Below are positions 1-64,000 of a DNA stretch of 64,000 bases, in pieces. This stretch comes from Tetraselmis striata (taxonomy: Eukaryota > Chlorophyta > Chlorodendrophyceae > Chlorodendrales > Chlorodendraceae): positions 1-64,000 of the forward strand of contig VCJN01000215.1 in assembly GCA_006384855.1 (NCBI GenBank), given 5' to 3'. The notes beneath the pieces were generated by a model. It did no database searches. It was not told the origin of the DNA and worked only from the letters and a program-made list of their open reading frames with translations. A program made the translations under genes and the position numbers. Within the stretch, counting starts at the first letter, position 1, and each line of letters starts with the position of its first letter.

Positions 1-1442
1 TTGCGGATGCCATGCGCTTGGCCGTCGAGGTGCCGGACCCCTTCTTGGATTGCGTCGACACCGTCGATCACGGCACTTTGCTACATGGAGCGTAATGCGT
101 GGAGCTACCCGTTCGTGAGCTTCGTGGGGACTTCTTTGGAGCTCCTTGCAGTGAGCGATATGTGGGGACTGACCGGACACCGGAGTCGACTATAGTACAA
201 AGGCAGCGAGGACGCCCGGCAGTGCTGTCCCCAGGATCGGCACCGAATTTACATACGCCATCCCGAATGGGACGCCCATCGCGAGTGACTTACCAAGCAG
301 CAGCCCCAAGGCTTTGAGCCGGCAGTCGAGTTTTTTAGGAGGTTCCTGCATCCTACGAGGGCCGCCGTCGAGAAGAAGCGATCACCCCGAACATGTTGGA
401 CATCCGCAATCAGCAGCTTTTGCAGCGCCGGCGCACGGCGCTACAACACGCCAAGTTCCCCGGACTTCCCGTTGCTGTAGTATCGAACATGACCTCCGAG
501 CATGCTGCAAGGTGGCTGGAGGCACGCGACACTGCAATGCGTGGAGGGCTTGACATTCGTGACCACATGGCCGTGGCATGGGCGACGGTGCTTCAGTAAG
601 CCGCCCGGCGCTTGAGGCGATGGCGCGGCTCTTCTGGGTTGCTGACTGCGCGCATCTCGACTTGACGCGCGTCTTTGCCGCAGCCGTGCAGAATGTCTTT
701 GGTCTGTCCCTCCCACGCGCCAGTTTCCCGCCTTTGTCCTCGTCACTAGCGGAGCCTCAAGCAAGCATTCATCCAGTGGACGTGGTGCAACATGGCGTCA
801 AGCCGTTGGAGACTCGGTGCCGGCTATCAGTCGCATCTTCGGAACTACGGCAGTTGCGAAAGACGCAGCGCAGCGCATACCCGGACTACCCGGAGTAAGA
901 CAGCCACAGTGCTATCTACGTGGACTGCACGTTGACCGTTATCGGCATTGGCGGTGTGGGTATACTTATTGGACACGTTATTGGATACTTGTTGAACACC
1001 GGCTGCGACTACAACGGTGTACACCGGCGCGTGGTGGATCGCACGAAGCCGGGCGAGGTGGACGCCACGCTGCAGACCATGTCCATGCATGGTATGGGCG
1101 GTAAGATGGAGATGCAGCGCCTTGTGGGGCGCATCTCGTACGCGATCAACCCGGACACTGATTGGGAGCGCAAGTTCGAGTGACCATCGTTGGGCATTCC
1201 TGAAGGCGAGCATTTGCCGGACGTCATCATGTGCACTTTGTCATTCGCATCGTGTCATGGTCATCGACGTGGGGGGGCACGCTGCCTCGTATCGTCCCCA
1301 TCCACATGCTGACCTCAGCCGTCAAGTAGCCATTCCGTTGGTGCGCAACAACATGCCCAAGGTGCAAGTCCCGCGCAAGCTGCCACTCGCGGCGCAGACC
1401 ATGTTGGCACCGGGCGGCCCACCTTCCGGACTACCGTCAGAA

Positions 1443-1474
<32 letters not shown>

Positions 1475-1862
1475 GGGGCGCGGGGGGGGGGGGGGGAGCC
1501 CGATGCCGCAGCTAATTCGACGTTTTCATCCTCCTTCATCTGCCGGATCGAGCTGCAGCGCGAGCCTGCCTCGGGCACGTCATGCTTCGCGAACCAACCG
1601 GACAACGCGGGCGCCGACGCTGCAATGCAGCCGGAGCAGCATGACGATGGAACGAGCGAAGCTGAGCTGCCGGAGCTTGTAGCCGATTCAGATGACGAGG
1701 AGGACTTCATGCCCTGCTTGGAGAAGGACGTGCCTGACCATGTCGCGAACGTCATTGCGTCATGCTTCGCCCTGCACGCCAGCCCCATGGACGCCGACCC
1801 TCATAGCGATGTGGAGCTGCCGGATATGGTGGCGGACTCGGACGATGATGACGATGTGCATG
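1..1862 (+). pseudogene. Coding-like remnant left of CACTG copy 1 (unrecognised)
   Basis: Short plus-strand open stretches in several frames (393-599, 578-898, 920-1183, 1625-1862) have protein-like composition. The last is acidic and repeats the phrase VADSDDE/VADSDDD twice. No family is recognised. A poly-G block at 1447-1495 breaks the region. The CACTG element inserted at 1862/1863, and coding-like DNA resumes at 9415, so the two flanks were once contiguous. It may be a host gene or an older element. I see no intact reading frame. Confidence 0.3.
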
Positions 1863-2487
1863 CACTGTGAGATTCAGATGTGACATACGGGTGAAGAAGC
1901 ACTACTACTAGCGACTATTATTTATCCGTGAAGGCTGCTGCTGGTGGCGGCACGTCCATCCAGTTACGTGCGAGTACATCCGGCGTTATTGCCGGCGGGC
2001 GATAAATCCTTTTTGTAATCATTCTGGTAGTCGTACTAGCCCTGTGACGTGTTACATGGCACTGACGTATAAGGTACAAGGTTGTCCGTGTAGTACCGGG
2101 TAGTACGCGATATATTTATTAAGCCGGTACCGGGTATCTAGTACGAACCCGGGCGCGATGACGAGTCGTCCTGTGGATAACTACGACTATTAGTACATGG
2201 GAGCGCAAATCGCAGCCGTACGTATTTGGTAACAGTGGGGAGTTTTGTGTACATTATACCTAGAACTGCTGAACGGGCCTGCCAGCCGTCCGATCAAAGG
2301 TCATCAGATGGGCGGTTTGGCTGCCATGTTTTGCCAAAGAGCGCTCACGTTACATAAATATTCGCGAGGGGGGGGGGGGGGCGGGGGCAGGCAGCGGTTT
2401 GCCGAAGAATGTTTGAATTACAATATTCGCGACAGCTGCCGTCGGGGCATGTGGCGGGGGGCGGGGGGGGGGGGGGGGGGGGGGGGG

Positions 2488-3069
2488 CTACTGCTTGTTC
2501 TTGTTCTTGCGTGCCCGGGGGACCCTCCGCTTCGACGATCTCGCTGCCTCCGCCTCCGCCTCCGCCTCCGCCTCCGCCTCCGCCTCCGCCTCCGACTCCG
2601 CGACCGTCAGTTTCTTACCTCGGCGCTTCTTCACTGACCTCTTCCGCTTCTTGTCATCCGTCAGTGTCTTCACCACCCCGGGAGGCTGTGCCGTCGACGA
2701 CGCCGCCATGAGCTTCCTTACCTTGGCGTCGGGACGCCCCCTGTGCCCAGACGCCCACAACAAGCCACAATCGTTTCGCCTTTAAGCGGCTGAGGATGCG
2801 GCCTCCTCGGCCACCACGAGTTGCGCCGCTGGCACTGTGGAAGCCTTGGCGTTGAGGTGGGCCTTACGGCGCTCCCGGACGAACCTGCGCGCGGCACAAG
2901 TTAGCCACGAGTGGGTGCGTGCTAATGTGGAGGGTGGAGTGTTTTGTTGCGCGCCCACCTTGTCACGCGTTTCCTCATGTCTTTCTCCTCCTCCTCGATG
3001 CCGGCGGCGCGGACACGCGAGACAACAAGGCTCGCCGCCCACTTTTGCCCGGGGGGCGAGGTCTGCCAT
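2488..3069 (-). CDS. G4, copy 1: nuclear Glu-Ala-repeat basic protein of the CACTG element
   Basis: The C-terminal exon (2488-2763) encodes a basic block (KKRKRSVKKRRGKK), a run of Glu-Ala dipeptides and a basic tail ending KNKNKQ. This looks like a nuclear, DNA- or protein-binding accessory protein. Upstream, a 74-bp GT-AG intron at 2885-2958 fits a frame passing through EKDMRKRVTR into FVRERRKAHLNAK. Between the three element copies the Glu-Ala tract changes only by multiples of three bases, which supports real coding. A TATA-like box on the minus strand (3187-3197) lies upstream. The start codon and the join between the 2782-2884 exon and the last exon are unresolved. No known family. By position it could correspond to the TnpA-like second protein of CACTA elements, which is inference. 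Confidence 0.5.
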
Positions 3070-3186
3070 GGCGCTGTGAGCGGTGAAGGGGGGGGGGGGG
3101 GCGAGGTGGAGAAACTAACACCCAGTCGACGACCGCCTTCCGCAGCAGTCAACGACACATCGGAGGCGAGGAGCAGCGCGCCACTA

Positions 3187-3197
3187 CTATTTATATG
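3187..3197 (-). promoter_or_regulatory. TATA box of G4, copy 1
   Basis: Reads CATATAAATAG on the minus strand. It is identical in all three copies at the same place upstream of G4. Confidence 0.45.
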
Positions 3198-3869
3198 CAC
3201 GTATTGTCAAGAGCGAGTCGGTGCGGCATTGTGTCGGTGTAATTTCGCAATGTGTATTGTTGAAGTAGCACGGCGTAATGAATACGCGGTTTCACCGAGT
3301 GAATCCGGGATAATATGTGCGGTAGGGCGCGCGTATATGTGCGCGACGAATGTGCGCGGATGTGCGCAGCGTTGTGCGGCGGTGTGCGGCGGTGTGCACC
3401 GATGTTAATATAGTGTGAATATTATATCGGCCGTAGACGATCGGGTCTGGCAGCACCGCCCGTGCTTGTAAATAAGCGACAATGGATCACGTCATGCTCC
3501 GGTTGTACTCCTACACTTCCTCCACTTTGGCGGGTGGGGGGGGGGGGGGGGGGGGGTCCTGTCCTTATTACTTGCATCGGTGGACGTGCTGGATATGGAG
3601 GTCACTGGGCACATCGCGTGGTTTCGGAGCAGTTCATTCGCGCCTCCTCGTCTTGTTTGCAATCGTCGCCCTAATCCAATGCAGAGTGAGTAGCGGGACA
3701 CTGTGCCCCCCCCCCCCCCCCCCCCCCCGGTTTATGTAAACAAATATCTAGCCGTGCATGCGCCGCAATCGGTACCCAATGAGCCGGGTATGTGACAGTG
3801 GTTTCGGAGCAGTGCAAGCATTCCGTGCGTGTGCACAAGCACGTACGACTGGGAATGAGGCGGGGGTTG

Positions 3870-5600
3870 CGGATGGAGTGCATTGGCGGTGCAGAGAATA
3901 GCGTGTTCCTGGGGTTTTGGCTGCATCAGACGCCGTATTCCCATCCATCCGGCACGGAATGTCCGCTTTTCACACATTTGTGTGTGAATATAGTGTGAAT
4001 ATTACGCGTCTTTTACGCCGGGTGGATGGGCATCCGGCGTCCGATGCACCCCAAGTATTTACAGCACGCTACTCTACGCACCGCCAATGCACTTCGCAAG
4101 CCCCGCCTCCATCCGCGTGGGAACCGGTAGTAAGTGTTGTTGTGTGCGCACATCGTGACAACATTACACGGTGGCAATTGCAATTAGTGGTGGATAATGT
4201 GAAGGCGTTTTCGAAATCGACAGAGAATGAGGCGGTGCTGGCGGAGTGCATTGGCGGTGCATAGAATAGCGTGTTGCTTGGGTTTTGGCTGCATCGGACG
4301 CCGTATTCCCATCAATCCGGCACGGAATGTTCGGTTTTCACACATTTGTGTGTGAATATAGTGTGACTATTACGCGTCTTTTACGCCGGTTGGATGGGCG
4401 TCCGGCATCCGATGCACCCCAATTATTTGCAGCACACTAGTCTGTGCACCGCCAGTGCACTCCGCAAGCCCCGCCTCCATCCGCGTCGGAACCGGTAGTA
4501 AGTGTTGTTGTGTGCGCACATCGTGACAACATTACACGATGGCAATTGCAATTAGCGGTGGATAATGTGAAGGCGTTTTCGAAATCGACAGAGAATGAGG
4601 CGGTGCTGGCGGAGTGCATTCGTGGTGCATAGAATAGCGTGTTGCTGGGGTTTTGGCTGCATCGGACGCCGTATTCCCATCAATCCGGCACGGAATGTTC
4701 GGTTTTCACACATTTGTGTGTGAATATAGTGTGAATATTACGCGTCTTTTACGCCGGGTGGATGGGCATCCGGCGTCCGATGCACCCCAATTATTTGCAG
4801 CACGCTACTCTACGCACCCCCAACGCACTCCGCAAGCCCCGCCTCCATCCGCGTCGGAACCGGTAGTAAGTGTTGTTGTGTGCGGACATCGTGACAACAT
4901 TACACGGTGGCAATTGCAATTAGCGGTGGATAATGTGAAGGCGTTTTCGAAATCGACAGAGAACGAGGCGGTGCTGGCGGAGTGCATTGGCGGTGCGTAG
5001 AATAGCGTGTTGCTGGGGTTTTGGCTGCATCGGACGCCGTATTCCCACCCATCCGGCACGGAATATCCGGTTTTCACACATTTGCGTGTTAATATAGTGT
5101 GAATATTACGCGTCTTTTACGCCGGGTGGATGGGCATCCGGCGTCCGATGCACCCCAATTATTTGCAGCACGCTACTCTACGCACCCCCAACGCACTCCG
5201 CAAGCCCCGCCTCCATCCGCGTCGGAACCGATAGTAAGTGTTGCTGTGTGCGCACATCGTGACAACATTACACGGTGGCGATTGCAATTAGCGGTAGATA
5301 ATGTGAAGGCGTTTTCGAAATCGACAGAGAATGAGGCGGTGCTGGCGGAGTGCATTGGCGGTGCATAGAATAGCGTGTTGCTGGGGTTTTGGCTGCATCG
5401 GACGCCGTATTCCCACCCATCCGGCACGGAATATCCGGTTTTCACACATTTGCGTGTTAATATATATAGTGTGAATATTACGTACGCGTCTTTTACGCTG
5501 GGTGAATGGGCATCCGGCGTCCGATGCACCCCAAGTATTTGCAGCACGCTACTCTACGCACCCCCAACGCACTCCGCAAGCCCCGCCTCTTTCCGCGCAG
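3870..5600. repeat. 368-bp internal tandem array, copy 1 (about 4.5 units)
   Basis: The landmark GTGTGAATATTACGCG recurs at 3993, 4361 (one base changed), 4729, 5097 and 5469, giving periods of 368, 368, 368 and 372. The unit length is not a multiple of three and the frames drift between units, so the roughly 90-codon open frames inside units are not taken as genes. Units are highly alike, suggesting recent homogenisation. The array lies between G4 and G2 in every copy. Confidence 0.9.
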
Positions 5601-5929
5601 GTCCTACGTTCCATTGTATGTATATACATACGTACATGTACTGCTCCGAAACCAGCCCAAACTTAATGAGTGCACAAGTGTAAATGGGGGGGGGGGGGGG
5701 GGATGTGGCGGCGGGGCATCCACTCACACATACCCCGGCGATGCATGACATATATTACATGCCGTGGCGGGTCGGCGGGCCGACCCGGCGGGGGGTGGGG
5801 TTCTATTCAACTACACGTGCGACAGTGTCGTTTCGTGGAGCAGTATATGTGCCCGGCCTCATTTATACCGCCCCCTACCTGCGCTGCATGGTCCACCCCT
5901 ACGAATTACTTAGCACAAACCGCCATTAC

Positions 5930-6232
5930 TTAATAGGAACCTAGCACAGCCAGGCTTATATGCCCGCTTTGCCGATCAACTTCTACGCACTTTCCGTCCC
6001 TCAACCGCCGGACATGGGGGTTAAGCCGCCAGCCTCGGCAGTTGCTTAGCCAGACTTGGCATCCCGTACCGTGTCCATGGCTTCGCAGCTCTGCCGCCGG
6101 CACACGCCGAGTCCGGCGCTTGCTGCCGCGGGGTTGCGCACGCATGCACGCACGGTAATACGCCGCCGACGCCGCCACGCTTACTTCCACCACCTTCGCC
6201 AGCCGCAGCTTCGCACGCCGTTCCGCCGACAT
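5930..6232 (-). CDS. G2, copy 1: small basic protein ORF
   Basis: A 100-codon frame starts MSAERRAKLRLAKVVE, has an Arg-rich middle (SKRRTRRVPAAEL) and ends ISLAVLGSY. It is open in all three copies; copy 2 differs by a 9-bp in-frame gain. It starts about 50 bp from divergent G3, with a poly-C/poly-G run between them. Function unknown. Its 3' part overlaps a TATAAG-like motif, so it could be regulatory DNA that happens to be open. Confidence 0.4.
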   Translation of the reverse strand: MSAERRAKLRLAKVVEVSVAASAAYYRACMRAQPRGSKRRTRRVPAAELRSHGHGTGCQVWLSNCRGWRLNPHVRRLRDGKCVEVDRQSGHISLAVLGSY

Positions 6233-6281
6233 ACGAAACACACGAATTCCCCCCCCCCCCCCCCCCCCCCGTCTCCGCGTC

Positions 6282-7175
6282 ATGTATAATATATTCGAGG
6301 CGACTATGCGGGGCGCAGCACACGCCGCGGCGTGGGTCGGCGGAGCGGCAGGCGGCGGGAGCCCTAATGGCCGGGCAGTATCCACACCCACACCGGCACC
6401 GCCGCTCACCTCCGACGCGGATGAACCGCCTCCCAAAGGAAACATGCCGGTTGGTGGTAAGCCCAGCAGGCGTGGGGTGCCGGCGCCGGTACCGGTGCGA
6501 CGGAGCTGTCGCGTCAGGAACCGCACCGCATGTGGAGCAACACATGGCGGTGCCGGCCCCACCTATGTCTAGGGCCACCTCCTCAAAACACCCCGCCACG
6601 ACGGCGTCGGCCACCGCCGACGGCGCCGTTGCGGGGGGGGGGACGCCCTGCCAGGCGACGATGATGCGCCTGGTGCGCCGCGTCAGGAGGCGGAGGAGGC
6701 CGTGGTCGAGGCGACTGATCGGGCTGAGGGGGTTGTCGAGGAGAGCGAGGCTGCGCTCGCGCCACCCGCCCCGCAGCCACCTGCGGGACATGCCGACTTG
6801 CTCGTCGCCATGTTGACCTGAGCACTACGAGCAGTGGCGGGAGGCGGCCACATGCACTATCATGTGCGTGTCCAGGCCGGACGCCCGTCATGCGTGTACT
6901 GCGGCCAACGGACGGACTGGGAGTGTTGCTGCGACGGCACCCCGGCTTTGTGCGGCCCCAAGTACCCATGCACGACGACCCATCAGCGGGCAGTCCCCTG
7001 CCCGACCACGGCCACGGTGAGGGCGGAGTTCCGCCATGTCAGGGACGCGTTCCACGACGCGACTCGCGCCGCCGTGTGTGAGGCTTCCGAGAAGGCACGC
7101 GCGGCTGGTAGGGTGCGCAGGGTGAGGCGGCGGACGGCCCAGGAGATGAAGGAGAGCGAGACATGCCGTCAGTGA
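6282..7175 (+). pseudogene. G3, copy 1: zinc-ribbon protein gene (frameshifted)
   Basis: Model: exon 1 6282-6456 (MYNIFEATMRG start), GT-AG intron 6457-6517, exon 2 6518-7175. The C-terminal part has Cys pairs in the order CxYC(V).CG, CC, LC, PC and a following His, spaced like the C-terminal zinc ribbon of piggyBac-type transposases; an alanine-rich, acidic linker precedes it. In copy 1 a G run in exon 2 (from 6632) has ten Gs where the other copies have eight, which shifts the frame. Role unknown; as a separate Zn-binding protein of a CACTA element it may bind DNA or the transposase. Confidence 0.55.
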
Positions 7176-7204
7176 GGTCGGGCCCAATGTCATTGGGTGG
7201 GGCA

Positions 7205-7352
7205 CACGGACGTGTAACACTTGCACTTTGCGCGTACTGCTGGGTTACATCCAGGCGGTGTCACACTATGCAACCGGAAAGGCTGCGTTGCTACTGCAAA
7301 CGATGCTACGCCTCACTCGGTAGCAACCGCTGCCCCGCCCATCCCACTCGCG
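7205..7352. repeat. Single unit of the 175-197-bp repeat, copy 1
   Basis: Corresponds to the unit present about three times in copy 2 (21354-21840) and twice in copy 3 (45200-45540). Confidence 0.6.
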
Positions 7353-8926
7353 TTGGCGCCGCGCTGCCCCGGCCGCCGCGCCTTGGCGCCGCGCTGCCCC
7401 GGCCGCCGCGCCTTGGCGCCGCGCTGCCCCGGCCACCGCGACTTGGCGCCGCGCTGGGTATCGAGTCCTCCCCTCCCTGGTGAGCGCGTCCACCTGCGCC
7501 TTGCGCTCGGGGCCGTCCTCCTCCGTCACATTCTGCAACCCCCACCGCGTGACGAACCACGCAGCTCCTTGCAGGCGCTTGTACATGTGCCCACGCACCG
7601 CCAGTCGCGACACCAAACGCACCACCGCTGGGGACGCGAGCTCCTTCTCGGTCATGATCGCCTTCACCCGGGCCTCCTCGAACAGCGGACCGGCGTTAAG
7701 AATGGAAAACGTTTCCATGTGGTGCAAGCAGTCCTCCATGACCCAGCCGGACTGCACCGTCACCTAGCCTGACCCTGCAGTCATGGAGGGGAATGCCGTC
7801 ACGCCCACGCCCACGCCCACGCCCGGGGGGGGGGGGGGGGGGGGGGGGTTACCTTTCGACTTCTTGGACACCGCAAACGAAGGGCGCAACCCGCGTCCAA
7901 AGTTGCTGGCTATCGGGACTAAAGCCTGGCGCCGGTCTTCCTGCTTCATACCTCGGAATCCAATGTGGCACTGCACGGTGACAAATTTCCTCCAGAAGTC
8001 CCTTCCCAAGCCAAAAAAAAACAGGTGGAACGGCGCGAGGGGGAAGAGGTTGACCATGCTGACATAGCCCAGGACCACAGGCACATGGCACACGCCATGG
8101 CAGCCAGTGTTCTGCTTGGCCTCCGCCAGCCGGGTTGTGTTGAACGCACGCCGGGCAAGGTGCGTGATTCACTGGACAAGTCATCGCCTTCATGGACGGT
8201 TACCAAGCGAGCATCCCCGTCCGCATCCACAGGGGGGTGCTCCTGGGCAGCCGCCATAGCCTCCACAACCTGCCACGCCGACCGGGCGGGTGCGTGTGAT
8301 TCCATACAACCGCAGTTGAGTGGTGCCACCAGCACGCAAGCCGGGCCCACTCACCTCTGAACGCAGAAGGTCCACAATGTCACCGTCCTCGAAAACAGCG
8401 CGCCACTGGGTCGCCCCGCCGTAGTCCTCCAACACCCACTCGGTAACGACGCCGGTTATCACGCCGTAGTGCCATACTCCCCGGAACTTCTTGGCGATGA
8501 CCTTCATGTAGAAGTCACTGGGATCGCCTTTCCGTATCACGCCCTCATCGGCAGCTTCCACGTCCGCCGGCGGCCACGCAGGCGCGTCGATGCCCATACC
8601 GTCTTCGCCAACGGGGTCCTCCCCCACACCCATCACATCGTCCTCCGAGACCGGCGCCGGCGGGCCGTTTCCGACGGCTGCAGCTACTCCTGCTGCCGCC
8701 CCTGCCGCTGCTGCTGCTGCTGCTGCCGCCCTGCTGCTGCTTGTAAAAAGGCGGCCTTGCGGTGCAACTTAGCCGCACGCTTCAACGAGTGGCTACAGTT
8801 CGGGTATTTCCGGAAGTGCCGCTCTCGCGCCGTCTTTTCACTACTGCCCGTCACGATGCCGTGGCAGTGCTTGCATGTGTACACGCCATTCTTCGACACA
8901 CTCGATATCCATCCCTCTCCCGGCAT
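7266..8926 (-). CDS. G1, copy 1: CACTA transposase with BED-type finger and Tudor-like domain
   Basis: Putative transposase of the element. From the ATG at 8926: a BED-like finger (CKHC...ARERHF..YPNC), an acidic linker, then a Tudor-like segment (FRGVWHYGVITGVV, WRAVFEDGDIVDLL), open through the linker only in this copy. Further on are blocks typical of TNP2-type (EnSpm/CACTA) transposases: FPLAPFHLFFFGLGRDFW, then RPSFAVSK, then a Trp-rich WVMEDCLHHMETFSIL. An intron after RPSFAVSKKSK contains the poly-G/C run (7825-7848). The tail carries GAAAGAARRQ repeats. I could not find the full catalytic Asp region and the BED exon is out of frame here, so this copy is likely inactive. Confidence 0.6.
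7353..7460. repeat. 30-bp minisatellite, copy 1 (about 3.5 units)
   Basis: Units read CTTGGCGCCGCGCTGCCCCG plus ten more bases. Thirty bases keep frame, so G1 gains the ten-residue repeat GAAAGAARRQ. Copy 2 has about two units and copy 3 about seventeen. Confidence 0.9.
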
Positions 8927-9414
8927 GCCTGCTGCCGCGCGCGCGCGCGGGGGGGGGGGGGGGGGGGGGGGGGTTGAGAGTTGGGGTGGATGTAGCCCAC
9001 CACCGGCAGGGAGCACAAATGCTAGTGCGCGGCTGTCCGCGCTTGGTTCAGCGGTGAGCGGCGGTGACCGCCAGGCTACCCCGTACTTCATGCGCGTGCA
9101 GGGATGTGCAGCGTTGTATATGCAGGGATGTGCAGTGATGTGCATCGATGTGCGGCGATGTGCAGTGAGTACGTGCAGCCGCCTGTACTTAGCCCGGGTG
9201 CTCCGCGTCGGCGGGCGACACGCGAGCCCGCGTGCGCATATCGATTTGATGAAATTATGGAAACGAGAAATTCATATAGTACTTTACATGTCGCGCGCGA
9301 TAGTCGTCGCTACTCGGTATGAAATCCACGTCCCTCGTCCGTCCCGTATCGTCCCCGTATGTCGTCGTTCGTCACCAGTAGGGCACACTTGCGTCACATC
9401 TGAATCTCACAGTG

Positions 9415-10096
9415 ATGAGGAGCACACAGACGGAGCCGGAGGTCGAGGCATCGCTTCATGGCGAATCGCTTGTTGCGGGCGCATGTTACGCCCTGCGCGC
9501 GGAGGCCCCCAAAGCCGACAATCTGCAGAAACCGGACTGCCCATTAGATAGTGAGGAGCTAGAGCACTGCACTGCCATGCCATTGAGGGAACATGAGGAC
9601 GAGATACCGGACTGGAAGGAGCTCCGGAGGCAGCGTCAATCTGCCGGACGTCTGCAATTGAGTGGCCACACACGGGAGCGTTTGGCGCCCGTGCAAGCCA
9701 TGCCGGATACGACGCCGGAGCTGACCGACATCATCGACCTCGACGGGACCGGAGGCAAGAAGGGGCGTGCCAAGCAAGGGCTCTTATTATTTGATGGCAT
9801 GCCGTCGGTTCAACAACTTCGTCGACGGATACCACTACGACTTGATACATATCGTGGATCATATGCTCCGGAGCGCAAATCATCAACGCCGCCTGCGGCA
9901 ATTGCTCGAGTGGATGCATCATCGGTGGCCCGTGCAACTTCCTTGCAAGGCGTTCGAGAAGTGCTTCGCTCTCAGCGACGAGATGGAGCATGACGTGGAG
10001 CACATTACATCACCAGCCATCTTGAGGCACCTTCCGGAGCTGGACGAGCTGCGCGCCGAAACTCCGTGTCAAGACGTGTCATCGATGGGCACTTAG
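9415..10096 (+). pseudogene. Coding-like remnant right of CACTG copy 1
   Basis: A plus-strand frame starting near 9418 (RSTQTEPEVEASLHGES) runs about 190 codons. It is acidic and soluble-looking, with ELTDIIDLDG. A second frame (9767-10096) ends ETPCQDVSSMGT. It continues the coding-like DNA left of the element (1-1862), whose last part is also acidic. Family not recognised. Confidence 0.3.
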
Positions 10097-10423
10097 CATG
10101 GACTACATGCTGGTGTGCGTACTAGATGAGTGATAGTAACAGCAATTTAACTTTTTTTGCACCGCGGATTTTATTTTGCACCGTAGGGTATGGTTATTAT
10201 ACCCTAGTTCCCGGGGCTACTATCAGTATCTAAGACTCACGGGTGGTGTAGCTTGGGTTTGTGGACCTAGGGTACATGGCGGCATTCATCAGCGTGCACA
10301 CCAGTCGCGACGCATATCCAATGATTGTTTTTGAGCATTTTGTACAAAGTGGGACAAAGTGGAGGCAAGTCAAAGTTTATTATGATGACTAAATCCATCG
10401 CCTAGCCACAAGACGTTGCTAAT
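10097..10423. other. AT-richer gap without recognised gene
   Basis: Contains the repeated phrase TTTTGCACCG (10154 and 10173 areas) and no open frame of note. Confidence 0.5.
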
Positions 10424-11395
10424 AGTTTATAACTCGTTCTTGAGCATCCCCAGTTCAAGCAAGTCCTTCTTCGAGGCTGCATTAAACTTGACGACTCCGC
10501 CGGGTTTGCGTTGCGCTGGAGTGGTTGACATGACGTGGACGCAGTCATTTCGCGGCTGGCTGATTTGCCACCCAGTTTGCGCGTATGTCTTCACGACTTG
10601 GACGCTTTTACCGTATACCACTTCTTTGAGACCATGGTGCCGTCCTCGTTGAACACCTCGCGACTTCCCGACGGGTTGTGGATGGCCTTCGTGTACGATA
10701 GGGAGACGGCTTCAACAAGCTACCAAGGAAGCGTCAAGCACTTCCGAGCTTATGGCAACCAGCTTCTTCCCCCCTTTTTGTCTGCGCGTACAACCATAGG
10801 GGCATGAGAGGTGTGCCCTTTGCATCGGGATGGAAGGACTAGTATACAGCCACGGTCAACGTATCTTCGGTAGTCTCGCGCGACTTCACAAGCCCAATGA
10901 CCAATCTCGGCTCCCAATCACAAAGAGTTTCAGGACATATGTCCTCCTCATGCGCCTAATGATGACCAAAGCCGCGAGCTATGCCAGTCCCGAGCGAGAC
11001 GCCAGATCATTTTTGTCCTAGGTGGGAGGAAAAGCAAGCAAGGTAGATGCACCAAATTGACAAAAAGGACAAACAATGGGACTCGCATCGGAGACGTCGA
11101 TGACAGCGAGGTTCGTGCCCTTTGCATCGCAGAGCGATGTGTTCTCATGCTGAAGCCTCTCTTTGGCACCGGCGTGAACTCCTTGGAAGGCGCTGCCATA
11201 TTGAAGCACTTGAGCTCGAACCTCGGCTTCAACGCGAGCGGCTTCGGTATTGTTGAGGTCGGCGTTGGTAGCCATCGTGTGACGTGCCTCAGCGGGCGCG
11301 GTTTGCCCGTGCTCGCACATGACACATCGCACGGATTTTGTAAAGACCCGCATTTTTTTATGCGCACCACCGCGCGCCGATACGACCTGCCGGCT
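10424..11395 (-). pseudogene. Minus-strand coding remnant with two CxxC pairs
   Basis: Two stretches look like exons of a single minus-strand gene. Near 11345-11030 a frame has CVMCEHGQ, a helical middle (NNTEAARVEAEVRAQVL) and later CPFCQFG, a possible zinc-binding layout. Near 10700-10424 a frame reads REVFNEDGTMVSKKW, then one base out of step continues VVKTYAQTGWQISQPR and stops at 10424-10426. Family not recognised. The frame step could be a short intron or decay. Confidence 0.3.
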
Positions 11396-11699
11396 TGCAG
11401 CACACGGTAGTGCCACTAAAACGCACCTACCAGCCGCGACACCACCGCTACCGGCCGCACAGCCATCCCGCAGCATATGAAGACGACGCGGGCAACGGCA
11501 GCGGCGCGGGTGGAACGGGCGGAGGTGGCACGGGTGATGGCGGCGGGCGCGGCGGGTGCAGATGCGGGCGGCGGGGCGGCAGCGCGCATGCCCACGGTCA
11601 CTGCGGCGGCACAAGCGGACGGGCGAGCATCTCGCGCTGCATCGGAGCGCGAGGCGTTGACCGCCAAGATACCCAGCGTGGCAGCGTTAATGCTCACGC

Positions 11700-12190
11700 G
11701 CCTCATGGCCTGCGGCGGCGGGCCACGGGAGGCACGGCCGCAGGACTGCGGAGGCAGTGCTGGTGAGCCCGGAGAAGCTGCATGCGGAGGAGGCGGCGCA
11801 GTTGGACAATGAAGGCGGTGGCGCAGCTGGGCAATCCTCTGGACAAATCTCCTCAATTGTCTGCCCAATGCCTTCCCCAATAAAACGCACTAGCTTGGCA
11901 GCAATTGGCAGCTCTTTGCTCCCCCCCCCACACACACACACATGCACACGACCAATATCACTTTCTTATCCCGGCGGGCATTTGCCGCGTATACCCAGGC
12001 TTGAGCGCACGACGTGCGGGGAGGGGGGGGGGGTATCACTATAGCTAAGCTAGTGATGTTGTGATATGAATGCAGAGAGATTGCGAAGTAAATGATATGA
12101 TGGCAGGCAGGCGGGTCCCCGCTCTTCCCCAATCACGGGCCCCGCTCCCTCTTTCCCGCCCCGGGTGCCCTTTAGCTGCTCTCAACATCC
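11700..12190 (-). repeat. Dispersed repeat with conserved KELPIAAKLVR peptide
   Basis: This segment recurs, inverted and diverged, inside CACTG copy 3 at 45541-46139. Both copies keep an open frame with KELPIAAKLVR(F/Y)IG.G.GQTI followed by a Pro/Ser/Ala-rich stretch, although non-coding parts differ. It includes short CA and G runs. It may be a small mobile element; no terminal repeats are clear. Confidence 0.5.
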
Positions 12191-12263
12191 CGAGCCCCCC
12201 TTACACAAGTGCAGTCGCTAGTTTGGATCGGCGGCAGCATTGCCAAGCATCCTGTAACCAAAT

Positions 12264-12391
12264 GCCCCCCCCCCCCCCCCCCCCCCCCCACCCCCACACA
12301 CACACACTTGCATGGTTGGCACTGCCTCGGGTGGCATCATGTCACAATATGCCCCTCCCCCAGCCCCCTCCCCCCCCCCCCCCCCCCCCCC
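12264..12391. repeat. Poly-C runs
   Basis: Two poly-C runs (near 12264-12290 and 12370-12391) separated by CA-rich DNA. The window has over twenty such G or C runs; see the findings. Confidence 0.9.
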
Positions 12392-12600
12392 ACCAGCCCC
12401 CACCCCCCCTCTCCCATTCCCAACCTTGTGCCCCAGCGGCGCGCCATCTGCTCCGGCGCCTCGGAGTCCCGGGGCTCGTCCTTCATGAGCTGAGCGAACA
12501 AACATTCGATGCAGCACGCATTATAGCCAGGCATGCCGCTGCATGTGCACATCACCGCACACGCGATTTAGCACCCCATGCAATCTTCAACCTGAGTCCG

Positions 12601-12637
12601 CACACACACGCACACACACACGCACACACACACACAC

Positions 12638-12668
<31 letters not shown>
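12601..12668. repeat. (CA)n microsatellite
   Basis: CACA/CACG dinucleotide tract of about 68 bp. Confidence 0.95.
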
Positions 12669-12789
12669 AGCACCAACGCCCAACACGCTCATATCTAACA
12701 CCCATAACTACCCTCCTGAGCAGTTATAGACTAATTGGTGCCAGGGAGGCGTTCGCATTGATCCGCGAATGCGTAATGTAATTGTAATC

Positions 12790-13450
12790 ACTCCCACACC
12801 CCCCCCCCCTCCTCCTCAGCAACCCAAGGGCGGGCGGCCAGCTCACTTTCGTCGGGCGCTTGTGGCAGGCCAGCGCCCGGTCGGCTGTCCGCGGCGCTCC
12901 TGGGGAGTGCCTTTCGGGGCGGTCATGGCGGCTGATGCCCAGTGCGCCGGGCCGGTTCTTGCATGCGGCAGCGAAATGTGCAGCGGTTTTGAGTGCGGCC
13001 GTATGGGCTGCGGCGTACACGCCGAAAACGGGGGGCAGAGCGCACCATGCGCCGCTCAAAGAGGCTCCGCACACGCAAGACAGATACAACCCACGCGCCT
13101 AAAGGTCCATAGGCAACACCCATACCTACCCCCCTGGGCCATTTACACAGGTAGAGCGGGTGTTGCGAGGCTGGCTAACTCTCTCGTGCGCGGTGCCCGT
13201 GAGAGTGGCGAGTGCGCAATGCCGCAGCACCAACGGCCAACCGCGACGTTAAGGCGGGCAGCTCACCTCCGCCGGAGGCTTACGGCTGGCCGGCGCCCGG
13301 TCAGCGTGCGGGAAGGGACCAAGGGTGACCTCTGGGGGGCGGTCGTAGTGGGGTTTGGCCTGTGGGGCGGGTGGCTAGGTGGGTTCTGGGGGGCGGGTGA
13401 TGGGCAGATGTGGTGTGCGCAGTGCGCGGGCCGGCACCCATATTTTTCGC
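12790..13450. repeat. Two diverged copies of an about 300-bp segment
   Basis: The stretch from about 12830 (GGGCGGCCAGCTCAC, CCAGCGCCCGGTCGGC, GGGGCGGTC) is echoed from about 13250 (GGCGGGCAGCTCAC, CCGGCGCCCGGTCAGC, GGGGCGGTC) in the same orientation. No gene is supported. Confidence 0.4.
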
Positions 13451-13475
13451 ACCGGCTTTAAAACTCTCGTACGAT

Positions 13476-13495
13476 TAAAAACCCTAAAAACCCTG
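13476..13495. repeat. Interstitial telomere-like motif
   Basis: Two CCCTAAAAA-type units in tandem; short and degenerate. Confidence 0.5.
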
Positions 13496-13775
13496 TGCTT
13501 GGAAGTCTCTCTCAGTCCGCGCGCGTTGGTCGCCGTGTCCTCATGGGGATGGTTAATGTACAAGTAGCAGGAAAAAGGGGCCGTAGCCGCGAGCAACATT
13601 GCCGTGAACAACTTGAACGAAGGCTTTCCGCAGCTTTTGTTTCCCTAGTGGGTCCTTCTCGATGCACACGTACATGGCGCGGTACAACTGATCCCGCGAC
13701 ACGCAGCAAGACATGTCCCGTCGACTTCGCTATTAAATTGGTCTCCATCAGAAACTAACCCAGGTATCGTCCGGC

Positions 13776-14253
13776 GCGTCTTAGATGAAGAACTTCCAGC
13801 CCCGGAGAGCCTCTGCCCCAACGGTGTGGATGCTCGGCCTAAAACCCTGAACCTCGCCGCCCAATGATGCGCGCCCGCTCACTGGCACTGCCGCGCGCGC
13901 TATCGCGGATTAGGCCAGAACGCAGCGAGATTGTCGGGCTTCTAGACAGGCACTCCCGAAATACACTGTTGATGATGCGTCGTGATGATGAGCAGTGATA
14001 TGCGCCTGATGCAGTTTATTACGAGTATGTCACGGAATGACTATGGACGAGTGTGATTATACTGGTAAGATTACCGATGAAAAAATACAGGGTATTATTT
14101 ATAGTATACTTACGAAGCGGTGCGCGAGCCTTACGAAGTGGTGCGGGAGCATTAATTACGAAGTCGACTCGGCCCATATCTCCACCCTAGCCCATAAGGG
14201 CCCATGGGTGGTGGTCTAGAGGCTCTCGTTCACGTCGTGTGCACTCCTAGTGA
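13776..14253 (+). mobile_element. End of a CACTA element related to the one at 28946
   Basis: 13880-14112 matches, inverted, the left subterminal region of the CACTA element at 28946 (28975-29190), including shared phrases such as GATGCAGTTTATTACGAGTA. A short plus-strand exon end (VLDEELPAPESLCPNG, stop near 13867) lies just inside. A TAGTG at 14249-14253 could be the terminus, but no partner end or target duplication was found. Probably an old, truncated relative. Confidence 0.4.
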
Positions 14254-14803
14254 CCGATTCGGGGGTGGGATGGGGGTGGTCCTTGTACGGGTACATGAGA
14301 CACCGTATGTACGCGCGCTATATATCGCCGATTTTAAACACCGTGCGGGTGCGCCGTGTGGTGCCACCCCAGGCTAGCCCACTACCTTATCTGGTGTAGC
14401 CACGGAAGTAAGATCTACGCACAGTGTTGCAGGTCCCATGTGCCGTCAAAGGAGGAAAAGTGCCGAGCAATTAGGGAGGGCCACGGATGCATGGCCTCCT
14501 GAGAACGCAGCTCTCAAGGCCGTGTTTGTTTGCGCGAGGTGGATGATGATGACATTGTTGATCTCCTCATTCATCACGACGATAAGGAGGCCGACAACAA
14601 CATCCGGCATGAACAAATACACGCGCATATTCACGGGGCTCAAGGACGCCGCTGACGGCAGCAGCCGAGGCGGTAATCAAATGCAGGTGGCCAGAGCAGA
14701 ATGAGAGCCACTACGCCAGCTTTGTTCCGGATGATGATGCTCAAAGTATTTGTCGACTGCATAGCATATTGTTTTGGACAGCAAAATAATCGCGTTTTAT
14801 TTT

Positions 14804-14838
14804 AAAACCCTAAAACCCTAAGCCCTAAAACCCTAAAG
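14804..14838. repeat. Interstitial telomere-like repeat
   Basis: Four CCCTAAAA/CCCTAAG-type units, i.e. TTTTAGGG on the other strand, as in Chlamydomonas-type telomeres. Confidence 0.7.
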
Positions 14839-14853
14839 CACGTTGTTTTGAAC

Positions 14854-15198
14854 ATGGTGGCTACCCGAGAATGCGACATTCTGCTCAACCCCCGGGAAGA
14901 AGCAAATTCCTTTCCCCTGATGCCCCCGCCTAATGAGCTCGCGCCGCATGAGGACGCGCACATCTTAGAGGAGGACATTGACGATGTAGAATATAGTGAT
15001 GATGCAGAGCTTGTTTGCTAGGATGAAATAGCAATGGAGATTGAGCAAGCGATGGTGACTGTTCCGTTGGACGATCATGACGACAGTGGCGCAGCGAGGC
15101 AAGATGAAATTGTATATATTATAGTTGATGATGATCCTGAGATGCTGACGGCCCAACATGCGCATGAGGATGCATCTGTGTGTAAAGCGCAAAACTGA
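14854..15198 (+). pseudogene. Acidic ORF with one in-frame stop
   Basis: From ATG 14854 a 114-codon frame runs to TGA at 15196-15198, with one in-frame TAG at 15019-15021 (codon 56). The product is strongly acidic (HILEEDIDDVEYSDD, IVYIIVDDDPEML). It converges on the transposase-like gene that ends at 15327, so it may be the acidic partner ORF of the same element. No homology is recognised. Confidence 0.4.
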
Positions 15199-15326
15199 AA
15201 GCACAATACATTTAAATCAAATTCACTTACTTTGATTTACATTTGCATGCTGTGCAATTCATTTGCAGCGCCCACATGCGCTTTATGTCCGGTGCGCAGC
15301 TCTGTCTTGCCATGGATCATGTAATT

Positions 15327-16955
15327 TCATACGCGCCGCTTCCAGGTGTGATCCTTCAGCGGCAGAACGTTCACCTGCCCTGGTCGCTTGCAAGTGGTGT
15401 TGGAAACGCTGGTCTTGCGCGCGATACTCCGAAGAGGTTCCCTGTGAATGTTACTGTTCCAATCCACTGTTGTTGCATTCGCGCGTGCATTGGTGGTGGC
15501 ATGGCAGAGAATCAGCTTGCTGGCATACTTGCTGATAACTGAGTTGACAGTCTTGATCCAGTAGTTCTCTCTTGCCAGCGGCAGATGCGGGATCACTATG
15601 GGGGAGCAGAACTTGATGATGAATGATCGTACCGCCTTGTATGTGGGTCCATCGACAAGATACCGAGGCGCCCTGTCGTATCCTGGCATGCAACGACACT
15701 CGGCCGATGCGCCATGCAAAGCATGGCACGTGTCATGCTTGGCAGCAAAATGATCCGTTGCATTGACAATACGCCGCACAGTGATGTCCAGGGCAAAAGC
15801 AACCGCAGGGGTGCTGCCGCTTACTGAGTCTCCTGCTCTATTGTCTGTCAGATGGGCGCGCGCTTGACGAGTGCAGTTGTAAAGCCAACAACGAATGCAG
15901 TCGCCGACACGGTTGCTCATCAGCTCCGGGTATGCTGTAGCAATGAGTTCTCGATAGGTGTTCTGGGCATGAATCTTCTGCATGTGCAAATGCTTGTCCC
16001 ACGCGAGGCCAATGACGACGTCCTTCTTCATGCCGCCGGAGATACGGATATATTGTGCTCCTTGGCCAAGTAGGTGAGAACCGGCATCGTAAAATATGCC
16101 AAATTTGCCTTGCAGAGAGCATCATCGACGCCGCTGCATTTGGTTATATAAAATCTCGTCAAATTTGGAAGTAATATTTCTAACAACATGCCACATGTCT
16201 TTGTTGTAATCCGTTTGGCATGCTAAATTATCATCTACGCACTTTGTGTCGTCATGAATGCTATCAACAATATTAACAACTGATTTGTTCTGGATGTGAT
16301 CTAGACCGTTCTCAATCGCTACATCTTCAATGAGCCACACAATGATCTTGTCTCCTTACGCATTATGGTTTCCCGGTGGATGATGTTTTTGGTCGCGTGG
16401 TCCATGAACACGGCAGTGCCATGATAGCCATTCCGCCGGCTGAAATAAAACCTGGCACCCACAACCACAACCAATGGCTTGCCTGCGGCCTTTTGTCTCG
16501 CAGCACCCTCCTCGCGCTGCTCCTCGCGGCGACAAGCTGCACAACTTTTGCCCATAAACTCAAGATACATATCGTGCCGTCTTTAAAATACGTTCGTGCA
16601 AGCGCCACCATGACAGCTCACGGAGTCGAGCGTTTTGGCAAAACTCTCGAAACTGCGAAAAGCCCATCCCGCAGGACAGCGCTGAATGAATAGCTCGCTT
16701 CGTGATAAGATCCTTCCTACCAAGGTGATCTCTATGATCCCCCGGATTGCTCCCCAAGTGGCTCTTCCAAGGGCAGGTCGGGTTGTTGCAATGAAGGCGT
16801 AAGTTAATGCTCAGATTGTGCTGGCTCACTCCAATGTTCTGGGTGCTCACTGGGTGTTTGCATCGTGGATAGAGGAAACCGGCGGGTGTCATGTAAATGA
16901 GGAGAGAAATCAGCACTTGTATGTGGGCAGAGACACAAAGAACAGCCGAAGACAC
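15327..16955 (-). pseudogene. DDE-type (MULE-like) transposase gene, decayed
   Basis: Successive minus-strand pieces, in order 16955-16560, 16570-16319, 16340-16122 and 16031-15327, follow a protein family I know from scattered animal and algal transposons. They contain a Cys pattern (LRLHCNNPTCPW), a catalytic-core-like stretch (GARFYFSRRNGYHGT, FMDHATKNII), then DKDMWHVVRNI-like DMWHVVRNITSKFD, and at the C-end the conserved phrases DGPTYKAVRSF and KYASKLI. The DxWH motif resembles MULE/ISL3 DDE transposases; exact family uncertain. The pieces change frame several times, by introns or decay. It may also extend to the ORF at 17019-17423. Confidence 0.5.
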
Positions 16956-17018
16956 TGCCTCATCCGAGCCACGCGCAACATACTTTCGTGGGTGCCCGGT
17001 CCCTTTGCGTGGCTTCTT

Positions 17019-17423
17019 CTAGGTTAATTGCTGCTCCGCCGCCGGGCAGTGCTCCTCGTTGGAGGGCTCTTCGGGGCCATTGGGTTGGGCATTAGCCCCG
17101 CTGCCCTCATGATGTGTTAGGAGCTCCACCGCTTCGTCCACCACAACGTGTTGGTGCAGCTGATTGTCTTTCGCGAACTGGCTCACCCACTCGGCATGGG
17201 GTTCGGAAATGCGCATAGTGTTGCACGCTTTGTCGGCCGCGGGCCGTGTGGCTCCGCGGCCGCGTTTTCGCATGCCGCTCGGAGGCGTGTCGCCATTATC
17301 CGGTGGCTGCCCGCCAGTCGCCGCCATTGGGAACCCCTCTTGCCCCGTCTCCGACTCGCCGCCACCGAAAACCTGCCGAGACCACCCCGCCACGCCGCTG
17401 CCGTCGGCACCGTCAAGGTGCAC
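17019..17423 (-). CDS. Hypothetical ORF upstream of the MULE-like gene
   Basis: A 134-codon frame, low-complexity at first (Gly/Pro/Ser), with a basic patch (MRKRGRGATRPAADK) and a helical stretch (HVVVDEAVELLTHHEG), ending PAAEQQLT. It lies 5' of the transposase remnant on the same strand and could be its N-terminal exon. Function unknown. Confidence 0.3.
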   Translation of the reverse strand: MHLDGADGSGVAGWSRQVFGGGESETGQEGFPMAATGGQPPDNGDTPPSGMRKRGRGATRPAADKACNTMRISEPHAEWVSQFAKDNQLHQHVVVDEAVELLTHHEGSGANAQPNGPEEPSNEEHCPAAEQQLT

Positions 17424-17429
17424 CCCTTC

Positions 17430-18560
17430 AATGGGTAGGCACTGATGTGGTAGGGTGGGAGTCGGGTCGTTGATTGGGTCGTGTGGAGTTGTGATGCGGG
17501 CGGCAATGGTCGTTTACGTGCGGATGACCGCCGCACCGCCGCAATGCCGCACACCGCCACCCACCTCGCGACATCATGCATGCTTTCTAGGGCCTTCTGA
17601 GGCCCAATGCGTGTAACCCGGCGGAGCTCGGAGGCCGCGCTGGGCCACCCGCCATGCTGTGGGCGCCTGGACGGGCAGGGTTGCCGTGAGCACAAGGTCA
17701 TAATAATGAAGTGAATAGCCTAAAGTCGATGGTAGGGCGGGGTAACCCGCCGTGTTAAGCCGTTTACATATCATGCACATGTTAAGCGACTAACGGTTGC
17801 TCCCGGGTTCCATACCGCATGCGTTGCGGCCGTCCGCAGCCGTAAACAACCAAATTTGCGATTCGTACGGATTTCTCGCTGCCGTATACATTAATACGAC
17901 TATACTGCACTGCGGTCGGGTACAAGAAAAGGCCTTGTATTAACGTGTCATCCGTGTTGTATTTTAGTGGGCCGAGGCGGTGACGCCGTACTCGTCCCCC
18001 CCCCCCCCCTTTCCCCCCGCCGGGACAGGACTGGCACGACTGAAACCCTTGCAGCGTCTCTACCCTACGACGGCCGTTTAAGCTGTTATCCAGCTACGGA
18101 ATCAAGCCCTGGGTAGGCGATGCTCCGTTATAGTCAAGGAAATTGCCGATGCATTCTGCAAGACCAATTAAACCCTCTTGTCGTAGAACAAAATAAACCC
18201 GGTTTTGTCACATGTGGTGGGCTGCCCACAATCGTTGTAGTTGTATGCCCGATACTAAGGCAGCCGGTTAACGCGCATATCGAGAGAGTATGCCTGACCA
18301 GACACATCTCTTGTATATTGTCCTTGAATCCTCGTCGCAGAGGTCGGGCTCGGTGAGGGCTTTACGTCAATATACGTATTGTACCCAGCGGCCGCCGGAC
18401 GGCGGAGAACGGGCCGGCCGACGACATCATCGCGCGGCAGCAACAGACAACTCACTTTCGCGCCGCCCTGCGCACCCACTCCTATCCCGCACGCAGTCCC
18501 GGGCGAAAGGTTCGGCCCCACTGTTCCGACGTACGCTTAGCTGAGGTCCTCTGGAGCGAG
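17430..18560. other. No recognised gene
   Basis: Mixed-composition DNA with a poly-C run (17996-18010). Only short shadow-like open frames. Confidence 0.4.
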
Positions 18561-18570
18561 GATCGGTGCG

Positions 18571-18948
18571 ATGGAGGTCGGATCGCCGACTGAGTCGTCT
18601 GATGACCCGCCCGCCGCCGGCGCAGCGCCGTTCTCGTATTTGGCCGCCCTCAGTTCGCCCGACACTGCCATCCCTGCCGGAGCCGAACGGCTCCGGACCA
18701 GCCCCGTTCTTGCGGCACCCCTCCTGCAGACACCTGCGGAGGTCGGCTCTCTGTTTTCCCCTGCATCTGCGTCCGGCCCTCTAGCAAGCGGTGGTCGCAC
18801 CGCTGGCGGTAGCAGATGGCCCGCTGCGGCTAGTCAGCAAGCGCCGAGGTTCTCATCACCCAAGACCAACCTCCTCCCCCAGCACAGCCCGCAGCCACGC
18901 CCCGCCGTGACTGCGGTTCGGAGACACGGCTGGACCCACCACAGATAG
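18571..18948 (+). CDS. Hypothetical Ser/Pro/Ala-rich ORF
   Basis: A 125-codon frame from an ATG in good context (GTGCGATGGAGG), beginning MEVGSPTESSDDPPAAG. No domain is recognised. It lies just left of CACTG copy 2, and a minus-strand frame over 18830-19128 (FDLMRDFLKYHAV) competes with it. It could be a structural-protein-like fragment of an older element. Confidence 0.2.
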   Translation: MEVGSPTESSDDPPAAGAAPFSYLAALSSPDTAIPAGAERLRTSPVLAAPLLQTPAEVGSLFSPASASGPLASGGRTAGGSRWPAAASQQAPRFSSPKTNLLPQHSPQPRPAVTAVRRHGWTHHR

Positions 18949-19716
18949 CTCGCACCGCCCATGCGAGCCATCCGTGGCGGGTATTTGAGACAGCGTGGTA
19001 TTTGAGGAAGTCGCGCATCAGGTCGAACTCAGCAGGGACCATGCGCCGGGCCTTATCCGGCACTGTCTCTGCTGGCGCTGGCTTGTCCGGATCGCCACGC
19101 CCATGGCCATCACGACCACGACCGCGCCCACTGTGAGATTCAGATGTGACGTAAATGTGCCCTACTGGTGACGAACGACGACATACGGGGACGATACGGG
19201 ACGGACGAGGGACGTGGATTTCATACCCAGTAGCGACGACTATCGCGCGCGACCTGTAAAGTACTATATGAATTTCTCGTTTCCATAATTTCATCAAATT
19301 GATATGCGCACGCGGGCTCGCGTGTCGCCCGCCGACGCGGAGCACCCGGGCTAAGTACAGGCGGATGTACGCACTCACTGCACATCGCCGCACATCGCTG
19401 ACCCCGCGGTGTGCGGCGATGTGCGGCACGACGGGCGGAGGTGTGGGCGGATGTAGGTGGTACGGTAGGTGGTAGGCGGTAGGTGGTGTTCGTAGGTGCG
19501 CGTTTTAATGCAGCCGCCCTAACTGCTGATGATTGTGTAACGCCCCAGCACGCGCATGAAGTACGGGGTCGCCTCACGGTCACCGCCGCTCACCGCTGAA
19601 TCAAGCGCGGACAGCCGCGCACTCGCATCTGTGTTGCCTGCCGGTGGTGGGTTACATCCATCCCAACTCTCAACCCCCCCCCCCCCCCCCCCCGCCCCCC
19701 GCGCGCGGCAGCAGGC

Positions 19717-21410
19717 ATGCCGGCAAAGGGATGGATAGCGAGTGTGTCGAAGGATGGCGTGTACTCATGCAAGCACTGCCGGGGCAACGTGACGGGCACA
19801 TGTGACAAGATGGCGCGAGAGCGGCACTTCCTAAAATTCCCGAACTGTAGCCACTCGTTGAAGCGTGCGGCTAAGTTGCGCCGCAAGGCCGCCTTATCAC
19901 AAGCAGCAGCAGCAGGGGCGGCAGCAGCAGCAGCAGCAACAACAACAGGGGCGGCAGCAGGAGTAGCTACAGCCGTCGGAAACGGCCCGCCGGCGCCGGT
20001 CTTGGACGACGGCGGCTCGAAGGTGGACGATGTGATGGGCGTGGGGGAGGACCCCGTTGGCGAAGACGGTATGGACATCGACGCGCCTGCGTGGCCGCCG
20101 GCGGGCGTGGAACCCGCGATGAGGGCGTGATACGGGAAGGCGATCCCGGCGACTTCTACATGAAGGTCATCGCCAAGAAGTTCCGGGGAGTATGGCACTA
20201 CGGCGTGATAACCAGCGTCGTTACCGAGTGGGTGTTTGTTAGGGTTACCACTATTAGGGTAACCCTAACAGTGTTGGAGATCTACGGCGGGGCGACCCAG
20301 TGGCGCGCTGTTTTCGAGGACGGTGACATTGTGGACCTTCTGCGTTCCGAGGTGAGTGGGCCCGGCTTGCGTGCTGGTGGCACCACTCAACTGCGGTTGT
20401 ATGGAATCACACGCACCCGTCTGCTCGGCGTGGCATGTTGTGGAGGCTATGGCGGCTGCCCAGGAGCACCCCCCTGTGGATGCGGACGGGGATGCTCGCT
20501 TGGTAACCGTCCATGAAGGTGATGACTTGTCCAGTGAATCACGCACCTTGCCCGGCGTGCGTTCAACACAACCCGGCTGGCGGAGGCCAAGCAGAACACT
20601 GGCTGCCATGGCATGTGCCATGTGCATGTGGTCCTGGGCTATGTCAGCATGGTCAACCTCTTCCCCCTCGCGCCGTTCCACCTGTTTTTTTTGGCTTGGG
20701 AAGGGACTTCTGGAGGAAATTTGTCACCGTGCAGGGCCACATTGGATTCCGAGCTATGAAGCAGGAAGACCGGCGCCAGGCTTTAGTCCCGATACCCAGC
20801 AACTTTGAACGCGGGCTGCGCCCTTCGTTTGCAGTGTCCAAGAATCGAAAGGTAAACCCCCCCCCCCCCCCCCCCCCCCCCGGGCGTGGGCGTGGGCGTG
20901 GGCGTGACGGCATTCCCTTCCATGACTGAAGGGTCAGGCAAGGTGACGGTGCAGTCCGGCTGGGTCATGGAGGACTGCTTGCACCACATGGAAACGTTTT
21001 CCATTCTTAACGCCGGTCCGCTGTTCGAGGAGGCCCGGGTGAAGGCGATCATGCCCGAGAAGGAGCTCGCGTCCCCAGCGGTGGTGCGTTCGGTGTCGCG
21101 ACTGGCGGTGCTTGGGCACATGTACAAGCGCCTGCAAGGAGCTGCGTGGTTCGTCACGCGGTGGGGGTTGCAGAATGTGGTGACGGAGGAGGACGGCCCC
21201 GAGCGCAAGGCGCAGGTGGACGCGCTCACTAGGGAGGGGAGGACTCGATACCCAGCGCGGCGCCAAGGCGCGGCGGCCGGGGCAGCGCGGCGCCAAGGCG
21301 CGGCGGCCGGGGCAGCGCGGCGCCAACGCGAGTGGGATGGGCGGGGCAGCGGTTGCTACCGAGTGAGGCGTAGCATCGTTTGCAGTAGCAACGCAGCCTT
21401 TCCGGTGTGA
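19717..21410 (+). CDS. G1, copy 2: CACTA transposase with BED-type finger and Tudor-like domain
   Basis: ATG 19717 opens a BED-like finger (YSCKHCRGNV...ERHFLKFPNCS), a basic helix and a Gln/Ala-rich acidic linker. A one-base loss near 20120 relative to copy 1 breaks the link to the Tudor-like segment (FRGVWHYGVI, FEDGDIVDLLRSE), which ends at a strong donor (20352 GTGAGT). Downstream are the TNP2-like blocks GLGRDFWRKFVTV, IGFRAMKQEDRR, RPSFAVSKNRK (to 20851), an intron 20852-20942 holding the poly-C run, then VTVQSGWVMEDCLHHMETFSIL and VRSVSRLAVLGHMYKR. The T run near 20686 has eight Ts against nine in copies 1 and 3. The C-terminus has two GAAAGAARRQ units. Family assignment rests on motif layout, not a search. 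Confidence 0.6.
20237..20270. repeat. 34-bp telomere-motif palindrome with 5-bp target duplication
   Basis: Present only in copy 2. The insert has 13-bp perfect inverted arms starting TGTTAGGGTTACC and is flanked by GTGTT on both sides (20232-20236 and 20271-20275); the other copies have GTGTT once. Insert plus duplication is 39 bp, so the G1 frame is kept. Confidence 0.85.
20857..20880. repeat. Poly-C run inside G1 intron, copy 2
   Basis: A poly-C run directly after the splice donor, followed by GGGCGT repeats. The matching runs in copies 1 and 3 differ in length. Confidence 0.9.
21258..21330. repeat. 30-bp minisatellite, copy 2 (about 2 units)
   Basis: Same unit as at 7353-7460 and 46140-46641, within the G1 C-terminal coding region. 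Confidence 0.85.
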
Positions 21411-21840
21411 CGCCGCCTGGATGTAACCCAGCAGTACGCGCAAAGTGCAAGTGCAAGCTGCTGATGGCGGGGATCCCGCGCGGGGGGGGGGGGGGGGGGG
21501 GGCTGTGGGATAGGCGCGGCAGCGGTTGCTACAGAGTGAGGCGTTGCATCGTTTGCAGTAGCAACGCAGCCTTTCCGGTTGCATAGTGTGACGCCGCTTG
21601 GATGTAACCCAGCAGTACGCGCAAAGTGCAAGTGCAAGCTGCGGGTGGCGGGGATCCACGCGAGATCGCGAGGGGTGGGGGGGGGGGGGGGGGGGCAGCG
21701 GCTGTGGGATAGGCGGGGCAGCGGTTGCTACCGAGTGAGGCGTAGCATCGTTTGCAATAGCAACGCAGCCTTTCCGGTTGCATAGTGTGACGCCGCTTGG
21801 ATGTAACCCAGCAGTACGCGCAAAGTGCAAGTGTTACACG
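21354..21840. repeat. 175-197-bp tandem repeat, copy 2 (about 3 units)
   Basis: The phrase TAGCAACGCAGCCTTTCCGG recurs at about 21384, 21559 and 21756. Two units are separated by poly-G runs (21481-21501 and 21676-21694). It lies between the convergent 3' ends of G1 and G3. Confidence 0.8.
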
Positions 21841-21875
21841 TCCGTGTGCCCCACCCAATGACATTGCGCCCGACC

Positions 21876-22727
21876 TCACTGACGGCATGTCTCGCTCTCC
21901 TTCAGCTCCTGGGCCGTCCGCCGCCTCACCATGCGCACCCTACCAGCCGCGCGTGCCTTCTCGGAAGCCTCACACACGGCGGCGCGAGTCGCGTCGTGGA
22001 ACGCGTCCCTGACATGGCGGAACTCCGCCCTCACCGTGGTCGTGGTCGGGCAGGGGACTGCCCGCTGATGGGTGGCCATGCATGGGTACTTGGGGCCGCA
22101 CAAAGCCGGGGTGCCGTCGCAGCAACACTCCCAGTCCGTCCGTTGGCCGCAGTCCACGCATGACGGGCGTCCGGCCAGGACACGCACATGATAGTGCATG
22201 TGGCCGCCTCCCGCCACTGCTCGTAGTGCTCCGGTCAACATGGCGACGAGCAAGTCGGCATGTCCCGCAGGTGGCTGCGGGGCGGGTGGCGCGAGCGCAG
22301 CCTCGCTCGCCTCGACAACCCCCTCAGCGCGATCAGTCGCCTCGACCACGGCCTCCTCCGCCTCCTGACGCGGCGCACCAGGCGCATCATCGTCGCCTGG
22401 CAGGGCGTCCCCCCCCGCAACGGCGCCGTCGGCGGTGGCCGACGCCGTCGTGGCGGGGTGTTGTGAGGAGGTGGCCCTAGACCTAGGTGGGGCCGGCACC
22501 GCCATGTGTTGCTCCACATGCGGTGCGGTTCCTGACGCGACAGCTCCGTCGCACCAGTACCGGCGCCGGCACCCCACGCCTGCTGGGCTTACCACCAACC
22601 GGCATGTTTCCTTTGGGAGGCGGTTCATCCGCGTCGGAGGTGAGCGGCGGTGCCTGTGTGGGTGTGGATACTGCCCGGCCATTAGGGCTCCCGCGCCCCG
22701 CATAGTCGCCTCGAATATATTATACAT
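21876..22727 (-). CDS. G3, copy 2: zinc-ribbon protein (open throughout)
   Basis: A 283-codon frame from ATG 22727 to a stop at 21876. The C-terminal third has CVDCGQRTDWECCCDG, then ALCGPKYPCMATHQ: a Cys/His pattern like the cross-brace zinc ribbon at the C-terminus of piggyBac-type transposases. After it comes a basic helix ending QELKESETCRQ. The middle is acidic and Ala/Pro-rich. Copies 1 and 3 fit a two-exon model with a 61-67-bp intron; here a 40-bp loss in exon 1 makes the unspliced frame open instead. The gene is convergent with G1 and divergent from G2. Function not known; a DNA-binding accessory protein is plausible. Confidence 0.6.
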   Translation of the reverse strand: MYNIFEATMRGAGALMAGQYPHPHRHRRSPPTRMNRLPKETCRLVVSPAGVGCRRRYWCDGAVASGTAPHVEQHMAVPAPPRSRATSSQHPATTASATADGAVAGGDALPGDDDAPGAPRQEAEEAVVEATDRAEGVVEASEAALAPPAPQPPAGHADLLVAMLTGALRAVAGGGHMHYHVRVLAGRPSCVDCGQRTDWECCCDGTPALCGPKYPCMATHQRAVPCPTTTTVRAEFRHVRDAFHDATRAAVCEASEKARAAGRVRMVRRRTAQELKESETCRQ

Positions 22728-22773
22728 GACGCGGGGACGGGGGGGGGGGGGGGGGGGAATTCGTGCGTTTCGT

Positions 22774-23085
22774 ATGTCGGCGGAACGGCGTGCGAAGCTG
22801 CGGCTGGCGAAGGTGGTGGAAGTAAGCGTGGCGGCGTCGGCGGCGTCGGCGGCGTATTACCGTGCGTGCATGCGTGCGCAACCCCGCGGCAGCAAGCGCC
22901 GGACTCGGCGTGTGCCGGCGGCAGAGCTGCGAAGCCATGGACACGGTACGGGATGCCAAGTCTGGCTAAGCAACTGCCGAGGCTGGCGGCTTAACCCCCA
23001 TGTCCGGCGGTTGAGGGACGGAAAGTGCGTAGAAGTTGATCGGCAAAGCGGGCATATAAGCCTGGCTGTGCTAGGTTCCTATTAA
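22774..23085 (+). CDS. G2, copy 2: small basic protein ORF
   Basis: A 103-codon frame (MSAERRAKLRLAKVVE start) with one extra Ala-Ser-Ala triplet compared with copies 1 and 3, an in-frame difference. Arg-rich, no known domain. It is separated from divergent G3 by a poly-G run (22740-22757) that may lie in a shared promoter. Confidence 0.4.
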   Translation: MSAERRAKLRLAKVVEVSVAASAASAAYYRACMRAQPRGSKRRTRRVPAAELRSHGHGTGCQVWLSNCRGWRLNPHVRRLRDGKCVEVDRQSGHISLAVLGSY

Positions 23086-23489
23086 GTAATGGAGGTTTGT
23101 GCTAAGTAATTCGTAGGGGTGGACCATGCAGCGCGAGTAGGGGGCGGTATAAATGAGGCCGGGCACATATACTGCTCCACGAAACGACACTGTCGCACGT
23201 GTAGTTGAATAGACGCCCCCCCCCCCCCCCCCGCCCGCCGGGTCGGCCCGCCGGGTCGGCCCGCCGACCCGCCACGGCATGTAATATCTGTCATGCATCG
23301 CCGGGGTATGTGTGAGTGGATGCCCCGCCGCCACATCCCCCCCCCCCTCCCATTTACACTTGTGCACTCATTAAGTTTGGGCTGGTTTCGGAGCAGTACA
23401 TGTACGTATGTAAATACATACAATGGAACGTAGGACCTGCGCGGAAAGAGGCGGGGCTGGCGGAGTGCGTTGGGGGTGCGTAGAGTAGC

Positions 23490-24612
23490 GTGTTGGTGAG
23501 ATTCGGGGTGCATCGGACGCCGGATGCCCATCCACCCAGCGTAAAAGACGCGTACGTAATATTCACACTATATATATTCACACGCAAATGTGTGAAAACC
23601 GGACATTCCGTGCCGGATGGGTGGGAATACGGCGTCCGATGCAGCCAAAACCCCAGCAACACGCTATTCTATGCACCGCCAATGCACTCCGCCAGCACCG
23701 CCTCATTCTCTGTCGATTTCGAAAACGCCTTCACATTATCCACCGCTAATTGCAATTGCCACCGTGTAATGTTGTCACGATGTGCGCACACAACAACACT
23801 TACTACCGGTTCCGACGCGGATGGAGGCGAGGCTTGCGGAGTGCGTTGGGGGTGCGTAGAGTAGCGTGTTGGTGAGATTCGGGGTGCATCGGACGCGGGA
23901 TGCCCATCCACCCGGCGTAAAAGACGCGTAATATTCACACTATATTAACACACAAATGTGTGAAAACCGGACATTCCGTGCCGGATGGGTGGGAATACGG
24001 CGTCCGATGCAGCCAAAACCCCAGCAACACGCTATTCTATGCACCGCCAATGCACTCCGCCAGCACCGCCTCATTCTCTGTCGATTTCGAAAACGCCTTC
24101 ATTCACATTATCCACCGCTAATAATTGCAATTGCCACCGTGTAATGTTGTCACGATGTGCGCACACAACAACACTTACTACCGGTTCCGACGCGGATGGA
24201 GGCGAGGCTTGCGGAGTGCGTTGGGGGTGCGTAGAGTAGCGTGCTGCAAATAATTGGGGTGCATCGGACGCCGGATGCCCATCCACCCGGCGTAAAAGAC
24301 GCGTAATATTCACACTATATTAACACACAAATGTGTGAAAACCGGACATTCCGTGCCGGATGGGTGGGAATACGGCGTCCGATGCAGCCAAAACCCCAGC
24401 AACACGCTATTCTATGCACCGCCAATGCACTCCGCCAGCACCGCCTCATTCTCTGTCGATTTCGAAAACGCCTTCACATTATCCACCGCTAATAATTGCA
24501 ATTGCCACCGTGTAATGTTGTCACGATGTGCGCACACAACAACACTTACTACCGGTTCCGACGCGGATGGAGGCGAGGCTTGCGGAGTGCACTGGCGGTG
24601 CACAGACTAGCG
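23490..24612. repeat. Internal tandem array, copy 2 (about 3 units of about 375 bp)
   Basis: The landmark GTAAAAGACGCG occurs at 23541 (slightly altered), 23917 and 24292. Same unit as in copies 1 and 3 in reverse orientation; units here have small AT-rich gains. Confidence 0.85.
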
Positions 24613-24907
24613 GGAGACTAGATCCATTGTCGCTTATTTACAAGCACGGGCGGTGCTGCCAGACCTGATCGTCTACGGCCGATATAATATTCACACTATA
24701 TTAACATCGGTGCACACCGCCGCACACCGCCGCACACCGCCGCACAACGCTGCGCGTGCACATTCGTCGCGCACATATACGCGCGCCCTACTGCACATAT
24801 TATCCCGGATTCACTCGCCGTATCCATTACGCCGTGCTACTTCAACAATAAACATTGCGAAATTACACCGACACAATGCCGCACCGACTAGTTCTTGACA
24901 ATACGTG

Positions 24908-24918
24908 CATATAAATAG
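24908..24918 (+). promoter_or_regulatory. TATA box of G4, copy 2
   Basis: CATATAAATAG, identical in all three copies at the same distance upstream of G4. Confidence 0.45.
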
Positions 24919-25039
24919 TAGTGGCGCGCTGCTCCTCGCCTCCGATGTGTCGTTGACTGCTGCGGAAGGCGGTCGTCGACTTGGTGTTAGTTTCTCCACC
25001 TCGGCCGCCCCCCCCCCCCCCCCCCCCCCACCTTCACCG

Positions 25040-25645
25040 CTCACAACGCCATGGCAGATCTCGCCCCCCCGGGCAAAAGTGGGCGGCGAGCCTTGTTGTC
25101 TCGCGTGTCCGCGCCGCCGGCATCGAGGAGGACGAGAAAGACATGAGGAAACGCGTGACAAGGTGGGCGCGCAACAAAACACTCCATCCTCCACATTAGC
25201 ACGCACCCACTCGTGGCTAACTTGTGCCGCGCGCAGGTTCGTCCGGGAGCGCCGTAAGGCCCACCTCAACGCCAAGGCTTCCACAGTGCCAGCGGCGCAA
25301 CTCGTGGTGGCCGAGGAGGCCGCATCCTCAGCCGCTTAAAGGCGAAACGATTGTGGCTTGTTGTGGGCGTCTGGGCACAGGGGGCGTCCCGACGCCAAGG
25401 TAAGGAAGCTCATGGCGGCGTCGTCGACGGCACAGCCTCCCGGGGTGGTGAAGACACTGACGGATGACAAGAAGCGGAAGAGGCCAGTGAAGAAGCGCCG
25501 AGGTAAGAAACTGACGGTCGCGGAGTCGGAGGCGGAGTCGGAGGCGCAGGCGCATGCGGAGGCGGAGGCGGAGGCGGAGGCGGAGGCAGCGAGATCGTCG
25601 AAGCGGAGGGTCCCCCGGGCACGCAAGAACAAGAACAAGCAGTAG
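25040..25645 (+). CDS. G4, copy 2: nuclear Glu-Ala-repeat basic protein
   Basis: The exon ending at 25162 (GIEEDEKDMRKRVTR) joins across a 74-bp GT-AG intron (25163-25236) to FVRERRKAHLNAKASTV, keeping frame. The C-terminal exon, from about 25375 to 25645, has the basic block KKRKRPVKKRRGKK, a Glu-Ala/Ser run with a Gln-Ala-His variant, and the tail RVPRARKNKNKQ. The link between the two downstream parts (stop near 25339) needs another intron or a second gene. The start codon is not fixed because a poly-C run (25007-25028) lies in the 5' region. Confidence 0.5.
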
Positions 25646-26620
25646 CCCCCGCCCCCTTACCCCCTCCCCTCACTCCCCCGGCGGGAGCGGCGGGCGGCGG
25701 GGGGGGGGGGGGGCGGCCACGCCCGCCCGCCTCCCCCCCCGGGCCACATTCCCCGATGGCAGCTGTCGCGAATATTGTAATTCAAACATTCTTCGGCAAA
25801 CCGCTGCCTGCCCCCGCCCTCCCCCTATAAATATTTATGTAACGTGAGCACTCTTTGGCAAAACATGGCAGCCAAACCGCCCGTCTGATGACCTTTGATC
25901 GGACGGCGGGCAGGCCCCTAGCCGAATAGTACGGCTGCGATTTGCGCTCCCATGTACTAATAGTCGTAGTTATCCACAGGACGACTCGTCATCGCGCCCG
26001 GGTTCGTACTAGATACCCGGTACCGGCTTAATAAATATATCGCGTACTACCCGGTACTACCCGGTACTACACGGACAACCTCGCACCTTATACTTCAGTG
26101 CCATGTAACACATCACACGTCATGTACGACTACCAGAATGATGACAAAAAGGATTTATCGCCCGCCGGCAATAACGCCGGATGTACTCGCACGTAACTGG
26201 ATGGACATGCCGCCACCAGCAGCAGCTTTCACGGATAATAGTGGTACCGGTACGGTAGTGCTTCGTCACCCGTATGTCACATCTGAATCTCACAGTGGCC
26301 CACGACTGCGCCCGCGCCCGCGCCCTGCTCTATCTACCGCCCGCAACAGTCGCAATCGCCTCCATCATGTTGACGGAACGAGGCGGGCCACCCAAACCGG
26401 GTCAAGGCGGGCAGGCCGATGGCTCAGCTAGAGCGCCGACACGAGTGTTAAAAGTAAAGTTCGCCCCGGGACATCGGCCGAAGCCGCCCCACTTGACCTC
26501 GTGCGCCAGCTGCAGTCGTAGGTCTGGCATAGCCAGTAGACCATTGCCTCATTCGAGCCCCGAAGGGCTAATGCATCAACCGAGTAAACCCGGGACACGC
26601 CGGGCCGATATTGCCGAAAT

Positions 26621-26712
26621 ACATCGGCCAAGAATCGAACCCGGGTCTCTCGCATACGAGACGACCGCTCTACCGAGCGGACAAGGGATGTACCTTGTAA
26701 AGGTTTTGCCGG
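26621..26712 (-). ncRNA. tRNA-like (SINE-like) segment 1
   Basis: On the minus strand, CGCTCGGTAGAGCG (A-box-like, hairpin D arm) is followed 30 bases later by GGGTTCGATTC (B-box-like). The acceptor and anticodon stems do not pair properly, so it is a tRNA-derived SINE head or tRNA pseudogene, not a working tRNA. Confidence 0.35.
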
Positions 26713-26885
26713 TATTACGGGTACAGGTACTCGTAATCCGGACAGACGGCCTAGGCGAGCTGGGACCAGGCCGCCTATCCGCACGTTGGCCCATTTTTCA
26801 GGTCCTCATTCAATTCGCGACGTATCTCGGTACGGAATCACTGTGTCTTTGTTACGAGATGAGACAGTACCGGTACGAATATGCA

Positions 26886-26976
26886 GTGACGACTAAGCTC
26901 TCACGGCCCGGCCGGTCTCGAGCCGCCGAGCGACTTACATACTTGTAGCCACTCGCTCTACCACTGAGCGCCCTAG
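26886..26976 (-). ncRNA. tRNA-like (SINE-like) segment 2
   Basis: On the minus strand, GCGCTCAGTGGTAGAGCG (A-box-like) is followed by GGCTCGAGACC (B-box-like). GACTAGG and CTTAGTC can pair at the two ends. The spacing after the T arm is too long for a tRNA, so it is SINE-like at best. Confidence 0.3.
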
Positions 26977-27318
26977 TCAGCATAAGTTCCCGGGTCTGAT
27001 GGTGGGATCGACCGGGGAACTCATACGACAAGAGTGTTATTATAGGAATTGCCGTCAGAACGCGACTACTCGTTGACCGCGCGCCGTACTTTACACAGTA
27101 TCGATGTTCTGCGCCATGTACTAAAAGTCGCCGGCTGACAACTGCGAAATGAGCCTGCCGGCGTGCAATCTGGGTAGTCTTTCCCCGACAAGGGGTTTAA
27201 AGGCCAGTGATAGAATATTCCCAACACCCACTGTTGGATCCCTGTCTAAGGCAAGATCAATACCGTGGTTATAGCGAACTATTATTGTACTGGTCGCTAC
27301 TCGCTAGAGCGCCAGGTA

Positions 27319-28092
27319 CACTACGCTTCAAACTTAATGGTAAGCGAACTGTCCTCCAGGGGTAGTTGGCGAGCATTTTTCGAGCATCCACGCATTACGA
27401 AAACCCTCCGAGCTGGGGACGCGGGGTGACCTGCCCGTGTTTAGAATTAGTTCGGGGTGCGAAAACTACTGCTCAAATCGTAGAATTCTGACATTAAGAT
27501 AATCGATCTATGCCGAATTCGGACTAACGGGGTTTTTTAGATGCTCTTACGCACGCGCGCGCCCTAAGAGTTGGATACGTGCTTGCCCCACCGTGTAGAG
27601 CTACCGGTAGTAGCGCGCTACCTTATGAAGCGGCTGCCAAAAGGTGCGCATGCTCATTACAAAAAATTCGCCGCCTACACGAGTACGTGCCTCGTGATAG
27701 GTGTAGCACTTGTGTAACGCTAATGTACTTTGGCATTATGAGCGGTTGGAAGGCGCGATGCGGGATCACTCGCGGTACCATGCGAGCACATCTATGGGCA
27801 GTCTGTTGCTATAGAGCGATGCCAAAGACTCCTCATGTGCTGCGCGTAGGAATATTTTTTCTGAATATTTGGGCTAATCTAAACACGAGATGTGCGAAAT
27901 CCGTGCCTCGTTTTTACATCTACATACACCGCAATGTACACGGCCGAATCAATTCAATCGAAAATATGGGGGTTGTAGCCAGCACTCCTACCCAACATAC
28001 CCCTATATTAGGATTGGCGCCACGCGCTTCGATTGCGCGTGAGCACAGACCCTACCCGAAGTAGAGTTTGCCATTTATTTTGAAGCGTAGTG
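27319..28092 (+). mobile_element. 774-bp inverted-repeat element, intact copy
   Basis: Starts CACTACGCTTCAAA and ends TTTTGAAGCGTAGTG, an imperfect terminal inverted repeat of about 22 bp. No coding capacity. A second copy in the same orientation starts at 36557 and ends at 53179, broken into pieces by later insertions. No clear target duplication. Non-autonomous DNA element (MITE-like) is my reading. Confidence 0.6.
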
Positions 28093-28201
28093 AGCAAGGC
28101 AAAAATGTAACATGATTTGGGATGGCAGTACTTTGCACAATAATTACAAGCTGCGCTTTTGCTAACGATGGCCACCATTTATCATGTAAATATGTCGCGC
28201 T

Positions 28202-28378
28202 CTATATGTGACTGCCATGCAGCTCGATCACCTTGCGCAAGTGTCTAGGCATTGACTCGACTGTCTTTTTAAAATAATCGGGCGGAATTTCAGCTAGCGC
28301 CGGTTGGATTGAAGACTTGAAGCTCGTCATCGTCTTGTACCTCTTGCCCATGAGTTTATCGTCAAGCTCGTTCCATAT
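28202..28378 (-). pseudogene. Tc1/mariner transposase, C-terminal piece
   Basis: The frame reads WNELDDKLMGKRYKTM and ends SMPRHLRKVIELHGSHI, matching the typical Tc1 C-terminus (IPP.Y....SMPRR...VI...G). It is the continuation of the gene at 35127-36006, displaced by a 6.75-kb insertion. At the junction the residues IWNE on one side continue in frame as LDDKL on the other. Confidence 0.85.
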
Positions 28379-28945
28379 AAGCCCGCCGCTCGGCAGACTC
28401 GGTTCGCCTCGAACTCCTCGATCCCGAAGCGGCGCGCCTACTACAGGATGTGTGCCGCGACGCAGTACTGCCGCTGCCGTTTGACGACCAATCACATGGC
28501 CGAGCAGTGATCCAAGTCGCAGTCGAACACAGCGAGGACCGCGAGGACCAGCCCACCACCCCGCTCCCAGGAGTACTGCCCCCGGCGCTGTCCAAACAAT
28601 TCTTCCGATGCGCGTTGACGGCCAAGGCGATCTGCACCGGCCCCCTGGCCAACCTGGAGCTGCCGACGGTGGAGCAGCTAGCGGAGGCCATCGCAGCCAC
28701 CATCAGCCAGCGCACCACCACACCCCCGGAGCTGCACCACGCACAATGGCTGACAGACACCATGACAGCTGTTGGCGTCGAGATGCACCACTACCACACC
28801 GAGCCGACCATGCTGCGCGTGGGGGACGACAACCTCTGCGCCATCTCCCCCGGCAAAGAAGACGAGGAGTTCGCGGACACCCTGCGCCTAGCAGTGGCCC
28901 TCACCTCCCCTATCGCACTACTACGGGCGATACGCCTCCGCACCA
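28379..28945 (+). CDS. Retroposon ORF, 5' part
   Basis: Open from the first base of the element (ARRSADSVRLELLDPEAA) to the CACTA insertion at 28946; no start codon is required inside, so the element may be 5'-truncated. Soluble, mixed alpha-helical composition, e.g. LPTVEQLAEAIAATISQ. No known domain. The reading frame resumes exactly at 33357 after the CACTA element and its CA duplication. Confidence 0.45.
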
Positions 28946-29231
28946 CACTAGGCTCCCAGCCCGTCTCGTAATTATGATGTAATACCATGTATTTATCTTG
29001 TAATCTTACGAGTAGTATGACACTCGTATGTAGTCATTCCGTGACGTACTCGTAATAAACTGCATCATGCGCATATTACACTTCCTCGCGACGCTGCATC
29101 CAATGCGGACTATTTTTACATCTGCCCCTTGAAGCCCGACAATCTCGATACGCTCTGGCCTAATCCGCGATAGCGCGCGCGCGGCAGTGCCTGTGAGGGG
29201 CGCGCGGCAGTGGGCGGGCGGAATACATTAT

Positions 29232-29678
29232 TTACATCCGGTTTTGACCGGGACCGCCTCGGCGGCGGGCATGCTGCTCGCGGGTGGCGGCAGCGGCTAC
29301 GGCGGCCCGGCGGCCGGCCCGCGACCCGAGCGCCCCACCGCCCGCCCTGGCCCCCGCACCACCCCGGCCCCCGACCAGCCCTCCAGCCGCCGGCTTGGCG
29401 GGCTGCATGGCCTTCTTGGCCGGGGGCTCCGGGCTACTGCCCTCGTCGACGTTGTCGCCGGGGACGGCTTGCGTGGCGGCCAGGTTCTTGACCGCGTTGG
29501 GGTTGTGCTTGATGATGCCGCCCGCCCTCTTCTGCTGCTGCGCCAGCACGCCCACCAAGCCGTGGAGCTTTGGCGACGCAGCGGTGCCCGCCAGCGGCAG
29601 CGACACGATCTTGTTGCGCTGAACACCCGATAAGATTGGCTTACCGCCGAACGTAGGGACTGGACGGGGGTCTAACAC
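29232..29678 (-). CDS. Hypothetical ORF inside CACTA family 2
   Basis: A 148-codon frame with a plausible conserved-looking core (PVPTFGGKPILSGVQRNK, KLHGLVGVLAQQQKR) followed by a Lys/Pro and Gly/Ala-rich tail. Function unknown; it could be the last exon of the element's gene, since the related fragment at 13.78 kb also has an exon end at this position. Confidence 0.35.
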   Translation of the reverse strand: MLDPRPVPTFGGKPILSGVQRNKIVSLPLAGTAASPKLHGLVGVLAQQQKRAGGIIKHNPNAVKNLAATQAVPGDNVDEGSSPEPPAKKAMQPAKPAAGGLVGGRGGAGARAGGGALGSRAGRRAAVAAAATREQHARRRGGPGQNRM

Positions 29679-30090
29679 AGCAACTGCAAAAGTCAGTATA
29701 CGTGTTGATTGCTTGTCGTGGCGGCGGTGGCCGTGTAATCAAACAAGTGGGAAAACAAACGCGACTCACCTGCGGCTTCCCAGTGCGGCGTCACCTCGCA
29801 GACCTCGAGCTAGCCTAAGGAATCTGAGTGTTGCGTGGCCAGCATTCGTCAAAGACAACGCTGGCATCACTGCCTTGTCCTCAGCTGCAGGAGCAACATC
29901 AAAAAGTAATGCAGCACGGGGCGGTCAACGCCTGTGAAATTCTAATCCTCTACGCAGTCAAGTCACCCACCCGCCGACTCACTGTACCTTGCAGGGTGGA
30001 CTTCAGCCCCCGGCTCGTGGGAGTATGGCATGGACCGTCGACGGAGGCGTTCTGAACGCCAGTGCCCATGTCAGATCCCGTTTGTGTGTG

Positions 30091-30110
30091 GGGGGGGGGG
30101 GGGGGGGGGA
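30091..30110. repeat. Poly-G run
   Basis: Uninterrupted G run inside CACTA family 2. Confidence 0.9.
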
Positions 30111-30705
30111 GACTTTGGTACTGGGTTCAATATCTGCGCACGTGTCGAGTCGGGTACAAACGAGGTAAAATACAGCGAGACGACACCCCCATCGGACACT
30201 TGGAAACCATGATGGAGGGTGCTGGGGGACGAGCAGCTACGGTACCTGTACTGTCTGGCGAGTGTGCGTCAGGTAGGCGCAGCCGCTTTCTAAAATAAAC
30301 AAGTCAGGCGCCGCGCCTGGACGACTCGCGCTCCGTCTTAATATCATACATATTATATCATTATGTTATATATAAATTGTATATTATAATGATCCAATAT
30401 AAATATATAATAAATATATACACATATTATAATAAATTAATATACGCGTCTGCACAAGCCCAATAAACAGTAATGAGACAAGCGATTGACTATCCCAATA
30501 CGACGGGGCTGCCAAACGGCTTGTAGTGCCGCGCAAGAGGCCGGTTGGCACACGGTGCACCAAGGCGCAAAGCGACTTACTCCGGAGCCACAGGCTGCGC
30601 TAGCAGGCAGTCTCACATATCAAGAATCAAGCGGGCTACTTCGTACAATAAGGTAAATAGAAGGTGTGTCCCGCTGCTGTGCCATTCACATGCATCTATG
30701 CAATT

Positions 30706-30752
30706 ATAATATATATATATTTATATATATATATATATATATATAAATATGT
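30706..30752. repeat. (TA)n microsatellite
   Basis: TATA dinucleotide tract in a locally AT-rich segment (30330-30440 is also AT-rich), unlike the GC-rich surroundings. Confidence 0.95.
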
Positions 30753-31199
30753 CTATCATAGCATGCTCTGATATGATGTTTATCTTTGATGTCGTGATAT
30801 GCAAAGCCCGGAATACAAGAAGGGGCAGGTGAAGATCATCGTGGTCGTGATCAAGGCAATCATAGAGCGCAGGAATGCACATGGGCAAGGGATGGATGGC
30901 TGGTCCATCAATACCCCCAACTAGAATTGCAATAAAGTGTGCTTATATGAAGGTGCGATAAATGCATGTAATGCAGATTGCGGTTTGAAATTTTGAAGGC
31001 ATCAATTCAACATCACTTACAATTGCATTCCTGCTGCGATCTATGTCTCGCATGCGTGAAGGTGGTGACAGCTACACGGACTTTATTGCCAAGGACGGAG
31101 GCGTGATCTAGCAAGTCTGAAAACTGTAGAGGGATGGCATTCAGCTGCGCGGCAAGCAGTTCTCCGTGCTGCTGTGGCTTGGATCCAGGAGCATGGCTG

Positions 31200-32243
31200 C
31201 ATCAGCGACTACATGGTGCATGAAAGTGTTATCTATCCCATTCGCGCATGTTGGTGTTTTTGGGGCTGGCACAGATTCGGCAACAGAGCGCAGGCAGGAC
31301 GCACCGGCGTAAGCAACCAGACAGCTAGATCTTTAGTCAATACAAATTTGCAGCACATCCATGTAATGCAAACATGATCCCATTCCATACTGGCCCATGC
31401 ATGGTGCCGCACACAACATTGCAGCGATGCAGTCACAGAGAGCGAGCGATCAGAGGTAAAGCAAATGAACTACATGCCAGTCCAGTCATGTGCCGCGGCA
31501 CAAGCCAGGTCTACAAAACGGTCAAAAACTAGTTGACCGTCAATCTCTCTCACATTCCTGATCCTTTGCTGCACATGGTGCATGAAATGGTGATCTATCG
31601 CATTCGCGCATGTTGGTGTTTTTGGGTCTGGCACAGATTCGGCCGCAGAGCACAGGCATGACGCACCGGCGTAAGCAACCAAACAGCTAGATCTTTAGTC
31701 AATACAAGTTTGCAGCACATCCATGTAATTCAAACATGATCCCATTCCATACTGGCCCATGCATGGTGCCGCACACAGCATTGCAGCGATGCAGTCCTGG
31801 AGGCCCAGCGATCATAAGTAAAGCAAATGAACTACATGCCAGTCCAGTCATGTGCCGCGGCACAAGCCAAGTCTACAGAACGGTCAAAAACTAGTTGACC
31901 GTCAATCTCTCTCACATTCCTGATCCTTTGCTGCACTTGGTGCATGAAATGGTTATCTATCGCATTCGCGCATGTTAATGTTTTTGGGGCTGGCACAGAT
32001 TCGGCCGCAGAGCACAGGGCGCACCGGCGTAAGCAACCAGACAGCTAGACCTTTAGTCAATACAAATTTGCAGCACATCCATGTAATTCAAACATGATCC
32101 CATTCCATACTGGCCCATGCATGGTGCCGCACACAGCATTGCAGCGATGCAGTCCCAGAGGCCGAGCGATTATAGGTAAAGCAAATGAATTACCCGCCAG
32201 TCCACTCATGTGCCGCGGCACAAGCCAGGTCTACAGAACGGTG
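31200..32243. repeat. 360-bp tandem array (about 2.9 units)
   Basis: CAGCTAGATCTTTAGTCAAT recurs at 31322, 31684 and 32042 (one base changed), periods 362 and 358. The unit has no stable open frame. Different sequence from the 368-bp array of the CACTG elements, but a similar length and also internal to a CACTA-type element. Confidence 0.9.
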
Positions 32244-32249
32244 AAACAC

Positions 32250-33326
32250 GTAGGCAAGCTCCGCTCTGCACGCCCGCTCGTCGCTCAGGACGGTCCGGAC
32301 ACTTAGGGGGGTGTCGCAGGGCGTGCATCGGCCGTGCACGGGGGGTAGGTCGTTGAGTCGCTCAGCGGCGCAGCGCACGCATCGCCAAGACAGTCATAAT
32401 GCACCAGCACACAGCAGCCATATATCACACACCACAGATCACATAGGGGGGTCGACACATATTCAGACCGGCAGAAACTTTGATATGGTTCTATACTGCC
32501 GGATTCTGAAGTTTGACTAGGGCGGGTGCCGGATCTGGTCTAGGGATCACTTTGACAGCGAGGGGAGGAAGATCGTGGTTAGGCAAAAAAGTCGAGTGCG
32601 CACTGTGACTCGCCCGCGCTCACCTGACAAGCTTCGGCCGTGCTCCGCCTGGATGATGGCGAAAACCACCGTGGCGGCAGGCTTTAGTGTCCTCGAGACG
32701 TTGTGCCGGGCCTTGAGTGACCGAACCGTGTATGGTCGCCCCACGAGCGGCGGGCGTGGGCTGGGTTGTGATGGCCAATTGACTGTTCGCGGCGCGTCGC
32801 GCAAGCATACCGTTATGGGGGCCGCGGCGAGGGCTGCTAATGTGCCGATACCGGTACCCTACAGTTAGCCGTGGCCAAACGTCCAGCCCTCCTTCCCCTC
32901 AGGAATACGGCGCTTGGAGTTGCGACGCCCCATGGCACACCAGTACTTGGCGCCGGCGGCTCGCAGCGTGTGGGGGTGGGTAGGAGCTACTCACTGGCGC
33001 TGCTGCGATGGTTAACTGCTCGCCCGCACTTGTAAAACATCGGTTTGAGCCTTACGATGCGTTGGGCGTTGGCCGTTGCGAGTCGTCACAGAGCCTATTG
33101 TGAAGTGTTAAAGTACAGCATGGCGGGTAACCACGCGAGGGGCGATGTGGGCCCAATGTACTATGGAAATAGACAACATGCTACTGGTAGCAGTATTACG
33201 GAATGCAGGCCGCCGGGGACTTCTTTGCGACTACCGAGCCTAGCAGAAAAGTGGCGATTACACGGTATATACAGCGATTACAAGCCTATTCCGTGGGAAA
33301 ATCGCGATTAAGGGCCATTACAGTGT
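32250..33326. other. Right part of CACTA family 2, no gene recognised
   Basis: Open frames at 32547-32868 overlap on both strands and have no family resemblance. I cannot choose between them. Confidence 0.35.
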
Positions 33327-33356
33327 AATTACGAGACAGGCTGGGAGGCTAGTGCA

Positions 33357-34548
33357 TCGTCATCTACCTCACGGAGTCCGAGTTCGATCCCTCGGAGCTG
33401 CTCATCCACCCCTTCAGCCAGACGATCCGCGAGGCGGGAGAACTGGGTGGCAACACTGGCCACAACCAGATCCGACGCGATGCGATAGGCTTGCGTAAGA
33501 AGGCCCGGAAGACCGCCCAAGCGTCCCTCGTCCTACGAGCCACCGGACGCCCAATCTACACCCTCACCCTGCAGCTGACCGCCCACCACCACAGCATCAT
33601 TGGTGGCACCCGCAGCACCGACAGAACTGAGCAGTGGCGCAAGACATTGTCGACAACGTGCGGGAAGATCAAGGCCACGCCATCACCGGCACCAGCCGAG
33701 AGGCGCCATGCCGACACATCACCAGCCCCGCCACTACCGGCAGGCCCAACCGCACTACCTCTTCCAGCGACCCCAGCAGCCCAGACCGCACCCATGGTCC
33801 GCGACGCTCCCCCCCCCCCCCCCCCCCAGGGTTCGAGCACGTCCCGCCGAGGCGCGGAACGGTTGCGGGCGCAGTGGCAGCCATCGACCAGCGAGGAGCT
33901 GCAACGGAGCGAGCCCCCGGAGCAGCCCCCCGCCCCCCCCCCAAAGCCCCTGCGCGTTCAGCCACAGCCCCAGCGGCCACTGCCACGACTGGAGCACATG
34001 CAGACGAGGAGGAGGAGCTTGACCTCAACTACGAGGAGATGGACAGCGCCATGGAGGTGGACACCACCCAGGGTGACGCAGCGGAGACACCGGTCGCGGC
34101 TATCACATCCCTTGATTCCCCCCAACGCTCAACAACACCCCGCACGTTCAGAGAGGGCACACCCAGCGGCACCACAGAAAGACTGGCTGAACTTCAGCAC
34201 CTCACCACCGCAACCAAGGAGTTGCTCGCACAGTCCTCCCCAGCCAACCAACCCGCAATAGCAGCAGAACTGGCCAGCTACGCAGCGGAGACACACCAGC
34301 TGCTCCACCCACAACGCCTCTCCATCCAGCTAGAGCGCCACCCCAGCCAGCCCACCCCAGCAGGCGAGGACAAGACAGCCACAGCAGTCAAACTTAAGAA
34401 GAAGCAGCCCAGGGGCCGCAGCCGCTCAGACGGCGCCACCCGCAACCGCAGCAAGAGCAAGCCACGCCTCTCTGGCACACGCGGCTCATACATCGAGTGG
34501 GAAACAGACGATGATGCAGACCAACCGTCCAGCAGCTCACATCAGTAA
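33357..34548 (+). CDS. Retroposon ORF, 3' part (ORF1-like)
   Basis: Continues the frame broken at 28945: IVIYLTESEFDPSELLIHPF and LRKKARKTAQASLVLRATG. Next come a Pro/Ala-rich region with a poly-C run, an acidic patch (EEEELDLNYEEMDSAMEV), and a basic C-terminus (KLKKKQPRGRSRSDG) ending DQPSSSSHQ. In its present state the 3' half lies one frame over (ORF from 33634), so the poly-C run at 33811-33826 or a nearby change may have shifted it. It resembles ORF1/RNA-binding proteins of LINEs in composition only. Confidence 0.4.
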
Positions 34549-35126
34549 GCTGCGGAGCGAGCCAATGCAGCAACAACCAAGCCAGTTGACTCAAGAACAC
34601 CGCCCACCACTAACCATGTGCCTGGTCCTGCAGCTCACACACCAACACACACCCGGACCTCATCACACACCCCAAGCACACAGTCTGATTCCCACCACCA
34701 CCACTAGCAACACCCACTCAATTCCATGTTGGAGGGAATCGCAGCCCCCACCAATCATACTAGCCGGCTCAGCGGTGGATAAATACTGAGCACCACATAG
34801 CTATTCCGGTCAGCCCCCTTCCCCCATCACACCTTGGTAGCTGCAGGCGGGATGCTTCGGCTGCCTAAGCTTGCCTGCTGAGCTCTGGATGGGATAGGCC
34901 TGACTTCGGTAGGGACAACAGGCGGGCGCTGCTGTCTTAGCTATAGCCCACTGGATGGAGGAGGGGCTAGGAAACAATGGAGGATGGCCGGTAGCTTGAA
35001 CTGTGATAACACTTTGTTTGTGTTCCCCACTGTGGTTACAGATAGCATGTCCTGAGAACAACTCAGTCTGAGCGAGCGGATGCAACAGACTAGACGTTGT
35101 AACCAATTTCATTTTCAATTTCAATT
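34549..35126. other. Retroposon 3' untranslated region and tail
   Basis: No gene. Ends in a short CAATTTCATTTTCAATTT-type tail directly before the target duplication. Confidence 0.5.
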
Positions 35127-36006
35127 TCGTTCCATATGTTCTCTATCCAGTTCAGATCCGGAGATTTAGGCGGAGCTTGAAGCATCGACAGTTCTAGTTG
35201 ATACGTCTGCCACTTTAGGGTGGTGCCCCTCGCAGTGTGAGCTGAGGCCCCATCTTGATAAATTGTGAAGGGCTGCTCACCAAACATGCGTCGACCTTCA
35301 GGGACAAGTGTTTTCTCAATGACTTGCTGGTATTCTTGACTCCCAACGCCTTTCCACCCTGTCCGCAGCCCTGCCGTACCGCTGACAAGGTGTGCCTTGC
35401 TTATGCCATGGACACTAGCACCAAGATATAGGTGCACTGTTGGGCCATGGTGTTCCGTGTCCAAAGTGACGCGGTGGCGCGGATTTTGATATCGCTTCTT
35501 GCCCGTGGACTTGTGCAACACTGTGTAATGGGAATCGGTAACCATAACACGCTTCCAATCCACATGTAGGTGTCGATGGCACCACTGCAACCTTGTAGCC
35601 ATATTGCGGATTGTTAGGTGCTGACGCCGTATAAGGCTCATCCACACGATAGGGGCTCTCCCAATCCGTAAAGCACGCTGAACGGTGCTTGTAGATGCCT
35701 ATTTCTGTGTCTTGCTACAGTTGTGCAAACGTCTAGCGATTATCTTCGATCCAACTTTGGTGCGACCAGATGCGATACGCTTCGCGGCGGTCACCGCCGC
35801 GCCATCTAGCAATCGCTTGCGCCCTTGCCCTTGCTTGTTATCCGGGCCTTCTCCGGCTGCATGCCGTTCCGCCCAACGTTTCACGAAGCGCACATCACGA
35901 TGCAATTGCCTAGCCACCGCTGCCACGTCTCCATTCCATGCTTGCAATAGTATGGTACCGGCACCGCTTCCCGATCAGCTTTACTGCTCCGCGGCCTCCG
36001 CACCAT
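35127..36006 (-). pseudogene. Tc1/mariner transposase, N-terminal and catalytic piece
   Basis: ATG 36006 starts MVRRPRSSKADREAV. After a frame step near 35955 the paired helix-turn-helix region follows (DVAAVARQLHRDVRFVKRW). One in-frame stop lies at 35699-35701, then STVQRALRIG. The catalytic core has VTDSHY (first Asp), YQDGASAHTA (second Asp) and SPDLNWIENIWNE (third acidic residue), the Tc1/mariner DDE/D signature. The C-terminal part sits at 28202-28378. Broken by a frameshift, a stop and the insertion; plain DNA transposon. Confidence 0.85.
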
Positions 36007-36556
36007 CTTACTATATATGTATTCAATAGTCAGATACGGCGCTAACGCTGAGCGGCGCGTAGCGCAGCGTGAGATAGGGATACTTTGCTGGGGCGGTCGC
36101 CCGAAGGCTTGTAGTGGTATACCTACAAGGACATAGCTGGCTATATAGGGAATAGGCGGCAAATCCAACACAATGCTACCTAACTGCGGTTACTGTCCAC
36201 AAACACATGCCGGCTGTCCAAACAAATCTTCAAACGATGCACGCCATGCATAGGCTAGGGAACAAAGCTAAGGGGGCGCGTGGTACGCGCACACGTGACG
36301 ATGCATGATGCACATGCGAACATTGTCTAAAGTACTGAACACTAACCGATGCCATGCATTATATAGAGTCACGTCTATTTTATATTAAGTGTTTACTGCC
36401 GATCTCCGAAACCAAGTTCCAAAACCAATATGCGCGCATATCTTGCAAGGGAAACAAAACTAGGGCGTGATATTGTACAAAAATGTGTAGCTAGCATGGA
36501 CGCATTACGTGGCACTGCGATCGCTGGGAGCACTAAGACTTCGTATTTGGGTTGCT
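36007..36556. other. Region right of the Tc1/mariner gene
   Basis: No gene seen. The Tc1 element's own terminal inverted repeats could not be located with confidence. Ends TTGCT just before the second 774-bp repeat; AGCAA follows the first copy. Confidence 0.35.
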
Positions 36557-36777
36557 CACTACGCTTCAAAATTAATGGTAAGCGAATTGTCCTCCAGGGG
36601 TAGTTGGGGAGCATTTTTCGAGCATCAACGCATTACGAAAACCCTCCGAGCTAGGGGCGCGGGGTGACATGCCGGTGTTTAGAATTAGTTTGGGGTGCGA
36701 AAACTACTGCTCAAATCGTATAATTCTGGCATTAAGATAACCGATCTATGCCGAATTCGGACTAACGGGGTTTTTAT
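36557..36777 (+). mobile_element. 774-bp repeat, second copy, left piece
   Basis: Matches 27319-27537 with few differences. The DIRS-order element follows at about 36778; the rest of this repeat resumes at about 49925 and, after two more insertions, ends at 53179. Confidence 0.8.
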
Positions 36778-37122
36778 GGTCAGATTGGTTATATAGAGGT
36801 TTGATTACACCGGGCTATTCTGTCACCGGTACTGGTAACGTTAAGATTCTACAGTAGTTTGAATGCTAGCGACCAGTACCTGTACTCGCAGTACGCGTAC
36901 CGCTTGGACTTCCCGATGTCCAACGGCGCTAGCGACAGGATGCGACAACCCTGCTACATGACGCACCCGCACCACGAGGGGAGTCCACCTTCTGCATTTG
37001 CGCCAGCTTACCAGCTAGCGCAACGGCGTCGCACCTCTCGTAGGTGTGCAAGGTGTGAATATCTCTACGAGTGGACGGTCTCGACGACTAGTCTTCCACC
37101 ACGACACTTGCGCACGCTACGA

Positions 37123-37470
37123 TGGCAGGCGGCAAGAAGGCGGCAGACCCTACGAAGGCAACGCCAGCCGACAGTTTGGCCGAATCGCCCGCGTAGCCGA
37201 CAGAGACGACACGGGACACGACAACGCTTGCGTTACTGCAAGCGCTGGCGTTGAAGGTGGACGCTTTATCGACCCGCTTGGACGAACAGGACAACCACAA
37301 GCACAAGGAGCAGCGCGACATTCCCTCGGACGACGACGAAGTCGGCGAGGGTGGCAAGGAGCCGGAGCACGACGCCCGGACAACCGCTGCTACGGGGGGC
37401 GCGCGCGACGCCGCGGCCGTGTTCATCGACCCTCGGGATTGGGAAGACCTCTTGCCCCGGGCGTACCAAG

Positions 37471-37501
<31 letters not shown>

Positions 37502-38135
37502 GTCGGGCGCCACACGCCCGAGCCTCTAGCGGCCCCGTAACGACGAGGCCGACCGCTATCTCACTGAGGCCAAGAAGACTGCGTCGCGCGACGAGTACCG
37601 CCACCTGCTGTGCTATGGCGTCTACCGCGCCGCCGCTAACCCGGCGGCTAAGACAGCTCTGGCTACGCTTCGCGCGCCCTATACCCCCACCCAAGACCGC
37701 GTCGACGCCCTCGACCTACTCGACGCCGCGCATCGCACGCTTGAAGCAGTGGGCGACGCGGATGAGGCCAGGCTCACCTACCTTCGACGCTTCAAGGCCA
37801 AGAAAGCCCTCACCCCCGAGGAACAAGTCGCCGAGCGACTCATCTACTCCCGAGTCTTCGACACCGCCGAGCATGAACGCTCCGCCAACGTCGTCGACGG
37901 CCTCCTGGCAGCGCTTGAGGACAAGCGCCTCGAGGTCGGCCTCGCGGCTGCGGCCAAGGCACAGGCATCAACGACCTTCAAGAGGCAAGCAGCGGAGCGC
38001 GACACCGACCGCGTCAAGGAGCGGAAGGAAAAGGACAAGGCGGCGCGCGAGAGGCGGGAGCAGCAACGCGGCGAGGCGGACGCCAAGAACCGCGACAAAA
38101 ACGGCGGCAGGACCGGCGACAAGACACGCGACTGA
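37123..38135 (+). pseudogene. Gag-like region of the DIRS-order element (fossil)
   Basis: Region between A1 and the reverse transcriptase, with charged helical composition (ERDTDRVKERKEKDKAARER) and a poly-C run (37476-37500). Identified by position in the element; broken. Confidence 0.5.
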
Positions 38136-38159
38136 CGGTGTGGCGCGCCGCGCCGACAG

Positions 38160-39695
38160 CTGTTGCCCCGACTCTGACTATATGCGTCACCCCGTAAGGC
38201 GGAGTTGGCGGCACTGGCGAGACATCGGCGCGAGCGCGCAAGTGACGAGCTGGATACGGGATGGCGTACGCGTGCCTTTCCGCTACAACCGGCCCGCCCC
38301 AAGGTTCAACCAAGGCGTCTCATTCAACGACGCAACCCCTGCCCAACTCAAGTTCCTCACCGCCGAACTAAGACGCTTTACGGCGGCCGGCGCGTGGGAT
38401 AAGTCGTCGTGCGCATGGTGGGTGTCCCGGGCGTTCTTCGTTCCGAAGCCCGGCGACAACCAGTGGCGTTTCATCATCGACCTCCGCGTGCTCAACACCT
38501 TCTGGGCGCGCAAGCGACTACGGATGGAGACACTCATGGGCGTCCGACACCTGACCGCGAAAGGGGATTACATGTTTTCGTTCGACATGCAAGACGTCTT
38601 CTATGCCCTGGGCATCGCGCCCTCCGATCGCGACTACTTCACAGTCAACATCCCCGGGACCCTCTACCGGCTGTGCGGCCTTCCCATGGGCAAGTCGCTC
38701 AGCCCTTACTACTTCACGACGTTCACGATGACGTTCGTCAAGCACCTACGCTCTCCGACTACCCCCGCTGCGCCTGGCAATGTCCCGCGGTCACGCCGCT
38801 GCCTGCGCCGCGGGCGGTGGAGGGGAGCGCGCATCTTACCATACGTCGACGATTTCTTGCTGTTCGCCTCGTCGGAGCCGGAGGCGCTGGAGCTCCGCCA
38901 GCGCGTCGCCGATTTGCTGGACAGCCTGGGCCTGCTGCGCAACCCGCCAAAGGGCTGTGGGAGCCGGTCCAGTACGGCCAGCACCTGGGGGTGGACATCG
39001 ACACAGCCACGGGATATTTTTATGCCCCGGTGGACAAACTGCAGCGGCTCGCGCGCCAAGCCAAGCCATTGCTGCAGCGCGCGGCCCGCGACGCCCGTTG
39101 GCTACCCGTGCGGGAGCTGCAGTCGCTCGCTGGGCGGGCTCAATACCTTTTCTTGGCAATCCCGGCCGCGCGCTTCTACCTGCGGGAGCTCCACGACGTG
39201 GTGGGCTCCAAGTGGGGCGGCCGAGTGCGCATGACACACCAGCTGCGGCGCGACCTGCAATGGCGGACTGCCGTGCCGACTCAGGCCAACGGCCGCCCTA
39301 TCCACCGCCATGTGGAGACGGCCTACATGCACTGCGACAGCTCCGGCTACGGTTGGGGTGCAGTGCTGAATGGCAGGCTGGAGGCGCGGGGGTTCTGGGA
39401 GGCAGCCAACGAGCGCCAGCACATCATCTGGAAAGAACTGAAGGCCGTCCGGCTGGCAGTGGAGTCTTTCCTGCCGCACCTCGCTGGTCGCCGCGTGTTG
39501 CTGCACGAGGACAACGAGGCGGTGTGCAGCGTCCTTGCTGGCCTCACCTCCCACTCTCCGGCGATGATGGCGGAACTACGCAAGCTATGGTACCTGCTGG
39601 ACAGCAACGGCGTACACATCAGAACCCGCTACATCCGGTCCGCCGCGAACGTGTGGGCGGATCGACTCAGCCGACACCTCGACAGCGACGACTAG
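38160..39695 (+). pseudogene. Reverse transcriptase and RNase H of the DIRS-order element (fossil)
   Basis: Reverse transcriptase motifs (KPGDNQWRFIIDLRVLN, SFDMQDVFYALG, LPMGKSLSPYYF, YVDDFLLF) and RNase H motifs (CDSSGYGWGAV, HEDNEAVCSVL, ANVWADRLSR) are readable. Broken. Confidence 0.85.
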
Positions 39696-40146
39696 CAACT
39701 GGACCCCGTCCTGTTCGCAGAGCTGGAAGCAATTTGGGGTGCGCACTCCATCGATCGGTTCGCATCAGCCCTGAACGCGATGCTACGCGAAACCCTAAAC
39801 CCTAAAAAAAAAACGCTACAACGCTGCGTGGTTGGACCCCGGCTGCGAGGCGGTGGACTTCCTGCACCTGTCCGATGCGGAGTGGCGTCGCGAGAACAAC
39901 TACTGCAACCCCCCTTGGCCGCTTCTGCCGGACCTTGTGCAGAAGCTGCGCCAGAGCGGCGCGGCCGCTAGTGTCGTGGCCCCTCGCTGGGAGGGCAAGG
40001 TGTGGCACCAGGCACTTACCGAGATGGCAGTGGCGGAGCGCGTGGTACTGCCTCGCCGCGATCTTTTTCGGCCGGGGCGAAGGGCAGGGCGCGATATGCC
40101 CGGAGCGCCGCGCTGGGCAGTGAGTGTCTTCCGTGTGCCATACCGT

Positions 40147-40609
40147 CATGGCTGCACCTGCGCCGCGGATCAGTGAGCGCAACCTTGGCGCTGTTCCCGG
40201 TACGAGGTGCTACGCCTATCGTCAGGCCCGCGCGCGCGCCACGCGTGCCGCAGGCAAAATATCTGTTGGACATCCAGACCAGCGGCACGAACCCGTGGGC
40301 AGCTACTATGCGTCCGTACATGCGTTCAGTACTAGGTAACGACCAACTCGGCGAAACGGCGCTTCATTTGTACGCGTCGGCGTGCGCAGAAACTACCGCC
40401 AGTACGTACGGCAGTGCCATCCGCCCATTCCTACAATTCTGCGCTGAGCAGGGTGTGCCGCCCCTGGGTGGCACGGCGGCAACCGTCGCGCGCTACATCG
40501 CGTGGCAGGGTGTGCGGGGGACGGTCAAGGCAGCCAGTCTACAGCCTTACCTTTCCGCGATCAACGGTTTCTACCGCGACCACGGCGCGGAGCCGGTGGC
40601 GCAAGGCGA
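40147..40609 (+). pseudogene. Tyrosine recombinase, first part, of the DIRS-order element (fossil)
   Basis: The N-terminal SAM-like core-binding part (STYGSAIRPFLQFC, AATVARYIAW) runs up to the CACTG copy 3 insertion at 40610. Confidence 0.7.
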
Positions 40610-41353
40610 CACTGTGAGATTCAGATGTGACATACAGGTGACGAAGCACTACTACTAGCGACTATTATTTATCCGTGAAGGCTGCTGCTGGTGGCGGCAC
40701 GTCCATCCAGTTACGTGCGAGTACATCCGGCGTTATTGCCGGCGGGCGATAAATCCTTTTTGTCATCATTCTGGTAGTCGTACCAGCCCGGTGAAGCGTA
40801 CATGGCACTGACGTACAAGGTACAAGGTTGTCCGTGTAGTACCGGGTAGTACGCGATATATTTATTACGCCGGTACCGGGTATCTAGTAATCCGGTACCG
40901 GCTCATGCAATTATATCTAGTACGAACCCTAGTCGTCCTGTGGATAACTACGACTATTAGTACATGGGAGCGCAAATCTCAGCCGTACTTTTTGGCCAAA
41001 GTGGGGAATTTTGTGTACATTATAGCTAGTACTGCTGAACGGGCCTGCCAGCCGTCCGATCAAAGGTCATCAGATGGGCGGTTTGGCTGCCATGTTTTGC
41101 CAAAGAGTGCTCACGTTACATAAATATTCGCGAGGGGGAGGGCGGGGGCAGGCAGCGGTTTGCCGAAGAATGATTGAATTACAATATTCGCGACAGCTGC
41201 CATCGGGGAATGTGGCCCGCCGGGGGGGGGGGGGGGGGGGGTGCGGGGGCGGGGGGACCACGCCCGCCCCCCCCCCCCCCCCCCGCCCCCCCTCGCCGCC
41301 AGCCGCTCCCGCCTGGGGGTGGGGGGGGGGGGGGGGGGGTAAGGGGGCGGGGG

Positions 41354-42010
41354 CTACTGCTTGTTCTTGTTCTTGCGTGCCCGGGGGACCCTCCGCTTCG
41401 ACGATCTCGCTGCCTCCGCCTCCGCCTCCGCCTCCGCCTCCGCCTGCGCCTCCGACTCCGCCTCCGACTCCGCGACCGTCAGTTTCTTACCTCGGCGCTT
41501 CTTCACTGGCCTCTTCCGCTTCTTGTCATCCGTCAGTGTCTTCACCACCCCGGGAGGCTGTGCCGTCGACGACGCCGCCATGAGCTTCCTTACCTTCGCG
41601 TCGGGACGCCCCCTGTGCGCAGACACCCACAACAAGCCACAATCGTTTCGCCTTTAAGCGGCTGAGGATGCGGCCTCCTCGGCCACCACGAGTTGCGCCG
41701 CTGGCACTGTGGAAGCCTTGGCGTTGAGGTGGGCCTTACGGCGCTCCCGGACGAACCTGCGCGCGGCACAAGTTAGCCACGAGTGGGTGCGTGCTAATGC
41801 GGAGGATGGAGTGTTTTGTTGCGCGCCCACCTTGTCACGCGTTTCCTCATGTCTTTCTCGTCCTCCTCGATGCCGGCGGCGCGGACACGCGAGACAACAA
41901 GGCTCGCCGCCCACTTTTGCCCGGGGGGGCGAGGTCGGCCATGGCGCTGTGAGCGGTGAAGGGGGGGGGGGGGGGGCGGGGGGGGGGGGGGGGGGGGGGG
42001 GGCGGCCGAG
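41354..42010 (-). CDS. G4, copy 3: nuclear Glu-Ala-repeat basic protein
   Basis: C-terminal exon 41354-41635 with KKRKRPVKKRRGKK, a Glu-Ala run of intermediate length and the KNKNKQ end. The upstream exon (EKDMRKRVTR, then the 74-bp intron) is conserved. Start codon unresolved; the 5' part has two long poly-G runs (41960-42002). See copy 2 for the model. Confidence 0.5.
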
Positions 42011-42091
42011 GTGGAGAAACTAACACCCAGTCGACGACCGCCTTCCGCAGCAGTCAACGACACATCGGATGCGAGGAGCAACGCGCCACTA

Positions 42092-42102
42092 CTATTTATA
42101 TG
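42092..42102 (-). promoter_or_regulatory. TATA box of G4, copy 3
   Basis: CATATAAATAG on the minus strand, as in the other copies. Confidence 0.45.
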
Positions 42103-42385
42103 CACGTATTGTCAAGAGCTAGTCGGTGCGGCATTGTGTCGGTGTAATTTCGCAATGTTTATTGTTGAAGTAGCACGGCGTAATGGATACGGCGAGTGAA
42201 TCCGGGATAATGTGTGCGACGAATGTGCGCGCGCAGCGTTGTGCGGCGGTGTGCGGCGGTGTGCGGCGGTGTGCGGCGGTGTGCACCGATGTTAATATAG
42301 TGTGAATATTATATCGGCCGTAGACGATCAGGTCTGGCAGCACCGCCCGTGCTTGTAAATAAGCGACAATGGGTCTAGTCTCCCG

Positions 42386-43640
42386 CTAGTCTGTGCACCG
42401 CAAGTGCACTCCGCAAGCCTCGCCTCCATCCGCGTCGGAACCGGTAGTAAGTGTTGTTGTGTGCGCACATCGTGACAACATTACACGGTGGCAATTGCAA
42501 TTATTAGCGGTGGATAATGTGAAGGCGTTTTCGAAATCGACAGAGAATGAGGCGGTGCTGGCGGAGTGCATTGGCGGTGCATAGAATAGCGTGTTGCTGG
42601 GGTTTTGGCTGCATCGGACGCCGTATTCCCACCCATCCGGCACGGAATGTCCGGTTTTCACACATTTGTGTGTTAATAAAGCAGTGTGAATATTACGCGT
42701 CTTTTACGCCGGGTGGATGGGCATCCGGCGTCCGATGCACCCCAATTATTTGCAGCACGCTACTCTACGCACCCCCAACGCACTCCGCAAGCCTCGCCTC
42801 CATCCGCGTCGGAACCGGTAGTAAGTGTTGTTGTGTGCGCACATCGTGACAACATTACACGGTGGCAATTGCAATTAGCGGTGGATAATGTGAAGGCGTT
42901 TTCGAAATCGACAGAGAATGAGGCGGTGCTGGCGGAGTGCATTGGCGGTGCATAGAATAGCGTGGTGCTGGGGTTTTGGCTGCATCGGACGCCGTATTCC
43001 CACCCATCCGGCACGGAATGTCCGGTTTTTACACATTTGTGTGTTAATAAAGTGTGAATATTACGCGTCTTTTACGCCGGGTGGATGGGCATCCGGCGTC
43101 CGATGCACCCCAATTATTTGCAGCACGCTACTCTACGCACCCCCAACGCACTCCGCAAGCCTCGCCTCCATCCGCGTCGGAACCGGTAGTAAGTGATGTT
43201 GTGTGCGCACATCGTGACAACATTACACGGTGGCAATTGCAATTAGCGGTGGATAATGTGAAGGCGTTTTCGAAATCGACAGAGAATGAGGCGGTGCTGG
43301 CGGAGTGCATTGGCGGTGCATGGAATAGCGTGGTGCTGGGGTTTTGGCTGCATCGGACGCCGTATTCCCACCCATCCGGCACGGTATGTCCGGTTTTCAC
43401 ACATTTGCGTGTGAATATATATAGTGTGAATATTACGTACGCGTCTTTTACGCTGGGTGGATGGGTATCCGGCGTCCGATGCACCCCGAATCTCACCAAC
43501 ACGCTACTCTACGCACCCCCAACGCACTCCGCCAGCCCCGCCTCTTTCCGCGCAGGTCCTACGTTCCATTGTATGTATATACATACGTACATGTACTGCT
43601 CCGAAACCAGCCCAAACTTAATGAGTGCACAAGTGTAAAT
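42386..43640. repeat. Internal tandem array, copy 3 (about 3 units of about 370 bp)
   Basis: CGTCTTTTACGC recurs near 42699, 43068 and 43443. Same unit and orientation as copy 1. Confidence 0.88.
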
Positions 43641-43923
43641 GCGGGGGGGGGGGGGGGGGTGGGGGGGGGGTGTGTGGCGGCGGGGCATCCACTCACACAT
43701 ACCCCGGCGATGCATGACAGATATTACATGCCGTGGCGGGTCGGCGGGCCGACCCGGCGGGCCGACCCGGCGGGGGGGGGGGGGGGGGGGGGGCGTCTAT
43801 TCAACTACACGTGCGACAGTGTCGTTTCGTGGAGCAGTATATGTGCCCGGCCTCATTTATACCGCCCCCTACCTGCGCTGCATGGTCCACCCCTACGAAT
43901 TACTTAGCACAAACCGCCATTAC

Positions 43924-44226
43924 TTAATAGGAACCTAGCACAGCCAGGCTTATATGCCCGCTTTGCCGATCAACTTCTACGCACTTTCCGTCCCTTAACC
44001 GCCGGACATGGGGGTTAAGCCGCCAGCCTCGGCAGTTGCTTAGCCAGACTTGGCATCCCGTACCGTGTCCATGGCTTCGCAGCTCTGCCGCCGGCACACG
44101 CCGAGTCCGGCGCTTGCTGCCGCGGGGTTGCGCACGCATGCACGCACGGTAATACGCCGCCGACGCCGCCACGCTTATTTCCACCACCTTCGCCAGCCGC
44201 AGCTTCGCACGCCTTTCCGCCGACAT
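43924..44226 (-). CDS. G2, copy 3: small basic protein ORF
   Basis: A 100-codon frame, MSAERRAKLRLAKVVE to ISLAVLGSY, nearly identical to copy 1. The run that separates it from G3 is only eight Cs here. Confidence 0.4.
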   Translation of the reverse strand: MSAERRAKLRLAKVVEISVAASAAYYRACMRAQPRGSKRRTRRVPAAELRSHGHGTGCQVWLSNCRGWRLNPHVRRLRDGKCVEVDRQSGHISLAVLGSY

Positions 44227-44260
44227 ACGAAACGCACGAATCCCCCCCCGTCCCCGCGTC

Positions 44261-45156
44261 ATGTATATTATATTCGAGGCGACTATGCGGGGCGCAGCAC
44301 ACGCCGCGGCGTGGGTCGGCGGAGCGACAGGCGGCGGGAGCCCTAATGGCCGGGCAGTATCCACACCCACACAGGCACCGCCGCTCACCTCCGACGCGGA
44401 TGAACCGCCTCCCAAAGGAAACATGCCGGTTGGTGGTAAGCCCAGCAGGCGTGCGTGGGGTGCCGGCGCCGGTACTGGTGCGACGGAGCTGTCGCGTCAG
44501 GAACCGCACCGCATGTGGAGCAACACATGGCGGTGCCGGCCCCACCTATGTCTAGGGCCACCTCCTCACAACACCCCGCCACGACGGCGTCGGCCACCGC
44601 CGACGGCGCCGTTGCGGGGGGGGACGCCCTGCCAGGCGACGATGATGCGCCTGGTGCGCCGGGTCAGGAGGCGGAGGAGGCCGTGGTCGAGGCGACTGAT
44701 CGGGCTGAGGGGGTTGTCGAGGCGAGCGAGGCTGCGCTCGCGCCACCCGCCCCGCAGCCACCTGCGGGACATGCCGACTTGCTCGTCGCCATGTTGACCG
44801 GAGCACTACGAGCAGTGGCGGGAGGCGGCCACATGCACTATCATGTGCGTGTCCTGGCCGGACGCCCGTCATGCGTGGACTGCGGCCAACGGACGGACTG
44901 GGAGTGTTGATGCGACGGCACCCCGGCTTTGTGCGGCCCCAAGTACCCATGCATGGCGACCCATCAGCGGGCAGTCCCCTGCCCGACCACGGCCACGAAG
45001 AGGGCGGAGTTCCGCCATGTCAGGGACGCGTTCCACGACGCGACTCGCGCCGCCGTGTGTGAGGCTTCCGAGAAGGCACGCGCGGCTGGTAGGGTGCGCA
45101 GGGTGAGGCGGCGGACGGCCCAGGAGCTGAAGGAGAGCGAGACATGCCGTCAGTGA
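44261..45156 (+). pseudogene. G3, copy 3: zinc-ribbon protein gene (nonsense codon)
   Basis: ATG 44261; the two-exon model of copy 1 applies, with an intron from about 44436 to 44502. The G run in exon 2 has the in-frame eight Gs, but a TGA replaces a Cys codon inside the zinc ribbon (44908-44910), removing its second half. Otherwise the same as copy 2. Confidence 0.55.
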
Positions 45157-45199
45157 GGTCGGGCGCAATGTCATTGGGTGGGGCACACGGACGTGTAAC

Positions 45200-45333
45200 A
45201 CTTGCACTTTGCGCGTACTGCTGGGTTACATCCAAGCGGTGTCACACTATGCAACCGGAAAGGCTGCGTTGCTACTGCAAACGATGCTACGCCTCACTCG
45301 GTAGCAACCGCTGCCCCGCCTATCCCACAGCCG

Positions 45334-45370
<37 letters not shown>

Positions 45371-45540
45371 GCGCACCGTCCTGCGACCTCGCGTGGATCC
45401 CCGCCACCAGCAGCTTGCACTTGCACTTTGCGCGTACTGCTGGGTTACATCCAGGCGGCGTCACACCGGAAAGGCTGCGTTGCTACTGCAAACGATGCTA
45501 CGCCTCACTCGGTAGCAACCGCTGCCCCGCCCATCCCACT
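45200..45540. repeat. 175-197-bp tandem repeat, copy 3 (about 2 units)
   Basis: Two units separated by a poly-C run (about 45338-45368). Same unit as 21354-21840. Confidence 0.8.
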
Positions 45541-46139
45541 CGGGATGCTGAGAGCAGCTAAAGGGCACCGGGGGCGGGGCAAGAGGGAGCAGGGCCAATG
45601 ATTGTGGAAGAGCGGGGACCCGCTTGCATGCCATCGTATTATATCTTGCACAATATCTGTTGCTGCACTCATATCTCACATCACTAGCTTAGCTATAGTG
45701 ATTCCCCCCCCCCCCCCCCCCCCCCCCCCCCCGCACCGCGGACGCACAAGCCTGGGTATACGCATCAACTGCCCGCCGGGATGAGAAACTGGTATTGGTA
45801 GTGTGTCTGTGGGGTGGAGGGGGGGCAAAAGAGCTGCCAATTGCTGCCAAGCTGGTGCGTTACATTGGGGCAGGCGCTGGGCAGACAATTGGGGCTCGCT
45901 TCAGAGCATTGTCTAGTGCCTATGCGGCTGCGCCGCCTCCGCCGCATGCAGACTCTCCGAGCTCACCAGCACCGCCACCTCAGTCATGCGGCCCTGCATC
46001 CCGCAGCCCGCCGCCGCCAGCCAGATCAGAGGTATCCAGAAGCCAGTGCTGGGGTTGTTGCGGCATGACCGCATAGTTTTCAGCGCCTGCCGTCCACAAC
46101 TTGTAATGCATCCCTTTCCGCCGATTCCGCTGTATGCGC
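45541..46139 (+). mobile_element. About 600-bp insert in copy 3, related to 11700-12190
   Basis: Interrupts the junction between the 175-197-bp repeat and the 30-bp minisatellite; copies 1 and 2 lack it. It matches 11700-12190 in inverse orientation and keeps the KELPIAAKLVRYIG frame. A poly-C run lies at about 45705-45732. Terminal repeats not evident. Confidence 0.6.
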
Positions 46140-48138
46140 TGTCTTGGCGCCGCGCTGCCCCGGCCGCCGCGCCTTGGCGCCGCGCTGCCCCGGCCGCCGC
46201 GCCTTGGCGCCGCGCTGCCCCGGCCGCCGCGCGTTGGCGCCGCGCTGCCCCGGCCGCCGCGCCTTGGCGCCGCGCTGCCCCGGCCGCCGCGCCTTGGCGC
46301 CGCGCTGCCCCGGCCGCCGCGCCTTGGCGCCGCGCTGCCCCGGCCGCCGCGCGTTGGCGCCGCGCTGCCCCGGCCGCCGCGCGTTGGCGCCGCGCTGCCC
46401 CGGCCGCCGCGCCTTGGCGCCGCGCTGCCCCGGCCGCCGCGCCTTGGCGCCGCGCTGCCCCGGCCGCCGCGCGTTGGCGCCGCGCTGCCCCGGCCGCCGC
46501 GCCTTGGCGCCGCGCTGCCCCGGCCGCCGCGCCTTGGCGCCGCGCTGCCCCGGCCGCCGCGCGTTGGCGCCGCGCTGCCCCGGCCGCCGCGCCTTGGCGC
46601 CGCGCTGCCCCGGCCGCCGCGCCTTGGCGCCGCGCTGGGTATCGAGTCCTCCCCTCCCTAGTGAGCGCGTCCACCTGCGCCTTGCGCTCGGGGCCGTCCT
46701 CCTCCGTCACCACATTCTGCAACCCCCACCGCGTGACGAACCACGCAGCTCCTTGCAGGCGCTTGTACATGTGCCCAAGCACCGCCAGTCGTGACACCGA
46801 ACGCACCACCGCTGGGGACGCGAGCTCCTTCTCGGGCATGATCGCCTTCACCCGGGCCTCCTCGAGGAGCGGACCGGCGTTAAGAATGGAAAACGTTTCC
46901 ATGTGGTGCAAGCAGTCCTCCATGACCCAGCCGGGCTGCACCGTCACCTTGCCTGACCCTGCAGTCATGGAGGGGAATGCCGTCACGCCCACGCCCACGC
47001 CCACGCCCGGGGGGGGGGGGGGGGGGGGGGGGGGAGGGGTTTACCTTTCGATTCTTGGACACTGCAAACGAAGGGCGCAACCCGCGTTCAAAGTTGCTGG
47101 GTATCGGGACTAAAGCCTGGCGCCGGTCTTCCTGCTTCATAGCTCGGAATCCAATGTGGCCCTGCACGGTGACAAATTTCCTCCAGAAGTCCCTTCCCAA
47201 GCCAAAAAAAAACAGGTGGAACGGCGCGAGGGGGAAGAGGTTGACCATGCTGACATAGCCCCGGACCACATGCACATGGCACACGCCATGGCAGCCAGTG
47301 TTCTGCTTGGCCTCCGCCAGCCGGGTTGTGTTGACCGCACGCCGGGCAAGGTGCGTGATTCACTGGACAAGTCATCGCCTTCATGGACGGTTACCAAGCG
47401 AGCCTCCCCGTCCGCATCCACAGGGGGGTGCTCCTGGGCAGCCGCCATAGCCTCCACAACCTGCCACGCCGACCGAGCGGGTGCGTGTGATTCCATACAA
47501 CCGCAGTTGAGTGGTGCCACCAGCACGCAGGCCGGGCCCACTCACCTCTGAACGCAGAAGGCCCACAATGCCCCCGTCCTCGAAAACAGCGCGCCACTGG
47601 GTCGCCCCGCCGTAGTCCTCCAACACCCACTCGGTAACGACGCCGGTTATCACGCCGTAGTGCCATACTCCCCGGAACTTCTTGGCGATGACCTTCATGT
47701 AGAAGTCGCCGGAATCGCCTTTCCATATCACGCCCTCATCGCGGGTTCCACGCCCGCCGGCGGCCACGCAGGCGCGTCGATGTCCATACCGTCTTCGCCA
47801 ACGGGGTCCTCCCCCACGCCCATCACATCGTCCACCTTCGAGCCGCCGTCGTCCGAGACCGGCGCCGGCGGGCCGTTTCCGACGGCTGCAGCTACTCCTG
47901 CTGCCGCCCCTGTTGTTGTTGCTGCTGCTGCTGCCGCCCCTGCTGCTGCTGCTTGTGATAAGGCGGCCTTGCGGCGCAACTTAGCCGCACGCTTCAACGA
48001 GTGGCTACAGTTCGGGAATTTTAGGAAGTGCCGCTCTCGCGCCATCTTCTCACAAGTGCCCGTCACGTTGCCCCGGCAGTGCTTGCATGAGTACACGCCA
48101 TCCTTCGACACACTCGCTATCCATCCCTTTGCCGGCAT
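45913..48138 (-). CDS. G1, copy 3: CACTA transposase with BED-type finger and Tudor-like domain
   Basis: ATG 48138 opens the BED-like finger (YSCKHCRGNV...ERHFLKFPNCS). The linker has the same one-base loss as copy 2 before the Tudor-like part (FRGVWHYGVITGVV). The TNP2-like part reads VSMVNLFPLAPFHLFFFG with nine Ts (in frame), GLGRDFWRKF, RPSFAVSKNRK, then the poly-G intron (47009-47034), then GWVMEDCLHHMETFSIL. The tail has about 17 ten-residue repeats and then reads into the 600-bp insert, stopping at 45913. Probably not a working transposase. Confidence 0.6.
46140..46641. repeat. 30-bp minisatellite, copy 3 (about 17 units)
   Basis: Perfect 30-bp periodicity. Units differ at one site (CCT or CGT), giving a Gly/Arg pattern on the coding strand that roughly repeats every three units. 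It encodes GAAAGAARRQ-type repeats in the G1 tail; the other strand is also open for the same reason. Confidence 0.97.
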
Positions 48139-48748
48139 GCCTGCTGCCGCGCGCGAGGGGCGGGGGGGGGGGGGGGGGGGGGTTGAGAGTTGGGGTGGAT
48201 GTAACCCACCACCGGCAGGCAACACAGATGCGAGTGCGCGGCTGTCCGCGCTTGATTCAACGGTGAGCGGCGGTGACCGTGAGGCGACCCCATACTTCAT
48301 GCGCGTGCTGGGGCGTTACACAATCATCAGCAGTTAGGGCGGCTGCATTAAAACGCGCACCTACGAACACCACCTACCGCCTACCACCTACCGTACCACC
48401 TACATCCGCCCACACCTCCGCCCGTCGTGCCGCACATCGCGGCACACCGCGGGGTCAGCGGTCAGCGATGTGCGGTCAGCGATGTGCGGCGATGTGCAAT
48501 GAGTGCGTACATCCGCCTGTACTTAGCCCGGGTGCTCCGCGTCGGAGGGCGACACGCGAGCCCGCGTGCGCATATCAATTTGATGAAATTATGGAAACGA
48601 GAAATTCATATAGTACTTTACAGGTCGCGCGCGATAGTCGTCGCTACTGGGTATGAAATCCACGTCCCTCGTCCGTCCCGTATCGTCCCCGTATGTCGTC
48701 GTTCGTCACCAGTAGGGCACATTTACGTCACATCTGAATCTCACAGTG

Positions 48749-49586
48749 CGACCTCATCAGCACGGTGAGAAAGGGCCTCGCGGCATCTCAAGGTGAGCAC
48801 CGACGTGCCCGCACCGACGTGCCCGCCCGGTTGATCACACGGACGCTGCGGCTGGCGGAGACCATGCGTGAGGAGTTGGGACCCACATGGACCCGCGACC
48901 AGCTTCCTCGTATCCTCTTGTTCCGCGCCGCGATGGCAGTCGTTGCCATGTATATGTTCTACGCGCGTGGCAAGGCCGGCGTAGCCTGCCAGACGGGCGA
49001 TTTGACGGTTACTGCAAATGGTACAATCCTATTGTACCATCGGGACCGAAAAGGCAGACGCGCGCAGAACCGTGACCGTAAGTTACAGTGCCAGATTCCG
49101 GCGCGCGCGCAGCCCCGGATTGCGGCCTTGCTGCTCTATTTTGATGCCGCACGCGCAGCTTACTGCGGTCAGCGCGGACTGCCAGCAGCCCGGTGGGCAG
49201 TGACCCACGACCAGCCGGCGGCATCGTGGACATCGGCCACCGTTACAGACTAGCTGCGGCTAGTGGCGCATATTTTGGAGGAGCACCCGCCTCCCGGGTT
49301 TGTATGGACGTCACACTCTCTCCGCAAGGGCGCGGCCACTGCGGCGTACGCCATCGGCGTGGTGCTGCAGAAGATCAAGCACTTTGGCGGCTGGGCGCAG
49401 TTGTCCAGCGTTGTACTCGACTACATCAATCCCACGGCGCTACCGTGTGCGGCATCGTGGCAGCTCTTCGGATGGCTTACCCCTTGGGGTGGGCCGCCAA
49501 TGACAAGCTGCCCGCCCATGGGCGGCATGATGGCAAACGCGGCCCCACAATGGTTAAATGCTCATATTGGTAATATAGAGGTTTGA
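48749..49586 (+). pseudogene. Tyrosine recombinase, second part, of the DIRS-order element (fossil)
   Basis: Catalytic part with SHSLRKGAATAAYAIGV and FGGWAQLSSVVLDYI, matching the His-x-x-Arg and Tyr boxes of DIRS recombinases. Followed by the B1, A2 and B2 repeats. Confidence 0.75.
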
Positions 49587-49924
49587 TTACACCGGGCTAT
49601 TCTGTCACCGGTACTGGTAACGTTAAGATTCTACAGTAGTTTGAATGCTAGCGACCAGTACTTGTACTTGCAGTACGCGTACCGCTTGGACTTCCCGATG
49701 TCTAGCGGCGCTAGCGACAGCATGCGACAGCCCTGCTACATGACGCACCCGCACCACGAGGGGAGTCCACCTTCTGCCTTTGCGCTAGCTTACCAGCTAG
49801 CGCAACCCACCCAACCCGCTATGCTACCCTTTTTAATGCGGACGGTACGCCCGTGGGCCTACTCACACCCAAAAATGTAAGAGATTCACATCTTTGGCAA
49901 ACACGGCCGCACAATGGTTAAATA

Positions 49925-50085
49925 TGCTCTTACGCAGGCGCGCGCCGTAAGAGTTGGAAACGTGCTTGCCCCACCGTGTAGAGCTAGTAGCGCGCTACCA
50001 TATGAAGCGGCTGCCAAAAGGTGCGCATGCTCTTTACAAAAATATTCGCCGCCTACATGAGTACGTGCCTCATGATAGGTGTAGC
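49925..50085 (+). mobile_element. 774-bp repeat, second copy, middle piece 1
   Basis: Matches the part of 27319-28092 starting ATGCTCTTACGCA, up to the LTR element insertion. Confidence 0.75.
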
Positions 50086-51748
50086 TATTATAGTACAGCA
50101 GTACTAGCGCAGTGTGCCAGCAGTGTGCAGTGTGCAGTGTGCGAATGTGCACAGCGACAGCAGTATCTTGGGCGCCCGCCAGGTGCGCGTGCCGCTACAT
50201 GGCGGCGCGGGCGCTGCGGGCGCCACACACTTCCTTTAACCTCACCGCATCCTCTTGCTCCTCCCACTCGGCTGCCCCTCGTCAGGGGCCCACGCCCGTG
50301 CCCTGCACCAGGGCTATAAGAGGTTATGATGCCCTCCTAGCCTCACAGCGTCGCTTCCCGATGTGTGCTCCGTCTCGTCGCGCCGCGCCCGCCTGCACGG
50401 CGCGCCCTCTTGGCCCTGTCGCCCGGTTTTTCCGTGAGCGTTTGTATGTCCGACAGTCCGCCCCCGTCGCCGCCAGGCGCAGGCGGATCCTCCGACCAGT
50501 GGCCCGCACTCGGCCAATCCGTTGGCCCCCTATCCCCTGCCTTCTGGGGACAAGTCAGCTCTGCAGCGGTCCAACACGCCGTGCAGATGCAGCAAGCTGC
50601 CTCGGCCGAACTGATGTCTCAGATGCTCGCGTTGATGCGAGACATCGCGCACGATGCTGCCACGGCCGGCGCCCGCGCGGTTCTGCAGGCACATGACATG
50701 CCCCGGCTCTCTCTCCAGCACGAAACGGCGCAGCCGGAGCCCGCGCCTCCGCCGCCTGCCGCCCCCGTGCAGCCGGAGCCAGTGCCTCTGCCGCCTGCCG
50801 CCCCCGTGCAGCCGGAGCCCTTGCCTCCGCCGCCTGCCGCCCCCGCGTAGCCGGAGCTCGTGCCTCCGCCGCCTGCAACCCCCGCGCAGCCGGAGCCCGT
50901 ACTTGCCGCCGCCACCTCAGCGCCCGCCGCTATCCGGCACGCCGCCATCCGCGCAGCCAGAGCCCGTGCCTCCGCCGCCTGCCGCCCCCGCGGAGCCGGA
51001 GCCCGTACCTGCCGCAGTCACCTCAGCGCCCGCCGCTATCCCGCACACCGCCATCCCTTCAGTCGCCGCCATCTTGCCAGCGCCATCGCCACCGACAAGG
51101 CCCCGCTCCCCCGAGAGGACCATGAAACGTATCGGTGCTGGTTTCCTGGGCTCTGTCAACTTCGTCACGATGTGCACCGGACCGGACGTCGCCTTCGCTA
51201 TCAGCGTGCTCAGAAGGTTTCAGTCTGCCCCGCAGAAGACCCACCGCATGCTGCGTGCTCTGCCATCTCAAAGGCACCCCGCCTGGCTTGGGCATCACCT
51301 ACGGGGCCACTGAACCGGGGGGGCTCGCCTCGTAGTCTACTCAGACTCCGACTGGGCAACTGACACCAGCAACCGGCGCTCTCAGTCCGGTGACATCAGC
51401 ATGCTCAATGGTGCCCATCATCAAAGCCCTGCCAGAACCTACTCACACCCTGCTGCTTAGACAAGCATGGGCACTAGTCAACTGTATGACCGGCCTATGC
51501 TTGAGAGGGGCTATTATATTACAACAATACTAGCGAAGTGTGCCAGTAGTGTGCAGTGTGCAGTGTGCGAATGTGCACAACGATAGTAGTATCCTGGGCG
51601 CCCGCCAGGTGCGCGCGCTGCTACATGGCGGCGCGGGCGCTGCGGGCGCCACACACTTCCTTTAACCTCACCGCATCCTCCCGCCCCTCCCACTCGGCTG
51701 CCCCTCGGCAGGGGCCCACGCCCGTGCCCCGCACCCGGGCTTTAAGAG
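50086..51748 (+). mobile_element. Small Copia-type LTR element (fossil, internally reduced)
   Basis: Two direct LTRs of about 237 bp (50086-50322 and 51512-51748) differ at about 18 sites by eye, i.e. about 92% identical, so fairly old. A purine-rich tract precedes the right LTR. Flanked by a 5-bp duplication (GTAGC and GCAGC). The interior, about 1.2 kb, has a proline-rich Gag-like part with short repeats and a fragment typical of the Copia reverse transcriptase/RNase H region (PDVAFAISVLRRF, YSDSDWATD). Far shorter than a full Copia element and broken. Confidence 0.75.
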
Positions 51749-52030
51749 CAGCACTTGTGTAACGCTGATGTACTTTGGCATTATGGGCGGTTGGAAGGCG
51801 CGATGCGGGATCACTCGCGGTGCCATGCGAGCACATCTATGGGCAGTCTGTTGCTATAGAGCGATGCCAAAGACTCCTCACGTGCTGCGCGTAGGAATAT
51901 TTTTCTGAATATTTGTGCTAATCTAAACTCGAGATGTGCGAAATTCGTGCCTCGTTTGTACATCTACATACACCGCAATATACATGTACACGGCCAAATC
52001 AATTCAATCTTAAATAGGGGGTTGTAGCCA
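51749..52030 (+). mobile_element. 774-bp repeat, second copy, middle piece 2
   Basis: Matches 27704-27985 up to GGGGGTTGTAGCC, where the next insertion begins. Confidence 0.75.
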
Positions 52031-53052
52031 TGCCGTCGCATGCTCGCATTCCCGCGTGGGGCGCTGTCACCAGCTCAATGGGCGGCCGTTTCTGAACGCG
52101 AACCTAAGTCACTACATGCACCTCTCAGACGCCTATAGGGCTTTAGTTCAGACCAGCGTTGCTGGTCTTGCCCGTACTCAGGGGGGTGAATGCCAGTGGC
52201 AATGAAGCCTCTCACCACAGGTCACTGCCACGCCGTGCAGTACTTTATGCAGTGCTGGTCGCGGCTATCAACCGTTCCTACAGTACTTTACGTCGGTACC
52301 GGGTCGAATGGTGACAACCCAGCACCACCAGCAGCGCGCGCGCACGATGCAGCGAGCAGACACGCGTGCGACCGTACGACAAGCACGCGGACTACCGTGA
52401 TTACCTGTGGCCCTCGTTCCTCAAGCCGATCTCCGTCTCTTACACCGTCTCCGTCCCGTACACAGGCTCTTGCCTATGCCTGTCATAGGCAAACACAGGC
52501 ACACACAGGCACACACAGGCAAGACAAGGGGGAAGAGGGACCGCCAGAAGGCGGAGGCCCTCTATAAGCACGCGATCGCGGCCATGGCAAGGCGGCCGCA
52601 CGTCACGCTAAGTGCTAATAGCACGCGCGCCGTGCGCGCACCGCGCGCCAGACGCATTACGCACTGCCCTTGTCTAATTGTACTCATTAAGTCCTATACT
52701 ACTACTCGGCCGCGGCTACAGTGAGTCTTGCGCCTTGTACCAGCAGCAGTACAGTACTTCGTCTTCTGCAGCTAGTCTACCTTAGGGGTCCCTGTTAGAG
52801 GTCCCGATTAGAGGTACTATCTGAGTTCCCTTAGAAGTCCCGCCTAGGTGTGCTTGGGCGGGTCTCTGATCTCCGGTATGTATGTCTCCTTGCGCCTCGC
52901 TCAGGGCTATGGCCAGGGTATGGAACCCTAACCAATCAGGTGCCCTGCCTGTGGTCTCAACCGGGTATGGAACCCTAGCTTTAACCCTAGCCGACCCGGA
53001 AGGGCTTGGCTGTCCCGTTCTTCACGCGCACGCGGATATGACGGATGCTGCG
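52031..53052. mobile_element. Unclassified 1.0-kb insertion in the 774-bp repeat
   Basis: Comparison with the intact copy shows about 1022 extra bases between GTAGCC and GCAGCC, possibly a 5-6-bp duplication. Contains short CAGGCACACA repeats and CCTAACC/CCTAGC motifs. No coding or terminal inverted repeats seen. Confidence 0.5.
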
Positions 53053-53179
53053 GCAGCCAGCACTCCCACCCAACATACCCCAATACAGTATTAGGATTGG
53101 CGCCACGCGCTTCGATTGCGCGTGAGCACAGACCCTACCCGAAGTAGGGTTTGCCATGTATTTTGAAGCGAATATAGTG
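53053..53179 (+). mobile_element. 774-bp repeat, second copy, right end
   Basis: Matches 27975-28092 and ends TTTTGAAGCG...TAGTG with a small gain before the last five bases. Confidence 0.75.
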
Positions 53180-54008
53180 CACAAGTAGCGATTAGTACTG
53201 GTACGGACGTACGGTACCGTAGTGGTCGCGCGTGCCGCCGCCGCGCCGCGCCGCGGGTATTCCCGGGGACAGGTAGTTGGGGATAGGTTGGGCTACTCGC
53301 CCGAAGGAGCAAGGAACAAAGGATTCGAAGTCGAAGCTCCGTGGCGTCGAGCCCATGGACAAGCGCGTCAGTTAATGTCCCGTATCTGCAGGAGGACATA
53401 CGGCAGGAGCTGGCAGGAGTCAGGGATCAGCTAGGGGTTGGCGGTACGAGCTTGGCGCACGACTGTAGCGGCTGGCAAAAGGCAGTTTACTGGGTACGCT
53501 TTCCCAGGTCTGCAACCGGCGTTGACCTGCCGTGCGGCACCCCTCTTGCACTTCGCGTGCAGACTTACAGGTAGGCGCGAACTGCCAGGTTTATGCTTCT
53601 GCTCACGTCGTAGCTGATTTCCCAGTAGCGACTAGCCGTTGCAGTCACAGAGGACTCGCAGCCGCTTGGCTTCTCTGCTCTGAGGGGCCGCTATTGATAC
53701 CTGGCATTTTTTTCGCCGGCCGCTGTGACATGCAGCGTCCTTGTCTTGGTTGCACTTTAGGTTGATGGAGTCACAGAGCACGGGTTGCATATGTCGCCTA
53801 ACGCAGGTTCCTTGCAGCGATCGGTGCATATCTGCGCATGTGGCACGTTTTGCAATGGGCCGCGGTATGCGCAACTGGCTACTTGTGGCCGTTACATGCC
53901 AGGATGCAGCGTGCCCACCAAACGCATGAAGCACGCAGTTTGTCAGGTGCTAATACAAAGTGGCCTGCTTGCCTGCAGAGCTTGCTATCTCCTCCAAAGA
54001 GGCGGTGC
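53180..54008. other. Upstream region of the ULP1 gene, no gene recognised
   Basis: Holds the presumed promoter and 5' untranslated region. A weak frame (53838-54008) is in phase with the ULP1 start, so an earlier start or exon is possible. Confidence 0.4.
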
Positions 54009-54276
54009 ATGGAGGCCAGCACACAAGCCTATGCCGTTGATGCTGCGCCTCGTCACAGCTCAGAGGATGTCAATCTGTCTGTTTCAGCAGACGTAACAGG
54101 AGCTGCACGGTACACAGACTCGTGCTGTGCAGTGCACGCAGTCTCCGTTGAAGATGGTGCCGTAAATGCCACAACAATCGAGATTGCGTCGAAACCGCAC
54201 AGTCCGGTGGCTGATTCTCCAAATCTGTGAGCACACCATCGATACTATATGCTAGCATGCATGGAGCTCACCCTCC

Positions 54277-54313
<37 letters not shown>

Positions 54314-56648
54314 CATCACACACACACATTTACATCACACACTCGTGCATCATTCGCACCCCATAAAACTCAAGGTCCTGCTGCATGGAGAATTAACGCC
54401 TGTGATGCTATTTCCCCAGATACACTCGCGGTAAGAGGAAGTCTGAGGCCACCGCAAGCCCAACATTCGGACGTTATACCCACAACTTTCCCATCCCAGA
54501 CTCCTTTGCGGCCATCCGTTACCCCACGGTTTGGAGATCTGCCTACATGCACAGCCGCCGGCCATTCTTCAGAACAAGCCACACCCCTGCCTTGCTGCCG
54601 CAGACGCCTTACAGCTTCCAGCGGCCCGTGCGTAAGGTAAGCACCAGTCAATCCCTGTAGCTGAATGCAGGGTACAGTTTTGCAGGGTGTCGGGCATGTA
54701 TGCCTGCACGCCTGACCCCATTATCGAGTTGAATATCTGCAAATGAGTGATGTTGATCACGCTGTGTTGCAGTTTGCATCTTCCGCGGATGGGTATCGCA
54801 GCCCGGCAAGGCAAGCGGAGAATCCCTGGATTGAAGCTGACATGCTGGACAACGTACGCAAAATCCACAGCCAAGCTCAGCAGAAGTTTGAACATAGCAT
54901 GGAGGTATTGCTAGGGGCTGAACGTGGAAAGCTACTCATGCAAGGCGCCAGTCCTGATGCCATCGACAATTTGGTGAGGGAGGACTGGCTTTGGAATTGA
55001 TGCTGTATGCTGCAATCAGAGGCTTTTTGTGCTCTGGAAAGTCCGCAGCAGCCATCAGCCTCCCTGAGAGAATTGCTGCGCCTTGTAGGAGCTGAAGCGA
55101 TACAGAGAGCACGTGCTAGCCATGCACTCGTGGGATCAGTCGTGCCCCTCTAAGGGAAGCGCAGATCAGGTATGAAGCCGTGGTATCGTTTTCAGCTTAA
55201 TCTATGCGCAGTACCGCGGCGAGGATTTCTGACGCTGTTCTCATGTTACATCATCATCCTTTAGGATTATCCTGCGATTTCCACAGTTGTAGCCCGCGAG
55301 GAAAAGGCCAGGCTACAGGGGGCGCATGAGAAGTCAGGCAAGGAATGGGGGGCTTTGCAACAGCGATTGAAGAGCTTGAACTTATCAGATTCAAGCAAGG
55401 CGAGTTTACAGAGGGCCAATCGCGAGGAGTTGTCGATAGTTAGCGATCTGGCGAAATTGGAGGAGCAGCGAAAGAAGCGCTATGAGCGACACGTGTCTCC
55501 GGAGCCTGAAAAGCCAGAATCAGTCGAAAGTGAGCAGCGAATAGAGGTGACAGACGACGAAGTGGTGCTGCTCAGTGACAGTGAAGAGGAGGACGAGGCA
55601 GCGCAGTCCGGGGGGGAGGACTCAGGTGCCAGTGAGGGCGAAGAAGAGGCGAGCATCGACGAGTTGGAGCTACACCAGCCCGATTCTGATGACTCGGGAG
55701 TACGGCCGCTCTCCCATCGTGAGATGGTCACCTACCAGCGCATCCTGAGCTCCCACGGCCCGGAGGCTGAAGTCCTAGCAGTCCACCCTGTATCTAAAGA
55801 GGAGCTTCTGCGGAGCGACTTTGTCCGCCTGGCCCCTGGGACGTGGCTGAGCGATGAGGTGCGTCCTTGCAGCTGCTGCTGCGTCATGGGTGCAGTTTTC
55901 ATTTGTTTTGACCCAGCTCTAGATGCACAGGCGGCAGCTGAGAACTGATATTGGAGACTGTGCAGGCCATCAACATGTACATGCGGCTGCTGCAGCAGCG
56001 AGACACCAGACTACGTGCGCTTGGACTGGCGCATATCCCCAAGTGCCATTTCTTCAGTTCTTTTTTCTTCTGTAAATTGTACAGTGATCGCAAGCAATAC
56101 AACTATCAGGTACCCCCGCCTAATGTGTTGGCGGTGTCCTTCATGCCCATTTCCATAGACAGCCCTGGGGTGGACATTGTGGGTCGGTACTCATTCCTTG
56201 TGTGATGCAGGCTGTTCAGAAGTGGACTCGCCCCGCACGCCTGTCATCAGCTCTTCAGGCCAGTAAAACCATCCTGGACTGCGACAAGATCTTTGTTCCA
56301 ATCCACCAACCTTCGCACTGGTGTATGGCCGTGATCGATCTGAAGGAGAAGTGCTTACGGTATTACGACTCGTTGCATGGGCGAGATAAGAAATGCCTGG
56401 AAGCTCTGGCGATGTACATCAAAGACGAGGCTGCAGATAAGGCGGGTGTGACCTTGGACACGTCCAGCTGGCGCAAGGAGTTCCCAGACTATATTCCGTC
56501 ACAGCGCAACGGCTACGATTGTGGCATGTTTGCAGTCAAGTTCGCAGACTATGAAGCACGTGGGCGTGACTTCACCTTTAGCCAGGCTGATATGCCCCTT
56601 TTTCGAAAGCGCATGGTCAGTGAGCTCAGCAACATGGTAGCCTGGTAG
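54009..56648 (+). CDS. ULP1: ULP1/SENP-type SUMO protease
   Basis: Cysteine protease (peptidase C48) that matures SUMO and removes it from targets. Exons: 54009-54226, 54420-54636, 54773-54973, 55089-55169, 55265-55858, 55966-56109 and 56211-56648. All introns are GT-AG and all phases fit, giving 630 residues. N-terminal part: unstructured, with a basic patch (RGKRKSEA). Residues about 275-360: coiled, then strongly acidic (DSEEEDEAAQ), a possible SUMO-interaction region (VVLLSDSEEE). Catalytic domain about 400-630: WLSDE/AINMYM at an exon join, CHFFSSFFFCKL, then His521 (SHW), Asp538 (YYDSLHG), Gln583 (PSQRNG) and Cys589 (YDCGMF), the full tetrad. The start is the first ATG of the open exon; an upstream exon cannot be excluded. 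A TGTAA at 56770-56774 may be the polyadenylation signal. Confidence 0.93.
54279..54310. repeat. (CA)n microsatellite in ULP1 intron 1
   Basis: CACACA tract within intron 54227-54419. Confidence 0.95.
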
Positions 56649-56769
56649 TATCTCACTTTGTAGTGTACATAATCCATGCAGAAGCTGGTGTCCTTGCTAC
56701 GCGCACCATGCACCTCCTACCATCGGATTTGACTGGATATGCTTAATATAGTGGTGGCTGGCATATTCC

Positions 56770-56774
56770 TGTAA
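56770..56774 (+). terminator. Possible polyadenylation signal TGTAA of ULP1
   Basis: TGTAA is the usual polyadenylation signal in volvocine-type green algae; here it lies about 120 bases after the ULP1 stop. A five-base match can occur by chance. Confidence 0.35.
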
Positions 56775-56889
56775 CGGCATGATGTGACTTCAGATACTCG
56801 CAATGCCTGTGCCATGTCTAGAGAACATTTCATGGTTGTGCGGACGCGGATGGAGATGGCATTTTTCTACAGTCATTATTCGCATTATC

Positions 56890-59874
56890 TTACATTATTG
56901 TTTTGGATAATGCCTGGCCTTCTCGCAGGTCGGCAGAGCGGTCATACGTGATCGCATGCTGCTGCAAGATTGTTGGCCCGGCCTGCCTAGCCTCGGCGCT
57001 GTCAAATAGGACATGTTTGAAATCCTCCAACTCGAATCGCATGTACCTAGGGGACAATGTATGCAAGCCTCCCAAAAGTCAGTATGATGTAGGTAGGAAT
57101 GAGGAATGACAACGTGTGAGAAACCAGTAATTGGCGGGCACGCATTGCAGGCCACTTGCTGGCATCACCGGTCACACACAGCATGTGCATATTGCATACC
57201 TCTCAGCTGTGCCATCCACCATTTGCGCTAGGTGGCACAGATTCTTGATTGTTTCGCCATTGAATTTCATCACCCGTGTGGTCTGAAATTTGTAGCCGAA
57301 GTTGATTTCCGCAGCCAGGGTTTGGAACAGAACCACGACTTGCTCCTCAGGGAAGGTCCTGTACTCTTGCAACAGGTTCAGGATGGATGTCGGGGCGGAC
57401 TTCCACCACTTGCGGCTCCCATAGGCATGTTCCAGGAACGGTACGCTCAAAGGGACGAAGACCAGCCCACCCACAATCATGTAGGACGGAACGCAGTCCA
57501 CACCATGCATCAGTGGAACCAAGGGGTTTCGAGCATGGAGCTCGTAGCTCAGCTCAGTCACGTGCCCATCCCGAAGTACAGTCACAGGAAGGATGTCACC
57601 GATGTGCATGCACTGCATCTGCAGTTTTATTCAATGGCAACATGCATGCGTTGTCAATGAATCTGCGGCCCGTCAAGATATGTGAGCCACGTGCAATGTT
57701 ATGCACAATCTGGGTAAACAACGCATAGGGCTGATTAACGGAAAGCAAGGGAGTGAGCAGGAGTGGGATTTACCAAGTGAATGAAATCTACTCGCTCGTC
57801 GTCACGAAATGCCACTGTTCCGTCATCGCCAATGGGCACGGAATCAACCGCCATCAGAACATCTCCACATTGCAGCACTTGCGCTGCAGGAGATAACGAA
57901 TCGACCATGTATATTAAGCTCCCGCTGGTACTGGGATCCATCTGGCCGTGATAAGGTGCCAGACAAACAGACCTCTAATCAGCATTAAGTCGCATGGAGT
58001 GGCACCTGTGCCTCAGACAGCAGCATCATAAGCAGCTACCATGAGAGGAGGAGTTTGTGAGTTTGCGACAGCTTTGTGGCAGTGTTGTCTACCTGGTGAT
58101 ACTCCCTGAGATGCTTGTTCTCCATGTCCTGGTGCCGGAAACCAGGCGAACAGCAGCCCCTGAACTCTCCATACGTTTCATACTCCTCCAGAAAATGCTG
58201 TACGACCTGCAGGGGCAAGAAAAGCATAAAGCAGGCAATACCTAGCGCCGCATCTTGTTCCTTCTGTACTCCGCGTGAGAGTGTGAGCAAGGGCACCCCT
58301 GAAAGTACCTGGAACGGAATGATGTACCCAACGTTGTCCGCTTGTGACAGTTTTGAGAAGGCCACACCAGCCACCAGACCCTCTTCTAGATTGGAAAAGG
58401 CAGGCCCGCCACTGTTTCCTGGATTAATCTGAGAGCGTGGCAGTCAACATGGGGTACATTGTTAATAAGTGGTGCATTAAAACTGTGAAAACGCGCACAA
58501 CGCGGTCACACAGTGATGGTCCTCAGCAGGGCAACACGGCGCCAGGGGGGAGGGGCGTACAGCTGCATCGATCTGGATGCCAAGTAACTGACTGGAGTAG
58601 TGCGCATATGTTGTCATGGTAACCCTGGAAACAATCCCTGCAGAAGTGGTTTTCACGTTGGAGTTTCAGTGACCAGACATATCACGTGTCAGAGGAATTC
58701 ACAGGTAAGTACGCTTCCCTGTTTAGTTCCATTGTGGAGAGGTCCCATCACCTTTGGTAATACTCAACGAGTCCCCGCCCATCGGGTATCCAGCGGCCAA
58801 GATGCTTTCCTGCCGGCAAGGGCGAGGGTGCAGAGAGCCAGATCAGAGATGTTTTCAAGAGTTGATTTAACACAGGAAGTGCCATGGCCGGGCACTGGCA
58901 GCTCAGCTTACCTGCAGCTCCGGTACATCGACAAACTTTAGTGGCTGCATGTCCTCCTCCCAAAAGCCGGGCTCGTCCACAGTGAGTAGGGCCAAATCGC
59001 ACATGCGCCCATTGCACAGCACCCGCGCCCGCCACTTCTTTGGATTCCCAGGTCTCCGCACATGCACCGTGGTTGCATTTGTAATCTGAGGCACACGCGC
59101 AGCCAAACAGTGATTGTCATTTCTCTGAGGCTCTCTTTGTCAAAGCCACCGAACAAGAGCGCACACACTTACCACGTGTGCGTTTGTGAGTATTTGCCTG
59201 GTTTCCTTGCAGATCACAAATGCTGAGCCGCTTGAGGATCGCTGGGGTCGCATCTGCCAGGGCTGCGCGTAATGAGGGTCGCACTTCACCACAAATACCT
59301 TCAGAACATTCCGGAGAGCTGAATTTCTTATATTGGTTATTGGCTGAGCTTCCAGAGGCAGCGCGTTGCCCGTCGGTGCAGCGACCACCACTGGATCTCT
59401 GCGAGCCGCACAGATATGGGCCGCACTTCATTAGTTGGCTGTGCATCAATGCAAGCTGCGCCAAAACACTGGATATGATTCGTGTACAGGACAGGGCACA
59501 AACACACTGCTAGTGGATTTCTGTGTTGCCACTATCGACAGGTATGGACCAAATATCCCACTGACTAACTGCCCTGAGCCATACACGTCGCCGCAGGTCG
59601 CAGGTTGCTTGGGCGGTTCCGTAGACTTCTGTGTGCGGCTAATGCAGAGCTGCCTTGCTTCCAGACATGCTGGAGGAGTGTGCGCCAGCAGCTCTTACCT
59701 GCCATTTGCTTCGATGTTCGCGTCCCTATCACGCGGGAGAGACGCCCGTACGGGCAGACTAGCACGTCTGGGCGCTCGACGACGGTGACTTTTCGCAGCC
59801 ATCACAGGCCAGGAGTTAGCCATTACAACTACTCCATGCAAGCCTCTGCGAGTCAAGGCTGCCATTTGAAGCAT
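56890..59874 (-). CDS. DEG: DEG2/9/10-type trypsin-like serine protease with PDZ domain
   Basis: ATP-independent HtrA-family protease of the plant DEG2/9/10 type. Exons in transcription order: 59874-59699, 59398-59173, 59085-58912, 58809-58752, 58637-58561, 58428-58309, 58206-58093, 57941-57774, 57618-57200 and 57046-56890. All junctions are GT-AG and in phase, 562 residues. The N-terminus is rich in Arg, Ala and Ser (KSHRRRAPRRASLPVRASLPR), like an organelle transit peptide. Protease domain: SGSAFVI, His133 (TNAHV), Asp164 (CDLALL), Ser243 (GNSGGPAF), the complete triad, with GYPMGGDSLSITKG and LLGIQIDAA typical of DEGs. PDZ region about 300-371 (LQCGDVLMAVDSVPIGDDG), then the DEG-specific C-terminal domain (SYMIVGGLVFVPLSVPFL). 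A second ATG at 59865 is possible. Nucleus, plastid or mitochondrion cannot be decided from sequence. Confidence 0.93.
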
Positions 59875-59949
59875 TGTGGGCTCCAAGCCTGTGTAAAACA
59901 AAGGCCAGGGTCGCACTTTTCATATCAGCAGCGCTCTTTGTCACCATAG

Positions 59950-61230
59950 TTGAAAATGCATTTCTGGCAGACATCACTTCAATTTAAAAGCTGCGCCAAT
60001 CCCCCCACCCCACCCCCACCCCCTTTCCACCTGCGACCTCCAGCCCCCAACCCCGGGTATCACGTATGCGCTACCAGTCACCACTTGCTCACCAGTCGCC
60101 ACATCAAACGCCGTGGACGCCAGCAACATCCTCACAGCCAAACTGCCACGCTATATCCATTTGTTTTACTTCAAGGTGGGGCAGGGGTGAAGTAGGGTGA
60201 CACGCGGCTAGCTCAGAGGCTCAGGGCGGACTAGAGAATCACAGGATAGTCGGGGGATTAGCTATGGTCCTGTCTATCCACGTCCTGGTACTGATAGTAG
60301 AGAGAGGGATGCCCAGTTTTAGCTCCACTTCAAAACAGCAACCAGGGAAAGCAGGCTGGATCCGCTCATCCCTGCCATGTCGTCATCGCCATCTGCTGCC
60401 ATTGGTGCGTGTCCCCAGAGTTCAGCCCCATCAGCAACAGACTACCTACAGTGGAGCCCCCTGCTGTCTAGGGGGAAAAGGCGGCGATTGCGGGGGGGGG
60501 GGGGGGGGGGGGGGGGGGGGTGGGGGGCTGAGCAGCAGCTATGGGTGCGCATCAGGCCCACCACCCCCTTCCCTGGTCCCACCTAGGGGCCCTCCGACCC
60601 ACAGTGGCGCCATGCAGGAGAAGAGGGAGGATCCTTGGGCTAGCTTAGGGGATAGTCGGGGGGCCACCAGACCCCCCCCCCCCCCCCCCCCCCCCCTCCC
60701 TGGCTGCTAATCAGCGCATAGGAGCCAATATATGCTGGGGGCGCACATCGTGACGTCTAGGGCAGCCGGTGTGGCGTTACCGCTTAGGTATGACTAGTCG
60801 TGCGTGAGGGATCTGGGCTCGGCCAGGCATGTATTGTAGTGTGGCTGTACGTAATGTTTTTTATGTCAATATAGATATTATGGTACTCGCAGAGCTGACA
60901 CAGCAATGGGCTCGCAAAAGAGAGCTCGCGCCCGTTAATGTAGGCCCATTGTTTACCTCCCCCTCAGCTTCACATAATGAGCAGCGGCCGCACCGATGCC
61001 CATCCGCCGTGCTTCCCAGGTGTTTTTTTCTGAGCCGTGTGGCGTAGCAGTGATTCCAATTCATGAGAATAACGTGACCTTGTTCGCCTGGCCTCAGGCG
61101 AGCACAAAAGGAATTCTAGCATTACAGCATTATCACTCCTTATTTTTTTGGTTCAGAGAAGCCCCATGCGGTACGTGTTTCCTGGGAAAAACGTTCCGAT
61201 AGTATATAAAAGCTCCTTATTCACCTCCTC
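59950..61230. other. Intergenic region with G and C runs
   Basis: Poly-G at about 60493-60521 and poly-C at about 60673-60696. Open frames are short and overlap shadows. No gene recognised. A TATATAAAAG box at 61202-61211 (plus) could be a promoter but no gene is evident downstream. Confidence 0.4.
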
Positions 61231-61232
61231 CC

Positions 61233-61496
61233 TCAGCAGCCACCAAACATGTGATTCCATGCCGCCTTCTTGCACATGGTATTGAGATGTTCATAGCCAT
61301 CTAGGAATGCCTGCGAGGTCGATGTAGGGTACTCATCATCTCCCTGATGCCTTGCCACACACCCTGCGGTGCTTCCGATGTATGATGTTTGCAGTTTCCG
61401 AGACGAAGTTGCACGTGGGCTGTACAGCATCACCCCATAACGAGCTGCATACCCAGAGGTGGTGCATGGAGCCGGAAATTCGTAGCATGCCGGCAT
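61233..61496 (-). CDS. Hypothetical exon or gene fragment
   Basis: An 87-codon frame ending LNTMCKKAAWNHMFGGC. Composition (GVMLYSPRATSSRKLQ, AFLDGYEHLN) is protein-like but no family is recognised. The start is not defined. Could be a decayed gene. Confidence 0.2.
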   Translation of the reverse strand: MPACYEFPAPCTTSGYAARYGVMLYSPRATSSRKLQTSYIGSTAGCVARHQGDDEYPTSTSQAFLDGYEHLNTMCKKAAWNHMFGGC

Positions 61497-62036
61497 GCAT
61501 GCTGAGTCCTCAGTGGATTGGATTCACCCCCCCCCCCCCCCCCCCCCTTCCCCCCTGCCCGCCCTAATCAAACCCACCGCAGATGTGCGCTATAAACCTG
61601 CTCGCTCGCTGTAATGTTGGCTCCATGCAGCCACATGCACCACAGCATATGCTGATTAGTCCTCCAAAGCAGATCACAGTGGCGGGTGTTTGTCGGCCCG
61701 GAGAGGTGTACCTTTTCGCTGAATGTTCACCATCACCTACCGACTACTCCACAGCACCCCACTTCATCAACACCTTCCGGGCCTTCTGCACATAACCGCT
61801 AAATGCCACTATCTAGTTCGCCGCAGTACAACGTCAGGTGAGGAACAGCTTGCGCATCCTTACTGGCCAGCACGCGTGAATTTCTTGCCACTTCAGCACC
61901 TCACCTGGTTAGTGCAGGGATGGAACGACTTGTATGTAGTCGCTATCGTGGCCGCGAAGAACCTGGAGCTGCGTACAGCGGAAAGAGGGCAGCCTCAGCG
62001 CGCCATTTGCGCGGAGACGGGAAGGGAGGACGGCGG

Positions 62037-62071
<35 letters not shown>

Positions 62072-62736
62072 CGCACGCCAAAACACACACGGTTTGTCGA
62101 GGAGACACCGGTTATATTCGCCCCAACGGCGGCCACCGTCGTTCATGGTCGTGGCTCGCACCTGTATGTCCTACCGGGTATCCGTAGCGACTAATCCTCG
62201 GTCCAATATCTGCTGGCGGCTGGTGCTGTCACATGGCACTGCCGATGACGATGATGAACTTATATTTACATGAGCTAGCAGCAGAATAAGGCGATGATGA
62301 ACTAGTCGCTACCTGTACTCGGACAGGGCGGGCAGGCGCGCAGTTGCCAGAGCAACCCCCCCACCCCCCCCCCCCCCCCCCCCCCCCCCCCCACTTTTGC
62401 CATAAAAGAAGAATCTACAGCTGTAGCGACCATATGGCAGCAAACAGGATGCGAATTAGTCGCTGCTACATTAGTGCCTGCGACTGGCACAGGACGTCCA
62501 TTTTGACGGAAAAAAAAATATAATAACAACGGGCGGAAGAAAGATACAGTACTACCAAATACTAATAAGCCGGTGTTCACAATTTATATACTGCAGTATG
62601 GGTACCTGTAGATAAGAAAACCAATGTGAATTACCAAAAGGGCAATTCCCCATAATTAGAAAACCAACACAGCAAGGCGCCTAAAAGCGGCCCGCATCCC
62701 GCATAAGGCGGGATGGATGAGTGATGCGCACACGGT
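61497..62736. other. Intergenic region with long homopolymer runs
   Basis: Poly-C 61528-61548, poly-G 62038-62070 and poly-C 62357-62391. No gene supported. Confidence 0.4.
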
Positions 62737-62916
62737 TCAGAGTCCGGGCCACGTGTGCGCGTGTGTGTGTGGGTGATCCTCGGACGTGATGTGCAGCTTC
62801 AGCAACGGGATGGCAGACGAATCTGCGTCGTCTAATGAGGCAGCGAGCGCGCGCGCTCTCAAGCGGCCACCAAGCTTAGGACCCCGAGGAAATCTCTTGC
62901 GAGCAAGGCCTCCTAA

Positions 62917-64000
62917 TGGGCCCGGGTGATGCACCGAGTGCCCCGCGATGAGAGGGCACCCCGATCCGCAGCCAAGCATGCGATACCACGCACTGTGCGG
63001 CGCACCCCCTTGCTCATCACCTCGCCCACTGTGCCGAAGATCATGCCCGTGTACTCCGACATATCCATGATGTCTCGAAGAGGGCCCTTCTGTCCGGGCT
63101 CCGTGTTGTGCCACGCCGCACCCCGCGCAGCCAACCCCCGTTGTATGTCGCCCAACAGGGAGCGCTCAAACCGATCCACAGCTGTGGCCCAGGGCACTGC
63201 AGTGTACTTGACCCCGTACCGCATAGTCTTGAACTCCAGCAGCGTGGACTTCAAGCTCCGGGGATCATAACTCCCGGTCACGACGTTGAACGCCGGAAGG
63301 GAGAGCTCTGCATCCGGCACTAGGTCCTTGAGTTCGTCCCTGGGCACGGTGTTGGAACACAGAGTCGAGAGGCACTGCCTGCTGGAACAAGTCATCCACC
63401 TCCCGCCGTACCGCGATACCTAGTTCGTGAACACAGTGATCGCGGAAGGCATCTGCGATAGCGTCGTGTTGTACACGCCAGTGAGAGTCTCCAGGCGCCG
63501 GGAGGCTCATGAGCGCGTCGCCGTATAGGTCAACAGTGACGGGGCTGTGCTCCGTCGAGGGCAGAATGATCTGGCTCCCAACCACCGGGGCCAAGCACGG
63601 GCTAGGCAGAAGGAAGTACCCGGCAGCGACCTCCCGCAGCTCATGCGGAGTCATGGCTGTCCGCGCGGTGGGGATGGCCACTGTCTACATGCCTGACGCC
63701 GCGTCGAGCTGGTTGAACAAGATCCGTTCCCTACATGTGGCAGGGAGAGCGCACACTTCATTTCGAAGCCGAGAGTTGTTGGCCTGGTCTAGAAACGCCG
63801 TCAGCTCCTTTTGCGAGCCCGACGCAACCTCCACTTCCCGCTCCATCTGGCGCGCATCTGCGTCGCCAAGATGGCAAGCAGTAGCCGCTTGGAGGCGGCC
63901 CCACGCCTCGCGCATCTCCGCGGCGTAGCTGTCCGACCCATGAGCATCGTTGAGGAAGTGGTCATACTGGCGGGCGGAAGAAGTTGCGTTGAAGCTGCCT
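62917..64000 (-). pseudogene. Broken ORF with PD-(D/E)XK nuclease-like signature (partial)
   Basis: Minus-strand coding running in from beyond the window: a helical part (ARQMEREVEVASGSQKEL), then MTPHELREVAAGYFLL and GDSHWRVQHDAIADAFRDH, then EVDDLFQQA. Near the end, LVPDAELSLPAFN followed about 20 residues later by LLEFKTMRYGVKY gives a PD...ExK pattern as in restriction-like endonucleases. The rest (DRFERSLLGDIQRGLAARG, MDMSEYTGMIFGTVGEV) looks conserved. The reading frame is interrupted at least twice. It may be the C-terminal nuclease part of a LINE or another element, or a host pseudogene. Confidence 0.4.

Follow-up and report, generated by a model that had tools for sequence, protein, structure and literature searches.

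Three copies of a transposon in the window

The window (the whole stretch of DNA analyzed: 64,000 nucleotides of the Tetraselmis striata contig VCJN01000215.1) contains three copies of a transposon: c1 at 1863..9414 (+; 7552 bp), c2 at 19129..26297 (-; 7169 bp), and c3 at 40610..48748 (+; 8139 bp), the orientation of c2 being opposite to that of c1 and c3. All carried perfect 22-bp inverted ends (no mismatch at 6/6 ends), with the window-type end sequence CACTGTGAGATTCAGATGTGAC, and were flanked by exact 3-bp target duplications (TSD): ATG, GCC, and CGA, respectively. The positions of the copies, their shared terminus, these duplications, and the assignment to the CACTA type (CACTA/EnSpm-type ends with 3-bp duplications), all claimed in an earlier note on this DNA, were thus borne out. 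When the 224-Mb genome was searched with the 22-bp terminus, as that note had proposed, 994 and 874 exact ends (1,868 in all) were found, and up to three mismatches gave 1250 and 1143; the reversed-pattern control gave none in either case.

The three window copies were compared with 20 others fetched from the genome, which had been picked by their CACTG end; CACTG..CAGTG termini were found in 23/23. A 3-bp duplication was present in 12 of these complete copies (3/3 in the window and 9/20 fetched), far exceeding chance (1/64 per copy), and missing in the other 11, all of them fetched, so that the duplications expected at other insertions were recovered only in part. Differences among the 23 copies were 0.4-5.2%, indicating a recent spread, in agreement with the recent movement proposed earlier; c1 and the fetched copy L051 were the two most diverged.

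The left subterminal region of c3 (40632..41009) contained many CCGGTAC and GTACTA motifs: in the four copies examined, CCGGTA occurred 5-8 times within the left-end 378 bp of c3, L042, and L051 (expected, 0.3-0.6), GTACTA five times at the left end of c1, and ATGTGC five times at the right end of c1, c3, and L042 (expected, ~1). A tandem array with units of ~370 bp was located at 42384..43552 of c3. An optional module of 485 bp (45539..46023, - strand, in c3) was matched in 18/23 copies, and was 78% identical to a low-copy sequence of the window outside the elements (11706-12194).

Transposase remnants and the antisense ORF

On the minus strand of c3, a zinc-finger-like N-terminal piece of a transposase (47950..48138) was matched in 23/23 copies, and was near full length and uninterrupted in 22/23. 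We take this piece to be BED-like; no match to Pfam BED was obtained. A small β-rich piece follows (47546..47755, - strand), after which stands a GTGAGT donor, and its frame differed from that of the preceding N-terminal piece in 20/22 readable copies. This piece is presumably Tudor/chromo-like: the best of five AlphaFold models, made with no alignment, contained five strands with a mean pLDDT of 74 (the others, 67.5 to 49), and, since a Foldseek search with the model gave no match at E ≤ 0.001, the name is a label only.

The next remnant (47045..47335, - strand; hereafter m4) surrounds the likely second catalytic Asp, and its start adjoins a deletion junction, identical in 22/22 readable copies. 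The codon at 47219-47221 of c3 encodes Phe (LAPFHL, vs LAPDHL in the copy L061), and the same TTC stood in place of the Asp codon in 22/22 readable copies; in c3, a stop also closes the m4 frame just upstream of the junction. The remnant downstream of the Asp position (46651..46968, - strand; WVMEDCLHHMETFSILN...) runs into a minisatellite at the point where the copy L062 continues. Therefore, what the earlier note had called a transposase ORF (G1) does contain transposase-like sequence, but as an internally deleted remnant with Phe for Asp.

Of the three further proteins claimed for each copy, the "small basic protein" (G3; 41657..41878 in c3) and the "Glu-Ala basic protein" (G4; 41357..41581) are, as judged from their sequences, the first and second halves of one downstream exon on the transposase (-) strand, in frame with each other and interrupted by a TAA at 41654..41656. 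The dividing codon was TAA in 21 of the 23 copies, CAA in one, and not found in one; L061 has TGG at this position, which makes it unlikely that G3 and G4 are two distinct genes. G1, G3, and G4 would then all lie on one strand, and are most simply read as parts of one transposase gene. On the other hand, a zinc-ribbon-like ORF, probably the G2 of the earlier note, runs opposite to the transposase strand: at 44767..45153 (+) in c3, where a TGA interrupts it, and at 21876..22727 (-) in c2, where it is uninterrupted (283 aa from ATG). Comparison of this ORF with Pfam and with PDB sequences gave nothing notable, and its AlphaFold model was poor (50.5). G2 is a separate putative ORF antisense to the transposase gene, with unproven coding status and function.

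No ORF piece gave a clear signal of purifying selection among the window-type copies: pN/pS values were 0.47-1.92 for distinct variants and 0.45-4.01 when weighted by copy. The dN/dS of the ORFs was thus near 1, which, like the lack of a duplication at 11 of 20 other insertions, the earlier note had named as a ground against its own reading. Between the zinc fingers of L051 and L060, 18 nonsynonymous and 3 synonymous differences were counted, numbers too small to claim diversifying selection; a dN/dS of 1.16 was obtained for L051 vs L060.

A fuller class elsewhere in the genome

The copies L060, L061, and L062 hold transposase parts that are absent from the window copies and lie between the pieces retained there. 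Using the m4 piece of L061 as a query, 61 copies with at least 90% identity and two with 87-88% were detected, 63 in total, the others among the matches listed being at 85% or lower. Seventeen of the 63 (L061 included) were identical over 96 residues of m4, including the Asp, which was read directly in L061 and is deduced from this identity in the 17; 57/63 m4 matches had no stop. These results suggested that the fuller class has also spread recently. The N-terminal piece was located 1.2-1.5 kb from m4 in 60/63 copies and the Glu-region piece within 1.2 kb in 57/63, with all three markers at regular spacing in 54/63. An open frame of at least 700 aa was found around m4 in 10/63, and one of the same length around the Glu-region piece for 9 of these 10; in L062, the single copy read across the Glu region, this region contained a frame change. 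The sequences suggest that fuller copies have one transposase gene and one oppositely oriented putative ORF, near the classical two-ORF CACTA arrangement, and not the four proteins, two of them zinc-binding, that had been proposed.

L061 matched window-type DNA until the end of the stretch read, ~173 bp before the left end. Seven copies with the N-terminal piece, including three of the 63 (C8, C76, and C123), lay on contigs that the list of ends spans completely: an exact end was found at the expected ~1.3-1.4 kb in C19 and C70, and at 2.4 kb in C8, while none was found near the piece in C76, C105, C123, and C142. Since exact ends were not at the expected place in C8, C76, and C123, the ends of the fuller class may be somewhat different from those of the window type. 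A 13-kb end pair in C142 was considered as an autonomous element, but the 9,001 bases read were an ordinary copy without a left end, adjoining a 1.5-kb tandem repeat. The 54 copies with all three markers are candidates for the full-length autonomous member that the earlier note had proposed to look for. Further deletion classes were L060, L061 (3,001 bases read, without m5 and the antisense ORF), and a class of 33 copies in which the N-terminal ORF adjoins the end of the Glu-region piece. Remote transposase homologues (33-44%) were also present within the same genome.

Comparison with known systems

Pfam detected no Transposase_21 (TNP2) in the core pieces of L060, L061, and L062 (E ≤ 10) or in the six frames of c3 (E ≤ 1), and no transposase in any of these or in the exon peptides. 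Genome searches for PF02992, PF18758, and PF18759 were empty; control genomes were equally silent, and so these results are not evidence of absence. We presume a DDE-type core from motif patterns rather than from a structural or profile match: CACTA/EnSpm transposases have C(2)C and H(3-4)H between the second D and the E of the DDE triad, and the contexts of D, H, and E are plausible in L061 and L062.

In maize En/Spm, dSpm (I-type) elements are internal-deletion derivatives that keep the ends and subterminal regions and are mobilized in trans. The window copies are likewise internally deleted with ends and subterminal regions retained, whereas this derivative class, of 7-9 kb, contains additional DNA and is more numerous than the fuller class. 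CACTA/EnSpm (CMCT) elements have 5'-CAC..GTG-3' ends and a 3-bp TSD (PMC12730594), together with subterminal repeats, a second ORF beside the transposase, and internal tandem arrays (PMC8978399). The present family shares all of these features, but differs in a core that Pfam Transposase_21 does not recognize and in N-terminal parts that we labeled zinc-finger-like and Tudor-like. Pack-CACTA elements (PMC8903248) have captured a host gene exon between CACTA ends; the 485-bp module similarly resembles a low-copy outside sequence, in a transfer that could have run in either direction, and is at most a candidate for such a captured exon. Plavaka (PMC12730594) has a related transposase class and a TSD of 2-3 bp (3 bp here), but was rejected because of its ends (TGT..ACA or CATCA..TGATG, vs CACTG here), PF18759 being unmatched (control silent). 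KDZ was also rejected: Zisupton has an 8-bp TSD (3 bp here), and PF18758 was unmatched (control silent). No relatives were confirmed in viral contigs or prokaryote genomes, and no published family of this kind was recognized from literature titles.

Mobilization of the window-type copies

The window copies were probably derived by internal deletion from a CACTA/EnSpm-like DNA transposon, are no longer autonomous, and are mobilized in trans by the fuller class. The fuller class would produce a transposase with a zinc-finger-like and Tudor-like N-terminus followed by a DDE-type core, which would bind the shared ends and cut and paste all classes; a single crippled copy could therefore multiply, and we infer that one did so in trans. 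The system is an ordinary two-component CACTA-like one, with one fuller class and several founder deletion classes, among which the window type is probably the largest; the 63 fuller copies are its likely transposase source. It is unlikely that the transposase of another CACTA family moved the window elements, with the 63 copies as mere relatives: remote homologues do exist, and no exact end stood at the expected place in the three of the 63 within the listed range, but the fuller class itself spread recently and L061 resembles window-type DNA almost to the left end.

That these are an autonomous family with four conserved proteins, every copy being self-mobile, is scarcely tenable. The ORF pieces do keep a constant order, no piece being absent from more than one of the 23 copies, and many are uninterrupted; however, open short ORFs are expected anyway at 1-5% divergence, and the pN/pS values, the stop between G3 and G4 in 21/22 readable copies, the common junction with the stopped m4 frame of c3, and the replacement of the Asp in 22/22 readable copies all oppose it. 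It also appears very unlikely that truncated zinc-finger/Tudor-like proteins of the derivatives repress or titrate transposition: among the matches listed for the N-terminal ORF (192 aa), approximately two thirds were stop-free (counted by eye) and 89 of 148 lacked an N-terminal core piece at distances up to 1.5 kb, but the frame change breaks this ORF in 20/22 readable window-type copies and the dN/dS between L051 and L060 was 1.16. Slightly less doubtful, yet still improbable, is a deeply diverged CACTA-like clade, in which zinc-finger-like and Tudor/chromo-like domains are fused to a DDE core and many deletion derivatives encode the N-terminal domains only, as trans regulators.

The three repeats are recent copies of the known CACTA kind of mobile element, and correcting the four-gene reading illustrates that, where transposon copies are very young, short open frames should not be read as evidence for genes. 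This genome provides a case in which a fuller class, counted at 63 copies with one marker, stands alongside founder deletion classes; one of these is recognizable by a single junction and has become widespread. Since the transposase core was unrecognized by Pfam, similar families may be missed or mislabeled in other genomes.

Termini, target duplications and copy number

The three copies of the CACTA-type family were found where the earlier note had placed them, at 1863-9414 (c1, forward strand), 19129-26297 (c2, reverse strand) and 40610-48748 (c3, forward strand). Their 22-bp inverted ends (CACTGTGAGATTCAGATGTGAC) were perfect, and they were flanked by the duplications ATG, GCC and CGA, respectively. 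The G+C content of the window was 59%. Across the genome (224,097,584 bases in 2,903 contigs), the exact 22-bp end was found 994+874 times, and 1250+1143 times when up to 3 mismatches were allowed; the reversed control yielded 0 in the exact search, and the control with mismatches also 0. Among the first 100 ends listed, there were 31 head-to-tail pairs (28 below 10 kb; median, 8,027 bp), and 20 elements fetched from these 28 pairs were combined with the three window copies into a sample of 23, in which divergence was 0.4-5.2% over 6,433 well-aligned columns. The 3-bp target duplication claimed for the family was present in all three window copies and in 9 of the 20 fetched ones (probability of at least 12 in 23 by chance, ~2e-16); it was missing from the other 11, two of which shared one base. 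These 11 (L040, L041, L043, L045, L049, L050, L051, L053, L055, L056 and L057) were complete copies with perfect ends and unmatched 3-bp flanks. Inter-copy recombination, assembly joins or loss are possible causes of the missing duplications.

Gene content of the window copies

The earlier note had assigned a transposase, a zinc ribbon, a small basic protein and a Glu-Ala basic protein (G1-G4) to each copy. When the six frames of c3 were compared with Pfam at E≤1, no transposase was matched, and the sole family listed was DUF2011 (E 0.027), on the Glu-Ala-rich ORF. On one strand (minus in c1 and c3), the order was a zinc-finger-like piece, a small β-rich piece, two transposase-resembling pieces (m4 and m5; c3 47045-47335 and 46651-46968), and the "small basic" and "Glu-Ala" ORFs near the other end of the element. 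The zinc-ribbon-like ORF was on the opposite strand: 283 aa and uninterrupted in c2, it carried a stop in c3, L052 and L060 (19 gap-free copies compared), and its nonsynonymous-to-synonymous ratio between chosen pairs was 0.23-1.21. The labels BED-like, Tudor-like and zinc-ribbon-like are our assumption, and profile, sequence and fold searches gave them no support. Each piece was found in 22 or 23 of the 23 copies, with pN/pS values of 0.47-1.92 by distinct variants and 0.45-4.01 copy-weighted (43 copies and partial loci pooled, with 9 to 30 sequences free of gaps for each piece); pieces in copies this recent would show the same pattern, genes or not. The zinc-finger-like piece (c3 47950-48138; same place in 23 copies) occurred as two types with many residue differences between them, the surrounding DNA being near-identical, and some copies looked mosaic.

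A fuller transposase gene elsewhere in the genome

With the L051 N-terminal ORF (192 aa) as query, 150 of 2,210 candidates were scored, and approximately two-thirds of the listed matches (counted by eye) were stop-free. One match, L060, contained a different gene part at the place of the window copies' transposase pieces, consisting of an N-terminal and a CPKGC...HCPEY segment. In the search with the L060 segment, all 140 candidates were scored and 134 matched; three of these matches, at 33-38% identity, represent other families. In L061, the segment was followed by an apparent intron and an open exon of ~420 codons ending in the m4 piece, which read LAPDHL (LAPFHL in the window copies), and the sequence of another copy, L062, continued across m5 to NLHSAVCRMIHQMHG and LWMENLMGFLKAGAKRVLPKN, between which the frame changed once. 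We assign these contexts to a CACTA transposase, as its second Asp, His region and Glu region; a Pfam comparison of the L061/L062 core did not confirm this assignment.

When L061 m4 was used as a query (150 scored of 1,250 candidates), 61 copies matched at ≥90% and 2 at 87-88% among the matches listed, and the remaining ones, window copies included, at ≤85%; the 63 copies at ≥87% are referred to as the fuller class. Asp was read directly in L061 alone and follows by identity in 17 of the 63 copies (L061 counted). The N-terminal segment was within 2 kb of m4 in 60 of the 63 copies (1.23-1.37 kb off in 59), the Glu region at ≤1.2 kb in 57, and both in 54. An open frame of at least 700 aa surrounded m4 in 10 copies, the Glu-region match giving an identical frame length in 9 (the exception was C900, the source contig of L062), and stops were present in 6 of the 63. 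We conclude from these counts that there is a class whose core is co-linear and that it spread recently. A minisatellite at c3 ~46150-46640, with a unit of ~30 bp (by eye) and a length that varies among copies, may account for some of the very long frames open around m4, which reach 1,754 aa.

A single founder of the window-type copies

Shared lesions in their sequences indicate that the window-type copies, crippled deletion derivatives such as c1-c3, are descendants of one founder. The deletion junction at which the N-terminal part was lost was identical in 22/22 readable copies (single-base differences nearby tolerated), and the Asp codon was TTC (Phe) in 22/22. A frame change between the zinc-finger-like and Tudor-like pieces was shared by 20/22 (absent from c1 and L051), and G3 and G4, which share a frame, were separated by TAA in 21/22 and by CAA in one. 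Since a stop just upstream of the junction closes the m4 frame in c3, the deletion seems to be out of frame, provided that splicing does not bypass it. L061 reads TGG in place of this TAA, and its combined G3/G4 exon comes after m4, past a deletion; in the full element, this exon may be either part of the transposase or a short separate gene. L060 and L061 represent further founder deletions, as does a class of 33 listed copies whose N-terminal ORF adjoins, at constant spacing, the end of the Glu-region piece.

The dN/dS values of m4 and m5 (window-type versus L061 and L062) were 0.60-1.65. Small comparisons hint at constraint on the N-terminal segment (L060 versus L061, 0.34; 5 synonymous, 6 nonsynonymous), the first portion of the G3/G4 exon (1 and 0) and a late exon (L060 versus L062; 2 and 0), whereas the Tudor-like piece (L051 versus L060; 0 and 6) speaks against it.

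Relationship to known elements and proposed mechanism

In its ends, the length of its duplication and its left subterminal repeats, the family fits the descriptions of CACTA/EnSpm elements in PMC12730594 and PMC8978399. No Transposase_21 profile match was obtained in c3 (six frames, E≤1) or in the core pieces of L060, L061 and L062 (E≤10), and the family is therefore called CACTA-like by structure; its transposase assignment is probable. Plant CACTA elements can contain internal tandem arrays (PMC8978399). In L059, a ~1.52-kb tandem repeat (~4700-9001) adjoins an element without a left end. A 485-bp optional module (c3 45539-46023; 18/23 elements), 78% identical to window 11706-12194 outside the elements, recalls Pack-CACTA capture. 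Among the 40 of 1,053 candidates scored, this outside stretch with its surroundings had one further copy at 98% identity, on contig C1885, and a partial one at 85%. Window 10900-11323 belongs to another repeat, abundant and ~437 bp long, with 86% identity at 37 of the 40 places scored.

L061 matched window-type DNA up to the limit of the stretch read, which stops ~173 bp before the left end. On contigs wholly covered by the exact-end list, the N-terminal segment was present in seven copies: an exact end was ~1.3-1.4 kb away in C19 and C70, near the ~1.5 kb expected, and 2.4 kb away in C8, and none was near the segment in C76, C105, C123 and C142. C8, C76 and C123 carry members of the fuller class. 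These absent or displaced ends suggest that the ends of the fuller class may differ somewhat from those of the window type, and this, together with the restriction of the Asp assignment to 17 of the 63 copies, slightly lowered our confidence in the reading that we still consider the best and quite likely: a two-component cut-and-paste system, with trans action inferred from the sequence patterns. Fuller copies would supply the transposase, which would act on the ends common to the crippled copies.
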